37,430 nt of DNA from a virus. Location: positions 1 to 37,430 of the IMG/VR virus record IMGVR_UViG_3300008107_007087. The stretch is one strand, 5' to 3'. The notes under the pieces were generated by a model. It worked only from the letters and a program-made list of their open reading frames with translations. It was not told the DNA's origin and searched no databases. Positions 1 through 37,430 of the stretch are shown piece after piece; within the stretch, counting starts at the first letter, position 1; the number at the start of each line of letters is the position of its first letter. The translations under genes and the position numbers were made by a program.

Positions 1-233
1 GAACTAACAAGTTTTAATCCACCAGATGATGCCGATGCTAAATCGTTTTTACCCACACCAAAGATTTCTTTTGCTGTGTAGGATTTACCACTACCCGGTC
101 CACCAGCCAAAAAGATACATTTAAGAATACCAGGATCATCAACTCCTTCGGTAATAATACTTGCGAAGATGTTGTTTTGGATTTCTTTTAGTTCTTTTTG
201 GATGGAAGAAATTTCGGATATGATGTTCTTCAT
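1..233 (-). CDS. P-loop NTPase or kinase-like protein, truncated by the window edge
   Basis: The first 77 codons of a gene running off the left edge. I translated it by hand from the ATG at 233-231. The N-terminus is a charged helix (residues 1-22) followed by a hydrophobic strand and a clear Walker A motif, GGPGSGKS, at residues 44-51. This shape, with the Walker A late in the N-terminal segment after a helical lead, fits zeta-toxin-like or phage kinase-type P-loop proteins, but Walker B and the specificity region lie outside the window, so the substrate cannot be told. It begins 3 bases after the stop of the preceding membrane protein gene, so the two are probably cotranscribed. Confidence 0.75.
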   Translation of the reverse strand, partial: MKNIISEISSIQKELKEIQNNIFASIITEGVDDPGILKCIFLAGGPGSGKSYTAKEIFGVGKNDLASASSGGLKLVS

Positions 234-236
234 TGA

Positions 237-479
237 TTACTTAGTCTTCTTTGCTGCTGGCTTCTTCTTTTCAACAACTACAGTCTTTGCAACTTTCTTA
301 GCCTTGTCAGCTACTTTCTTTACTTTAACTGCAACTTCCTTTACTTCTTCGATTTTTTCTTCAATAGCGTCAGGAATGTTATTGTTGTTCTTATCTTCAA
401 TCTTACCAGATTTCATACCAAAGTATGCAAATGTTGCTCCGATTGCAAGAACAGCCAAAATAATTAAAAATGTTCCCAT
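237..479 (-). CDS. Small membrane-anchored Lys-rich helical protein
   Basis: An 80-residue protein. Residues 1-21 form one hydrophobic membrane segment, after which comes DKNNNNIPDAIEE (residues 29-41), an Asp/Asn-rich loop that resembles the calcium-binding loops of thrombospondin type 3 or dockerin repeats. The rest is a Lys/Glu/Val helix ending in a very basic Lys-rich tail. No family is recognised with certainty; it could be a membrane-tethered scaffold or a lysis-related protein. It sits immediately upstream of the truncated P-loop gene. A TATAA(A/G)TAT-type element lies 23 bases upstream of its ATG. Confidence 0.7.
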   Translation of the reverse strand: MGTFLIILAVLAIGATFAYFGMKSGKIEDKNNNNIPDAIEEKIEEVKEVAVKVKKVADKAKKVAKTVVVEKKKPAAKKTK

Positions 480-501
480 AATTTTAGTTTTAAGGTTTAT
501 G

Positions 502-510
502 TATAAATAT
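502..510 (-). promoter_or_regulatory. Putative phage promoter element (ATATTTATA)
   Basis: ATATTTATA on the minus strand, 23 bases upstream of the ATG at 479; an AAAAAACT run precedes it, as before the genes starting at 5393 and 12011. Confidence 0.4.
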
Positions 511-532
511 ATAGTTTTTTAGTAAACAAACA

Positions 533-790
533 CTAGTCTTCACCATATAAAGAGTATTTGGTTATCGGTTTTTCAACCTTAACTTCTTCTTTATAGATTA
601 CTTCTACCGTCCCTTTACGAGCTGATAGGAAGAATTCTGTTTGTCCAGTTTTTTGGAAATGATACTCTAGTCCATCGGTTAGAGATTCCAAAATCGTAGC
701 TGGAGAATCTACCGGTTGCCATCTGTCACCAGGTGGAACTCTTTTCAAAACTACTTCTTTAATTTCTTCTATTTTAGTTTCAAATGCCAT
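533..790 (-). CDS. Small hypothetical protein (85 aa)
   Basis: An 85-residue soluble protein with no membrane segment. The N-terminal half is a charged helix followed by a PPGDRW turn; the C-terminal half alternates hydrophobic and charged residues like a small beta sheet. I do not recognise the family. Its ATG shares one base with the TAA of the DUF4494-like gene (TAATG), so the two are translationally linked and transcribed from the host-type promoter at 1037-1068. Confidence 0.7.
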   Translation of the reverse strand: MAFETKIEEIKEVVLKRVPPGDRWQPVDSPATILESLTDGLEYHFQKTGQTEFFLSARKGTVEVIYKEEVKVEKPITKYSLYGED

Positions 791-1011
791 TATTTGATAA
801 CTTGTAAGATTTTAGATTCTTTTGCAGATGTAACTTCGTAATCCAATTGGATACCAGCATCTTCAAATTCTTTAACTACTCTAGCTTCAGCCTCAGTAAC
901 TGTCATAGCATCTACTAAATAGTTTTCCTTTACTTTCTTAATTTTTGTACCGCCCTTACCACCATCTACTTCGTGTTGTACGGTCACTGTAACTTCAAAA
1001 TACTTTGCCAT
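790..1011 (-). CDS. DUF4494-like protein
   Basis: A 73-residue protein that resembles DUF4494, a small family typical of Bacteroidota and their phages. Visible family traits are an opening beta strand, a K-K-V-K-E stretch, then YLVDAMTVTEAEARV near residues 31-45, which is the most conserved part of the family as I remember it. The function is unknown. It is the first gene behind a perfect Bacteroidota-type promoter and is followed with a one-base overlap by the 85-aa gene. The upstream bases are A/T-rich with no Shine-Dalgarno motif. Confidence 0.75.
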   Translation of the reverse strand: MAKYFEVTVTVQHEVDGGKGGTKIKKVKENYLVDAMTVTEAEARVVKEFEDAGIQLDYEVTSAKESKILQVIK

Positions 1012-1036
1012 AATTTATGTTTTTAATGTTTAATTA

Positions 1037-1068
1037 CAAATATACTACTTTTTTTTGAATCTACCAAA
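1037..1068 (-). promoter_or_regulatory. Bacteroidota-type promoter (TTTG-N20-TATATTTG)
   Basis: On the minus strand, TTTG at 1068-1065 and TATATTTG at 1044-1037 are 20 bases apart, matching the known Bacteroidota primary sigma consensus TTTG, 19-21 nt, TAnnTTTG. The -33 box begins immediately after the stop codon of the HNH-like gene, and the -7 box lies 25 bases before the ATG at 1011. Confidence 0.8.
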
Positions 1069-1632
1069 TTAATATTCATATTCTTTTTTAGGACCTGATA
1101 GATTTCCATTGATTAGAAACGAACAATTAAAACACAACATTCGTAGATTATCGTAAATATGATTCTTTCTATTACCATCTACAAAATCCAAAACCAAAGG
1201 AACTTTATGGTCAGTTATTCTTCTTTCCTCAAAACCACAATTACAGCATTTTTCTTCCATATATCCACTTAAAAGCAACCTTCTTTTTAACTTCCACACA
1301 GGATAGTTTGGAAATTTACCTTTTATAATATCATCTAATGCATGATATCCATGTGAACTCTGAGAACCTTTACGAATACCAATACCATGTGGATTTTTTA
1401 AATCCTCAAATATTTTATATTCTCTTGCGTATTTTTTGTATGTATTATATGAAACACCTAATAATTTAGCTGCTTCGGCTGCTGAACGTGCCTTTTTTTG
1501 TATATCTCTGATTTCGGATTCTAAAAGTGGTCTTGCACCTAATCCTCTTTTCGTTCTTCTTTGTGGAGCTAATGATAAATCTTTTGTAGGGTCAAAGTTT
1601 GTAAACTCCTTAAATTCTTTTTGTTCTTCCAT
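1069..1632 (-). CDS. HNH-like DNA-binding protein lacking the catalytic histidines
   Basis: A 187-residue protein. Residues 51-75 look like a helix-turn-helix (SAAEAAKLLGVSYNTYKKYA). The C-terminus carries two CxxC pairs (CCNCGF and LCFNCS) around a core that aligns with phage HNH endonucleases of the type LDHidGn..N...NLr.LCpNCH. Here the first histidine position is Phe (VLDFVDGNRKN) and the last is Ser, while the Asn of the DNL turn and all zinc-binding Cys are kept. A histidine-containing alternative, ITDHKVP, lies just upstream and might substitute. It may be a homing-type nuclease that lost activity and now only binds DNA. A single gene with its own upstream spacer. Confidence 0.75.
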   Translation of the reverse strand: MEEQKEFKEFTNFDPTKDLSLAPQRRTKRGLGARPLLESEIRDIQKKARSAAEAAKLLGVSYNTYKKYAREYKIFEDLKNPHGIGIRKGSQSSHGYHALDDIIKGKFPNYPVWKLKRRLLLSGYMEEKCCNCGFEERRITDHKVPLVLDFVDGNRKNHIYDNLRMLCFNCSFLINGNLSGPKKEYEY

Positions 1633-1664
1633 AACAATTTTGATAGACTATTTATGTTTCTATA

Positions 1665-1673
1665 TATAAGTAT
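1665..1673 (-). promoter_or_regulatory. Putative phage promoter element (ATACTTATA)
   Basis: On the minus strand the spacer before the HNH-like gene contains ATACTTATA within the 11-mer ATATACTTATA, found also before the genes starting at 7550 and 28981. It lies 32 bases upstream of the ATG. The assignment as a promoter is inference from recurrence. Confidence 0.4.
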
Positions 1674-1697
1674 ATCAATTTTATTTTTTAAAACAAT

Positions 1698-1970
1698 TTA
1701 TTTTAAGTTTTCGTACTTTTTTTTGTTTGATTTATTAGACCATTCCATTTCTACTGCTACCCATTTACCTCTTGGACACGCACCTATTTTTGGTGAATAT
1801 ACTTTTGCTTTTAATGCACACCCACACTCACCACAGTGAATAATAGGCATTGTTTTCTTTGAGTCACAATTATCACATATCTCCATTCTCTTACCCGCCA
1901 ATTCCGCTTGCTCGTCACTTGGATTAAACATTATACCCCAAGCTTTAAATATTTCTTCTATTTTGTTCAT
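1698..1970 (-). CDS. Zinc-ribbon protein (90 aa)
   Basis: A 90-residue protein with a helical N-terminus (residues 1-30) and a zinc-binding part with CDNC, CGECGC and a later ACP motif, enough Cys for one or two zinc sites. The C-terminal KW and basic tail are typical of small phage zinc-ribbon proteins found in phages of Bacteroidota. The start was set at the ATG at 1970 rather than a TTG two codons upstream, because the ATG overlaps the TGA of the APS-kinase-like gene as ATGA, the coupling pattern used repeatedly here. The molecular role is unknown. Confidence 0.7.
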   Translation of the reverse strand: MNKIEEIFKAWGIMFNPSDEQAELAGKRMEICDNCDSKKTMPIIHCGECGCALKAKVYSPKIGACPRGKWVAVEMEWSNKSNKKKYENLK

Positions 1971-2416
1971 ATGCAACCTTTATTTTTTAAAAAATGAATT
2001 ACTTTATTAAAACTTTGTATTGGATTTTCAGAGGTAGTATCTAAATCAAAATAATCTTCGGTTGGCTCTTGAAAATCAATATTTTTATTTTCTTCTTTTA
2101 CTTTTTTTCTAGTATTATGAATGTATATTTCAACTATATTTTCTTTACAAACTTTTTTAAAAATTTCACGTTGTTCTCTGTTTGGACTATTAATTGATAC
2201 AACAACATCACATCCTTTTGTATTTAAGAATTTTGAAATAATTTGAGTTTTTGTTACATCATCAACATCTCCCATCTCAACCGAATTTAAGTCTTTATCG
2301 TCAATATGAAAAACATCACGTCTCCAATTTCTTTTTTCGGTTTGTAAAAACTCTTTTAATTTATTTCCTTGTATAGTTTTACCTACTCCAAATTTTCCTG
2401 TAAACCAATATATCAT
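1967..2416 (-). CDS. Adenylylsulfate (APS) kinase-like P-loop protein
   Basis: A 149-residue protein. Walker A is GKFGVGKT at residues 7-14, right after the first beta strand, followed by a strand ending in HIDD, the place where APS kinases have the DGDN motif. The C-terminal DLDTTSENPIQSFNKVIHFL matches the usual end of APS kinases (D-T-S-x-x-P, then an amphipathic helix). APS kinase makes PAPS for sulfation; phage relatives may phosphorylate other small molecules, and no sulfotransferase is recognisable in the window. It overlaps the zinc-ribbon gene by 4 bases and follows the radical SAM gene by 33 bases. Confidence 0.7.
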   Translation of the reverse strand: MIYWFTGKFGVGKTIQGNKLKEFLQTEKRNWRRDVFHIDDKDLNSVEMGDVDDVTKTQIISKFLNTKGCDVVVSINSPNREQREIFKKVCKENIVEIYIHNTRKKVKEENKNIDFQEPTEDYFDLDTTSENPIQSFNKVIHFLKNKGCI

Positions 2417-2449
2417 ATATCATCTTTTTTATAAGTATTTTCTTTTTTA

Positions 2450-3478
2450 TTATTCAAAAAGTGCTGAAGCACATCCTCTACATATAGTATCATACGATTC
2501 TTGTACTTTTTGTTGATGTTCTTCACTACCCCAAAAATCTTTTAATTCTTGGGTTTTAAAATCACCAAATTGAACTTCCATATCATAATCATTACAACAT
2601 AAGAATACCTTACCGGCTGCATTTACATGAATCCAACCAACAGGCCTTCCGCCAACTTCCCTACCATTGCCACATCCAATTACTTTTTTAGTTTCATCAC
2701 CTTTTTGTAAATTTCTTTTTATTGCTTCTTTGTTAGTCATTATATGGTCCAATAATCCAGCTCTATCAATTAGTGACGGTACATCAAATACCTGTAAACC
2801 AGGAAATAATTCTCTAGCTTTATTTGTTTGAGTTGCAAGTTCTCCTGTTATCGGGTCTAAATCCATATCAATAGGGAATTCAGGTCCTTTATCTAACCAA
2901 CCACCTCTATCACTAAAAGAATTATGATTAGAACCGTTTACCTGTATTGAAAATGATTTATTTTTTACCATATGCGGCAACTTTTCCATAGCATATTTTA
3001 CGTTTGATATTAATTTATCAAATTGTTTTATATTGATACCACTTCGTAAACTCCAAACTTCAGGTTCAAAAGCTGGTATGTTTAGGCATATACCATTTAC
3101 TACATATGGGTATTTCACCAACAAATCAACTTTTTCCGGTGTTAAAGGAATTCCATTTGATAACACCATAAAACATAATCTATATTTTTGACAAATTTGT
3201 AATAATTGTTCAAAATGTGGATATAAAAGTATTTCGTTATAATGTGCGGTATAAAAACCACCAAAGTTTTTATGAACTAGACCATCTGGTTTTTCCCTTT
3301 CATCTATTAAATTTTTAATTATTTTTTCTAATAATTCAGGACTCATCACTTCTTTACCTGAAGTGGGATTTCCTTTGTACTTTACCGGACAAAACCAACA
3401 TCTTGCATTACATACCCCATATGGGTCCAACTGCATCTGATGAATTTTATAAGTTTGAAATTGTTCTTTTACTGTCAT
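2450..3478 (-). CDS. Radical SAM / SPASM domain protein
   Basis: A 342-residue protein. Cys23, Cys27 and Cys30 form the CxxxCxxC motif that binds the SAM-cleaving 4Fe-4S cluster (CNARCWFC). The C-terminal region has the SPASM-type set of Cys: GCGNG near residue 270, FLCCND near 293, and CRGC near 335, for auxiliary clusters. SPASM enzymes modify peptides or sugars by radical chemistry, and related genes occur in T4-like phages. It lies between two glycosyltransferases and the APS-kinase-like gene, 11 bases after the stop of the glycosyltransferase upstream, so a part in glycan or protein decoration is plausible but inferred. Confidence 0.85.
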   Translation of the reverse strand: MTVKEQFQTYKIHQMQLDPYGVCNARCWFCPVKYKGNPTSGKEVMSPELLEKIIKNLIDEREKPDGLVHKNFGGFYTAHYNEILLYPHFEQLLQICQKYRLCFMVLSNGIPLTPEKVDLLVKYPYVVNGICLNIPAFEPEVWSLRSGINIKQFDKLISNVKYAMEKLPHMVKNKSFSIQVNGSNHNSFSDRGGWLDKGPEFPIDMDLDPITGELATQTNKARELFPGLQVFDVPSLIDRAGLLDHIMTNKEAIKRNLQKGDETKKVIGCGNGREVGGRPVGWIHVNAAGKVFLCCNDYDMEVQFGDFKTQELKDFWGSEEHQQKVQESYDTICRGCASALFE

Positions 3479-3489
3479 ATATTTTGTTT

Positions 3490-4452
3490 TTATAAACCTT
3501 TATTTGCGAAATATTCATATAATAATAAAACTGGATTTTCATGTGTTTCATACCACAACTTTTCAACATGAATTCTATTAAATTTAGATTCAGTATTATG
3601 TGATTCATATAATTGGTGCGGTCTACAAGTTCTTAAAACCCCATCAACATCTTTAACTCCAATCCCACCAGTAAAATGATAAAAATTCACCTTACTATCA
3701 TCTTCATTATATAATCCAAATTTACCATCAGTAATTTTAATTATTTTTTTTGGACGTTTGTGAAACCACCACGTGTTCATCCATTCAAATTGAGGCAATA
3801 CATGTATATCTACCGAATATAACTGTATCAATAGATTTGTAATATATTGCTCTAAATGTGATATGGGGTTTTTCTTTGTATCAAAATCAGTTGTTAATAT
3901 TTCTATACTTTTCTCCAATAGAAACATATGTTTACTTTTATTAAATCCAATCAATCCAGCATTATAAGTTGGTGTAATTAAATCTTTAGTATAACCATCC
4001 GATAAATCTCCTATATACTTTCTTAATTCTGTTTGTATTCTTTTGTGTTCATCATTCCATTCATGCTTGTCAACATAAGAATAATGTAAAATATCAACTT
4101 CTTCTCTGGCAACAACCATTTTTCCACTTTCTAAAATATCAAATAAAAAATCCATATTAGATAAAAATATAGTATCAGCATCTAATAGTATTTCATAATC
4201 ATGCATATGATTCATTAATCCTATCCATTTAAACAAATATTTTCCTTTAAATTGTTGGAACGTATAACCTTCCATACTCACATCAATAACATCAACTACT
4301 TTCTCTATATGAGCTCTTTTATCAGCATCCAATTCACCGGCAACATATACTTTAATTGGAATTTTACTTTCATAATATTTCCAACTATTATATAACGCTA
4401 TGAAGTCATAATAGTATTTATTTTCAACAAATACACTATAAGATTTACTCAT
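3490..4452 (-). CDS. GT-A type glycosyltransferase
   Basis: A 320-residue protein with a nucleotide-sugar binding half and a DxD motif in LLDADTIFLSNMD (Asp91-Asp93), in the GT8-like style where the DxD follows a hydrophobic strand and is followed by a loop and helix. A YNAGLIGFNKS segment fits the acceptor-side loop of GT-A enzymes. An ATG 14 codons upstream exists, but I chose the ATG at 4452 because it overlaps the TGA of the upstream glycosyltransferase as ATGA and because residue 1 then directly precedes the first beta strand. Donor and acceptor are not predictable. No signal peptide or membrane segment, so cytoplasmic. Confidence 0.8.
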   Translation of the reverse strand: MSKSYSVFVENKYYYDFIALYNSWKYYESKIPIKVYVAGELDADKRAHIEKVVDVIDVSMEGYTFQQFKGKYLFKWIGLMNHMHDYEILLDADTIFLSNMDFLFDILESGKMVVAREEVDILHYSYVDKHEWNDEHKRIQTELRKYIGDLSDGYTKDLITPTYNAGLIGFNKSKHMFLLEKSIEILTTDFDTKKNPISHLEQYITNLLIQLYSVDIHVLPQFEWMNTWWFHKRPKKIIKITDGKFGLYNEDDSKVNFYHFTGGIGVKDVDGVLRTCRPHQLYESHNTESKFNRIHVEKLWYETHENPVLLLYEYFANKGL

Positions 4453-5393
4453 ATCAATACTGATTTTTTTCCAACTTTTTGAATCAATTCCCAATAGTGA
4501 TAAGAAGTTGTATTTTGTTTTATATCTAATTCCACACCGTACGGTAATGTATTCATAAACTCCGATTTGTAGAATAAACCAGAATTTGAATTTACCACTC
4601 CTGCATTGTGAAATATATTACACGTATCCCATAAATCTTCTGGTGATGTTCCCCAACTAAATTGTAAATTTTCATGACAAATGGTTTGGAATCCTAATTT
4701 CCAAGCATTCCATAAAACGGCCCACATATCAGCACACCATATTTGCAATTCATGATAAGATGGGTCTTTTTGTTTTTTAATATTATTTAATTCGGTTATA
4801 TTAACAAATAATTTTTCGGAATCTTCTTCAACTTTTTGCCAATAGTATTCATCTATTCCTTTCATTATATATTGTGCACCGATAGTATTTAGCTCATTAT
4901 CTTCAACAACTTTCTCATCTATATCCGCCAGTTTACACATAGCAGATAATATATCATCTCCTTTAGATTTTATATAAGAATGTGAAATATACCAACGGCA
5001 ATCTGAACCGTACCATATATCATCATTTATCATTTCAGAGGTTATCCATTCATTGATTGGCTTTGTAAACGCAATATCACAATCATGATAGAAAATAGTT
5101 TCTTGTTTTAATTCAGGCCTATTTAACCAATGTTGTTTTAATACATTTGGTCTTACTGATGAAATATAATTTTTATACATTCTAGTATCATCGTAAAAAA
5201 AGAATCTAACGTAATTATATTTTTCAGCAAGAGTAGTCCATTCTACTGGAATTATACCATTTTGTTTTATACCAATTACATCTATATTATTTGGATTGAT
5301 GCCCATTTCCATAAAGTTATGTATCATAACTTCTACTTGCCACGTATAGTAAGGAATACAGGGTTGCGCACAAACGAAACGTAAATTTTTCAT
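4449..5393 (-). CDS. Putative GT-A type glycosyltransferase
   Basis: A 314-residue protein opening with a beta strand (MKNLRFVCAQPCIPYYTWQVE) and carrying YHDCDIAFTKPI, in which Asp104-Cys-Asp106 stands where GT-A enzymes hold the metal-binding DxD. A later segment with conserved-looking aromatic residues (DPSYHELQIWCADMWAVLWN) could form the acceptor site. This protein type appears in phage genomes, and I am less sure of the family than for its partner. It is the first gene of the unit running on to the glycosyltransferase, radical SAM, APS-kinase-like and zinc-ribbon genes. The spacer before it holds an ATAATTATA element preceded by AAAAAACT. Confidence 0.65.
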   Translation of the reverse strand: MKNLRFVCAQPCIPYYTWQVEVMIHNFMEMGINPNNIDVIGIKQNGIIPVEWTTLAEKYNYVRFFFYDDTRMYKNYISSVRPNVLKQHWLNRPELKQETIFYHDCDIAFTKPINEWITSEMINDDIWYGSDCRWYISHSYIKSKGDDILSAMCKLADIDEKVVEDNELNTIGAQYIMKGIDEYYWQKVEEDSEKLFVNITELNNIKKQKDPSYHELQIWCADMWAVLWNAWKLGFQTICHENLQFSWGTSPEDLWDTCNIFHNAGVVNSNSGLFYKSEFMNTLPYGVELDIKQNTTSYHYWELIQKVGKKSVLI

Positions 5394-5408
5394 AACATTT
5401 TAATTAAA

Positions 5409-5417
5409 TATAATTAT
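5409..5417 (-). promoter_or_regulatory. Putative phage promoter element (ATAATTATA)
   Basis: On the minus strand AAAAAACT is followed directly by ATAATTATA, 16 bases before the ATG at 5393. The same AAAAACT plus ATAnTTATA arrangement occurs before the gene starting at 12011, and a two-base-longer version before the gene at 479. Promoter function is inferred from recurrence. Confidence 0.4.
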
Positions 5418-5432
5418 AGTTTTTTGCTTTTT

Positions 5433-6164
5433 TTAACAGAAATCACCAGTACCAGTTCCAACTTGTCCAGTTGACGAATTTAAATTAAATGTTTCACTAA
5501 TTATCATACCACCAAGTTCTTCTGCAACAAATGAATATCCCGTCAATAAGATATCTTGCGGCATTCTATATAAAATTGCTCCATCTGTCGCAGCATCTGC
5601 CAATGATATGTTATTTGCAGATGAACGTACTGAACGAATTGTTGTCAATGAACAAACACCACCGGATGAATTACTTAAAGTAACTGTGAATGTTATAGGT
5701 GCAGCAGTGGTTGTAGTTGTAGTGGTTGTTGGAGCAGCGGTAGTTGTAGTTGTTGTAGTAGTTGGTGCAGCAGTAGTTGTAGTTGTAGTTGGAGCAGAGG
5801 TTGTTGTTGTAGTTGTTGGTGCTGCAGTTGTTGTAGTTGTAGTTGTAGTTGGAGCAGCGGTTGTTGTTGTAGTTGTTGGTGCCGCGGTTGTAGTTGTTGT
5901 AGTTGTAGTGGTTGTAGTAGTTGTTGTAGTTGTAGTTGTAGTTGTTGGTATACCAGATATGCTTAATGTCAATGAATTAGTACATGCACCCACCGATGTT
6001 ATTGTGACTTGTGTAGCCGAATCAGAAACAGTAACACTTTTACCAGCCAATAGTTCTGCTTTAGTAGCAGTGGATGGAACTACTGAGCCTACATTTGCTG
6101 TAAGGTTAAAGTTTGGTCCTAAATCACCACCCATTCCACTATATAATGTTATCGTTGTTATCAT
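5433..6164 (-). CDS. Mucin-like virion or fibre protein with Thr/Ala/Pro linker
   Basis: A 243-residue protein in three parts. Residues 1-73 form an N-terminal beta-rich domain. Residues 74-156 are a linker of a 20-Thr run followed by Thr blocks of 6, 8, 6, 6, 8 and 8 residues, each closed by AAP (one SAP). Residues 157-243 form a C-terminal domain with Cys at its start and as the very last residue. That domain is a clear paralogue of the end of the next protein. The linker would be extended and is an ideal site for O-glycosylation, by analogy with mucins. No enzyme motif is present. It sits 9 bases after its paralogue and next to glycosyltransferases, with the fibre gene further upstream. 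Confidence 0.85.
   Translation of the reverse strand: MITTITLYSGMGGDLGPNFNLTANVGSVVPSTATKAELLAGKSVTVSDSATQVTITSVGACTNSLTLSISGIPTTTTTTTTTTTTTTTTTTTTAAPTTTTTTAAPTTTTTTTTAAPTTTTTTSAPTTTTTTAAPTTTTTTTTAAPTTTTTTTTAAPITFTVTLSNSSGGVCSLTTIRSVRSSANNISLADAATDGAILYRMPQDILLTGYSFVAEELGGMIISETFNLNSSTGQVGTGTGDFC
5436..5696 (-). repeat. C-terminal domain duplicated in the neighbouring gene (copy 1)
   Basis: Encodes the 87-residue C-terminal domain that is homologous to the domain encoded at 6177-6449. Shared features: T-(I/L)-R-x-V, NN, L-x-DAA-x-D, A-(I/V)-LYR-x-PQ, VAE, NSSTG-x-VG and a final Cys. Confidence 0.85.
5697..5945 (-). repeat. Thr/Ala/Pro-coding repeat tract (27- and 33-base units)
   Basis: Coding-strand ACA/ACT/ACC codons make a 20-Thr run followed by units of T6-(A/S)AP (27 bases) and T8-AAP (33 bases). 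The same units occur at 6450-6659. Confidence 0.9.
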
Positions 6165-6173
6165 ATTTCATTT

Positions 6174-7550
6174 TTAACATGCAAATCCTGTATCACTACC
6201 AACTGCTCCAGTTGATGAGTTTATTGTATAAGTATTTGATACTATATTTCCACCCAAAGTACCATCATATTCAGCAACATAATTAAATCCAATTAAAGGA
6301 GTTCCCTGTGGTGTTCTATATAATACAGCATTATCGGCTGCCGCATCATCTAAAGTTGTTGCATTGTTTGATGCGTAAACTAAACGTAGTGTGTTCATTG
6401 AACATGGGCTAGCTGGACTAGCACTTCCTACCGAAACATTAAATATGTTTGGTGCTACGGTAGTTGTTGTAGTTGTAGGTGCTGCAGTGGTTGTAGTTGT
6501 AGTGGTTGTTGGAGCAGCGGTAGTTGTAGTTGTAGTTGGTGCTGCAGTGGTTGTAGTTGTAGTTGTAGTTGGTGCTGCAGTGGTTGTAGTTGTAGTTGGA
6601 GCAGCGGTTGTAGTAGTTGTTGTAGTTGTGGTACTAGTAGTTGTAGTAGTTGTTGGTGTTCCATAAATTGCACTACCACCATTGAATCCACAAATAGGTG
6701 CGTTTGTTGGTAACGGTGCAGCAGTTGTTGTGCTTGGGGCAGCAGTTGTTGTACTTGTAGTTGTAGTTGTTGGTGTACAACTTATATAAGTAGTTAATTT
6801 ACCAGAGCCACCAGAAACTTCACCAAAATAACTACCATTACTATAAAATCCATTAGATACCAACGTAGTTAATGTATTATTGGTATATAAAACTACATCC
6901 TGTGCAAATGTTGCTCCATTTTTAGCATAATATGTAGATGTTCCAGCACTACACGCAGTAAATCCATTGGATGCGTGATATCCTAGTGCAAGTGACACTG
7001 GTCCGGAAGTTGTTGTTGTGGTTGTTGTTGTTGTAAATGTTACACAGGTAACGTTCATTGATTTCACAGCAAAGAGGCCATTACTATCTCTTAAAATTAC
7101 AAAATACTGATTATTTAATAACCCAGTAAATGTATAAGTTGTTGCTCCACTTAATGCAATTGGAGTTTTACTATAAGCTTCTCCAGGTGTATTTCCTATT
7201 TGTACACTTTGATAAGTACCACTACCACCACTAAAAGAAGAAATCTGTATTCTACCATATCCACCAGAACAACCTATGTCCGAAATTGTAAAATTAATCG
7301 GTGCAATAGTCGTGGTTGTAGTTGTTGTAATTGGATATAAAGTAGGATTACAATTTGCATCTAAACTACCAATCTCCTCTAGAGTAGAATCCAATGAACG
7401 AGATACCGTATTTTCTTGTGCAACAAATTCAAAGCTGTTGTTTAACTCATTCAATATTTGTCTAGGACCTCTGTATCCAGAACAGTCTGTCCATTCCACA
7501 AATGAATAAGTGTTGTCAGGTATTGTAATTCTGTAAACGTATGATGCCAT
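6174..7550 (-). CDS. Multi-domain mucin-like virion or fibre protein
   Basis: A 458-residue protein in which short beta-rich domains are joined by Thr runs. The first domain (residues 1-75) has no known match. The second, starting INFTISDIGCSG near residue 84 and ending SMNVTC, resembles the SprB repeat of Bacteroidota adhesins, with Cys at both ends. A third, starting VSLALGYHASNG, ends in ISC. A Thr/Ala/Pro linker (residues 298-367: blocks 9, 6, 8, 6, 8, 6) leads to a C-terminal domain paralogous to that of the neighbouring gene. No catalytic motif. Probably an elongated tail or capsid appendage that is exposed outside; Cys pairs at domain ends would suit disulfides. Confidence 0.8.
   Translation of the reverse strand: MASYVYRITIPDNTYSFVEWTDCSGYRGPRQILNELNNSFEFVAQENTVSRSLDSTLEEIGSLDANCNPTLYPITTTTTTTIAPINFTISDIGCSGGYGRIQISSFSGGSGTYQSVQIGNTPGEAYSKTPIALSGATTYTFTGLLNNQYFVILRDSNGLFAVKSMNVTCVTFTTTTTTTTTSGPVSLALGYHASNGFTACSAGTSTYYAKNGATFAQDVVLYTNNTLTTLVSNGFYSNGSYFGEVSGGSGKLTTYISCTPTTTTTSTTTAAPSTTTAAPLPTNAPICGFNGGSAIYGTPTTTTTTSTTTTTTTTTAAPTTTTTTAAPTTTTTTTTAAPTTTTTTAAPTTTTTTTTAAPTTTTTTVAPNIFNVSVGSASPASPCSMNTLRLVYASNNATTLDDAAADNAVLYRTPQGTPLIGFNYVAEYDGTLGGNIVSNTYTINSSTGAVGSDTGFAC
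6177..6449 (-). repeat. C-terminal domain duplicated in the neighbouring gene (copy 2)
   Basis: Encodes the 91-residue C-terminal domain paralogous to that at 5436-5696, with a four-residue insertion near the VAE motif. Both copies directly follow a Thr/Ala/Pro tract. Confidence 0.85.
6450..6659 (-). repeat. Thr/Ala/Pro-coding repeat tract
   Basis: Encodes Thr blocks of 9, 6, 8, 6, 8 and 6 residues (after TP-T6-S), separated by AAP and ending in VAP. After the first run, block lengths are only 6 or 8, as in the tract at 5697-5945. Confidence 0.9.
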
Positions 7551-7574
7551 TACTTATTGGATTTCTTCAATACC

Positions 7575-7583
7575 TATAAGTAT
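7575..7583 (-). promoter_or_regulatory. Putative phage promoter element (ATACTTATA)
   Basis: The spacer before the mucin-like gene holds ATATACTTATA on the minus strand, 25 bases upstream of the ATG at 7550. The element lies in the loop of a weak inverted repeat (TTCAATA at 7566-7572 and TATTGAA at 7585-7591). Confidence 0.4.
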
Positions 7584-7596
7584 ATATTGAAATCAA

Positions 7597-10362
7597 TTAT
7601 GCTCCGAATTTATTAATGAACCACGCATAGCTCTTATTTCCAGATGAAGAACCACTAACTGCTAAAGTATTAGATGGAGTTACACCGAATGTTACAAAAT
7701 CGGATGAACCACCTAAATAGTTTGTAGTTGGTGCGTTATTTCCATCAAAATAAAATCTAACAATATAAGTTGCGGAGTTGGTTGCTGTTCCAGTACTTGT
7801 ATTAATTGATGCCAATAATAGTAATGTAGCTCCAGCAGTTCCCATATTAATTGGTAATCCTGTATCACCACCTTCGTTTCCAGCTGCTACAAATAAAGAA
7901 CCTTGTGATGCACCTGCATTTACACTACCATCACCAACAACACTAAATTTAGTATTAGAACCAAGTGATGTATCGGTAGTACTTGTACCTATTTGAGTTT
8001 TACCACCAACATTAAACGTTCCACTTGCAGTTACATTACCAGCATTTGATACGTTTAATAGATTAGTTCCGCTATAATTTGTTACTCTGAAATTTGAATT
8101 GTTTGTACTAAAAACAGTATCAATAGAACCGCCACCAGGAATTGTAGCTCTTGGAGTATTTGTTCTATCTCTAACAACAAAAATAGTATTATCACCCGAT
8201 GTTGGACTTTGTCTACCAACGTAAACGTATTTGTTTGGAGAATCTACAAAAAAGTCACCTTTTGTTGCACCCGTACTACTTTCAATAACTTCAAAACTAT
8301 GGGACACTAATAAACTACCGGTAAATTCATGTCTATCATCGGATGTATTACCAAACTTTGTTGAACCACTTTGAAATAATACAGATGATGTTGTATAAGT
8401 TGTATGTAATTCTTGTGTTGTTATTTTACCAGTAAAATAAACATCGTTATTACCATCAATTGTAAATGCGTTCTTTAATGATGCTGTATATCCTTGTAAA
8501 GGTCCTATTTGAGTTAATTCAGTAATTTGAGATGAACTACTTACTACACCATTTGTTGCCAATAATGAACCGGTTAAAGATGGAACTTCTATATTATTCG
8601 TAACATAAAAAGAACCAGTTACCTCTGCTCCAGTTAAACTTACTCTGAACTTTCTTAACCAAGTACTTCCATTAAATTCAGCAACATTGAAACCACTAAA
8701 TCCACCATTTCTACTATCAAATACAAATTCAGCAGAACCTCTTTGGTTTGTTGATGAGTAGCTATTACCAAAGATTTGATAATAAGGTCCATAAATTGAA
8801 CCACCATCAAAGAAACCAAACAACATTGCGTTTGTAGTTCCAGCGTTATATAGTAATGGAGATGCACCACTCAAATTTAAATTACCAGTAATTGTTTGAT
8901 TACCATAGAAAGTATTTGCAGATGATGTTTGTGCAAATGTAAAATAATCTTTTATTTGCTGTGAACTGCTTACAATTCCAGAAGTTTTTAAAGATTGAGT
9001 ATATGATTGAATACCCGTTATATCTAATTTAGCCGAAGATGTAAACACATTTAATGATGATGTGTAAGCTACAATTTGTCCAATTTCAGTTTTAACTGAT
9101 GCGGTATAGGCTAATGTTTGAGAAATAGTTTCTTTAACAGAAGCAGTATAAGCTTGAATATTTGCTACTTCATTTTTAACGCTTTGAGTGTATGCGTTTA
9201 ATGAAGATGTATAGGCTAATGTTTGAGAAATAGTTTCTTTAACAGAAGCAGTATAAGCTTGAATATTTGCTACTTCATTTTTAACCGAAGCTGTATAAGC
9301 TAGTGTTTGTGAAATAGTTTCTTTAACAGAAGCAGTATATGCTTGAATATTTGCTACTTCATTTTTAACACTTGCAGTATATGCTTGAATATTTGCTACT
9401 TCATTTTTAACACTTGCAGTGTATGCTAATGTTTGTGAAATAGTTTCTTTTACAGATGCAGTATATGCTAATGTTTGTGAAATTTCTTCTTTAACACTTG
9501 CAGTATAAGCTTGAATATTTGCCACATCAATTTTTCCAGATGCAGTAAATGTGTTGAGTGATGCCGTATATGACACCAATTGTCCAACTTCAACTTTTAC
9601 CGAAGCGGTGTATGCTTGTATATTTGCAACCGTATCACTTATTGATTGAGAATGTTGGTTGAAAGATGCAGTTACTATTGATACTCCCAAATTAACTCCT
9701 AACTGAGAAGAAGAAAAACTATTGAAAGATGCGGTAACTATTGATGTACCAAGATTCACCCCTAATTGAGATGAAGAAAAACTATTGAAAGATGCGGTAA
9801 CTATTGATGTACCAAGATTCACCCCTAATTGAGATGAAGAAAAACTATTGAAAGATGCGGTAACTATTGAATTTCCTAAATTTACACCCAATTGTGATGA
9901 AGAAAAACTATTAAAAGATGCGGTTACGATTGATGTACCAAGATTTACTCCTAATTGAGAAGATGTAAATTGATTTAATGTTGCAATATTAACCGAATCA
10001 CCATTTACAATCAATGAACCGGTCATATTTACAGATCCAGTAAATTCATGCTTATCGGATGATTGGTCACCAAATTTATTTGAACCAGAAGAAAATACAA
10101 CCGAAGATGTTTGATATATAGTTTCAATATCGTTTACAGTCAATTTTCCGGTAATAGTAACACTACCGTTTACAATTTGATTTCCTGTAAATGTGTTCGC
10201 AGAACCAGTTTTTGCAGCAAATTCAGTTATTTTATCACGTAAAGTTTTAATTGTGATTTGCGCGGTTGTACTAGCCGAAACCATAGCTACTACATCATTA
10301 TCTGATAATTTATATATATTATCAACTACTATGGGAAGTTCGGATATTTTCTTATTTGCCAT
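7597..10362 (-). CDS. Long tail-fibre-like protein with heptad repeats
   Basis: A 921-residue protein. It begins MANKKISELP, an opening common in phage tail and fibre proteins. Residues 130-234 are five 21-residue repeats of the form NSFSSSQLGVNLGxSIVTASF, and the next roughly 210 residues are 14- or 21-residue repeats (VANIQAYTASVKNE and ISQTLAYTASVKET types), all multiples of seven, as expected for a trimeric coiled-coil shaft. A domain near residues 73-120 (SSGSNKFGDQSSDKHEFTGS) is repeated further on as QSGSTKFGNTSDDRHEFTGS. The C-terminal third is beta-rich with many Ser, Thr and Gly, probably the tip. No chaperone or enzyme motif is visible. The upstream spacer has the putative late element. 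Confidence 0.85.
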   Translation of the reverse strand: MANKKISELPIVVDNIYKLSDNDVVAMVSASTTAQITIKTLRDKITEFAAKTGSANTFTGNQIVNGSVTITGKLTVNDIETIYQTSSVVFSSGSNKFGDQSSDKHEFTGSVNMTGSLIVNGDSVNIATLNQFTSSQLGVNLGTSIVTASFNSFSSSQLGVNLGNSIVTASFNSFSSSQLGVNLGTSIVTASFNSFSSSQLGVNLGTSIVTASFNSFSSSQLGVNLGVSIVTASFNQHSQSISDTVANIQAYTASVKVEVGQLVSYTASLNTFTASGKIDVANIQAYTASVKEEISQTLAYTASVKETISQTLAYTASVKNEVANIQAYTASVKNEVANIQAYTASVKETISQTLAYTASVKNEVANIQAYTASVKETISQTLAYTSSLNAYTQSVKNEVANIQAYTASVKETISQTLAYTASVKTEIGQIVAYTSSLNVFTSSAKLDITGIQSYTQSLKTSGIVSSSQQIKDYFTFAQTSSANTFYGNQTITGNLNLSGASPLLYNAGTTNAMLFGFFDGGSIYGPYYQIFGNSYSSTNQRGSAEFVFDSRNGGFSGFNVAEFNGSTWLRKFRVSLTGAEVTGSFYVTNNIEVPSLTGSLLATNGVVSSSSQITELTQIGPLQGYTASLKNAFTIDGNNDVYFTGKITTQELHTTYTTSSVLFQSGSTKFGNTSDDRHEFTGSLLVSHSFEVIESSTGATKGDFFVDSPNKYVYVGRQSPTSGDNTIFVVRDRTNTPRATIPGGGSIDTVFSTNNSNFRVTNYSGTNLLNVSNAGNVTASGTFNVGGKTQIGTSTTDTSLGSNTKFSVVGDGSVNAGASQGSLFVAAGNEGGDTGLPINMGTAGATLLLLASINTSTGTATNSATYIVRFYFDGNNAPTTNYLGGSSDFVTFGVTPSNTLAVSGSSSGNKSYAWFINKFGA
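8990..9630 (-). repeat. 14/21-residue heptad repeats in fibre shaft
   Basis: About fourteen units ending in (A/S)YT(A/S)S(V/L)K or a close variant, mostly 42 bases long with three or so extended by one heptad to 63 bases. Alternation of VANIQ and ISQTL types gives near-identical DNA stretches. Confidence 0.85.
9661..9975 (-). repeat. Five tandem 63-base repeats in fibre gene
   Basis: Five consecutive 63-base units encode 21-residue repeats with core SQLGVNLGxSIVTASF, residues 130-234 of the fibre protein. The middle copies are almost identical at the DNA level, a sign of recent amplification or gene conversion. Confidence 0.95.
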
Positions 10363-10402
10363 TTTTCAATACGATTTTTTCTAAAAGTTAGTATTTAACT
10401 CT

Positions 10403-10411
10403 TATAAATAT
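10403..10411 (-). promoter_or_regulatory. Putative phage promoter element (ATATTTATA)
   Basis: On the minus strand AATATTTATA lies 41 bases upstream of the fibre gene ATG at 10362, in the only sizeable spacer between it and the bS21 gene. Confidence 0.4.
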
Positions 10412-10428
10412 TGGAAAATGTAATAAAA

Positions 10429-10695
10429 CTATTCCCTAAAGGATTTTCTCTTTTTGGTGGACAGTGCGGATGGTGGAAGTACTCCAGATGCTATTTTATC
10501 TAATATAACTTCTCTCTGACTTTTACGAATTGCTTTTTGTTTTTCCTCTCTTTTTTCGGTAGTTGGTTTAGTGTACTCCTTTCGGTTTCTCAATTCTAAA
10601 ATATGTCCCGATTTTATTACCTTTCTTTTGAATTCTTTAAGAGCTTTATTGATGTCCTGCTTTGTACAGTCAACTATAACGATTGCTACTCCCAT
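10429..10695 (-). CDS. rpsU: Ribosomal protein bS21 homologue
   Basis: An 88-residue basic protein that matches bacterial ribosomal protein bS21: INKALKEFKRKVIKSGHILE, then LRNRKEYTKPTTEKREEKQKA, corresponds to the family core ALRRFKR....G.....R.R..Y.KPT..R. It is longer than cellular bS21 (about 65-70 aa) by a C-terminal tail of some 25 residues, including a VLPPSAL turn and a basic end. Phage-encoded bS21 is known from other phages and may replace the host copy in the small ribosomal subunit near the anti-Shine-Dalgarno region. No Shine-Dalgarno motif precedes its ATG. It starts 3 bases after the stop of the HAD phosphatase gene, so it is cotranscribed with it. Confidence 0.88.
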   Translation of the reverse strand: MGVAIVIVDCTKQDINKALKEFKRKVIKSGHILELRNRKEYTKPTTEKREEKQKAIRKSQREVILDKIASGVLPPSALSTKKRKSFRE

Positions 10696-10698
10696 ATA

Positions 10699-11232
10699 TT
10701 ATGAATGTTTTATGTGTTGTATCTTTTGTTTTACGTTTGGATATGCTTTAAGCCTTTTTCTAACCGCTTCTACATTTTTAAGCGAATCATCTACAAAGAA
10801 AACATCATCATACCCCTCATCTTTTACCTTTGCTTCTATCCAATCTGCTTTCTTTTCAGGATTTGCATCACCCAATGCAACTACCATTACGTTTCTAATA
10901 CCCAAATCTTTAATAAAATCATATACAGGTCTATATGCAGAACGTGCAGTTAGGATATATATCGTTCTACTACTATCGGATGCCGCCATTCTTTTCAATA
11001 ATTCAAAATATCCTTTAATTAATTTTGGGTCCGATACTTTTTGAAAATCGGTATAATCAAATACATCACCCGGTCTTTCTTTGTAAACTGCATATTCACC
11101 AGGAGTTAGTTTTGATTCTTTTCCGTCTTTATGTTTTACATATATAAAAGAAGTTGTTTTGACAAGTGTATCGTCAAAATCAAATATTCTTAATTTTTTA
11201 CTTTCTAAAAATAATGTTCTTGATATTGGCAT
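10699..11232 (-). CDS. HAD-superfamily phosphatase
   Basis: A 177-residue protein. DFDDTL near residue 18 is HAD motif I (nucleophile and acid/base Asp), ILTAR near residue 93 is motif II, a Lys sits in the following helix, and FFVDDSLKN near residue 146 is motif III/IV. The size and the ILTAR motif resemble phage 5'-nucleotidase-type or polynucleotide kinase 3'-phosphatase-type HAD proteins, but no kinase P-loop is present, so it is a stand-alone phosphatase. The substrate is unknown. It overlaps the coiled-coil membrane gene by one base (TAATG) and precedes the bS21 gene. Confidence 0.82.
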   Translation of the reverse strand: MPISRTLFLESKKLRIFDFDDTLVKTTSFIYVKHKDGKESKLTPGEYAVYKERPGDVFDYTDFQKVSDPKLIKGYFELLKRMAASDSSRTIYILTARSAYRPVYDFIKDLGIRNVMVVALGDANPEKKADWIEAKVKDEGYDDVFFVDDSLKNVEAVRKRLKAYPNVKQKIQHIKHS

Positions 11233-11555
11233 TATCCGTTCAATTGTCTTTTTGCTTTTGGAAGTGCTTTTTCCAATTTATCGTTTTCTCTAGTTAGATA
11301 CTCAACTTTCACAGTCAATTCAGCAACTTTTGCTGTCATCTCTATAATCATCTTACGCATTTCATCTTTTTCTTTTGATGATTGCACTAAAAGGGCTTCT
11401 AATTTAGAAATTCTATCTCTACAATCGTGTCTGATAAATTCTTCATCTCTCTCCTTTCTCATTGATTTTTTCTCATAGAAACGGAAAGCGGCTGCACTAC
11501 CTAATACTGTACAGGCGGTTATTAATACTGAATATATATTATCCATTTGTTCCAT
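11232..11555 (-). CDS. Membrane-anchored coiled-coil protein (spanin-like topology)
   Basis: A 107-residue protein. Residues 5-24 make one hydrophobic segment (IYSVLITACTVLGSAAAF), followed by a basic stretch and then a long charged coiled coil to about residue 97 with heptad-spaced Leu, Ile, Met and Val. This topology matches inner-membrane spanins (Rz-like) and also other phage membrane tethers. No outer-membrane spanin lipoprotein or endolysin is seen nearby, so lysis is only a possibility. It overlaps both neighbours by one base (TAATG on each side). Confidence 0.7.
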   Translation of the reverse strand: MEQMDNIYSVLITACTVLGSAAAFRFYEKKSMRKERDEEFIRHDCRDRISKLEALLVQSSKEKDEMRKMIIEMTAKVAELTVKVEYLTRENDKLEKALPKAKRQLNG

Positions 11556-11680
11556 TATTTTTTCATTTCAAACCAATCCAAAACCCATTGCGTACTTCCA
11601 GTTGGAAAAAACATCAAATCGGATGCTGAACCAGAATATGTATTTTGGATTTCTGTGTAACCATAATCCAAATTTTCCAT
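11555..11680 (-). CDS. Very small protein (41 aa)
   Basis: A 41-residue protein, MENLDYGYTEI... ending WFEMKK, acidic and aromatic-rich. The reading frame can be extended upstream to an ATG at 11755, but that version overlaps the previous gene by 74 bases and adds a Lys/Arg-rich stretch that reads like out-of-frame sequence. The ATG at 11680 lies one base after that gene's TAA (TAATATG), fitting the tight packing here. No family recognised. Its stop overlaps the ATG of the membrane coiled-coil gene. Confidence 0.6.
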   Translation of the reverse strand: MENLDYGYTEIQNTYSGSASDLMFFPTGSTQWVLDWFEMKK

Positions 11681-11681
11681 A

Positions 11682-12011
11682 TTAGATTTCTTTTTGCGGT
11701 TCTTCTTCGGTTTGAGGTAACGCTGCTGCAACTCTTTCATTTCCCTTCTTATCAAAGTATTCTTTTACATACTTCAATTTCTTTTCCACATCAAGTATTT
11801 CGTGATAGTCCATATCTCTTAAATCGTTGAAAATCTGTCCTCTATTTGCAGTTTTTTTACCAGAAACTACAATTGCCACTTGTTTTTTTGTAGAAGGAGT
11901 ACCTTTATCGTAATATTTCATAATAGCTTTAAGGTGAGTATCGTTCACTCCCATTTCTTTTATGAAGTTTTCTCTTATGATTTTTCTAATTGTATCTTTA
12001 ATATTTGTCAT
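11682..12011 (-). CDS. Hypothetical protein (109 aa)
   Basis: A 109-residue protein with an N-terminal helix (KDTIRKIIRENFIKEMG) of a kind often seen at the start of small proteins in phages of Bacteroidota. The middle part, with KGTPSTKKQVAIVVSGKK, is basic, and the C-terminal part is helical with a Glu-rich end. There is no membrane segment. Function unknown. It is the first gene of the run leading to the 41-aa protein, the membrane coiled-coil protein, the HAD phosphatase and bS21, with a putative late element 20 bases upstream. Confidence 0.7.
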   Translation of the reverse strand: MTNIKDTIRKIIRENFIKEMGVNDTHLKAIMKYYDKGTPSTKKQVAIVVSGKKTANRGQIFNDLRDMDYHEILDVEKKLKYVKEYFDKKGNERVAAALPQTEEEPQKEI

Positions 12012-12030
12012 TTTTATCCAAAATTATAGA

Positions 12031-12039
12031 TATAAATAT
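12031..12039 (-). promoter_or_regulatory. Putative phage promoter element (ATATTTATA)
   Basis: On the minus strand AAAAACT is directly followed by ATATTTATA, 20 bases upstream of the ATG at 12011. This closely matches the arrangement before the gene starting at 5393. Confidence 0.45.
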
Positions 12040-12044
12040 AGTTT

Positions 12045-12938
12045 TTAAGAATTAGACTTATTTTCTTCTAATTTTTTTATAAAATTGATAAGTTCTTTTT
12101 CTTTTAAACTATTTGCGTTATCATAAAATTCCCTCTTTTTATCAATTCTTTTAACTTTATCACCAAAAGAAGGCTTATTGTTTATATAATCTTCGGTAAT
12201 ATAACACCCATCCAAAACAAATTGTTGAACATTATGTCCAAATCTAGTAGATACTGCTCCTGCTAACATACCATATGTATCTTCTGGTCCATACCCACCA
12301 AATGATTCAGGTATACCTACCAATTCCCAGAATGATTTAGAATACAATGTATGCATTCCACATCCAAATTTAAGGGCAGGTATTTGTGTTGCATGTATTT
12401 TTTCAACTTTTTGTAGATATGCATTTTTCAATGCTTCTTCAGAATGTGCATACCCAAGTGGTTTATCTTTGAGAGAAGAATCTACTATAACATCCCAACT
12501 ATCATCCCACCATCTTGGTATTGATGGCGATAGTATATAAATTCCAGATAATTGATAAGATATATTTAGTTGGTGTTTTAATAAATGCTCGTGTAATGCA
12601 ATATCAGCATCACAAAATATAAACTGGTCATATGATAATTTAATACTTTCTCTTTTTTGTTGAGTAGTCCCCCAACAAGATGTATCTAATATTATCTCAT
12701 TGATATTTTTTATACCATTAAAAAGAACACCAAATCTACTAACAAAATACGCCTGTTTTAATTCACTATTTTCCCAATCGGTTAATTCAGGATTAAGATT
12801 GAGTGTAACTTTTAAAGTCACATCGTCATCTTCATCTAAATAGCGTAATGTTCTATGATATTGCATCATAAATCTTTCCAACATTTCAATTTCATGCGGC
12901 ATTACATGAATACATACCAATGTCTTTTTTTTAACCAT
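12045..12938 (-). CDS. GT-A type glycosyltransferase
   Basis: A 297-residue protein. FIFCDADIALHEHLL carries the DxD motif (Asp110-Asp112), and GGYGPEDTYGMLAG near residue 216 resembles the GxGxED motif of galactosyltransferase-type C-terminal domains, which provides the catalytic base. It is cytoplasmic by sequence, with a charged C-terminal helix. It is the last gene of the sugar operon and overlaps the GT2 gene by 8 bases. Sugar donor and acceptor cannot be told. Confidence 0.82.
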   Translation of the reverse strand: MVKKKTLVCIHVMPHEIEMLERFMMQYHRTLRYLDEDDDVTLKVTLNLNPELTDWENSELKQAYFVSRFGVLFNGIKNINEIILDTSCWGTTQQKRESIKLSYDQFIFCDADIALHEHLLKHQLNISYQLSGIYILSPSIPRWWDDSWDVIVDSSLKDKPLGYAHSEEALKNAYLQKVEKIHATQIPALKFGCGMHTLYSKSFWELVGIPESFGGYGPEDTYGMLAGAVSTRFGHNVQQFVLDGCYITEDYINNKPSFGDKVKRIDKKREFYDNANSLKEKELINFIKKLEENKSNS

Positions 12939-14094
12939 TGTTTACAATTATAAGTTCTTCTTCTGTATGTTTAATACGATTTACTTTTATATCAAAAATA
13001 TCAAATTGATACTTACCAACTTCTAATTGATTATCATCTAGTATTTCAGATAATATAAATATAAAATTTATATTTTGATTTGTAAGTTTGTTTCCGTCAA
13101 TTATTAATTCAATATCATTATTTATTGCAGAATTATTTATTTTTTCATTTAGATTAATTATTGAATTGTATTGTTCTTGAATATATTCTTCAATAATATT
13201 TTGGTTTAAATCAACAAATACATTCGTACCCCAAGGTTCAATTATATTTAAAATTTGTTTATTACAATTTTTAATATGAATACCAACATTATATTTGTGT
13301 GGAATCGTTGGATATTGATACTCATCATTTTTTATAAATGTACCCCATTTTCTTACATAATTTTTAAAAGAACTATTTTTCATTAAATGAAAAAATTCGT
13401 CTTTAGTAACTTGTTCTATGCCATCTTGAAATTGTCCACCTCTGCAGGTTAAATGATATACCAGAGCTTCCCATGTTTGAATTATATCATAACCATTTAA
13501 AATAAAACGATTGAATATATCAGAGTCTTCATGATATGAATGTAGTTTTTCATCATGCATTCCAATTGAAGTTATATCTTCTTTATAAATTGCCCAAGGT
13601 GCAAATATTCCTTTAGTTGTTTTACCTTGATAAACATATCGCATTTCATAAACAAATTTATCAAACTCTGCTTTTTTGAAATCCTCTGGATACATACCAA
13701 AATCTTCTACAATTTTTTCCAATCCCTTTGGATGTAGTGGTGGTTCTATACGAGTACCACTAACAACTGAAAGTGGTTTTAGGTGTTTTAATATAGCATC
13801 ATCAAACCATTGTCCCATATACATATCTGCATGAAACATACATACTATTGGTGTTTCAGCTGCTTCAATACACCTGTTATATCCGTATGCAATTCCTTTT
13901 GGAATATCAGTATCATTAACCAAATACTTTATATTGTTTTGGTCTAACCATTCTTTTGTACCATCATTATCCGCATCAACATATACAATAATTTCGTTTT
14001 GATGTAAACTATTTTCTTTAATAGATTGAATGCTATTTTTAAGATAACGAAGATTATTTTTAGATGGTATGCAAAATGTTATTTTTCTATTCAT
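12931..14094 (-). CDS. GT2 family glycosyltransferase with C-terminal extension
   Basis: A 387-residue protein. The N-terminal 240 residues are a GT2 domain: ITFCIPSKNN at residues 5-14, VYVDADNDGT near 38-46, FHADMYMG (residues 87-94) as the DxD-like metal site, and SYHEDSDIFNRF as the catalytic ED region. The last 120 or so residues are an Asn/Ile-rich domain of unknown function, perhaps for acceptor binding. It overlaps the FkbM methyltransferase gene by one base (TAATG) and the following glycosyltransferase gene by 8 bases, inside the sugar operon. Confidence 0.85.
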   Translation of the reverse strand: MNRKITFCIPSKNNLRYLKNSIQSIKENSLHQNEIIVYVDADNDGTKEWLDQNNIKYLVNDTDIPKGIAYGYNRCIEAAETPIVCMFHADMYMGQWFDDAILKHLKPLSVVSGTRIEPPLHPKGLEKIVEDFGMYPEDFKKAEFDKFVYEMRYVYQGKTTKGIFAPWAIYKEDITSIGMHDEKLHSYHEDSDIFNRFILNGYDIIQTWEALVYHLTCRGGQFQDGIEQVTKDEFFHLMKNSSFKNYVRKWGTFIKNDEYQYPTIPHKYNVGIHIKNCNKQILNIIEPWGTNVFVDLNQNIIEEYIQEQYNSIINLNEKINNSAINNDIELIIDGNKLTNQNINFIFILSEILDDNQLEVGKYQFDIFDIKVNRIKHTEEELIIVNNG

Positions 14095-14786
14095 TATTTA
14101 TTTTTTAAAAAAAGACAATCACCCCACTCTTTACCGGTATCATGATACTCTTTAAGTTCAAATCCATGTGGTTTTAAAAATTCAATCAATTGTTCTCTAG
14201 TACAAGAACCTTCAAATCTTATTTTATCTTGTGTTTCTAACATTAGAACATCTATGTTCTTTAGTAATTCGGTTGCACCACTTAAAACTAAAAGTTCTGC
14301 ACCTTCTACATCTATGTTTAAGAAATTATATAATTTTTTATTATGAATTAATTTATCTAAAGTTATAGTTGGAACTTCAATTTCAGCAATGTGCTCATAT
14401 GGTGCCCAGGATGAATCTCTACCCCATTCATTTATTTTAAATATAGAATCCGTTCCACCATCAAAATTACTTAAATTAAAAGTAATACTACCTTCTTCTT
14501 TATCGGATACAGCGTAATTGTAAGCTATGTAATTTTTTAATATAGCAGCTTCACTTCCATTGAAATATTTGTATGTTAATGGTGAACACCAAACTACATA
14601 TCTACCAGTATTAATAGATTCCTGTAAATTACTAAATCTAAATGGATTTGCTTCAACTAATATAACATTTTTAATTCCCCATTGTACATAACTTAAAGTT
14701 TCACCACCTTCATGTGCACCAACGTGCACCACACCAGTTATTTTAATGTCATATTTTTTAATCAAATCGTCAAAACTAAGCATCAT
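14094..14786 (-). CDS. FkbM-family SAM-dependent methyltransferase
   Basis: A 230-residue protein with the FkbM features: VVHVGAHEGGET (residues 19-30) as the SAM-binding glycine motif, LVEANPFRF as the acidic residue after strand 2, and FLNIDVEGAELLVLSGATEL near residues 155-174, the hallmark segment. FkbM enzymes O-methylate sugars or polyketides, and in a glycan operon the likely role is capping or modifying a sugar. Two adjacent ATG codons occur at 14786 and 14783; the first is annotated. It lies 12 bases after the stop of the HAD/nucleotidyltransferase gene. Confidence 0.87.
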   Translation of the reverse strand: MMLSFDDLIKKYDIKITGVVHVGAHEGGETLSYVQWGIKNVILVEANPFRFSNLQESINTGRYVVWCSPLTYKYFNGSEAAILKNYIAYNYAVSDKEEGSITFNLSNFDGGTDSIFKINEWGRDSSWAPYEHIAEIEVPTITLDKLIHNKKLYNFLNIDVEGAELLVLSGATELLKNIDVLMLETQDKIRFEGSCTREQLIEFLKPHGFELKEYHDTGKEWGDCLFLKNK

Positions 14787-14798
14787 AAGTAAAAATTT

Positions 14799-16175
14799 TT
14801 ATTTGTTATAATTTTCTAAGTAATATTTTAAATCTTCCGGTGTTCCCAATCCCCACATTTTTTCAATATTGAATGTTTTAATTTTTTTACCATCACCAAT
14901 TGCTTCATTGAAAACAGGACAAACATAAAATTCATTGTTTACTCTGATATTCTTTTCAATCATTTGCTCTGCATATTTTACATAATCAGAACCTTTAGCC
15001 CAATAGTAAACACCAACGGTTGCAATATCCGAAATTGGATTCTTCTCTGCTACTTCGGTAACATACCCATACTCATCCACTTTAGCAAATGACCATTTAG
15101 GGTGAGTTGCTGTAAATGTTACAATACCGCCGTCTAACTTTTGTTCAATCATCTTATACATAAACTCATTTGAATCCCACTCTATAAATTGGTCAGAGTT
15201 TGCCATCACTAATGGTTGTTCATTATCAATAAATTCTTTTGCTAATAAAGTTGTACATGCAGCACCGTCTGTCAAGCCATCAACTTCAACAATCTTACAA
15301 CCAGGTGTAATGAGGTTAAGAAGTGTGTCCAGATTGTATTTTGCTCTATGTTCTTTTTGAACTACATAAATAAAAGTTGCTTCAATATTAAGGTTATCGG
15401 TTACAACCTGAATCATTGGTTTACCTTCTACATCAATAAGTGGTTTTGGAAATGTATATCCAGCTTGTTGGAATCTACTTCCAGCTCCTGCCATTGGGAT
15501 AAGAACATTCATCTTACCACCTTGCCATTTTGGTTTACTCATAACTTTCTTTTCGTTTAATTTTTTTGTTATTTTTTCTAATGTCAAATCGTGTGGATTG
15601 TCCACTCTCAATACACTTGCTCTACTTCTACTTGCTGCCAATAATCCATGTGGAGAATCTTCTACAATTAACGTTTCTTCAGGCAATACACCCATCATAC
15701 TCATCGCTTTCCAATACATTTCAGGATGTGGTTTAGAGTTCTTTACATCCTCATTAGAAAGGATTAAATCCATATACTCAATAAGACCTATCTTTGATAA
15801 CATAACCAATACAGACCTTCTAATTGAGTTTGAACAACATGCTAATTGATAACCTCTATCTCTCAATTCTTTAAATACTGAAACTAATACATGATTAGTT
15901 TGTAATTGTGAAATGGCTTCAATAGTTAAGTGTTGCTTTCTATACCAAATTTCATCATAAAAATCAGGATGCAATCCTTTGTTCTTTGTAAGCAATTCTA
16001 GCTTTTGCGTTGTCTTCAATCCATCGTATATTGATAGATGTTCTGCTTCAGTAATTACATAAGAATTACCTGTTATCACTTCTACTTCTTTTAGTGCTTC
16101 GTTTAAAGTATTATAGTGTATTTCTTTTGCCTCAACAAGCACACCGTCTAAATCAAATATTATTAGTTTTGTCAT
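14799..16175 (-). CDS. HAD hydrolase fused to sugar-phosphate nucleotidyltransferase
   Basis: A 458-residue fusion. Residues 1 to about 205 are a beta-phosphoglucomutase-like HAD domain: FDLDGVL (nucleophile Asp8), CCSNS, a Lys in NSKPHPEMY, and VEDSPHG. Residues 222-458 are a GT-A fold nucleotidyltransferase: MNVLIPMAGAGSRFQQ is the nucleotide-binding loop, FPKPLIDVEGKPMI follows, and MANSDQFIEWD holds the metal-binding Asp. Together they could dephosphorylate or isomerise a sugar phosphate and activate it as NDP-sugar. The ATG at 16175 was chosen, one base after the upstream stop (TAATATG), so that it directly precedes the first HAD strand. Confidence 0.85.
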   Translation of the reverse strand: MTKLIIFDLDGVLVEAKEIHYNTLNEALKEVEVITGNSYVITEAEHLSIYDGLKTTQKLELLTKNKGLHPDFYDEIWYRKQHLTIEAISQLQTNHVLVSVFKELRDRGYQLACCSNSIRRSVLVMLSKIGLIEYMDLILSNEDVKNSKPHPEMYWKAMSMMGVLPEETLIVEDSPHGLLAASRSRASVLRVDNPHDLTLEKITKKLNEKKVMSKPKWQGGKMNVLIPMAGAGSRFQQAGYTFPKPLIDVEGKPMIQVVTDNLNIEATFIYVVQKEHRAKYNLDTLLNLITPGCKIVEVDGLTDGAACTTLLAKEFIDNEQPLVMANSDQFIEWDSNEFMYKMIEQKLDGGIVTFTATHPKWSFAKVDEYGYVTEVAEKNPISDIATVGVYYWAKGSDYVKYAEQMIEKNIRVNNEFYVCPVFNEAIGDGKKIKTFNIEKMWGLGTPEDLKYYLENYNK

Positions 16176-16176
16176 A

Positions 16177-16872
16177 TTACCAAATTCCTCTATCAAATGG
16201 GTTTATATTATATTCTTCAAAAATGGGATTCAATTCATTTTGATATTCAGTTAAATTCCATTTACCCTTATTAATTGCAGTTGCTATATATGGAAATACA
16301 AAACTATCATAATGAAATATTCCTCTTTTTTTCTCTTTACCGTTTGTTGCCGAAAAATCTTTATCATTCAACTTTACAACACCTTCAAATTCGTATATTG
16401 ATAACTCCAAATGTTGTTCTATCAAATTCTTAAATGTATTAATTTTAATAATAGTTGGTTGAACTGAAAATTTTGATAAATCATTGTGTACTAAAGTATC
16501 TTCAAATTCGGATACAATTCCATCAGAACCAGCATATAATAATTTTATACTATTTGCCGAACCATTTAAAATATATTCATAATATTTTTCCAAATAATTA
16601 TGTAAAGGATTAGCGTATAAAATCATGTCTTCGTGAAAAAATAATATCACATCTTCATTTATTTTATCCAAACATTCTAAAATACGATTTGTATATTTTT
16701 TAGAATCATCATATGTGATTTGTAAACAATTATTTGGAATTATATCATCCGTTTTATTAACACATACATATATTTTATAATCAGACATAAATTTATTTAG
16801 TTGCCCAAAGAACGATGGCCATACATCTTTCATATCTGTGTGAGTGTATATTACTAACGGTAGTTTATTCAT
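16177..16872 (-). CDS. Glycosyltransferase-like protein
   Basis: A 231-residue protein starting with a beta strand (NKLPLVIYTHTDMKDVW), followed by a Rossmann-like alternation and VILFFHEDMILY, where His80-Glu-Asp82 occupies the position of a GT-A DxD motif. The C-terminal part has GIFHYDSFVFPYI. It resembles nucleotide-sugar glycosyltransferases only in layout, so the call is tentative. The ATG at 16872 was chosen because it overlaps the previous stop by 8 bases; an upstream extension to 16971 would overlap the GT-D gene by over 100 bases. It is in the middle of the sugar operon. Confidence 0.6.
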   Translation of the reverse strand: MNKLPLVIYTHTDMKDVWPSFFGQLNKFMSDYKIYVCVNKTDDIIPNNCLQITYDDSKKYTNRILECLDKINEDVILFFHEDMILYANPLHNYLEKYYEYILNGSANSIKLLYAGSDGIVSEFEDTLVHNDLSKFSVQPTIIKINTFKNLIEQHLELSIYEFEGVVKLNDKDFSATNGKEKKRGIFHYDSFVFPYIATAINKGKWNLTEYQNELNPIFEEYNINPFDRGIW

Positions 16873-17587
16873 AAAAATAAGATATTTCTTTTGAGTATTG
16901 AGAAGTTGGGTCCATATATGGTCTTGTTTTTCTACCATGTGTAAATTCATCAATAGAAGAACCAACATCAATATATTGATTATTTGGATTTGAACTATAC
17001 ATCACATCAATTAAGATTTCAGAAACAGGACCGGCTGAAATAAAAAATGTTTGATTTTGTAATTGATTTACATATTCCAATAATTGTTGAATATAATCTT
17101 CGCCATATTCTATCCAGTATTTAATACAATCATCTGGAAATGGAAATATATCATTAACTTTAAATGGAAAGTTTTCTCTCTTTGCTCTATGATTACATAT
17201 AACATAAACACTCTTATCAAGTGTTTTATAAAATTCATACATCTTTTGATAATTTGAATTTATCCAAAGATTTGCAAACGTTTTGTTTGGGTTCTGAATC
17301 CTATCAGATAAGAAAGTATAATCATCTATACTATCGGAGTGTGCCGATATTGCATAATGATAATTCGTTTCGGTATGTTTTAATGACTTCAATAATCCTT
17401 CGCCAACTTTATTTAGGCCCAATGAAGTACTCCATCTATCAACTGCAAATGCTTGTGAATTAGTACCAATTGCATTACCTTTCATTAAACCAACTTCACC
17501 ATCCGCATATCTTGCATAAGCAAAATTTGTATCGGATTTTATAAGAGTTGTATAATAATCAAAATCTGTTTGAAATTTATTCTGCAT
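16865..17587 (-). CDS. GT-D fold (DUF1792-like) glycosyltransferase
   Basis: A 240-residue protein with the two hallmarks of the GT-D fold family: YARYADGEVG near residues 24-33 (the RxGDGE motif, with Asp29, Gly30 and Glu31), and FFISAGPVSEILIDVMY followed by YIDVGSS, the usual C-terminal glycine motif and D-(I/V)-G strand. GT-D enzymes transfer glucose or related sugars onto protein- or polysaccharide-linked glycans, notably on Ser-rich repeat adhesins. The start at 17587 overlaps the epimerase stop by 11 bases; the longer frame would extend 98 bases into the epimerase gene. Confidence 0.78.
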   Translation of the reverse strand: MQNKFQTDFDYYTTLIKSDTNFAYARYADGEVGLMKGNAIGTNSQAFAVDRWSTSLGLNKVGEGLLKSLKHTETNYHYAISAHSDSIDDYTFLSDRIQNPNKTFANLWINSNYQKMYEFYKTLDKSVYVICNHRAKRENFPFKVNDIFPFPDDCIKYWIEYGEDYIQQLLEYVNQLQNQTFFISAGPVSEILIDVMYSSNPNNQYIDVGSSIDEFTHGRKTRPYMDPTSQYSKEISYFYE

Positions 17588-18581
17588 ATAATATCTTTTT
17601 AATCTTTTCTGCCGCTCTACCGTCACCATAAGGACAAGGTTTACAAATATACGAATTATATTCCAATTTAACAAATAATTCTTTTAAATCTTTTGGAGAA
17701 TCGCATAAATACAAATGACCTGTTTTTATACCTTCTGGTCTTTCGGTTGTTTTTCTACATACAATGACTTTCTTATTAAAGAATGAACCTTCTTCTTGCA
17801 ATCCACCACTATCGGTAATTACTAATTTGCAATCTTTAAGAATGTTAATCGTATCATCATGTGTTAAAGGGTCTACTACATTTATATCCGTAAGTAAATC
17901 TTTATGTTTTTGAACATTTGGATTTGGATGAAGTGGAAGTATAAACTTTAAATTAGGATACATTTTAGCTAAATTGTTTATTTCAACAAACCATTCATTC
18001 ATCCAATGATGATTTTCTCTGCGATGCATTGTAACTAAAATGGTATCACCATAACTACCTTTATCATACTTCATAAGGTTATCCAATACAGTATTTCCAA
18101 CTATATGAATATCTCCCTTTACTCTTTCAGCATCTAAGTTTTCAGCGGAAAGCTGTGTTGGTGCAAAGTTAATATCTGCCAAACGAGCTATCATTTGTCT
18201 ATAACCTTCCTCTGGATAAGGATTTTCTAAATCATAACTTCTTAATCCAGCTTCCATATAATAAATTTTAATTCCTCTATGGTAAGCAGCCAATGCACAG
18301 GCAAAAGCGGAAGCAGTATCACCTTGCACCAACACACCGCTAAAGTTGTAATTTGGAAAATATTCCATACAACCAATCATAATAGAATCCAATCTAGTAT
18401 GACGAAACGTTTCTTCTATATTGACTCTAAAATCAACTCTTACATCTGCAAGTAAATCTTCATGTTGGCCTGTGAATAAGAGTTTATAATCTTTCTTATT
18501 CATAATATCAATCAATGGTTTTACTTTTAACCATTCCGGTCTAGTACCAAAACATATTAATATTGGGTCTTTACTTTTCAT
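17577..18581 (-). CDS. wecB: UDP-N-acetylglucosamine 2-epimerase (WecB-like)
   Basis: A 334-residue protein with the full motif set of the non-hydrolysing UDP-GlcNAc 2-epimerases: FGTRPEWLKVKPLID at residues 11-25, VQGDTASA, MEAGLRS, a VGNT turn, MHRRENH, LHPNPNV, ITDSGGLQEEG, and a TERPEG end motif. It interconverts UDP-GlcNAc and UDP-ManNAc in the cytoplasm, feeding ManNAc-containing glycans. The length is slightly shorter than cellular enzymes (about 370), mainly in loops. It overlaps the flanking genes by 11 bases on each side. Confidence 0.93.
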   Translation of the reverse strand: MKSKDPILICFGTRPEWLKVKPLIDIMNKKDYKLLFTGQHEDLLADVRVDFRVNIEETFRHTRLDSIMIGCMEYFPNYNFSGVLVQGDTASAFACALAAYHRGIKIYYMEAGLRSYDLENPYPEEGYRQMIARLADINFAPTQLSAENLDAERVKGDIHIVGNTVLDNLMKYDKGSYGDTILVTMHRRENHHWMNEWFVEINNLAKMYPNLKFILPLHPNPNVQKHKDLLTDINVVDPLTHDDTINILKDCKLVITDSGGLQEEGSFFNKKVIVCRKTTERPEGIKTGHLYLCDSPKDLKELFVKLEYNSYICKPCPYGDGRAAEKIKKILYAE

Positions 18582-19341
18582 ATACTAATTTCCAACCTTT
18601 CATTCTTTGATTATGAAAATACTCATTCATTAATGCTCTGAATGGCACTCCATCAATACTTCTTTGATTACTTTCCCATAATGAATTAACATCTCCACCG
18701 TATTGAGAACCTTTTATACTTCCCCATAATTCTTTATTATCAATTGGATGTGGTGGTACAAATGTTTTAATTCCTGCATACTTTTGTAACATATATGAGA
18801 AGTGCATATCCTCACCACAAGTATTATACTTTGGGTCTGGTTGTTCTCTCCACATATGAGATAACCACTCTTTTTTGAAGAACCAACTATGACCAACCAA
18901 ATCAACTTGCAATGTTTCCGGATTATTACCACCGTCAGGCCAACCAACTCTTGCATAAGGCTCATAATAAGATGATTGTTCCGGTGGAAGCGGTTGTGGA
19001 TAAATTAGTCCAACCGTTCCTAATAATCCTTCATGTGTTTTCATTGTTTCCATACAATTTTCTAACCATCTACGGCCAGGGATTGTATCATCATCAAAAA
19101 TACACACATACGGATTTTTAGCCATAAATGCGAAAGCAAATCGTGCCCATACACCAAAGTTATAGTTACAATATGCACCCGCTATTTCAGTTCCTATATC
19201 GTAATTAATTAGGTCATTATCGCCTGGATTATTATACCAAAAAAGTATTTCATCCGGCTGAACTGATTGATTTCTTAATGCTTCTAATTGTTCATTAAGA
19301 TTATCTGCTCTTTTGTAACCATTTAATATAACTGTTATCAT
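18571..19341 (-). CDS. GT2 family glycosyltransferase
   Basis: A 256-residue GT2 protein: ITVILNGYKRADNLNEQLEA at the start, CIFDDDTIPGRRWLE (DDD at residues 83-85) as the metal-binding motif, and TCGEDMHFSYMLQ as the ED motif for the catalytic base. A VGHSWFFKKEWL loop fits the acceptor-binding region. The ATG at 19341 overlaps the previous stop as ATGA; a start 9 codons further upstream would add a Lys/Arg-rich stretch. It is part of the sugar operon, overlapping the epimerase start by 11 bases. Confidence 0.87.
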   Translation of the reverse strand: MITVILNGYKRADNLNEQLEALRNQSVQPDEILFWYNNPGDNDLINYDIGTEIAGAYCNYNFGVWARFAFAFMAKNPYVCIFDDDTIPGRRWLENCMETMKTHEGLLGTVGLIYPQPLPPEQSSYYEPYARVGWPDGGNNPETLQVDLVGHSWFFKKEWLSHMWREQPDPKYNTCGEDMHFSYMLQKYAGIKTFVPPHPIDNKELWGSIKGSQYGGDVNSLWESNQRSIDGVPFRALMNEYFHNQRMKGWKLVYEK

Positions 19342-20330
19342 AATTCTCTTTTTATTCTTTCTAACCAAACTTCTTTTCTAAAACAAGCTTGATAATTAGC
19401 TTTTGCCATTTCTGAACACTCTTTGTAAAAATCTTTATCATCTCTTAATCGTATTGCCAATTCTCTTGCTCCTTCCAAATCATTTACAGCTACTGATAAC
19501 GATGGGTGACAAAGTAATTGAGTATCTACATCTTGATTACCAATACAAGGGATTCCAAAGTATGCACAATTCAAAGCAAATGTACCGGCTGCTACTGTTG
19601 GCATTAAATGTACAGCATATTTAAATGTTGATAATACGGTCATCCACTCATTCCACATTAGTCTTGGTAAGTGAGTTAAGTTATCAACTATATTTTCATT
19701 CTCTCTCATGGCATGAGATGTTTGTGCCCAAATAGGTGTATTAAAATTACCAGCTATTATATAACTCTCAAATCCACCATACCATCTAGCGAAGTTACCA
19801 CCTATAATTGCTTTATCTTCTTTTGTAGGTACTATATCTTTGATTAGAGTATCAATCATTAATGTACCAATAGGTCTTACAGGTTTCGTTGGAAATAAAC
19901 CTTTATAATAATTCACATCACTCTCATTGTGTGTAAAAATTGAATCACAAGATTGTAAAAAATTATAAAAGTAAATTTGGTCTGCCACACTATAATCGTT
20001 ATACCACCAATGAGGTCCTTCTTGTATATAATGAACTTTTTTATTACCTCTCTCTCTCAATTTACCAACTATATCTTGTTGTAATATTTCGGAAAATGGA
20101 TTAATACCATCTATAATTTTACTTCCTTCTGCACTTAAAAATACTTTACCTTTTGGAAATATAATAAAGACATGGTCATAATTAATCAGATGTTTATCAG
20201 AACCAAATAAATGAATATTATAATGGTCCGCATCTAGAGCGTGCATCCAAGCAAATTCAGTTCTCATATTTGGATGGTTCTCTGGAATTTTACCAACAAA
20301 TCCCATTTCAGTTAAGAAGGCTATTTTCAT
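19338..20330 (-). CDS. GT-B fold glycosyltransferase-like protein
   Basis: A 330-residue protein. The N-terminal half opens MKIAFLTEMGFVG and contains alternating strands and helices; the C-terminal half ends in AVHLMPTVAAGTFALNCAYF followed by GIPCIGNQ, which corresponds to the donor-site Gly/Pro/small-residue region of GT-B enzymes, where GT4 enzymes have E-x7-E. The second Glu is not obvious, so it may be a divergent family. It is connected to both neighbours by 4-base ATGA overlaps. Confidence 0.7.
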   Translation of the reverse strand: MKIAFLTEMGFVGKIPENHPNMRTEFAWMHALDADHYNIHLFGSDKHLINYDHVFIIFPKGKVFLSAEGSKIIDGINPFSEILQQDIVGKLRERGNKKVHYIQEGPHWWYNDYSVADQIYFYNFLQSCDSIFTHNESDVNYYKGLFPTKPVRPIGTLMIDTLIKDIVPTKEDKAIIGGNFARWYGGFESYIIAGNFNTPIWAQTSHAMRENENIVDNLTHLPRLMWNEWMTVLSTFKYAVHLMPTVAAGTFALNCAYFGIPCIGNQDVDTQLLCHPSLSVAVNDLEGARELAIRLRDDKDFYKECSEMAKANYQACFRKEVWLERIKREL

Positions 20331-20956
20331 ATCGTATCGTATAAAGCGTTTTGTTTTTCTTGTCTTTCAATTTGCTTATGATGATATAAACAATAAATTT
20401 CTTCCTGTGGTAAGATTGAAAGTGTATTATATCCAGCTATTCTTTCGTGAACTTTTCCTTGCCATTCAATTTCTGAAGTTCTTCTATAAATTCTAGTTTG
20501 ATAATCAGGAAAATTTACCCAACCCTGTTCATTAACTTTCCATCCCCATTTTTTGATATGGTCTGATGTTAAACCATTTACGGTGTTAATACGTGGAACA
20601 AAGAAAAGGTCAACATCTTTATTATAATCTAAAAAGTTATGGATATTTTCAACCAAATATTCGGATGGCATTTCATCGGCATCAATTTGAAAAATAAAAA
20701 TACCATTTGCATTATTTTTTAAGTTATTCTTAAATGATGCAAAATCCTTATTAAGAGGAAATGAAATTACTCTTATATTTTTATGTATTTGTGAAATTAT
20801 ATTCAGATAATCTTTTATCTGAGAAGTTGCGGAATCCGAATCATACTGAATTAATATTTCATCTTCGGATTTAATTCGTGGTTGTAAAAAATCAACCAAA
20901 GTTGTAATTTCAGTTATTTCATTACAAACTGTAATAGCATATGTAACATTTATCAT
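20327..20956 (-). CDS. GT2 family glycosyltransferase (WaaE/SunS-like)
   Basis: A 209-residue GT2 protein: TYAITVCNEITEITTLVDFL opening, FIFQIDADEMPSEYLV (Asp92-Asp94) as the DxD, and FPDYQTRIYRRTSEIEWQGK followed by VHER, the typical C-terminal segment of WaaE-like and SunS-like glycosyltransferases. It is the first gene of the ten-gene sugar operon. A perfect host-type promoter ends only 5 bases before the ATG, suggesting a leaderless or nearly leaderless transcript. Its TGA overlaps the next ATG. Confidence 0.87.
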   Translation of the reverse strand: MINVTYAITVCNEITEITTLVDFLQPRIKSEDEILIQYDSDSATSQIKDYLNIISQIHKNIRVISFPLNKDFASFKNNLKNNANGIFIFQIDADEMPSEYLVENIHNFLDYNKDVDLFFVPRINTVNGLTSDHIKKWGWKVNEQGWVNFPDYQTRIYRRTSEIEWQGKVHERIAGYNTLSILPQEEIYCLYHHKQIERQEKQNALYDTI

Positions 20957-20961
20957 AGATA

Positions 20962-20993
20962 CAAATATAACAATTTTTATTCAATTTTCCAAA
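20962..20993 (-). promoter_or_regulatory. Bacteroidota-type promoter (TTTG-N20-TATATTTG)
   Basis: On the minus strand TTTG at 20993-20990 and TATATTTG at 20969-20962 are 20 bases apart, a perfect match to the Bacteroidota consensus. The -7 box is separated from the ATG at 20956 by only 5 bases, and the -33 box lies inside the inverted repeat at 20984-21007. Confidence 0.8.
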
Positions 20994-21007
20994 TTAAATT
21001 GGAAAAT
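20984..21007. repeat. Inverted repeat (9-bp arms) overlapping the -33 box
   Basis: ATTTTCCAA, a six-base loop ATTAAA, and TTGGAAAAT form a near-perfect palindrome in the spacer between the protease gene and the sugar operon. It could be an operator for the promoter that it overlaps, or a weak terminator for the protease transcript. Confidence 0.6.
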
Positions 21008-21018
21008 ATATTTGTATA

Positions 21019-21027
21019 TATAAATAT
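21019..21027 (-). promoter_or_regulatory. Putative phage promoter element (ATATTTATA)
   Basis: ATATTTATA on the minus strand, 63 bases upstream of the ATG at 20956 and above the host-type promoter. The sugar operon may therefore have both an early and a late start site; this is inferred. Confidence 0.35.
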
Positions 21028-21055
21028 AAAGTAAAAGAGGAAAACGATAAAAAAA

Positions 21056-22645
21056 TTACTTTGTTTTCAATGAAATTCCACCTCTAAATTCAAATTCACC
21101 AGTTATTCTTGATTCTGCCGAATTGAATTTGTTATACAATACTCTAGGTGTACCACCCCAAACGTTTCTTCTATCAGTCCAGTTGTTATTTGAAAAAGTA
21201 GAATACATATCTCCTGTTGAATTTGCTAATAAAGCAGATTTAATTGCAGATGGCAATGTTTTTGGGTTTACTTCCAGCATCAATGCCAAAACTCCTACAA
21301 CTTGAGGTGCAGCCATTGATGTACCACTTATGTTTACTTGTTTATAGGATGCATTCCAATCATATGGTTGTCCAGAATATGCATTTGTATTTGATGTTGC
21401 ACTCATTATGTTTGTACCTGGAGCATAAATATCAACACCAGGACCAGTTTCCGATGATGTTGCTTTTTGGTCTGTGTTTGCATCATAAACCGTACTATCT
21501 ATATTTCCAACTTTTATTGCTCCACTATAATATGGGGATGAACCTCTATGATAATATAAAGTACCCTGGTCAGTTACAACATAGTTATTATAATCCGTTC
21601 CACCAACTATATCAATTTTATGTCCAAAATTTCCAGCTGCAATTACAACATGAATACCCTCATCTACCATTTCTTGAATATCGGTATCGGTTGATGCCAC
21701 TCTTACATTTGTGATATAATTATATCCCAATGAAGCACCACTTATAGTAATTAACCCATAATTTTGTTCTCTTTCCGTAGTAGTATCAATAGAAGTTCCT
21801 GAATATGAAACCCCTCTATAATTTATACTTGATACGGTGTTGTATGGGTCTAAATATCCCCAACTCATATTAACAACGGTAGGTCTTTTATGTCCCGTTT
21901 TTGGGTCTATTGGTTTATTTCTATGCCAAAGTTTTATAGCATCAAATGCATAAGTTGAACTTATACCAGTACCACTATCACCACTACCTTCCAATCCACT
22001 TAATTTTTGAGAGTATATTCTTGCATTTTTTGCCCAACCATATGTTTTACCAGCAGCTATACCGGCACAATGCGTACCATGTCCATCATAATCTCTGTAA
22101 TGATTTGCATTTTGTGTGAAAGCTAAACCACTTTCAGTAGCCCAATTTATTTGTTGAACTCTACTTGTTCCATCTAATCCCTGAAATTCTGGATGGTCAA
22201 CCTGAATACCACTATCTTGAATTACAACATCAACTCCCATACCAGTTAAAGTAAAATTATAACTAGATGTTGTTGCAGTTGATGTACCATATGGAATATT
22301 ATTACTAAAATTTGAACGAATTAATCCCCAATTAACAAAATCACCAGAATCGGATGTTGTTTTTGTAAAATCTCCTCTTTGTGTAATTCTTTTTCCAATT
22401 ACAATATCGGTTCTATGTTCAGGTGGAATTTCTACATCAAATACTCTTTCATCCAATTTAAGTTGTTCCGCTTCTTCATCGGTAAGCAAATACCAACATT
22501 GACGTAAAGATGCAGGTCTTTCGTTTGTAAATTCTACTCTGCGATTTGGGATATAAAGTTTACCACCATCAGTATCACTTTCTATATCATTCCAAAATCC
22601 ATCGTAATCTATTCCTTCTTTTAAGATAACGTTGTATTCTCTCAT
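21056..22645 (-). CDS. Subtilisin-like serine protease (peptidase S8)
   Basis: A 529-residue protein with an intact S8 catalytic triad: Asp144 in VVIQDSGIQVDHPEF, His189 in GHGTHCAG, and Ser443 in SGTSMAAPQV, plus the oxyanion Asn339 in IAAGNFG. Residues 1-80 resemble an inhibitor I9-type prodomain. No signal peptide or membrane segment is seen, so it is a cytoplasmic or virion protein. A short beta-rich end (GEFEFRGGISLKTK) could attach it to a virion part. It begins 6 bases after the stop of the collagen-like fibre gene, so it may process or ride on that fibre, or cut host surface protein. Confidence 0.9.
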   Translation of the reverse strand: MREYNVILKEGIDYDGFWNDIESDTDGGKLYIPNRRVEFTNERPASLRQCWYLLTDEEAEQLKLDERVFDVEIPPEHRTDIVIGKRITQRGDFTKTTSDSGDFVNWGLIRSNFSNNIPYGTSTATTSSYNFTLTGMGVDVVIQDSGIQVDHPEFQGLDGTSRVQQINWATESGLAFTQNANHYRDYDGHGTHCAGIAAGKTYGWAKNARIYSQKLSGLEGSGDSGTGISSTYAFDAIKLWHRNKPIDPKTGHKRPTVVNMSWGYLDPYNTVSSINYRGVSYSGTSIDTTTEREQNYGLITISGASLGYNYITNVRVASTDTDIQEMVDEGIHVVIAAGNFGHKIDIVGGTDYNNYVVTDQGTLYYHRGSSPYYSGAIKVGNIDSTVYDANTDQKATSSETGPGVDIYAPGTNIMSATSNTNAYSGQPYDWNASYKQVNISGTSMAAPQVVGVLALMLEVNPKTLPSAIKSALLANSTGDMYSTFSNNNWTDRRNVWGGTPRVLYNKFNSAESRITGEFEFRGGISLKTK

Positions 22646-22651
22646 ATTCTA

Positions 22652-25504
22652 TTAATATAATGCGTTCCATGCACTACCATCATAGAAGTATGGTTTAACC
22701 GTAGCTCCGGATGATGATACCGCAAACATACCCATTTGCCCGGTAGGTAATGGATGTATCGCTTCTAATTTAAGTATGTTTGTTAAGTGGGTAGAACCGG
22801 TAACTTGTAATACAGCAGTAGTTGCATCAAAACTAACTAAGTTTTGTGATATCGCAGTTGTTGAACTATCATAAGTTAATATACCATTTGATTTACTACC
22901 CGATAGCGCCAATGAGTTTGGAGGAGTCATAGAACCGGATGTAAAATCAATCCAACTACTACCAATATATCCCATAAATTTGTTCCTATCGGTATTATAG
23001 TATATGTCACCAACTTGCGGAGAAAATGCTGAAGTTGCTGCATTTTGGAAATTCGCTAATCTCAACGATGATGATGAAATTACTACCGTATTGGATGCAT
23101 TTAAGTATAAATTATTTGCTGAATATAGTTCAGGTGAACCAGGAGACGTTACGGTTATAGCAGATGCAGTAATTGAACCACTAACTACTAAAGAGCCCGT
23201 AATACCAACATTATTTGTTGTATTATAAATTGAACCAGTTGCGATAAATATTCCGCCTGCACTACTTCCACCCGCACCTATTGCAACTCCATTTACATAT
23301 ATACTACCACTAACAACATTCAATCCACCACCCGTAATATCAATAGAACCACTTACTTGAACGTGACCACCTGCAATTCTTGTTTCCGTTTTTGGATTTA
23401 CAAGAATAATCTCACCTTGCATATTTGAAGTATTTTCAGATATGTAATAGTATGTTGCAGGATTGAACCCAGCAGTATTCCATTGAACTATTGCTTGTGT
23501 AGAACCATTATTTACAACACCAGATACTCCTTGTCCTGTTCCGGTTGCAGGTGCTGTTTTAATCCAAAAAGGTTGTGCAGATGATGATACTTCAAATACT
23601 AATATATCACCACAGTTTGCGTATATAGTTAGGTCATTTCCAGACCCATCAACTGCTCTATTTGGTGTAAACACATAATTTTGTGAACCATCTTTAGTCA
23701 CTAACCATCTCTTTGTCATTGAACCACTAAAAATTTGTGGTGCTGTAAATGAGTTTGATGTATATGTTAATGCTCCAAAATATTCTCCAATTTGTGCAGA
23801 ACCAGAAACAGTTCCAAGAGGCGCTCCTGTTGCGGTTATATTTCCTATGCTTATTATTGCCCCAGTACTACCACTCGTTGCCAAATTAAAACTACCACTA
23901 AAAACGATATCGGTTATTCCTGCTATGGATGTGATTCCGGTATCTCTTACAGTAAGAATGATAGAAGAACCAGAAGTACCAGAAGTACCACCCGTTCCAT
24001 CACTACCTCTAGCACCAGATGTACCAGAAGAACCAGATGTACCAGTATCACCATTTTTACCAGATGTACCAGAAGTACCTGTTGTACCCGATGTGCCACT
24101 CGTACCAGATGAACCAGATGTGCCCGCTCCAGATGTTCCAGATGTTCCAGATGTACCTGATATACCTTGTACACCAGTACCATTACTTCCATCTTTACCG
24201 GATGTACCAGATGAACCAGAACTTCCACTACCACCACCAGCTCCAATCACTGTCAAACTTACAACGCCACCACCGGCATTTGTTGCTCTAACAGTATTAT
24301 CAAATTGAAGTGTTGTTGTTGATGCTGCAGAAAATGAACCACTATTAATAGTAATACCACCACCACCTGCACCGGTTGTTACGGTTACTTGCCCACCGCC
24401 ATCATTTGATACAACTGCACCATTAAATCTTATTGTTGATATTGCACTAAAAGAAGAACCGCCTTGTTGTGACACCGTTACGTTTGCACTAGTACCATCG
24501 GTACCAGAAACTCCAGATGAACCAGAAGTACCAGATGAACCACTTTGTCCAGATGTTCCAGATGACCCGGATGAACCAGAAGTACCAGCCGATCCTGGTC
24601 CACCAGATGTACCAGATGAGCCACTACTTCCAGAACTTCCTGATGTACCTCTTGTTCCAGAACTTCCCGATGAACCAGATGACCCACTACTACCAGTTTC
24701 TCCAGATGAACCAGAACTTCCTGATGAGCCACTTACACCGGATGTTCCACTACTACCAAAGAATGTACCATCTTTACCCGATGTTCCGGATTCACCGCTA
24801 GTTCCACTACTTCCAGATGAACCAGAACTTCCACTACTTCCAGAACTTCCACTTACTCCAGATGAACCACTTATACCGGATGTACCATGTGAACCCGCTG
24901 GTCCAGAAGCACCTAAAATATTAATAGCCCAAGAAGTATGTGTACCACTACCATTTATACTATCTATATCCGCAGTTAATGCACCATTTCCACTATTATA
25001 TGTAAGAACGGTTGCCGTTATTTTGTTTGTTGCTGAATTTGCTACAATCATCTGCTGTCCAACAGTCCATTGTAATCCTGTACCAATTGTTATTGAAATG
25101 GTATCGTTTGTAGTTAAAGTATCTAAATTCAAACTATCGGTTGCAGTTGATGTATATCTATCACCACTATTACCGCTTGTTCCAGATGAACCAGAACTTC
25201 CAGATAGACCAGATGTACCACTCGTGCCACTTACACCAGATGTACCAGATGTTCCTGCTGCACCAACAGCTCCTATTACGTCCAATGTTACAATACCAGA
25301 ACTTACCTGCTTTACATTTATTGTACTTCCAAAATTAATTTGGGTAACATTTGAATTTGAGGTAGAATGAGTTCCAGATAGAGAACCGCTAGTGACATCA
25401 ATTGAGCCACTTGCAAACACCAAATCCTCTAAATATTGAAGGTTGTCATCCATCTGCTGTGCCGTCAGAGGTGCACCATTTGAGATTCTTTTTATTAATG
25501 CCAT
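22652..25504 (-). CDS. Collagen-like tail fibre protein
   Basis: A 950-residue protein with an N-terminal segment typical of phage fibre attachment domains (MALIKRISNGAPLTAQQMDD). Three collagen-like blocks of Gly-X-Y triplets, mostly GTS and GSS, occur at residues 78-115, 198-339 and 421-513, with almost no Pro. Between them sit beta domains that share a pattern (I-x-F-x-G... V-x-V-x-GA-x-G). The C-terminal 400 residues are beta-rich and end PYFYDGSAWNALY, which fits a fibre tip. Trimerisation of the collagen blocks is expected from known phage collagen-like proteins. It is upstream of the protease in the same transcript. Confidence 0.88.
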   Translation of the reverse strand: MALIKRISNGAPLTAQQMDDNLQYLEDLVFASGSIDVTSGSLSGTHSTSNSNVTQINFGSTINVKQVSSGIVTLDVIGAVGAAGTSGTSGVSGTSGTSGLSGSSGSSGTSGNSGDRYTSTATDSLNLDTLTTNDTISITIGTGLQWTVGQQMIVANSATNKITATVLTYNSGNGALTADIDSINGSGTHTSWAINILGASGPAGSHGTSGISGSSGVSGSSGSSGSSGSSGSSGTSGESGTSGKDGTFFGSSGTSGVSGSSGSSGSSGETGSSGSSGSSGSSGTRGTSGSSGSSGSSGTSGGPGSAGTSGSSGSSGTSGQSGSSGTSGSSGVSGTDGTSANVTVSQQGGSSFSAISTIRFNGAVVSNDGGGQVTVTTGAGGGGITINSGSFSAASTTTLQFDNTVRATNAGGGVVSLTVIGAGGGSGSSGSSGTSGKDGSNGTGVQGISGTSGTSGTSGAGTSGSSGTSGTSGTTGTSGTSGKNGDTGTSGSSGTSGARGSDGTGGTSGTSGSSIILTVRDTGITSIAGITDIVFSGSFNLATSGSTGAIISIGNITATGAPLGTVSGSAQIGEYFGALTYTSNSFTAPQIFSGSMTKRWLVTKDGSQNYVFTPNRAVDGSGNDLTIYANCGDILVFEVSSSAQPFWIKTAPATGTGQGVSGVVNNGSTQAIVQWNTAGFNPATYYYISENTSNMQGEIILVNPKTETRIAGGHVQVSGSIDITGGGLNVVSGSIYVNGVAIGAGGSSAGGIFIATGSIYNTTNNVGITGSLVVSGSITASAITVTSPGSPELYSANNLYLNASNTVVISSSSLRLANFQNAATSAFSPQVGDIYYNTDRNKFMGYIGSSWIDFTSGSMTPPNSLALSGSKSNGILTYDSSTTAISQNLVSFDATTAVLQVTGSTHLTNILKLEAIHPLPTGQMGMFAVSSSGATVKPYFYDGSAWNALY
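23966..24244 (-). repeat. Collagen-like Gly-X-Y repeat block 3
   Basis: Codes for residues 421-513 of the fibre protein, Gly-Ser/Thr-Ser triplets with occasional KDG, KNG and ARG triplets. Confidence 0.85.
24488..24913 (-). repeat. Collagen-like Gly-X-Y repeat block 2
   Basis: Codes for residues 198-339, the longest block, almost uninterrupted GSS and GTS triplets with one short break (GTFFG). Confidence 0.85.
25160..25273 (-). repeat. Collagen-like Gly-X-Y repeat block 1
   Basis: Codes for residues 78-115, a short block of GTS and GSS triplets. Confidence 0.85.
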
Positions 25505-25538
25505 TTTATACTTCTTGTTGAATATTATTAGTTACCTA

Positions 25539-25547
25539 CATAAATAT
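25539..25547 (-). promoter_or_regulatory. Putative phage promoter element (ATATTTATG)
   Basis: On the minus strand AATATTTATG lies 35 bases before the fibre gene ATG at 25504; it differs from the consensus by the last base. Confidence 0.35.
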
Positions 25548-25572
25548 TAATAAAGACAAGAAATAGGAAGTT

Positions 25573-26091
25573 TTATTCTTCTGCCGGCTTTGTGGATGTT
25601 TTTGATGGTTTAGGTATTCTTAATAGTCGCATCATTTCTTCGGTATCAAATGTAATTTCTTTTATTAATTTTACATTTTTAAGGATATACGTTCTGTATG
25701 TACCGGGTTGTTGTGTGTAGATTGTATTATTTTTTGCTTTTTGAAAAAATTTAGTTCCCAAACGAGTATCCTCTACCACTATATCATTAAATTTATTTGA
25801 ATTTACACTCTCTACAATAGATTCATATTTTATATTATTCTTTAAATTAAGCTTTAACCAACTAAAAAATTTTATAGGTTGTGCTTCACTTATTTTTAAA
25901 CAATGTAAAACTTTATCAGGAGTTATTCCAATTAAAAATATAATTGCACTTTTAGGACCAGAAAATGTTGTTAGTTTTCCATTAACATATTCATATGATA
26001 CTATTTTATATACTTTTCTAGGTTCTAATCTAGTTTTGGCAACTTGAACTTCTCTTGCAATTAATCTATTATATAAATTAGCAAACGGCAT
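25573..26091 (-). CDS. Hypothetical protein (172 aa)
   Basis: A 172-residue basic protein. The first 50 residues are rich in Arg and Lys with a strand-like VYKIVSYEY, the middle has TFSGPKSAIIFLIGI, and the C-terminus is a Lys/Ser/Pro tail. There is no signal or membrane segment. The alternation of hydrophobic strands and charged turns suggests a small beta barrel, perhaps a virion or nucleic-acid-binding protein, but I do not recognise the family. It overlaps the preceding GT4 gene by one base. Confidence 0.65.
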   Translation of the reverse strand: MPFANLYNRLIAREVQVAKTRLEPRKVYKIVSYEYVNGKLTTFSGPKSAIIFLIGITPDKVLHCLKISEAQPIKFFSWLKLNLKNNIKYESIVESVNSNKFNDIVVEDTRLGTKFFQKAKNNTIYTQQPGTYRTYILKNVKLIKEITFDTEEMMRLLRIPKPSKTSTKPAEE

Positions 26092-27386
26092 TATTGAACT
26101 TTATTTAGCTTTGGAAGTTGCATTTTTTGTATATTAACATTAGGTGCATTGAATGGAATCACCTGTGGTGCTTTCTTTACATAAGTATCAAGTATCTCCG
26201 CAAATCTTTCATGCATTTTTTCCAAAGTAAAATTCTTTAAGGTGTTTTCTTTTAACCCAACTGATTTTTCTAAATAGGAATTATATTTGTTATATACATC
26301 ATATATTTTATTAGCTGCATTTGAGTAATTTACACTAAACCATTGTGCTTCTTTCATAAGAAATTGGTCAGCGGCAGAATCATGAACAGGTGTTAATTGA
26401 CCATCTAATAATACTGCATTTTCTTTTGGTAAAAAATCAATATGACCACTCCAACCACTTGCTAATATTGGTTTACCGGTCAAAGTAAACTCAGCCATTG
26501 GTCTACCATATCCTTCACCTTTTGTAAAAGATAACATTGCTTTTACTTTTGGATGATGGTATAAGTTACTCATATCAGTTTCTTCCATATCACCATGTAA
26601 TAGGTATATAGATGGACATTTATCTCCAAATTGTTTTACTACACTTTCAATTTTCTGACGTGTTGTTTCTCTATCAATTACACTAAATCCAGCATGCGAT
26701 GTTTTAACAATAAGACCAGGTCTTTTATCTTTTGGTAGATATTGGAATACGGTAGCAAATGTTTTAATTGCCATACCAATATCTTTTCTATCTTGTCCTA
26801 AATCTCCTTTCAACCAATGCCCAACTATTAAAAAACAAAAATCTTCTTTTACATTTTCTAGTACATCTTTACTATTTCCTTTTGAGAAAATCTCAACATC
26901 AACACCTTCAAATAAAACTTCAATTGGTTTTTGAACTTTTATTTCACCTAATATTTCATCAGTTTGTGTATTTTTTTGTTGATATACAGTAGCTCCTACA
27001 TTTTGTTTTGTAAAATTAGAAGGTACAATGATTAAATCCATTTTGTTAGAACCATCAATAAAATCTTTTGGACAAATTGTTGTTTCAACACCAGCAGTTA
27101 CACCAATATTATAGTGTCCCTTTGGTTCAAATTCGTTAGCTACTGAAACTTGCATAAACACATCTGGTTTTTGTTCAATTCCAGTAATAACTCTTTCTAA
27201 CATCCATCTTCCAAATTCACTTTCACCATCAACTTGGTTTTGCGGAGTATTACCCCAACGTAGTGGAATAATTTTTATATCGTACTTATCCATTTTACGA
27301 AGTGATTTCATCAAATCTCTACAATGGTCACCATATCCACTTCTCGTAAAAATAGGGCCCTGAAATACTAATATTGGTTTGCTCAT
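26091..27386 (-). CDS. GT4 family glycosyltransferase
   Basis: A 431-residue protein with GT-B fold features. The N-terminus is a strand and glycine turn with GPIFTRSGYGDHCRDLMKSL; the middle has FCFLIVGHWLKGDLGQDRKD (the start of the donor domain); and SFTKGEGYGRPMAEFTLTGK near residues 290-309 is the GT4 E-x7-E donor-binding motif. The donor is a nucleotide sugar and the acceptor is unknown. It lies 3 bases after the stop of a second GT4 gene, so the two act in the same unit, and precedes the fibre operon. Confidence 0.88.
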   Translation of the reverse strand: MSKPILVFQGPIFTRSGYGDHCRDLMKSLRKMDKYDIKIIPLRWGNTPQNQVDGESEFGRWMLERVITGIEQKPDVFMQVSVANEFEPKGHYNIGVTAGVETTICPKDFIDGSNKMDLIIVPSNFTKQNVGATVYQQKNTQTDEILGEIKVQKPIEVLFEGVDVEIFSKGNSKDVLENVKEDFCFLIVGHWLKGDLGQDRKDIGMAIKTFATVFQYLPKDKRPGLIVKTSHAGFSVIDRETTRQKIESVVKQFGDKCPSIYLLHGDMEETDMSNLYHHPKVKAMLSFTKGEGYGRPMAEFTLTGKPILASGWSGHIDFLPKENAVLLDGQLTPVHDSAADQFLMKEAQWFSVNYSNAANKIYDVYNKYNSYLEKSVGLKENTLKNFTLEKMHERFAEILDTYVKKAPQVIPFNAPNVNIQKMQLPKLNKVQ

Positions 27387-27389
27387 AAC

Positions 27390-28772
27390 TTATTTAATTT
27401 TGAATACTTCAAATCTTTTTCTTGGTTTCCAGTTTTCTAATGTAGATTCAATTCCATCTACTAATGTTTGACACATATTTGTATGATTTAATCCAGCCTC
27501 ATTAATAAAATGCTCTCTACCTTTTAATGCGTTTTCTTTTCTTTCTTCTTTTGGTGTATTATACACTTTGAGAATTGCATCCGCAACATCATGCAAATCA
27601 ACTCTATCATCCCAAATATATGGGGTTGGTACTGAACCTGCTAATGCCAATGCTCTACTCCAAACAGGTGTAGCCCAAGGACCAGGTTCTGCTTTACCTT
27701 CCCACTTTCTCCACTCATGCAAAGAACCAATCTTTACATAATCTTCTGCGGTTAGTAATTTACCATCAACTTTAAATCCACATTGGTCTTGCAATCCACC
27801 AGTTACATTTACAATGATTGGTGTTCCCGCCATTATTGATTCTGCAGTTGCTAATCCAAATCCTTCGTTGTTTGCGATGTTGATGGTACAATCTGCTATA
27901 TTATAAAGTAAGTTTAATTCTTGCTGAGGTCTTCTTTTCTCTGAAAAAACAATATTCACATCGGGTGCTATCGCTTCAATTACTGCCGGTAAATCAGTTC
28001 CATTTTCATCCACAGGTTGCGTATGCATTAACAATACACATTTATCTGCTTTTTCTTTACCAATCTTATCACAAAATAATTTGTATGCATATATTACATC
28101 CGATGGTTGCTTTCTTCTAATATTACGGTTTGACCAATAAAGTACAAAATCATATTTTTTATCACCCAACACATCTTTGTAAAAATCATCAGATACTTCT
28201 GCTGGTTTGTAAACATCGGTATTAATACCATGCGGTACATAACTCACTTGCCAATCATCTTTTGTAATCCAAGTTGGTTTATCGTTTCTTGCACCAATTC
28301 TTTTAATGATGCCATAAGTTTGTCTAGAAATACAACCAATCCAATCACAACTCTCATAGTAGTTACGGTTATACATTGGGTCTGGCAAATCATCCCAAAT
28401 TGCGTAAAAAAGGATTGGAACATTTTGTCTTACTTCATGTTCTATCTCATACAACCACGTCCAATAACGAGGGTCAGTAAAGTGTAGGATAGCATCTGGT
28501 TTTTCTGCATTAATTAATTGTCTAAGTAAATCCGCATTTCCATACCCATTCCAAGGAAGTATTTTTACATTAGCATCTTCTACCCCATAAGTTTTACGAA
28601 TATCATCGCTAACATCTAATACCTTTCCTTGCTCTGGATGGTTAATAGCTGCACCTACCTGAAACCAATCGTATTTGTGAACTGTCCCTAATACTAATTC
28701 TTTGGACATCGTAGCGATACCACTCGCCATTCTTAAATCATCTGAAAGTAACAATATTTTTTTCTTTGCCAT
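27390..28772 (-). CDS. GT4 family glycosyltransferase
   Basis: A 460-residue protein. It opens KKILLLSDDLRMASGIATMS with the glycine turn of GT-B enzymes, has DFVLYWSNRNIRRKQPSDVI at the start of the donor domain, and carries NNEGFGLATAESIMAGTPII followed by NVTGG, the GT4 E-x7-E donor motif and its continuation. It resembles the next gene in layout but not closely in sequence, so an old duplication or two separate sources are possible. It is cytoplasmic by sequence and starts 8 bases after the small helix-turn-helix-like gene. Confidence 0.9.
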   Translation of the reverse strand: MAKKKILLLSDDLRMASGIATMSKELVLGTVHKYDWFQVGAAINHPEQGKVLDVSDDIRKTYGVEDANVKILPWNGYGNADLLRQLINAEKPDAILHFTDPRYWTWLYEIEHEVRQNVPILFYAIWDDLPDPMYNRNYYESCDWIGCISRQTYGIIKRIGARNDKPTWITKDDWQVSYVPHGINTDVYKPAEVSDDFYKDVLGDKKYDFVLYWSNRNIRRKQPSDVIYAYKLFCDKIGKEKADKCVLLMHTQPVDENGTDLPAVIEAIAPDVNIVFSEKRRPQQELNLLYNIADCTINIANNEGFGLATAESIMAGTPIIVNVTGGLQDQCGFKVDGKLLTAEDYVKIGSLHEWRKWEGKAEPGPWATPVWSRALALAGSVPTPYIWDDRVDLHDVADAILKVYNTPKEERKENALKGREHFINEAGLNHTNMCQTLVDGIESTLENWKPRKRFEVFKIK

Positions 28773-28780
28773 AACTAATT

Positions 28781-28981
28781 TTAAAATTGTGAACCTGAAA
28801 TTTGTAGTTTTAAGTATTCGTTCATTTCTTTTCTAAACTCTTCGTCAGAAACATATCTTTCAACAGTTCGGTTTACCAACTTTTGTAAGGTAACATCGGA
28901 ATCAAAAGATACTTTTTTAAATGATGAATATACATCTTTCAAGATTTTCACAGTTGTAAGTTTTGTGTTTTCTTGATTCAT
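28781..28981 (-). CDS. Small possible ribbon-helix-helix protein (66 aa)
   Basis: A 66-residue protein whose middle, LTTVKILKDVYSSFKKVSFD followed by a helix SDVTLQKLVNRTVERYVSD, looks like a strand plus two helices, the layout of ribbon-helix-helix DNA-binding proteins. The ATG at 28981 was chosen because the upstream extension to 29038 would turn the promoter-like AT-rich spacer into a hydrophobic leader. A regulator is plausible, but no target is known. It starts the transcript leading into the two GT4 genes. Confidence 0.6.
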   Translation of the reverse strand: MNQENTKLTTVKILKDVYSSFKKVSFDSDVTLQKLVNRTVERYVSDEEFRKEMNEYLKLQISGSQF

Positions 28982-29009
28982 TGTAATATTAATTTTATAT
29001 ATTTGTATA

Positions 29010-29018
29010 TATAAGTAT
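29010..29018 (-). promoter_or_regulatory. Putative phage promoter element (ATACTTATA)
   Basis: ATATACTTATA on the minus strand, 28 bases before the ATG at 28981; third copy of this exact 11-mer in the window's spacers. Confidence 0.45.
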
Positions 29019-29042
29019 ATTACAAAAAGAAAAAACAATAAG

Positions 29043-29058
29043 TTTTAAAAAACTTTTT
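29043..29058 (-). terminator. Weak AT hairpin after the nuclease gene
   Basis: On the minus strand, just after the nuclease stop at 29059, AAGTTTT and AAAACTT are separated by two bases and followed within a few bases by a T run. With no G/C pair core beyond two positions it would be a weak terminator at best. Confidence 0.3.
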
Positions 29059-29925
29059 TTAAGGTTTTCCATCACATATACCCCTATTCATAAATTCACA
29101 CCATTTACAATTCTTTTTGTTTTGTCCAGGCACTTTAGGGTATGCTATATCTTTGTAATTACCTTCATCATCAAATACGGTATTAATAAACTCCATAAAC
29201 TCATCATATACTTTATTTACAGATGGAGTTCCGTTTGGTGGAACGTGTTTTGATATATAAGGAATTGGGAATGCAGAATCTTCAGGAAGTTTTCTTCTCA
29301 TTATCTGATATTCCACTTTGATTTTAGTCATTGGAATATTAAACAATTCTGAATAATATTTTTTGTATAAAAGAATTTGAGAATTTTTTAATTTATCCGC
29401 CTTTTGATATTGATTCCATCCCATCGTTGATGTTTTCAAGTCAACAATTATAATTGAGTTTTCTGCCAAATCTCTCAATACAATATCAATAAATCCAATA
29501 AAATGTACACCCGTTTTAATAGTTGCATTCAATGGAATTTCAATACCCACTAATTCATATCCAGATTTAGAATAGAATTTACTACAATACTTTTTAAACC
29601 AAGTTAATATTCTTCTACCATCACCATAAAATTCTTCCAATTCAATTTGAGTACAAGGAGTACCTTCACTCAATGCTTCTTTTTCTTTAGTAAAATTTTC
29701 TTTTAATCTATCTAATAATAACTTATCCAAATCAATCTCATCAGCTTGCTTTTTGGATACACCATACATTACCGAAAGGTAGTGTTGGATAGTTTCGTGC
29801 ATTGAGCTACCAAATATAGTATGGATATTACCCGAAGATTCTCCGAGTTTATCTATATAATTTAACTTATATTGTTGAGGGCAGTTACTCCACATTGAGT
29901 ACTGCGAAAATGATACTTTTGCCAT
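29059..29925 (-). CDS. PD-(D/E)XK nuclease with Cas4/AddB-like Fe-S Cys set
   Basis: A 288-residue protein of the RecB/Cas4-like exonuclease family. GFIDIV (Asp147), followed by IIIVDLKTS (Asp162 and Lys164), forms the PD-(D/E)XK core, and His43 in the N-terminal helix is the usual RecB-family histidine. Cys15 near the N-terminus together with Cys273, Cys276 and Cys284 at the end give the four-Cys arrangement that holds a 4Fe-4S cluster in Cas4, AddB and Dna2. A role in processing DNA ends during replication or recombination is likely. It is transcribed after a promoter-like sequence at 29940-29971 and sits next to the clamp-loader genes. Confidence 0.9.
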   Translation of the reverse strand: MAKVSFSQYSMWSNCPQQYKLNYIDKLGESSGNIHTIFGSSMHETIQHYLSVMYGVSKKQADEIDLDKLLLDRLKENFTKEKEALSEGTPCTQIELEEFYGDGRRILTWFKKYCSKFYSKSGYELVGIEIPLNATIKTGVHFIGFIDIVLRDLAENSIIIVDLKTSTMGWNQYQKADKLKNSQILLYKKYYSELFNIPMTKIKVEYQIMRRKLPEDSAFPIPYISKHVPPNGTPSVNKVYDEFMEFINTVFDDEGNYKDIAYPKVPGQNKKNCKWCEFMNRGICDGKP

Positions 29926-29939
29926 TTGTTTGATTTATA

Positions 29940-29971
29940 TAAAGATACGAAAAAATGGTGATATTACCAAA
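29940..29971 (-). promoter_or_regulatory. Near-consensus Bacteroidota-type promoter (TTTG-N20-TATCTTTA)
   Basis: On the minus strand TTTG at 29971-29968 and TATCTTTA at 29947-29940 are 20 bases apart. The -7 differs from TAnnTTTG only in its last base. The -7 box is 14 bases before the ATG of the nuclease gene. Confidence 0.6.
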
Positions 29972-30421
29972 TTAAAGTTTGAGTTTTAACTTGGTAATTA
30001 ACTTGGGTTCTGTACCATATGCTTCGGCAATTCTTTTGATTTCCTCTCTACCGGTGGTACTTTCATATAATATATCAAGATATTCAGATGCTTCTTTTGT
30101 AGAAACTTCATACCATTTAGCTACCAAATCAATAATCCATTGTTCGTAATCTTTTACCGATTTACCCTTCATATAACGAAGATAGGTTTTACCTTTTGGT
30201 ATAATTCCAATAAGCGCTTTGTAAACAGCTTTAGGTGGTGCTTCTTGGATATAAGGTTGTATTTCCGCTATCATCTCAATCCAATCTGGATTCATAGACA
30301 TATAACGAATGATTAACCAATTACTCCAGGTCTTTTTATCCGCATCCTCTAGCTTATCCCAATACTTTGGGTCCTGGTCTTTTGTAATTGCGTTGATATG
30401 GTCAAATAATCCTTTAGCCAT
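29972..30421 (-). CDS. Clamp-loader small subunit, gp62-like
   Basis: A 149-residue protein that aligns with T4 gp62 in its second half: IPKGKTYLRYMK matches the T4 segment VPRGKRYGKWAK, and LVAKWYEVSTKEASEYLDIL matches LLAKRYQVNTNDAINYKSIL. The helical N-terminal part (residues 1-60, with KDQDPKYWDKLEDADKKTWS) is poorly conserved, and the whole is shorter than T4 gp62 (187 aa). It would complete the gp44/gp62 clamp loader together with the ATPase gene two positions upstream. It overlaps the zinc-ribbon gene by 8 bases. Confidence 0.75.
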   Translation of the reverse strand: MAKGLFDHINAITKDQDPKYWDKLEDADKKTWSNWLIIRYMSMNPDWIEMIAEIQPYIQEAPPKAVYKALIGIIPKGKTYLRYMKGKSVKDYEQWIIDLVAKWYEVSTKEASEYLDILYESTTGREEIKRIAEAYGTEPKLITKLKLKL

Positions 30422-30731
30422 TTGTAATATCTAAATCTAATGAGCGAGTTTCCGCTGCGGTTAATTTATCTTTTTGTTCTAATGCTCTAAGTTGTACCGG
30501 TTTAAAAAGTTCTTGTTCTGCACCACAATCACCACAAAGATATACTTCAAAAGGTATCATCATATCCTGGTCACCACCAAAAGCTAATTTAGATAATTTT
30601 CTCATCTTCATAGCTGGAAGAAATGTTTTACCACCACATTCACAAAATACAGGTACCGATGCCGATATATCTACTTTAGGTTGTGCTCCCGGCATTTGTG
30701 GAACTTCACCTTGTCCAATAATGTTTGCCAT
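30414..30731 (-). CDS. Zinc-ribbon protein between clamp-loader genes
   Basis: A 105-residue protein with FCECGGKTF near residue 29 and LCGDCGAE near residue 65, four Cys in the classical zinc-ribbon spacing separated by a 34-residue beta region. The first 25 residues look disordered (Gly/Pro-rich). It sits between gp44 (its ATG lies 1 base after the gp44 stop) and gp62 (overlap of 8 bases), which points to a role in replication or in late transcription linked to the clamp loader. The family is not recognised by name. Confidence 0.75.
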   Translation of the reverse strand: MANIIGQGEVPQMPGAQPKVDISASVPVFCECGGKTFLPAMKMRKLSKLAFGGDQDMMIPFEVYLCGDCGAEQELFKPVQLRALEQKDKLTAAETRSLDLDITNG

Positions 30732-30732
30732 A

Positions 30733-31674
30733 TTATATTAAATTTAAAATTTGAATTAATGTTGCAGCTGCAATAATTTCTTTATCAATTGCTACTGCCG
30801 ATTTAGCTACTCCATCTCCTAATACAAGAATAACGTTTGCTGTATTTTCTCCTGCATATTCATCAACCTTATCATATAGTAATGTATAAAGGTCAGAAAA
30901 ATCAGTTGCCTTTGAATCTAAAATAGCTTGTCTAACATTCATATATTTGTTTCTCTTATCATCTTTTGATTTAAGAATTTCCAAAACTTTCATTTTGTAA
31001 TCATTCTCCAAAAGATTTTGAACATCTACTTGCAATTTACCTTTAAGAGAGTTTAATTGGCAAGTATTAATAATTTTACGAATATCAGGATAAGAAGAAT
31101 CAATAATAGGAACTAAATCTTTTGGGTCAAACTGAACATCTTCTGCTCTTAAAATCTTACTCATCTGAATAGCTACATCTTTTTTAGTAGGTGGAGTTAT
31201 TTGAAAAGTTTGACAACGGCTTTGAATAGGTTCGATGATTTTTTCAACATAGTTACAAGTCAAAATGAATCGGCAATGCTTACTAAATGTTTCCATTAAG
31301 TTACGAAGGATTGCTTGTGCGTTTGGAGTCATATAATCAAACTCATCCAATATAATAATTTTATATTTTTTAAATCCCATTGATGATGCAAAGTTTTTAA
31401 CTTTTGTTCTTACAGTCTCAACATTATTCTCATCGGATGCATTTAGTATCATATAATCACAATCAATTGATTTGATAATCAATTTTGCCAATGTTGTTTT
31501 ACCAGTACCGGCTTTTCCAAAGAACAAAAGATGTGGTACATCTTCGGTTTCTATATAACCTGCTACTTTATTTTTTAAATGTTCATTACCCACATAATCA
31601 TCCAATTTAGATGGACGATATTTTTCCACCCATAATGAATGGTTTATTTGTTCTTCTTCTTTAAATTCAAACAT
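30733..31674 (-). CDS. Clamp-loader ATPase, gp44-like
   Basis: A 313-residue AAA+ protein: EKYRPSKLDDYVGNEHLKNK at the start, Walker A FGKAGTGKTTLAKL (residues 52-65), Walker B ILDEFDYM (Asp110-Asp113), and the sensor/arginine-finger SRC at residues 152-154. This is the RFC-type clamp-loader layout; the T4 gp44 length is about 319. It loads the gp45-like sliding clamp in complex with gp62. It lies 11 bases after the dUTPase stop and 1 base before the zinc-ribbon gene. Confidence 0.95.
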   Translation of the reverse strand: MFEFKEEEQINHSLWVEKYRPSKLDDYVGNEHLKNKVAGYIETEDVPHLLFFGKAGTGKTTLAKLIIKSIDCDYMILNASDENNVETVRTKVKNFASSMGFKKYKIIILDEFDYMTPNAQAILRNLMETFSKHCRFILTCNYVEKIIEPIQSRCQTFQITPPTKKDVAIQMSKILRAEDVQFDPKDLVPIIDSSYPDIRKIINTCQLNSLKGKLQVDVQNLLENDYKMKVLEILKSKDDKRNKYMNVRQAILDSKATDFSDLYTLLYDKVDEYAGENTANVILVLGDGVAKSAVAIDKEIIAAATLIQILNLI

Positions 31675-31685
31675 ATTATTATTTT

Positions 31686-32144
31686 TTAATTTCCGGTTGA
31701 CCCAAATCCGCCTTCACCTCTTTCGGTGTTAGATAATTCTTCTACTTCTTGAAACTCAATATGAGGATGTGGGATAATCATAATTTGTGCAATACGCTCA
31801 CCAATCTTATAAAATTCATTATTTAAATTTTTAGATTCATCATAAAACCCTTCACTTTTACCAAGTATTTTATTGAATGTAGCTTGTAGTTCACCCCTAT
31901 ATCCACTATCAATTACACCAACTGAATTACTTAATTGTAAACCAGTCTTTCTAATTGATGAACGAGGAAATACCAATCCAACAAATCCTTCAGGTATTTC
32001 TAATGCGATGCCAGTTCCATATGTAATTTGTTCCGGTGTATCTTTAAGAATTTCGGTTGCTACTAAATCCATTCCTGCATCGCCTTCTTTTGCATATGTT
32101 GGAATTACTGCGTTTGGATTAAGCTTTTTTATTTTCACTTGCAT
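31686..32144 (-). CDS. dut: dUTPase
   Basis: A 152-residue protein with all five trimeric dUTPase motifs: AKEGDAGMDL (motif 1), PRSSIRKTGLQ (motif 2), GVIDSGYRGEL (motif 3), RIAQIMIIP (motif 4), and RGEGGFGSTG (motif 5). It hydrolyses dUTP to dUMP, keeping uracil out of DNA and supplying dUMP for dTTP. The gene overlaps the upstream small gene by 26 bases, a longer overlap than most here, but only one ATG is available before motif 1. Confidence 0.96.
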   Translation of the reverse strand: MQVKIKKLNPNAVIPTYAKEGDAGMDLVATEILKDTPEQITYGTGIALEIPEGFVGLVFPRSSIRKTGLQLSNSVGVIDSGYRGELQATFNKILGKSEGFYDESKNLNNEFYKIGERIAQIMIIPHPHIEFQEVEELSNTERGEGGFGSTGN

Positions 32145-32517
32145 ATTCGTCTATTTTTTGTTCAAAGTTATTTCTATCTTGCTCCAATTGTTTAGCAAAT
32201 TTAATTTGTTCTTCTCTCATTTTTTTACCATCTTCACTTATTTCTCTTGCGAACAAAGTAAACACTTTTCCTGTCTTTGAATTTGTAAAATTAATAAATG
32301 AATCTTTTTTATTAGTAATTGTAAAAGTAACAGTTGGGTCTTCCGATGGATTTAAATTTCCATCTGTCCATGCAAAAATTTGAGGTTCATCATTATCAAA
32401 TTGGAAACACCATTCACAGTCTTCATATTTTTCTTGTTCCAAAGTGATTTGACCAATTTGTTCTAATGGTTCTAAATTAACCACTTCTTCTTTTTTTGTT
32501 TTTTTAGCCTTTGCCAT
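32119..32517 (-). CDS. Hypothetical protein between DNA polymerase and dUTPase
   Basis: A 132-residue protein. Residues 1-20 are Lys-rich, then comes an acidic beta-rich part (CEWCFQFDNDEPQIFAWTDG), and the C-terminal 40 residues form a charged helix. A role next to the replication machinery is suggested only by context. It has its own host-type promoter (32537-32567) whose -33 box lies inside the hairpin at the end of the polymerase gene. I do not recognise the family. Confidence 0.7.
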   Translation of the reverse strand: MAKAKKTKKEEVVNLEPLEQIGQITLEQEKYEDCEWCFQFDNDEPQIFAWTDGNLNPSEDPTVTFTITNKKDSFINFTNSKTGKVFTLFAREISEDGKKMREEQIKFAKQLEQDRNNFEQKIDEYASENKKA

Positions 32518-32536
32518 ATTATTTTATTTTGTTTTA

Positions 32537-32567
32537 CAAATATACGAAAAAAAGTTTAGAATTCAAA
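32537..32567 (-). promoter_or_regulatory. Bacteroidota-type promoter (TTTG-N19-TATATTTG)
   Basis: On the minus strand TTTG at 32567-32564 and TATATTTG at 32544-32537 are 19 bases apart, within the consensus spacing. The -33 box lies inside the last codons of the DNA polymerase gene, so the downstream genes can be made independently of it. Confidence 0.75.
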
Positions 32568-32577
32568 AAACTTTTTT
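32548..32577 (-). terminator. Possible weak hairpin at the end of the polymerase gene
   Basis: AAAAAAGTTT at 32548-32557 and AAACTTTTTT at 32568-32577 can pair as a 10-bp stem with a 10-base loop. It overlaps the polymerase stop and the promoter -33 box, so it may be a terminator, an RNA stabiliser or chance in an A/T-rich spacer. Confidence 0.35.
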
Positions 32578-35108
32578 GCGGTTTGTGATTCTACCGATGC
32601 CATTTCCCATTTGAGAGCACCGAAAAAATCATTTAATTTATTTTCTAGTTCTGCTTTATAAATTTCATCTCTATCTATGTAGTTGTTGATAAAATCTAAT
32701 ATATCTTTTGGGTCATTATAATCTTTGAATGCCAACGTATCAATACCTAATGGATTGTTTTTAAGATAAACCCATTTAACTTTTTCACCATCTCTAATTG
32801 GTTCATGTTTATACGGACATTCAAAGAATTTTAGTAAACGATTATATGCAATTCCCGCTTTAACGTGTGCGGGCGTTCCTTTCTCAAAATTTGCAATAGC
32901 TTCACCACCATTCTTTTTCCAACGGCCTTTATCGTATTTACTCAATTCTTTAATTGCTCCACCTTTTGCTATTTTGTTGATTGGAAGCGTTGATAATCCT
33001 TTTTTAAATTCTAATAGTGATTGATTAACTTCTTCATTTGTTTTACCCATCAGAATATCCTTTAACAATCTAGCCATATACTCTTGAAATGCCTTTGGAA
33101 ATGAACTTCTAACTACATCCAATCCTTTAACATCCAATTTATCACAAGGAATACCATTTTTCAAAATCATCCATTGAGCGTATCTTTTCTTTGCTACCCA
33201 AAATCCCGCTTTACTGATATACTCTTTCTTAATCTCAAATCTATGTTTCTCTTTTGGAATACAAAAGAATCTTTCTGCTAATAAGTTATAAAATGAATTT
33301 AAGAATGCTTGAGTTTCTTCTGCAATAGTATTAACTTCCGATGCCATTCTATTCTGGTCAAATGTTTTATATTCAGGATATCTATGTTTTACCAAAGGTT
33401 CTGCCATCATATAAATTGAATCGGTATCAATATAAACATTGTAATCATCCTTTGTACCCAATTCTTTTTGGTATTTAAGGTTTGCCATTTCTGCAGTTTT
33501 CTTAATTACAGTTTGACCCGTAATAGTTACTGCTTCTGCATTATCAATATCATAAAATCTAAATGCAACAAGTCCTAATACACCATACATTGAGTTCAAA
33601 AGAATCTTTTGTACCAACTGTCTTTTACCATAGAATTCATACTTTTCAGTATCCCCTGCTTCACCATACTTCTTCTCTAATTTTCTGAATTCAACCCTTT
33701 GTTTAAACCAAGTATCCAAAATATCCGCAATCAATCCTGGCTTCTTTTGTGTGTATAATACACCATTTGCAGCCACACCTAATTGGTTATCTTTAATAAC
33801 TTCTTCTAACTCTTTTCTATTATAAGTAAATTCCTTTGTTTTACCAACAATTGTATATTGTCTATCTTCTCCTCTAACCCATGCATCAGGATCCCAATTA
33901 CCAATTTTACCTACCTTAGTTTCAGGTGAAATGTTAAGGGTCATAATGATTGATGGATATAGAGATGTTAAGTCCAAGTCATAAATCCAATCATACTTAC
34001 CAACGATGGGTTCTTTTACATATGCTCCAATGAACTTATCTTCACCCGCTTCAGTTTGTTCTGCAAGTTTATCTTTATGGTTCTTTGGTTTGTTAGGTGC
34101 TACCAATCCTTTCTTTTTAAGATATGCTAAACAAGCTCCTTCTAAATATTTTGATGAGAAAATGTAATCTTCATATGGAGTAAACCCAGAATGACAAATC
34201 GCTCTGGACAACTCAATGAATTGAAGTTTAGTATCCATTGAAACTACTAATTCCACATCGGTAATGTTATATTCAATAAACTTTTCTAAATCATTTTCAA
34301 ATAGGTCATCCAAACTTCCTTCGTATTCAACCTTACCTCTACCCAATTCTTTGGTTGCAATATGATTCAATGTATAAGATGCTTCTAAACCAAAGTTATA
34401 TCGTTTATACAAACCAATATAGTCCATAATACTTACACCCGCAATACTATAACGATTACGATATGGTGACCAGTACGTTTTACCTATACAAGATAAACGA
34501 TTAGCCTGATTTTCTCCGCATACATTTTTAATACGATTATATAGATATGGAACGTCAAAGAAATCAATATTCCATCCTGTCCAAATAGTTGCGTTTACAC
34601 TCTCAACATAAGTTACATATTTCATCAACAATTCACGTTCACTACTAAAGATATGAACGTGCACATCTCTACCATCTTTTTGAAATGATTTACCTTTTAC
34701 TTTACCTTTCTTATCTACAACGAATACGTGGTATTCTTTTGTAGCATCATCATATGCTGCTATTGAAGTAATTTCGTTTTCTGCTTTTTCAATGTTTGGA
34801 AGTCCAGTCACCATTTCAACCTCAATATCAAAAGTTAAAACAATGTGCCCTTTAGATGGAGTATCATCATTATATAAATCAACTAATACTCTTGTTGTTT
34901 CAGGTACATCTGATTCAAAGAGTTCTTCACCATCATCTTTATCCCATTTGTAAATCTTTGTAAGACGGTCTCCGTACATTGATGTATATTCCCCATTTGG
35001 GTCTTTAACATACGCATATTTTTTATATGAAAATGTACGATAACCTAAAGTATCATCCCAAAGATGTATTAAATTCCTCTGTCTCTCTAAAAATATATTC
35101 TGATACAT
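32556..35108 (-). CDS. Family B DNA polymerase, gp43-like
   Basis: An 850-residue replicative polymerase. The proofreading exonuclease shows DIEVE (Asp94, Glu96), a GWNIDFFDVPY Exo II motif near 178-188, and YNITDVEL (Asp284). The polymerase motifs are DLTSLYPSI at 379-387 (A), KILLNSMYG at 501-509 (B) and YIDTDSIY around 559-566 (C). The order and length (T4 gp43 is 898) fit T4-like phage polymerases. Its partners are the sliding clamp and the clamp loader in the same cluster. It lies one base after the methyltransferase stop. Confidence 0.97.
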   Translation of the reverse strand: MYQNIFLERQRNLIHLWDDTLGYRTFSYKKYAYVKDPNGEYTSMYGDRLTKIYKWDKDDGEELFESDVPETTRVLVDLYNDDTPSKGHIVLTFDIEVEMVTGLPNIEKAENEITSIAAYDDATKEYHVFVVDKKGKVKGKSFQKDGRDVHVHIFSSERELLMKYVTYVESVNATIWTGWNIDFFDVPYLYNRIKNVCGENQANRLSCIGKTYWSPYRNRYSIAGVSIMDYIGLYKRYNFGLEASYTLNHIATKELGRGKVEYEGSLDDLFENDLEKFIEYNITDVELVVSMDTKLQFIELSRAICHSGFTPYEDYIFSSKYLEGACLAYLKKKGLVAPNKPKNHKDKLAEQTEAGEDKFIGAYVKEPIVGKYDWIYDLDLTSLYPSIIMTLNISPETKVGKIGNWDPDAWVRGEDRQYTIVGKTKEFTYNRKELEEVIKDNQLGVAANGVLYTQKKPGLIADILDTWFKQRVEFRKLEKKYGEAGDTEKYEFYGKRQLVQKILLNSMYGVLGLVAFRFYDIDNAEAVTITGQTVIKKTAEMANLKYQKELGTKDDYNVYIDTDSIYMMAEPLVKHRYPEYKTFDQNRMASEVNTIAEETQAFLNSFYNLLAERFFCIPKEKHRFEIKKEYISKAGFWVAKKRYAQWMILKNGIPCDKLDVKGLDVVRSSFPKAFQEYMARLLKDILMGKTNEEVNQSLLEFKKGLSTLPINKIAKGGAIKELSKYDKGRWKKNGGEAIANFEKGTPAHVKAGIAYNRLLKFFECPYKHEPIRDGEKVKWVYLKNNPLGIDTLAFKDYNDPKDILDFINNYIDRDEIYKAELENKLNDFFGALKWEMASVESQTAKKFFEF

Positions 35109-35109
35109 T

Positions 35110-36681
35110 CTATGGTTTATAAAATATAAAAATTGGTTCGTATTTGTAAAACTGTCCTTCTATTTGCATACTATTTTTTGCTTTAGATAAATCCATTCCG
35201 GTCATAGGGCTCATAGTCATTCTCAATTTACCTTTATACTCACAACCCAATTGTGTTAGGATGTCAATACTATCCTGTTCTAGTGGATAAAATTTGTCTG
35301 GTCCAACTTTAATATCTGCGATATTCCAACACACATAACGGTCATTACGAAGATACTCATATATAGTTTCTAATGTTGGTCTTAAAAATCCATCTCTCCA
35401 ACTTTCATAGTTTCCAAATTTCTTAAATGATTGAGTATCATCATCTGAATATCTTTCTCTATCAAAGTATGGTGGTGAAGTAAATGCGAAATCTAATTTA
35501 CCTTTATATTTTTGAAATCTCGGGTCATCTTTAATTATTTCCGAACCCGTTGTAAAGATTTCATAAGTGTTTGCATGTCCCCAAAATGGATTACTTGCAC
35601 CAGGTACTTTATTGTTGAAGAATTCCGCTAAATACTCATAACGAGTCTTACCGATTTCTGCAATATAGTTTTCGGTATTAGGGTCATTTCCTATATAATG
35701 AATATTTCTATCATCTACACTTAATGCTCCTAATATTCTACCACCCCAACCAGCTGATGGGTCATAAATGTTAATAACATCCTGGTCTTTGATGTGTTGG
35801 GTAAATCTCTGATAAAGATATTTTGCAGTTAGTGGTGGGAAGTTCACAACCGCCTGTGTACCCATACCGATACGAAATGCCGCAGTTGCTTCAGGAAATA
35901 TTCTTTGTCCCAATGGATATATCTTAATCTGAATTGGTTGTTTTGGAACATCAACTAAATTATCAATATTCTCACCCCAATCTGCAGTTTTTAATGAAGA
36001 TATGTTTTCATACTTCAATATACCCGCTGCATAAAGGTCTTTTACTTCTTGTGCAGTAATTGGTGGTGATGGAACTTTACTATCTGCTTGAGATAGGCAA
36101 AATCCATATCCCTCTTTCTTATCACCAGCTACCCACTTCTCAATCCACTCCTTACCACTTTGGATATGTGAGTTATGAAAATCTGGATGGTCTAAATGCA
36201 ATGTTTTAGAGAAACGATACATACCATCTTGCCTAGTCAATCTTCTCATTTGTTTTACAAACTCTGGTAAATACTGGTCATCTGCGAATACATCATAGAT
36301 AGATGGTTTTGGTTTATCATATGCCGAACCACCAATACCTGTTTTATACATCGCAGGAAAGAATTGATTGACCGGAGTTGCGAACTTATTAAAATTAAAG
36401 ATGACTTCGTTTCCGTCATCATCTTTTTCTTCAAACTCATTTACTTTGTAAGTTTGTAGTTTAGAAAACTGCTCAATCATTTCTGATTCATCTACACCAA
36501 TTCTAGGTGGTGCACCAGTTTCATTCCAAACTCTTACCGCAAGTTCTCTGAAAAATGCCACCCACTTTTCAAAATCAGCGAATGGCATTTTGAGAACTTC
36601 TTCGTATAATAAGTTTACTTCTGGTTCGTACAACCAGTCATTCTTTTCGTAGAAATATTTCTTTTTATAATTAAAACTCAT
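35110..36681 (-). CDS. DNA methyltransferase, SPPY-type (N4-cytosine or N6-adenine)
   Basis: A 523-residue protein. The C-terminal half has the SAM-binding motif IYDPSAGWGGR (residues 305-315) and the catalytic TSPPYFD (401-407), the order seen in beta-class amino-methyltransferases. SPPY favours N4-cytosine but N6-adenine is possible. The 300 N-terminal residues have no motif that I recognise and may be a DNA-binding or recognition domain. No restriction nuclease is linked, so it is likely a solitary phage methylase, for example to protect against host restriction. It overlaps the clamp gene by one base. Confidence 0.85.
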   Translation of the reverse strand: MSFNYKKKYFYEKNDWLYEPEVNLLYEEVLKMPFADFEKWVAFFRELAVRVWNETGAPPRIGVDESEMIEQFSKLQTYKVNEFEEKDDDGNEVIFNFNKFATPVNQFFPAMYKTGIGGSAYDKPKPSIYDVFADDQYLPEFVKQMRRLTRQDGMYRFSKTLHLDHPDFHNSHIQSGKEWIEKWVAGDKKEGYGFCLSQADSKVPSPPITAQEVKDLYAAGILKYENISSLKTADWGENIDNLVDVPKQPIQIKIYPLGQRIFPEATAAFRIGMGTQAVVNFPPLTAKYLYQRFTQHIKDQDVINIYDPSAGWGGRILGALSVDDRNIHYIGNDPNTENYIAEIGKTRYEYLAEFFNNKVPGASNPFWGHANTYEIFTTGSEIIKDDPRFQKYKGKLDFAFTSPPYFDRERYSDDDTQSFKKFGNYESWRDGFLRPTLETIYEYLRNDRYVCWNIADIKVGPDKFYPLEQDSIDILTQLGCEYKGKLRMTMSPMTGMDLSKAKNSMQIEGQFYKYEPIFIFYKP

Positions 36682-37400
36682 TATGCAGTTAATTGTTGTT
36701 CTACTAAGTAATATTTTGCAGTGAAATCATCAATTTTGAATTCAACATGCGAAATACCCTGTGTTGATACTTTAAGCACAACCGAAGTTGCTTCTTTATT
36801 TGCAGTTAAGATTTCTTTCAAATATTTTGCTGAGAAAGAAATTGGTTTAACATCTCCTGCATATGCTTTATCAACTACGAACACAACTCTGTTTGAGTTA
36901 ATATTTGAATATCCCAATACAACTTTTAATTCTTTCTTTTCAGTAAGAATGGTGAACGTATCAACTTCACTCAATGCGTTTTTAGCTTTGATAAACTTAT
37001 CAATAAACGCACCATCAAAATTAATATCCACATCAAAATCAGGAAGTTTTTTCAAATCTGGTACATTTGGAATAACTGCCAAATCTGCCAATTGAAACTG
37101 AACTTTTGTGTTTTCGCTTTTAACGAAAAGATTTACTGCTTTACCTTCAATCTCTTGTGCTTCTAACTCAATATCTTCACCAACTACTGAAAGTAATTTT
37201 GATAAAGTTGATGTTGTGTACACTCCTAAATCAGGTGCACTAAATGTGAAATTATCTAATTGAATCTCACCCAATACAGTTTTGTCATCTGAAATAAAAC
37301 GAGTAACTAATTTGTTATCTTCGGTTTTCCATGCAACTGATTCTACTAATCCACCCAAACTATACTTTTGGATAAATCTTGTTAATTTTGCTTTGTTCAT
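36681..37400 (-). CDS. Sliding clamp, gp45-like
   Basis: A 239-residue protein that fits the T4 gp45 sliding clamp in length (228) and layout. APDLGVYTTSTLSKLLSVVG near residues 55-74 matches the family segment with LGVY followed by the interdomain helix; the second half repeats the strand pattern (DFDVDINFDGAFIDKFIKA, then VVLGYSN). It forms a ring around DNA and holds the polymerase, and in T4 also supports late transcription. The bases upstream of its ATG are A-rich, without a Shine-Dalgarno motif. Confidence 0.9.
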   Translation of the reverse strand: MNKAKLTRFIQKYSLGGLVESVAWKTEDNKLVTRFISDDKTVLGEIQLDNFTFSAPDLGVYTTSTLSKLLSVVGEDIELEAQEIEGKAVNLFVKSENTKVQFQLADLAVIPNVPDLKKLPDFDVDINFDGAFIDKFIKAKNALSEVDTFTILTEKKELKVVLGYSNINSNRVVFVVDKAYAGDVKPISFSAKYLKEILTANKEATSVVLKVSTQGISHVEFKIDDFTAKYYLVEQQLTA

Positions 37401-37430
37401 TTTGTTTATGTTTAAATTTTAAATTGTGAA

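Follow-up and report, generated by a model that had tools for sequence, protein, structure and literature searches.

A predicted glycosyltransferase family linked to threonine tracts of phage proteins, and a putative virion-glycosylation cassette in a T4-like freshwater phage

The window, i.e., the whole stretch of DNA that was analyzed, is a 37,430-nt (37.4-kb) fragment from a T4-like freshwater phage. All genes of its sugar and fibre region lie on the minus strand, and the genes and coordinates given in an initial annotation from the sequence proved to be correct. That annotation described four fibre-type proteins as extremely rich in Thr and Ser. The description fits two neighboring genes, which are proposed to encode the acceptors of a glycosylation system. 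The first encodes a fibre-like protein of 458 aa (6174–7550, 25% Thr), which has internal and subterminal tracts of 6–9 Thr each, separated by AAP spacers. The second encodes a protein of 243 aa (5433–6164, 35% Thr), which has a run of 20 Thr followed by TTTTTTAAP/TTTTTTTTAAP repeats and a C-terminal domain that resembles the C-terminal domain of its neighbor. Both can be regarded as fibre-like, putative virion proteins. Tract-bearing homologues of 6174–7550 were found in the related records G001, G009, G021, G023, and G026, and homologues of 5433–6164 in G023 and G026. The other two proteins also have a high Thr and Ser content, but Thr tracts are absent from them. They are a fibre-like protein with repeats, encoded in the same island (7597–10362, T+S 27%, weak match to PHROG 10969) and a collagen-like tail fibre with GSS/GTS repeats (22652–25504, PF01391, E 5e-31, T+S 33%, G 18.5%). 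The latter matches PHROG tail fibre families and occupies the same place in many relatives. The window also encodes an S8 family protease (21056–22645, PF00082, E 1e-32), relatives of which carry a C-terminal Thr tract in G009, G021, and G023.

Directly downstream of the two Thr-tract genes lies an operon of three genes. Its first gene (4449–5393) encodes a PHROG 4417 protein. The second (3490–4452), the start of which overlaps the stop of the first, encodes a glycosyltransferase of the Mannosyl_trans3 family (PF11051, E 3e-9, 37 bits versus a curated cut-off of 22), and this gene order is repeated in G026 and L368. The third (2450–3478) encodes a radical SAM/SPASM protein with scores above the cut-offs for both domains (PF04055, 45.5 bits; PF13186, 35.7 bits). 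Of its 26 homologues, 19 adjoin a PHROG 4417 gene, and the rest adjoin another glycosyltransferase-like gene.

The 4449–5393 protein matched the PHROG 4417 profile with an E value of 4.1e-61 (residues 5–307 on profile positions 2–291 of 293), and the isolate and prophage genes tested also belong to this family, for which PHROGs lists no function. The AF2 model had a pLDDT of 97.1, and a Foldseek comparison with the PDB retrieved distant GT-A folds only, the nearest being glycogenin, UGGT, LARGE1, COLGALT1, and XXYLT1. Many of these enzymes act on proteins. The best solved structures reach a TM score of only about 0.5, and therefore, the nearest folds do not reveal the donor or the acceptor. 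Two aspartates of a DxD motif (D104, D106) and a histidine (H262) are invariant across 37 PHROG 4417 sequences. When the PHROG 4417 profile was searched against PDB sequences, no match was obtained. The likeness to GT8/glycogenin is one of fold, as 4449–5393 has no Pfam or PDB sequence match; at E 0.1, no Pfam match to a GT2/GT27 domain (mucin-type polypeptide GalNAc transferase) was obtained, and PF11397 likewise gave no Pfam match. In summary, the predicted fold together with the invariant DxD and His residues predicts that the phage gene 4449–5393 encodes a GT-A glycosyltransferase.

The linkage between PHROG 4417 and Thr tracts was quantified across viral contigs. In 52 of 80 contigs, a Thr tract was present within 2 kb of the PHROG 4417 relative, and it was always upstream. 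For a control GT4 gene of the same clade (26091–27386), a tract was nearby in only one of 80 cases (p = 5e-20), and for control loci with PolB and epimerase genes in one of 160. Eighteen of the 80 PHROG 4417 loci had no tract within the stretch examined. Among 22 records that were checked whole, T7 tracts occurred somewhere in all 6 records of at least 42 kb and in none of the 16 shorter ones. The linkage was also analyzed from the side of the tract, with 80 contigs picked solely by DNA coding for T7-AAP-T4. A PHROG 4417 gene was present in 24 of them versus none of 160 controls. Neither PHROG 4417 nor the second enzyme family described below (PF11397/GT60) was found in the examined stretch of 49 of these contigs, 27 of which have at least 4 kb downstream.

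In isolate phages, the PHROG 4417 gene directly follows the gene for a Thr-tailed major tail protein, major capsid protein, or Ig-type protein, and thus, virion proteins are the linked candidate acceptors in relatives of the window phage. The hosts with this arrangement are Enterococcus, Lactobacillus, Lacticaseibacillus, Staphylococcus, Arcanobacterium, and Chryseobacterium. Culturable examples with the pair are Lacticaseibacillus phage R3.3, in which the enzyme gene comes after that of a Thr-tailed probable capsid protein, and Lactobacillus plantarum phage Semele. Major tail proteins from phages of Bacillota were gathered with a query lacking the poly-Thr end. A poly-Thr end was present in all 18 proteins with an adjoining PHROG 4417 gene and absent from all 57 without one, although some of the tails are short, with only 4–7 Thr. 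On the best tree, tail and enzyme change jointly 10 times, 4 of these forced by strong branches, and there are no discordant cases. In the clade of the window phage, enzyme and tracts have also been gained, lost, and relocated jointly; in G001, both lie 130 kb away, and the enzyme is fused to the radical SAM protein. Taken together, the PHROG 4417 family is tied to Thr tracts in phages of several bacterial phyla. Literature searches, largely without subscription journals, retrieved no paper connecting Thr tracts with phage glycosyltransferases.

The tracts might have arisen by DNA slippage. This was rejected by a codon analysis of 714 runs of at least five Thr at related loci. Neighboring Thr codons were identical less often than predicted from composition (0.294 versus 0.352), and only two of the runs used a single codon. 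Because codons are mixed within the runs, the Thr tracts are selected at the protein level and not as a DNA repeat. Seeming Thr tracts in G006 and G030 turned out to be isolated T-rich patches, and these records contain neither enzyme family.

A second, unrelated family showed the same behavior. Phage genes of PF11397 (GT60) come after Thr-tract genes, and a tract was present within 2 kb in 53 of 80 cases, in the same position as for PHROG 4417. GT60 contains known polypeptide GlcNAc transferases; the polypeptide alpha-GlcNAc transferase of T. cruzi, which initiates Thr-rich mucins, presumably belongs to it. The T. cruzi enzyme was assayed on the acceptor KPPTTTTTTTTKPP (PMC3769586), and thus, the Thr run is a feature shared with the phage loci. 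In contrast, neither sequence nor profile comparison shows homology of PHROG 4417 to GT60 (hhalign probability 0.1%).

Most sugar genes of the window lie apart from the edge operon, in a large cluster with conserved ends and a variable middle (12045–20956). It comprises four putative glycosyltransferase-like ORFs, three GT2 enzymes (Glycos_transf_2; 12931–14094, 18571–19341, 20327–20956), an FkbM methyltransferase, a HAD-nucleotidyltransferase fusion, and a UDP-GlcNAc 2-epimerase (E 1e-67). Two GT4-type genes lie on the other side of the collagen-like gene (26091–28772), one matching Glycos_transf_1 (27390–28772) and the other the PHROG 2170 glycosyltransferase (26091–27386). The GT4 pair belongs to the core genes of the clade, adjoins a PD-(D/E)XK nuclease gene, and occurs in each of the 18 records compared, among them that of Mel-JY01, a cultured Microcystis phage. 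Profile matches confirmed the epimerase, fusion, and methyltransferase of the initial annotation. Its roughly eleven glycosyltransferases or look-alikes were supported by profile or fold for 3490–4452, 4449–5393, the GT2 enzymes, and the GT4 pair. The claim was not borne out for 12045–12938, 16177–16881, 16865–17587, and 19338–20330, which are conserved in relatives. There was no significant Pfam match for any of these four, and PDB profile searches with 12045, 16865, and 19338 returned nothing useful (16177–16881 was covered by the Pfam scan only). The 12045 protein has an invariant DxD, and the FARYxDGE motif of 16865 presumably recalls GT-D enzymes, a reading to which Pfam gave no support.

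The cluster was also found in relatives devoid of Thr tracts (G002, G003, G004, G019, G020, G034, G028, G030), and therefore, it does not serve Thr tracts alone. Hence, a comparison of relatives for co-occurrence, as the initial annotation had proposed, gave a divided answer: PHROG 4417 is tied to the tracts, whereas the large cluster (12045–20956 plus 26091–28772) is not. The idea that the whole sugar cluster is a Thr-tract pathway was thus rejected as stated. One alternative is that the large cluster remodels the surface glycan of the host, e.g., to block superinfection, with modification of the virion left to the small operon alone. Surface-polysaccharide loci have conserved ends, a variable middle, and sugar enzymes of the kinds found here (UDP-GlcNAc 2-epimerase, nucleotidyltransferase, FkbM methyltransferase), and the occurrence of the cluster without Thr tracts is in agreement with such a role. 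However, no flippase, polymerase, or priming membrane transferase was recognized in the cluster, and the clade's genes lie beside the replication block and not beside lysogeny genes. This explanation is thus tenable, but only tentatively so.

According to the view of the initial annotation, all sugar genes belong to a single pathway, the product of which would be a long glycan on both the Thr-tract and the collagen-like appendages. Both in the window and in most relatives with the cluster, the collagen-like gene is embedded in it, with the GT4 pair on one side and the GT2 end on the other; collagen-like proteins occur in 13 of 13 epimerase-bearing records; and a variable cluster middle would be expected for a diversifying glycan. 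The initial annotation had named the occurrence of sugar genes in many relatives that lack every Thr- or Ser-rich fibre protein as evidence against its view, and this was not found for the cluster because the tract-less relatives still have collagen-like Ser/Thr-rich fibres. Nevertheless, a single pathway is unlikely. Relatives hold the cluster with neither Thr tracts nor the 4449–5393 enzyme, and G006, G013, G014, and G017 retain reduced clusters and have no collagen-like gene, the records in both comparisons being related and partly incomplete; in addition, the core GT4 gene of the clade is unlinked to tracts.

Glucosylation of modified DNA bases is known from T4-like phages, and the GT4 pair is located next to replication genes, but a corresponding role of the sugar genes is quite improbable, as the window contains a DNA methyltransferase gene (35110–36681) but no recognized base-hypermodification gene, and it is virion genes, not DNA-modification genes, to which the PHROG 4417 and GT60 genes are linked. 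Linkage alone does not show catalysis, but a non-catalytic role of PHROG 4417, as a chaperone or binding partner for proteins with Thr tails or as a hitch-hiker with the tract cassette, is very improbable in view of the predicted GT-A fold with its invariant DxD and His, the persistent pairing of tract and enzyme while the acceptor proteins differ, and the equal linkage of the unrelated PF11397 family.

Our preferred interpretation, to which we assign a probability of roughly 0.8, is that the region contains a virion-glycosylation cassette, in which the predicted PHROG 4417 enzyme is responsible for O-glycosylation of the Thr tracts in virion proteins. A dedicated phage enzyme for virion glycosylation, predicted from linkage and conserved residues, is strongly supported for the one edge operon (4449–5393 with its partners 3490–4452 and 2450–3478). 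The dedicated system proposed initially was thus right in spirit for 2450–7550 and is unproven for the remaining region and for the pathway as a whole. The PHROG 4417 protein would be a cytosolic GT-A enzyme that uses a nucleotide-sugar and places the sugar on Thr hydroxyls in the tracts of 6174–7550 and 5433–6164, ahead of particle assembly. Judged from their linkage, the Mannosyl_trans3 enzyme would probably act as an extender that attaches another sugar, and the radical SAM/SPASM enzyme as a tailoring enzyme for the peptide or the glycan. The glycan might confer shielding, stability, or adhesion. In related phages, major tail proteins, capsid proteins, Ig-like decoration proteins, fibres, or a protease would carry the tract as a portable acceptor tag, and the enzyme gene adjoins whichever gene is tagged. 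Homologues of PHROG 4417 on chromosomes of Bacteroidota sit in RiPP-like peptide clusters and therefore adjoin other peptide substrates. On balance, we favor the broader view that Thr tracts are a transferable virion glycosylation tag that was repeatedly appended in phages of several phyla and is served by at least two unrelated glycosyltransferase families, with relatives that would glycosylate RiPP peptides. The radical SAM partner is present sometimes.

Several known systems share features with the proposed one. In bacterial Ser-rich-repeat adhesins, successive glycosyltransferases are encoded beside a low-complexity Ser/Thr acceptor. The window also has consecutive glycosyltransferase genes adjoining a low-complexity acceptor, but no dedicated export genes were recognized, and the enzymes are from other families. 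In the mycobacteriophages Che8, Corndog, and Myrna, capsid and tail tube proteins are modified near their C-termini by glycosyltransferases that the phages encode (Freeman et al. 2023, as summarized in PMC12363180 and PMC12619734). This resembles the C-terminal Thr tract on the major tail or capsid protein that adjoins many PHROG 4417 relatives. However, the capsid and tail proteins of Che8 have no Thr tract. Homology of the window enzymes to the Che8 virion glycosyltransferases was rejected, because gp108–gp110 gave no hmmsearch match to the PHROG 4417 profile and no meaningful blastp match to any window protein.

From the window gene and its relatives, we conclude that PHROG 4417 would represent a new enzyme and a new acceptor for a known activity, and a phage family listed with unknown function thus receives a testable one. 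The acceptor motif is simple and readable from sequence, and therefore, genome sequences could be used to predict which virions are glycosylated. Since tail and enzyme are perfectly coupled among related tail proteins, ready-made pairs for experiments are at hand, and a small soluble enzyme that acts on plain Thr runs could help to add sugars to proteins. Virion glycans have been reported to shield phages against antibodies (PMC12363180), and thus, the system may bear on phage persistence. Because PHROG 4417 and Thr tracts are co-inherited across very different phages, the results indicate that many phages may use a mucin-like protein tag to attach sugars to their own particles.

The gene at 4449-5393 (minus strand) belongs to PHROG 4417, which is listed in PHROG as of unknown function, and its product had no match in Pfam, NCBIfam or the PDB sequences. 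An AlphaFold model of the protein, built with 37 relatives, reached a mean pLDDT of 97.1, and a Foldseek search with this model retrieved the GT-A glycosyltransferases WbbM, UGGT, glycogenin, LARGE1, COLGALT1 and XXYLT1 at TM scores of about 0.5. GT-A enzymes have a metal-binding DxD motif and a distal histidine, and this pattern is matched by D104, D106 and H262, which are invariant in 37 aligned sequences.

A search with this protein, in which Thr tracts were disregarded, found 74 phage records, and eight neighbourhoods were examined. In most of them, the gene directly upstream encoded a structural protein with a Thr-rich end. This was the major tail protein in phiFL1A (C-terminal end TTTTTSTTTTTTSSTTTTTTTQASSK), probably a capsid protein in R3.3 (C-terminal end TTTTTTKAPTTTTTSSHA), and a tail protein in TPWB06 and SA2, where the tract was carried on by an overlapping frame. 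Semele, 521B and Chryseobacterium phage MA9V-3 showed the same arrangement. In Enterococcus phage 9183, the PHROG 4417 gene comes after the major head protein gene; there, a nearby tail protein carries the Thr-rich end. At two loci (L343:4164-4926 and L345:4117-4930), the major tail protein has a poly-Thr end and an overlapping frame prolongs the tract, which suggests a frameshift that would give some tail protein copies a longer Thr tail.

The family profile retrieved 80 viral and 53 genomic loci. A Thr tract was defined as a stretch of 14 residues with 9 or more Thr. By this definition, a tract was present within 2 kb, upstream every time, at 52 of the 80 viral loci, versus 1 of 80 for the control glycosyltransferase 26091-27386 (p = 5e-20). 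Of 160 polymerase and epimerase loci from the same clade, 1 had any Thr tract. Several Bacillota loci below the threshold contained a tail protein ending in a shorter Thr run. In the reverse test, 80 contigs were picked solely for encoding T7-AAP-T4; a PHROG 4417 gene was found in 24 of these, nearly always directly downstream, and in none of 160 controls. A whole-record check of 22 further records revealed T7 tracts in all 6 of at least 42 kb and in none of the 16 shorter ones. In 714 runs of at least five Thr at related loci, the codons were mixed and identical neighbouring codons were rarer than expected from composition, so selection acts on the protein.

The association was not confined to one enzyme family. 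PF11397 (GT60) includes polypeptide GlcNAc transferases. A PF11397 gene lay directly downstream of the tract in seven Thr-tract contigs without PHROG 4417, and no sequence similarity between the two families was detectable. The Trypanosoma cruzi enzyme transfers alpha-GlcNAc onto Thr, with KPPTTTTTTTTKPP as assay substrate (PMC3769586). Among 80 phage PF11397 relatives, gathered without regard to tracts, 53 had a Thr tract upstream at a distance of at most 2 kb; this set is less independent than that of PHROG 4417 because 6 of the 8 seed sequences were picked beside tracts. Neither family was found in over half of the Thr-tract contigs within the stretch examined, partly because contigs end.

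Major tail proteins of Bacillota provided a natural experiment. They were aligned with the C-terminal tails removed, and viral contigs were searched with the core; 75 of the loci extended for 1 kb or more downstream and were counted. A poly-Thr tail together with a PHROG 4417 gene was found in 18, neither in 57, and one alone in none (Fisher's exact p = 1e-17, on related sequences). On the best topology of the core tree, both traits changed together 10 times, at least 4 of them on strongly supported branches, and no discordant pair was found. A sign test on forced pairs had only 4 pairs, so that 0.05 was out of reach.

The window is an IMG/VR fragment of 37,430 bases with all its real genes on the minus strand. 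Its right-hand 8 kb are a T4-like block of replication genes, which encode a sliding-clamp-like protein, a DNA methyltransferase, a family B DNA polymerase, a dUTPase, subunits of the clamp loader and a PD-(D/E)XK nuclease. By polymerase, the nearest annotated isolate is Microcystis phage Mel-JY01 (47.5% identity), and close relatives are numerous among IMG/VR contigs. When 32556-36681 was compared with seven relatives (G019, G020, G023, G026, G028, G030 and G034), polymerase identity was reduced to about 57% and no counterpart of the methyltransferase (35110-36681) was present, while clamp loader and nuclease were still 72-88% identical; the polymerase segment was apparently replaced.

The initial annotation proposed about eleven glycosyltransferases or look-alikes and four Thr/Ser-rich fibre proteins, and suggested comparing relatives for co-occurrence of the Thr-tract proteins and the sugar operon. 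Seven of the eleven were backed by Pfam, PHROGs or predicted fold, whereas four (12045, 16177, 16865 and 19338) are conserved but lack such backing; the epimerase, HAD-nucleotidyltransferase fusion and FkbM methyltransferase were as described. True Thr tracts exist in the fibre-like proteins 5433-6164 and 6174-7550, the proposed acceptors, but the other two are only Ser/Thr-rich, one of them collagen-like. Every window gene was compared with 17 long relatives and Mel-JY01. Co-occurrence was borne out for 4449-5393, which was present only in G001, G009, G023 and G026; true Thr tracts occurred in exactly these and in G021, the contig of which stops inside the Thr-tract gene. In G001, tract gene and enzyme have shifted together and lie about 130 kb away from their usual position; beside the tract gene the glycosyltransferase and a radical SAM protein form a single fused frame of 665 residues (G001:C1:251576-253570, L210). 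Co-occurrence failed for the large glycan cluster, which was widely kept, with the two GT4 genes (26091-28772) in 18 of 18 records, although the Thr tract is missing from most. Its main part, 12045-20956, has conserved ends and a variable middle, resembling a surface-polysaccharide locus. Fibre glycosylation by this cluster is possible because in many relatives the cluster encloses the collagen-like gene (22652-25504), and collagen-like proteins are present in all records with the epimerase; remodelling of the host surface is also possible. S8 family proteases related to 21056-22645 carry a C-terminal Thr tract in three relatives (G009:13181-15070, G023:611-2392 and G021:897-2621).

Linkage points to roles for two neighbours of the enzyme. 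Viral contigs contain 26 relatives of the radical SAM/SPASM gene 2450-3478 (minus strand); 19 are beside PHROG 4417, and the others adjoin another glycosyltransferase or glycosyltransferase-like gene, including PF11397 genes at two loci (L700 and L701). The start region of the second glycosyltransferase gene, 3490-4452, overlaps the enzyme gene's stop by four bases, and the gene order is the same in G026. From this linkage, both products may contribute steps to the pathway. A small cysteine-rich protein (1698-1976, PHROG 13558) has counterparts within 4 kb of the PHROG 4417 enzyme at 19 of 80 viral loci, and one is fused to the enzyme's N-terminus (G023:C1:5334-6515, L236).

Mycobacteriophages are known to glycosylate their virions (PMC12363180, PMC12619734), but those of their enzymes that were compared are unrelated to the PHROG 4417 enzyme. 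The literature searched, incomplete in coverage, contained no prior report of this family or of a Thr-tract acceptor rule. What is new here, as read from the sequences, is the predicted enzyme family, the proposed rule that Thr tracts are the acceptors, and the repeated appearance of such tracts on virion proteins of different kinds.

Chromosomes of Bacteroidota (Pedobacter, Sphingobacterium, Chitinophaga and Mucilaginibacter) encode longer PHROG 4417-like proteins of about 480-590 amino acids (L427, L430-L442 and L444), one with a Glyco_transf_7C domain. Their neighbours form RiPP-like clusters, in which double-glycine leader peptides (one precursor is VLGGVSWTTTTTTSSVPV) occur together with a C39-peptidase ABC exporter and LanC-like proteins. 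Such surroundings suggest that the PHROG 4417 family as a whole acts on peptides, and the Bacteroidota products may be glycosylated RiPPs.

Follow-up and report, generated by a model that had tools for sequence, protein, structure and literature searches.

We have analysed a virus record of 37 kb (37,430 nucleotides in full, hereafter the window), which may be a fragment according to its classification. On its minus strand, positions 10429..10695 hold an ORF that starts with ATG at 10695, ends with the stop codon at 10429-10431 and encodes a protein of 88 aa (MGVAIVIVDCTKQDINKALKEFKRKVIKSGHILELRNRKEYTKPTTEKREEKQKAIRKSQREVILDKIASGVLPPSALSTKKRKSFRE). The protein matches Pfam Ribosomal_S21 (PF01165) over residues 11-58 with 44 bits, against a curated cut-off of 27 (E 1.7e-11), and PHROG 21469, 'ribosomal protein S21', with E 3.1e-10. 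Judged from its sequence, this is a real bS21 with a longer C-terminus, which confirms the original prediction on this point. The conserved core, residues 1-57 (10525..10695, minus strand), shows a dN/dS of ~0.03 among relatives, a rough value since the synonymous sites are near saturation, and such a low ratio over codons 1-57 indicates a selected gene rather than a chance ORF. An AlphaFold2 model based on a 14-sequence alignment predicts helices at residues 15-29, 31-37 and 44-69 with a mean pLDDT of 77. In the structure comparison, 15 of the 16 matches listed for this model are ribosomal structures, with low Z values of 2.7-4.1. Among deposited phages, only distant matches to this bS21 were found.

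The window belongs to a large phage, T4-like on sequence grounds. It contains a T4-like replication block (29972..37400, minus strand) with clamp loader subunits, PolB, a methylase-like protein and a sliding-clamp-like protein, and its genes also include a dUTPase, a PD-(D/E)XK nuclease and many glycosyl-transfer and surface genes, while neither an Rfam match nor a tRNA was found in it. Among annotated phages, Microcystis phage Mel-JY01 has the nearest polymerase (47.5%). Directly upstream of bS21, after a gap of 3 nt, lies a HAD/polynucleotide-kinase-phosphatase-like gene (10699..11232, minus strand; PHROG 415), which adjoins bS21 here and in each of the four relatives with a contig that was read; co-expression and an RNA-repair link are possible. 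The block beside bS21 at 2450-10362, which includes a radical SAM/SPASM protein and unassigned proteins, is largely missing or different in relatives; Thr-rich simple-repeat proteins are found at 5433-7550 and a repetitive fibre-like protein at 7597-10362. Further away, a phage-encoded subtilase (21056-22645; Peptidase_S8, E 9.5e-33) is also found in the relatives G001 and G003, with no match in G005 and G006, and a probable tail fibre of 950 aa with long collagen-like GTSGSSG repeats is encoded at 22652-25504.

The close relatives of the phage bS21 in IMG/VR are located on six contigs of 31 to 274 kb, with 83-87% identity over the best segment, and the gene order around bS21 is kept in relatives over most of the window. 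In G003, a contig of 274 kb, bS21 lies at 120 kb, ~25 kb from the polymerase gene. The genes for the tail sheath (at 183 kb), MCP (at 230 kb), portal (at 239 kb) and terminase (at 241 kb) are all more than 60 kb away from it, on the same strand. G003 and G005 have 26-27 tRNA calls each, with all 20 amino acids covered; the 26 genes of G003 are clustered at L019:5230-12009 (about 85-92 kb), and G005 has a similar set (L032, L033). The tmRNA call in G003 looks doubtful.

At the site of Flavobacterium johnsoniae Tyr54, the sampled Bacteroidota host bS21s carry either Tyr (25 distinct) or Arg (48 distinct), and we refer to them as Tyr-type and Arg-type. The Tyr-type proteins are 62-66 aa long with a median of 64, which the phage protein exceeds by ~24 residues, so the ~25 extra C-terminal residues predicted originally are borne out; E. 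coli bS21 has 71 aa (PDB chain length). The C-terminal tail, residues 58-88 (10432..10524, minus strand), consists of the helix end, a short turn and a basic disordered end. The long C-terminal helix is predicted over residues 44-69 (10489..10566, minus strand) with pLDDT 80-89 over most of it, and the basic end is of low confidence in the AlphaFold2 model. The tail is common to 5 of the 6 close relatives (L003 is identical to L004, and L005 to L006), and its dN/dS is ~0.15-0.19 where computable, again a rough value, so that it appears to be under weak purifying selection. It is not required throughout the clade, as the bS21 of L007 has a short, divergent C-terminal end and only 73 aa in total. 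Among 46 distinct Bacteroidota-type phage bS21s, every protein longer than 70 aa lacks an aromatic residue at the Tyr54 site.

From the conserved KP motif to F. johnsoniae Tyr54, the phage protein aligns without gaps, and in three alignments the residue facing Tyr54 is Arg57 (codon 10525..10527, minus strand). Arg57 is present in the window and in 6/6 relatives, and no aromatic residue occurs at this position. In F. johnsoniae, Tyr54 of bS21 stacks on A1534 and helps to sequester the anti-Shine-Dalgarno sequence (ASD), and the Y54A mutation raises translation from strong Shine-Dalgarno (SD) sequences (PMC9976891). Chen et al. 2022 have reported an aromatic residue here in 61/61 phage bS21s (PMC9723584); as aligned, the Arg57 clade departs from the aromatic-only pattern of that 61-sequence survey. 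A second group of phages (L204, L206-L208 and others), part of a set in which His-type members also occur, has Arg as well, and so does L219; the change is therefore recurrent. In the tree, the phage-Arg label changes four times, and at least three of these changes are forced by well-supported branches. By eye, the bS21 genes of L204, L213 and L219 lie among ORFs resembling prohead protease or scaffold genes.

All of the host genomes examined (148/148) contain bS21. For the genes near bS21, SDs are found at 3.5% in 17 Tyr-type genomes versus 3.7% in shuffled leaders, that is, without excess, while in 23 Arg-type genomes the proportion is 13.6% versus 6.5%, with several of these genomes SD-less when taken singly. 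Across Bacteroidota genomes, Tyr or Arg at the Tyr54 site thus tracks the absence or presence of SD enrichment nearby, with exceptions. In addition, at similar GC the A excess over background at -13..-11 amounts to 0.24 in Tyr-type and to 0.05 in Arg-type hosts; an A-rich stretch is known as a positive determinant in F. johnsoniae (PMC6847099). In the window and its relatives up to 274 kb, SDs in phage leaders are at chance level compared with shuffled leaders, and the genes with a strong SD show no excess either, so the earlier claim that the phage genes lack SDs holds. The A excess is 0.24 in three phage contigs (G001, G003, G005) and 0.19 in the window. Since their leaders are SD-less and A-rich, the phage genes seem suited to a Bacteroidia ribosome of the Tyr type, though the phage's own bS21 has Arg. 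With the Tyr-type host HMM the bS21 core reaches 58 bits, and with the Arg-type one 42 bits. Overall, the host is probably a member of Bacteroidota, as had been predicted; the leader signature and the bS21 core support this indirectly. Neither the 2-epimerase, which matches hosts of either type at 34-42%, nor the HAD/NTP-transferase, with few matches, was informative for host assignment. The count of Bacteroidota promoters (TAnnTTTG with TTG) was not decisive, as Mel-JY01 shows a raised count as well as the larger relatives.

The leader of the phage bS21 gene itself (10696..10720, minus strand) has no SD, with a dG of +1.8 for pairing with the 16S tail, and those of the relatives range from +1.6 to +1.9. 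A dG of -10 or lower is reached by 53/73 distinct host rpsU leaders but by 0/46 distinct Bacteroidota-type phage bS21 leaders, of which only that of L197 reaches -7 (at -8.2). The Fisher p value for this contrast is 1.8e-17, a test that overstates independence as the phage sequences are related. In line with the host figure, previous work has described rpsU as carrying a strong SD in many Bacteroidota, though not in Bacteroidales, and has revealed that F. johnsoniae rpsU is autoregulated by ribosomes lacking bS21 and that bS21-deltaC ribosomes of this species are weaker in SD-less initiation (PMC9976891). Given the proportions of 0/46 and 53/73, the phage copies probably escape the SD-dependent autoregulation of the host, though the escape would depend on the host order since Bacteroidales rpsU is without an SD anyway. 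In the open-access papers searched, we have found no earlier report of this phage-versus-host contrast. As a separate observation, a Saprospiraceae MAG (G011) has a pair of bS21 genes on a single contig, at C184:21901-22062 and at 66045-66197; the second one (in L014) is without an SD and may be phage-derived.

The explanation that we prefer, which we put a little short of an even chance, is that the phage bS21 acts as a feedback-free replacement or supplement of the host protein and keeps ribosomes competent for SD-less initiation during infection. It builds on the homology, the selection on the core, Arg57, the SD-less leaders and the phage bS21 genes without an SD; the ribosome binding, the competition, the escape from autoregulation and the roles of Arg57 and the tail are what we infer. 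The phage protein would bind the 30S platform instead of, or besides, the host bS21. Its SD-less mRNA should be translatable by normal, bS21-replete ribosomes, and the gene would stand outside the host circuit in which ribosomes lacking bS21 favour the strong-SD rpsU mRNA. With such a supply, ribosomes could stay competent for the SD-less, A-rich-leader initiation of phage genes. The longer C-terminal helix and the basic end would probably add platform or rRNA contacts and aid competition, and may also offset the missing Tyr54-A1534 stacking. By analogy, replacement of the host bS21 is plausible, as entry into E. coli ribosomes has been published for a different phage bS21 (PMC6375957, as cited in PMC9723584). 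The set of 26 tRNA genes in G003 fits a phage supply of translation parts.

On the other hand, the original prediction was that the phage copy could replace the host protein and bias initiation toward phage mRNAs, an idea that has been proposed in print (Chen 2022, PMC9723584; Al-Shayeb 2020, PMC7162821) and accords with the changed mRNA choice upon bS21 loss or mutation in F. johnsoniae (PMC9976891). We regard such a specialised ribosome as unlikely here. The comparison of phage and host leaders yields no SD- or A-based discriminator: the phage leaders share the SD-less, A-rich pattern of Tyr-type hosts (A excess 0.19-0.24 versus 0.24), and strong SDs in them are few, at or below the shuffled level. 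As the leaders are alike in both respects, mRNA selection by either feature is unsupported; moreover, the aromatic residue kept in Chen's phages is absent in the window clade. That absence could also act by itself, since Arg57 would not stack on A1534, and a freer ASD might make ribosomes sensitive to SDs, with misregulation of rpsU and other host genes. The SD activity gained by Y54A ribosomes in F. johnsoniae (PMC9976891), the overall SD enrichment in Arg-type but not Tyr-type hosts and the recurrence of Arg beside His-type phage relatives are in favour of this. However, the phage's own genes lack SDs, the SD-less Arg-type hosts imply that Arg is insufficient, and compensation may come from the tail and from further residues of the pocket, so that we consider such unlocking improbable.

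A host that is itself an Arg-type member of Bacteroidota, for example from Chlorobia or another non-Bacteroidia class, would offer a different reason for Arg57, namely that the phage has copied the bS21 type of its host. All 48/48 Arg-type host proteins have Arg at this site, Chlorobia are described as lacking Tyr54 (PMC9976891), and in the core tree a grouping of the window clade with Arg-type hosts is not rejected by the AU test (p 0.53), the tree being compatible with a Tyr-type as well as an Arg-type origin. Against it, the core scores higher with the Tyr-type HMM, the leaders fit Tyr-type rather than Arg-type hosts of similar GC, and the core tree places a Tyr-type phage nearest to the window clade; we consider this mimicry very unlikely. 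A broader reading of the recurrent Tyr-to-Arg change and the SD-less phage gene would be that phages free or reposition the ASD in hosts that lock it and at the same time evade the SD-based bS21 feedback, in a phage-host contest over the bS21 circuit, and this we hold to be a doubtful possibility.

With regard to novelty, the presence of bS21 in Bacteroidota phages and the idea of a replacement that favours phage mRNAs are already published (PMC9723584, PMC7162821). Arg57, the SD-less phage bS21 genes and the likeness of phage leaders to those of Tyr-type hosts go beyond published work; Arg57 at the Tyr54 site and the lack of the extended SD that host rpsU typically has also go beyond the original prediction. 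In Bacteroidota ribosomes, the ASD is intact but hidden, and bS21, a small protein with control over start-site choice, is both part of the lock and autoregulated through it. Phage bS21s that have neither the lock tyrosine nor an SD on the gene are naturally occurring variants in which the two functions come apart, and the reason why phages carry bS21 becomes testable with F. johnsoniae rpsU strains and reporters. Whether Arg57 frees the ASD or the longer helix compensates is testable as well.

Among known systems, the phage resembles the freshwater huge Bacteroidetes phages of Chen et al. 2022 (PMC9723584) in its divergent bS21 C-terminus, a GC of about 31-34%, many tRNAs and a Bacteroidetes-like setting. 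Those phages, however, have an aromatic residue instead of Arg at the Tyr54 position, and their bS21 gene lies on the opposite strand inside the structural (terminase/capsid) block, while here it is on the same strand and distant (G003). The bS21 of F. johnsoniae and other Bacteroidia hosts (rpsU, PMC9976891) belongs to the same family, and the phage core scores better with the Tyr-type host HMM than with the Arg-type one, but it differs from the phage protein in having neither Arg57 nor the ~24 more residues, and its gene in having the extended SD. A basic extension has been proposed to aid ribosome binding for the huge-phage bS21s of Al-Shayeb et al. 2020 (PMC7162821), where it is N-terminal rather than C-terminal as in the window phage. 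Finally, the bS21 of Pelagibacter phage HTVC008M (Mizuno et al. 2019, PMC6375957), from a different host phylum, is likewise phage-encoded and, according to the citing work, is the one that enters E. coli ribosomes.
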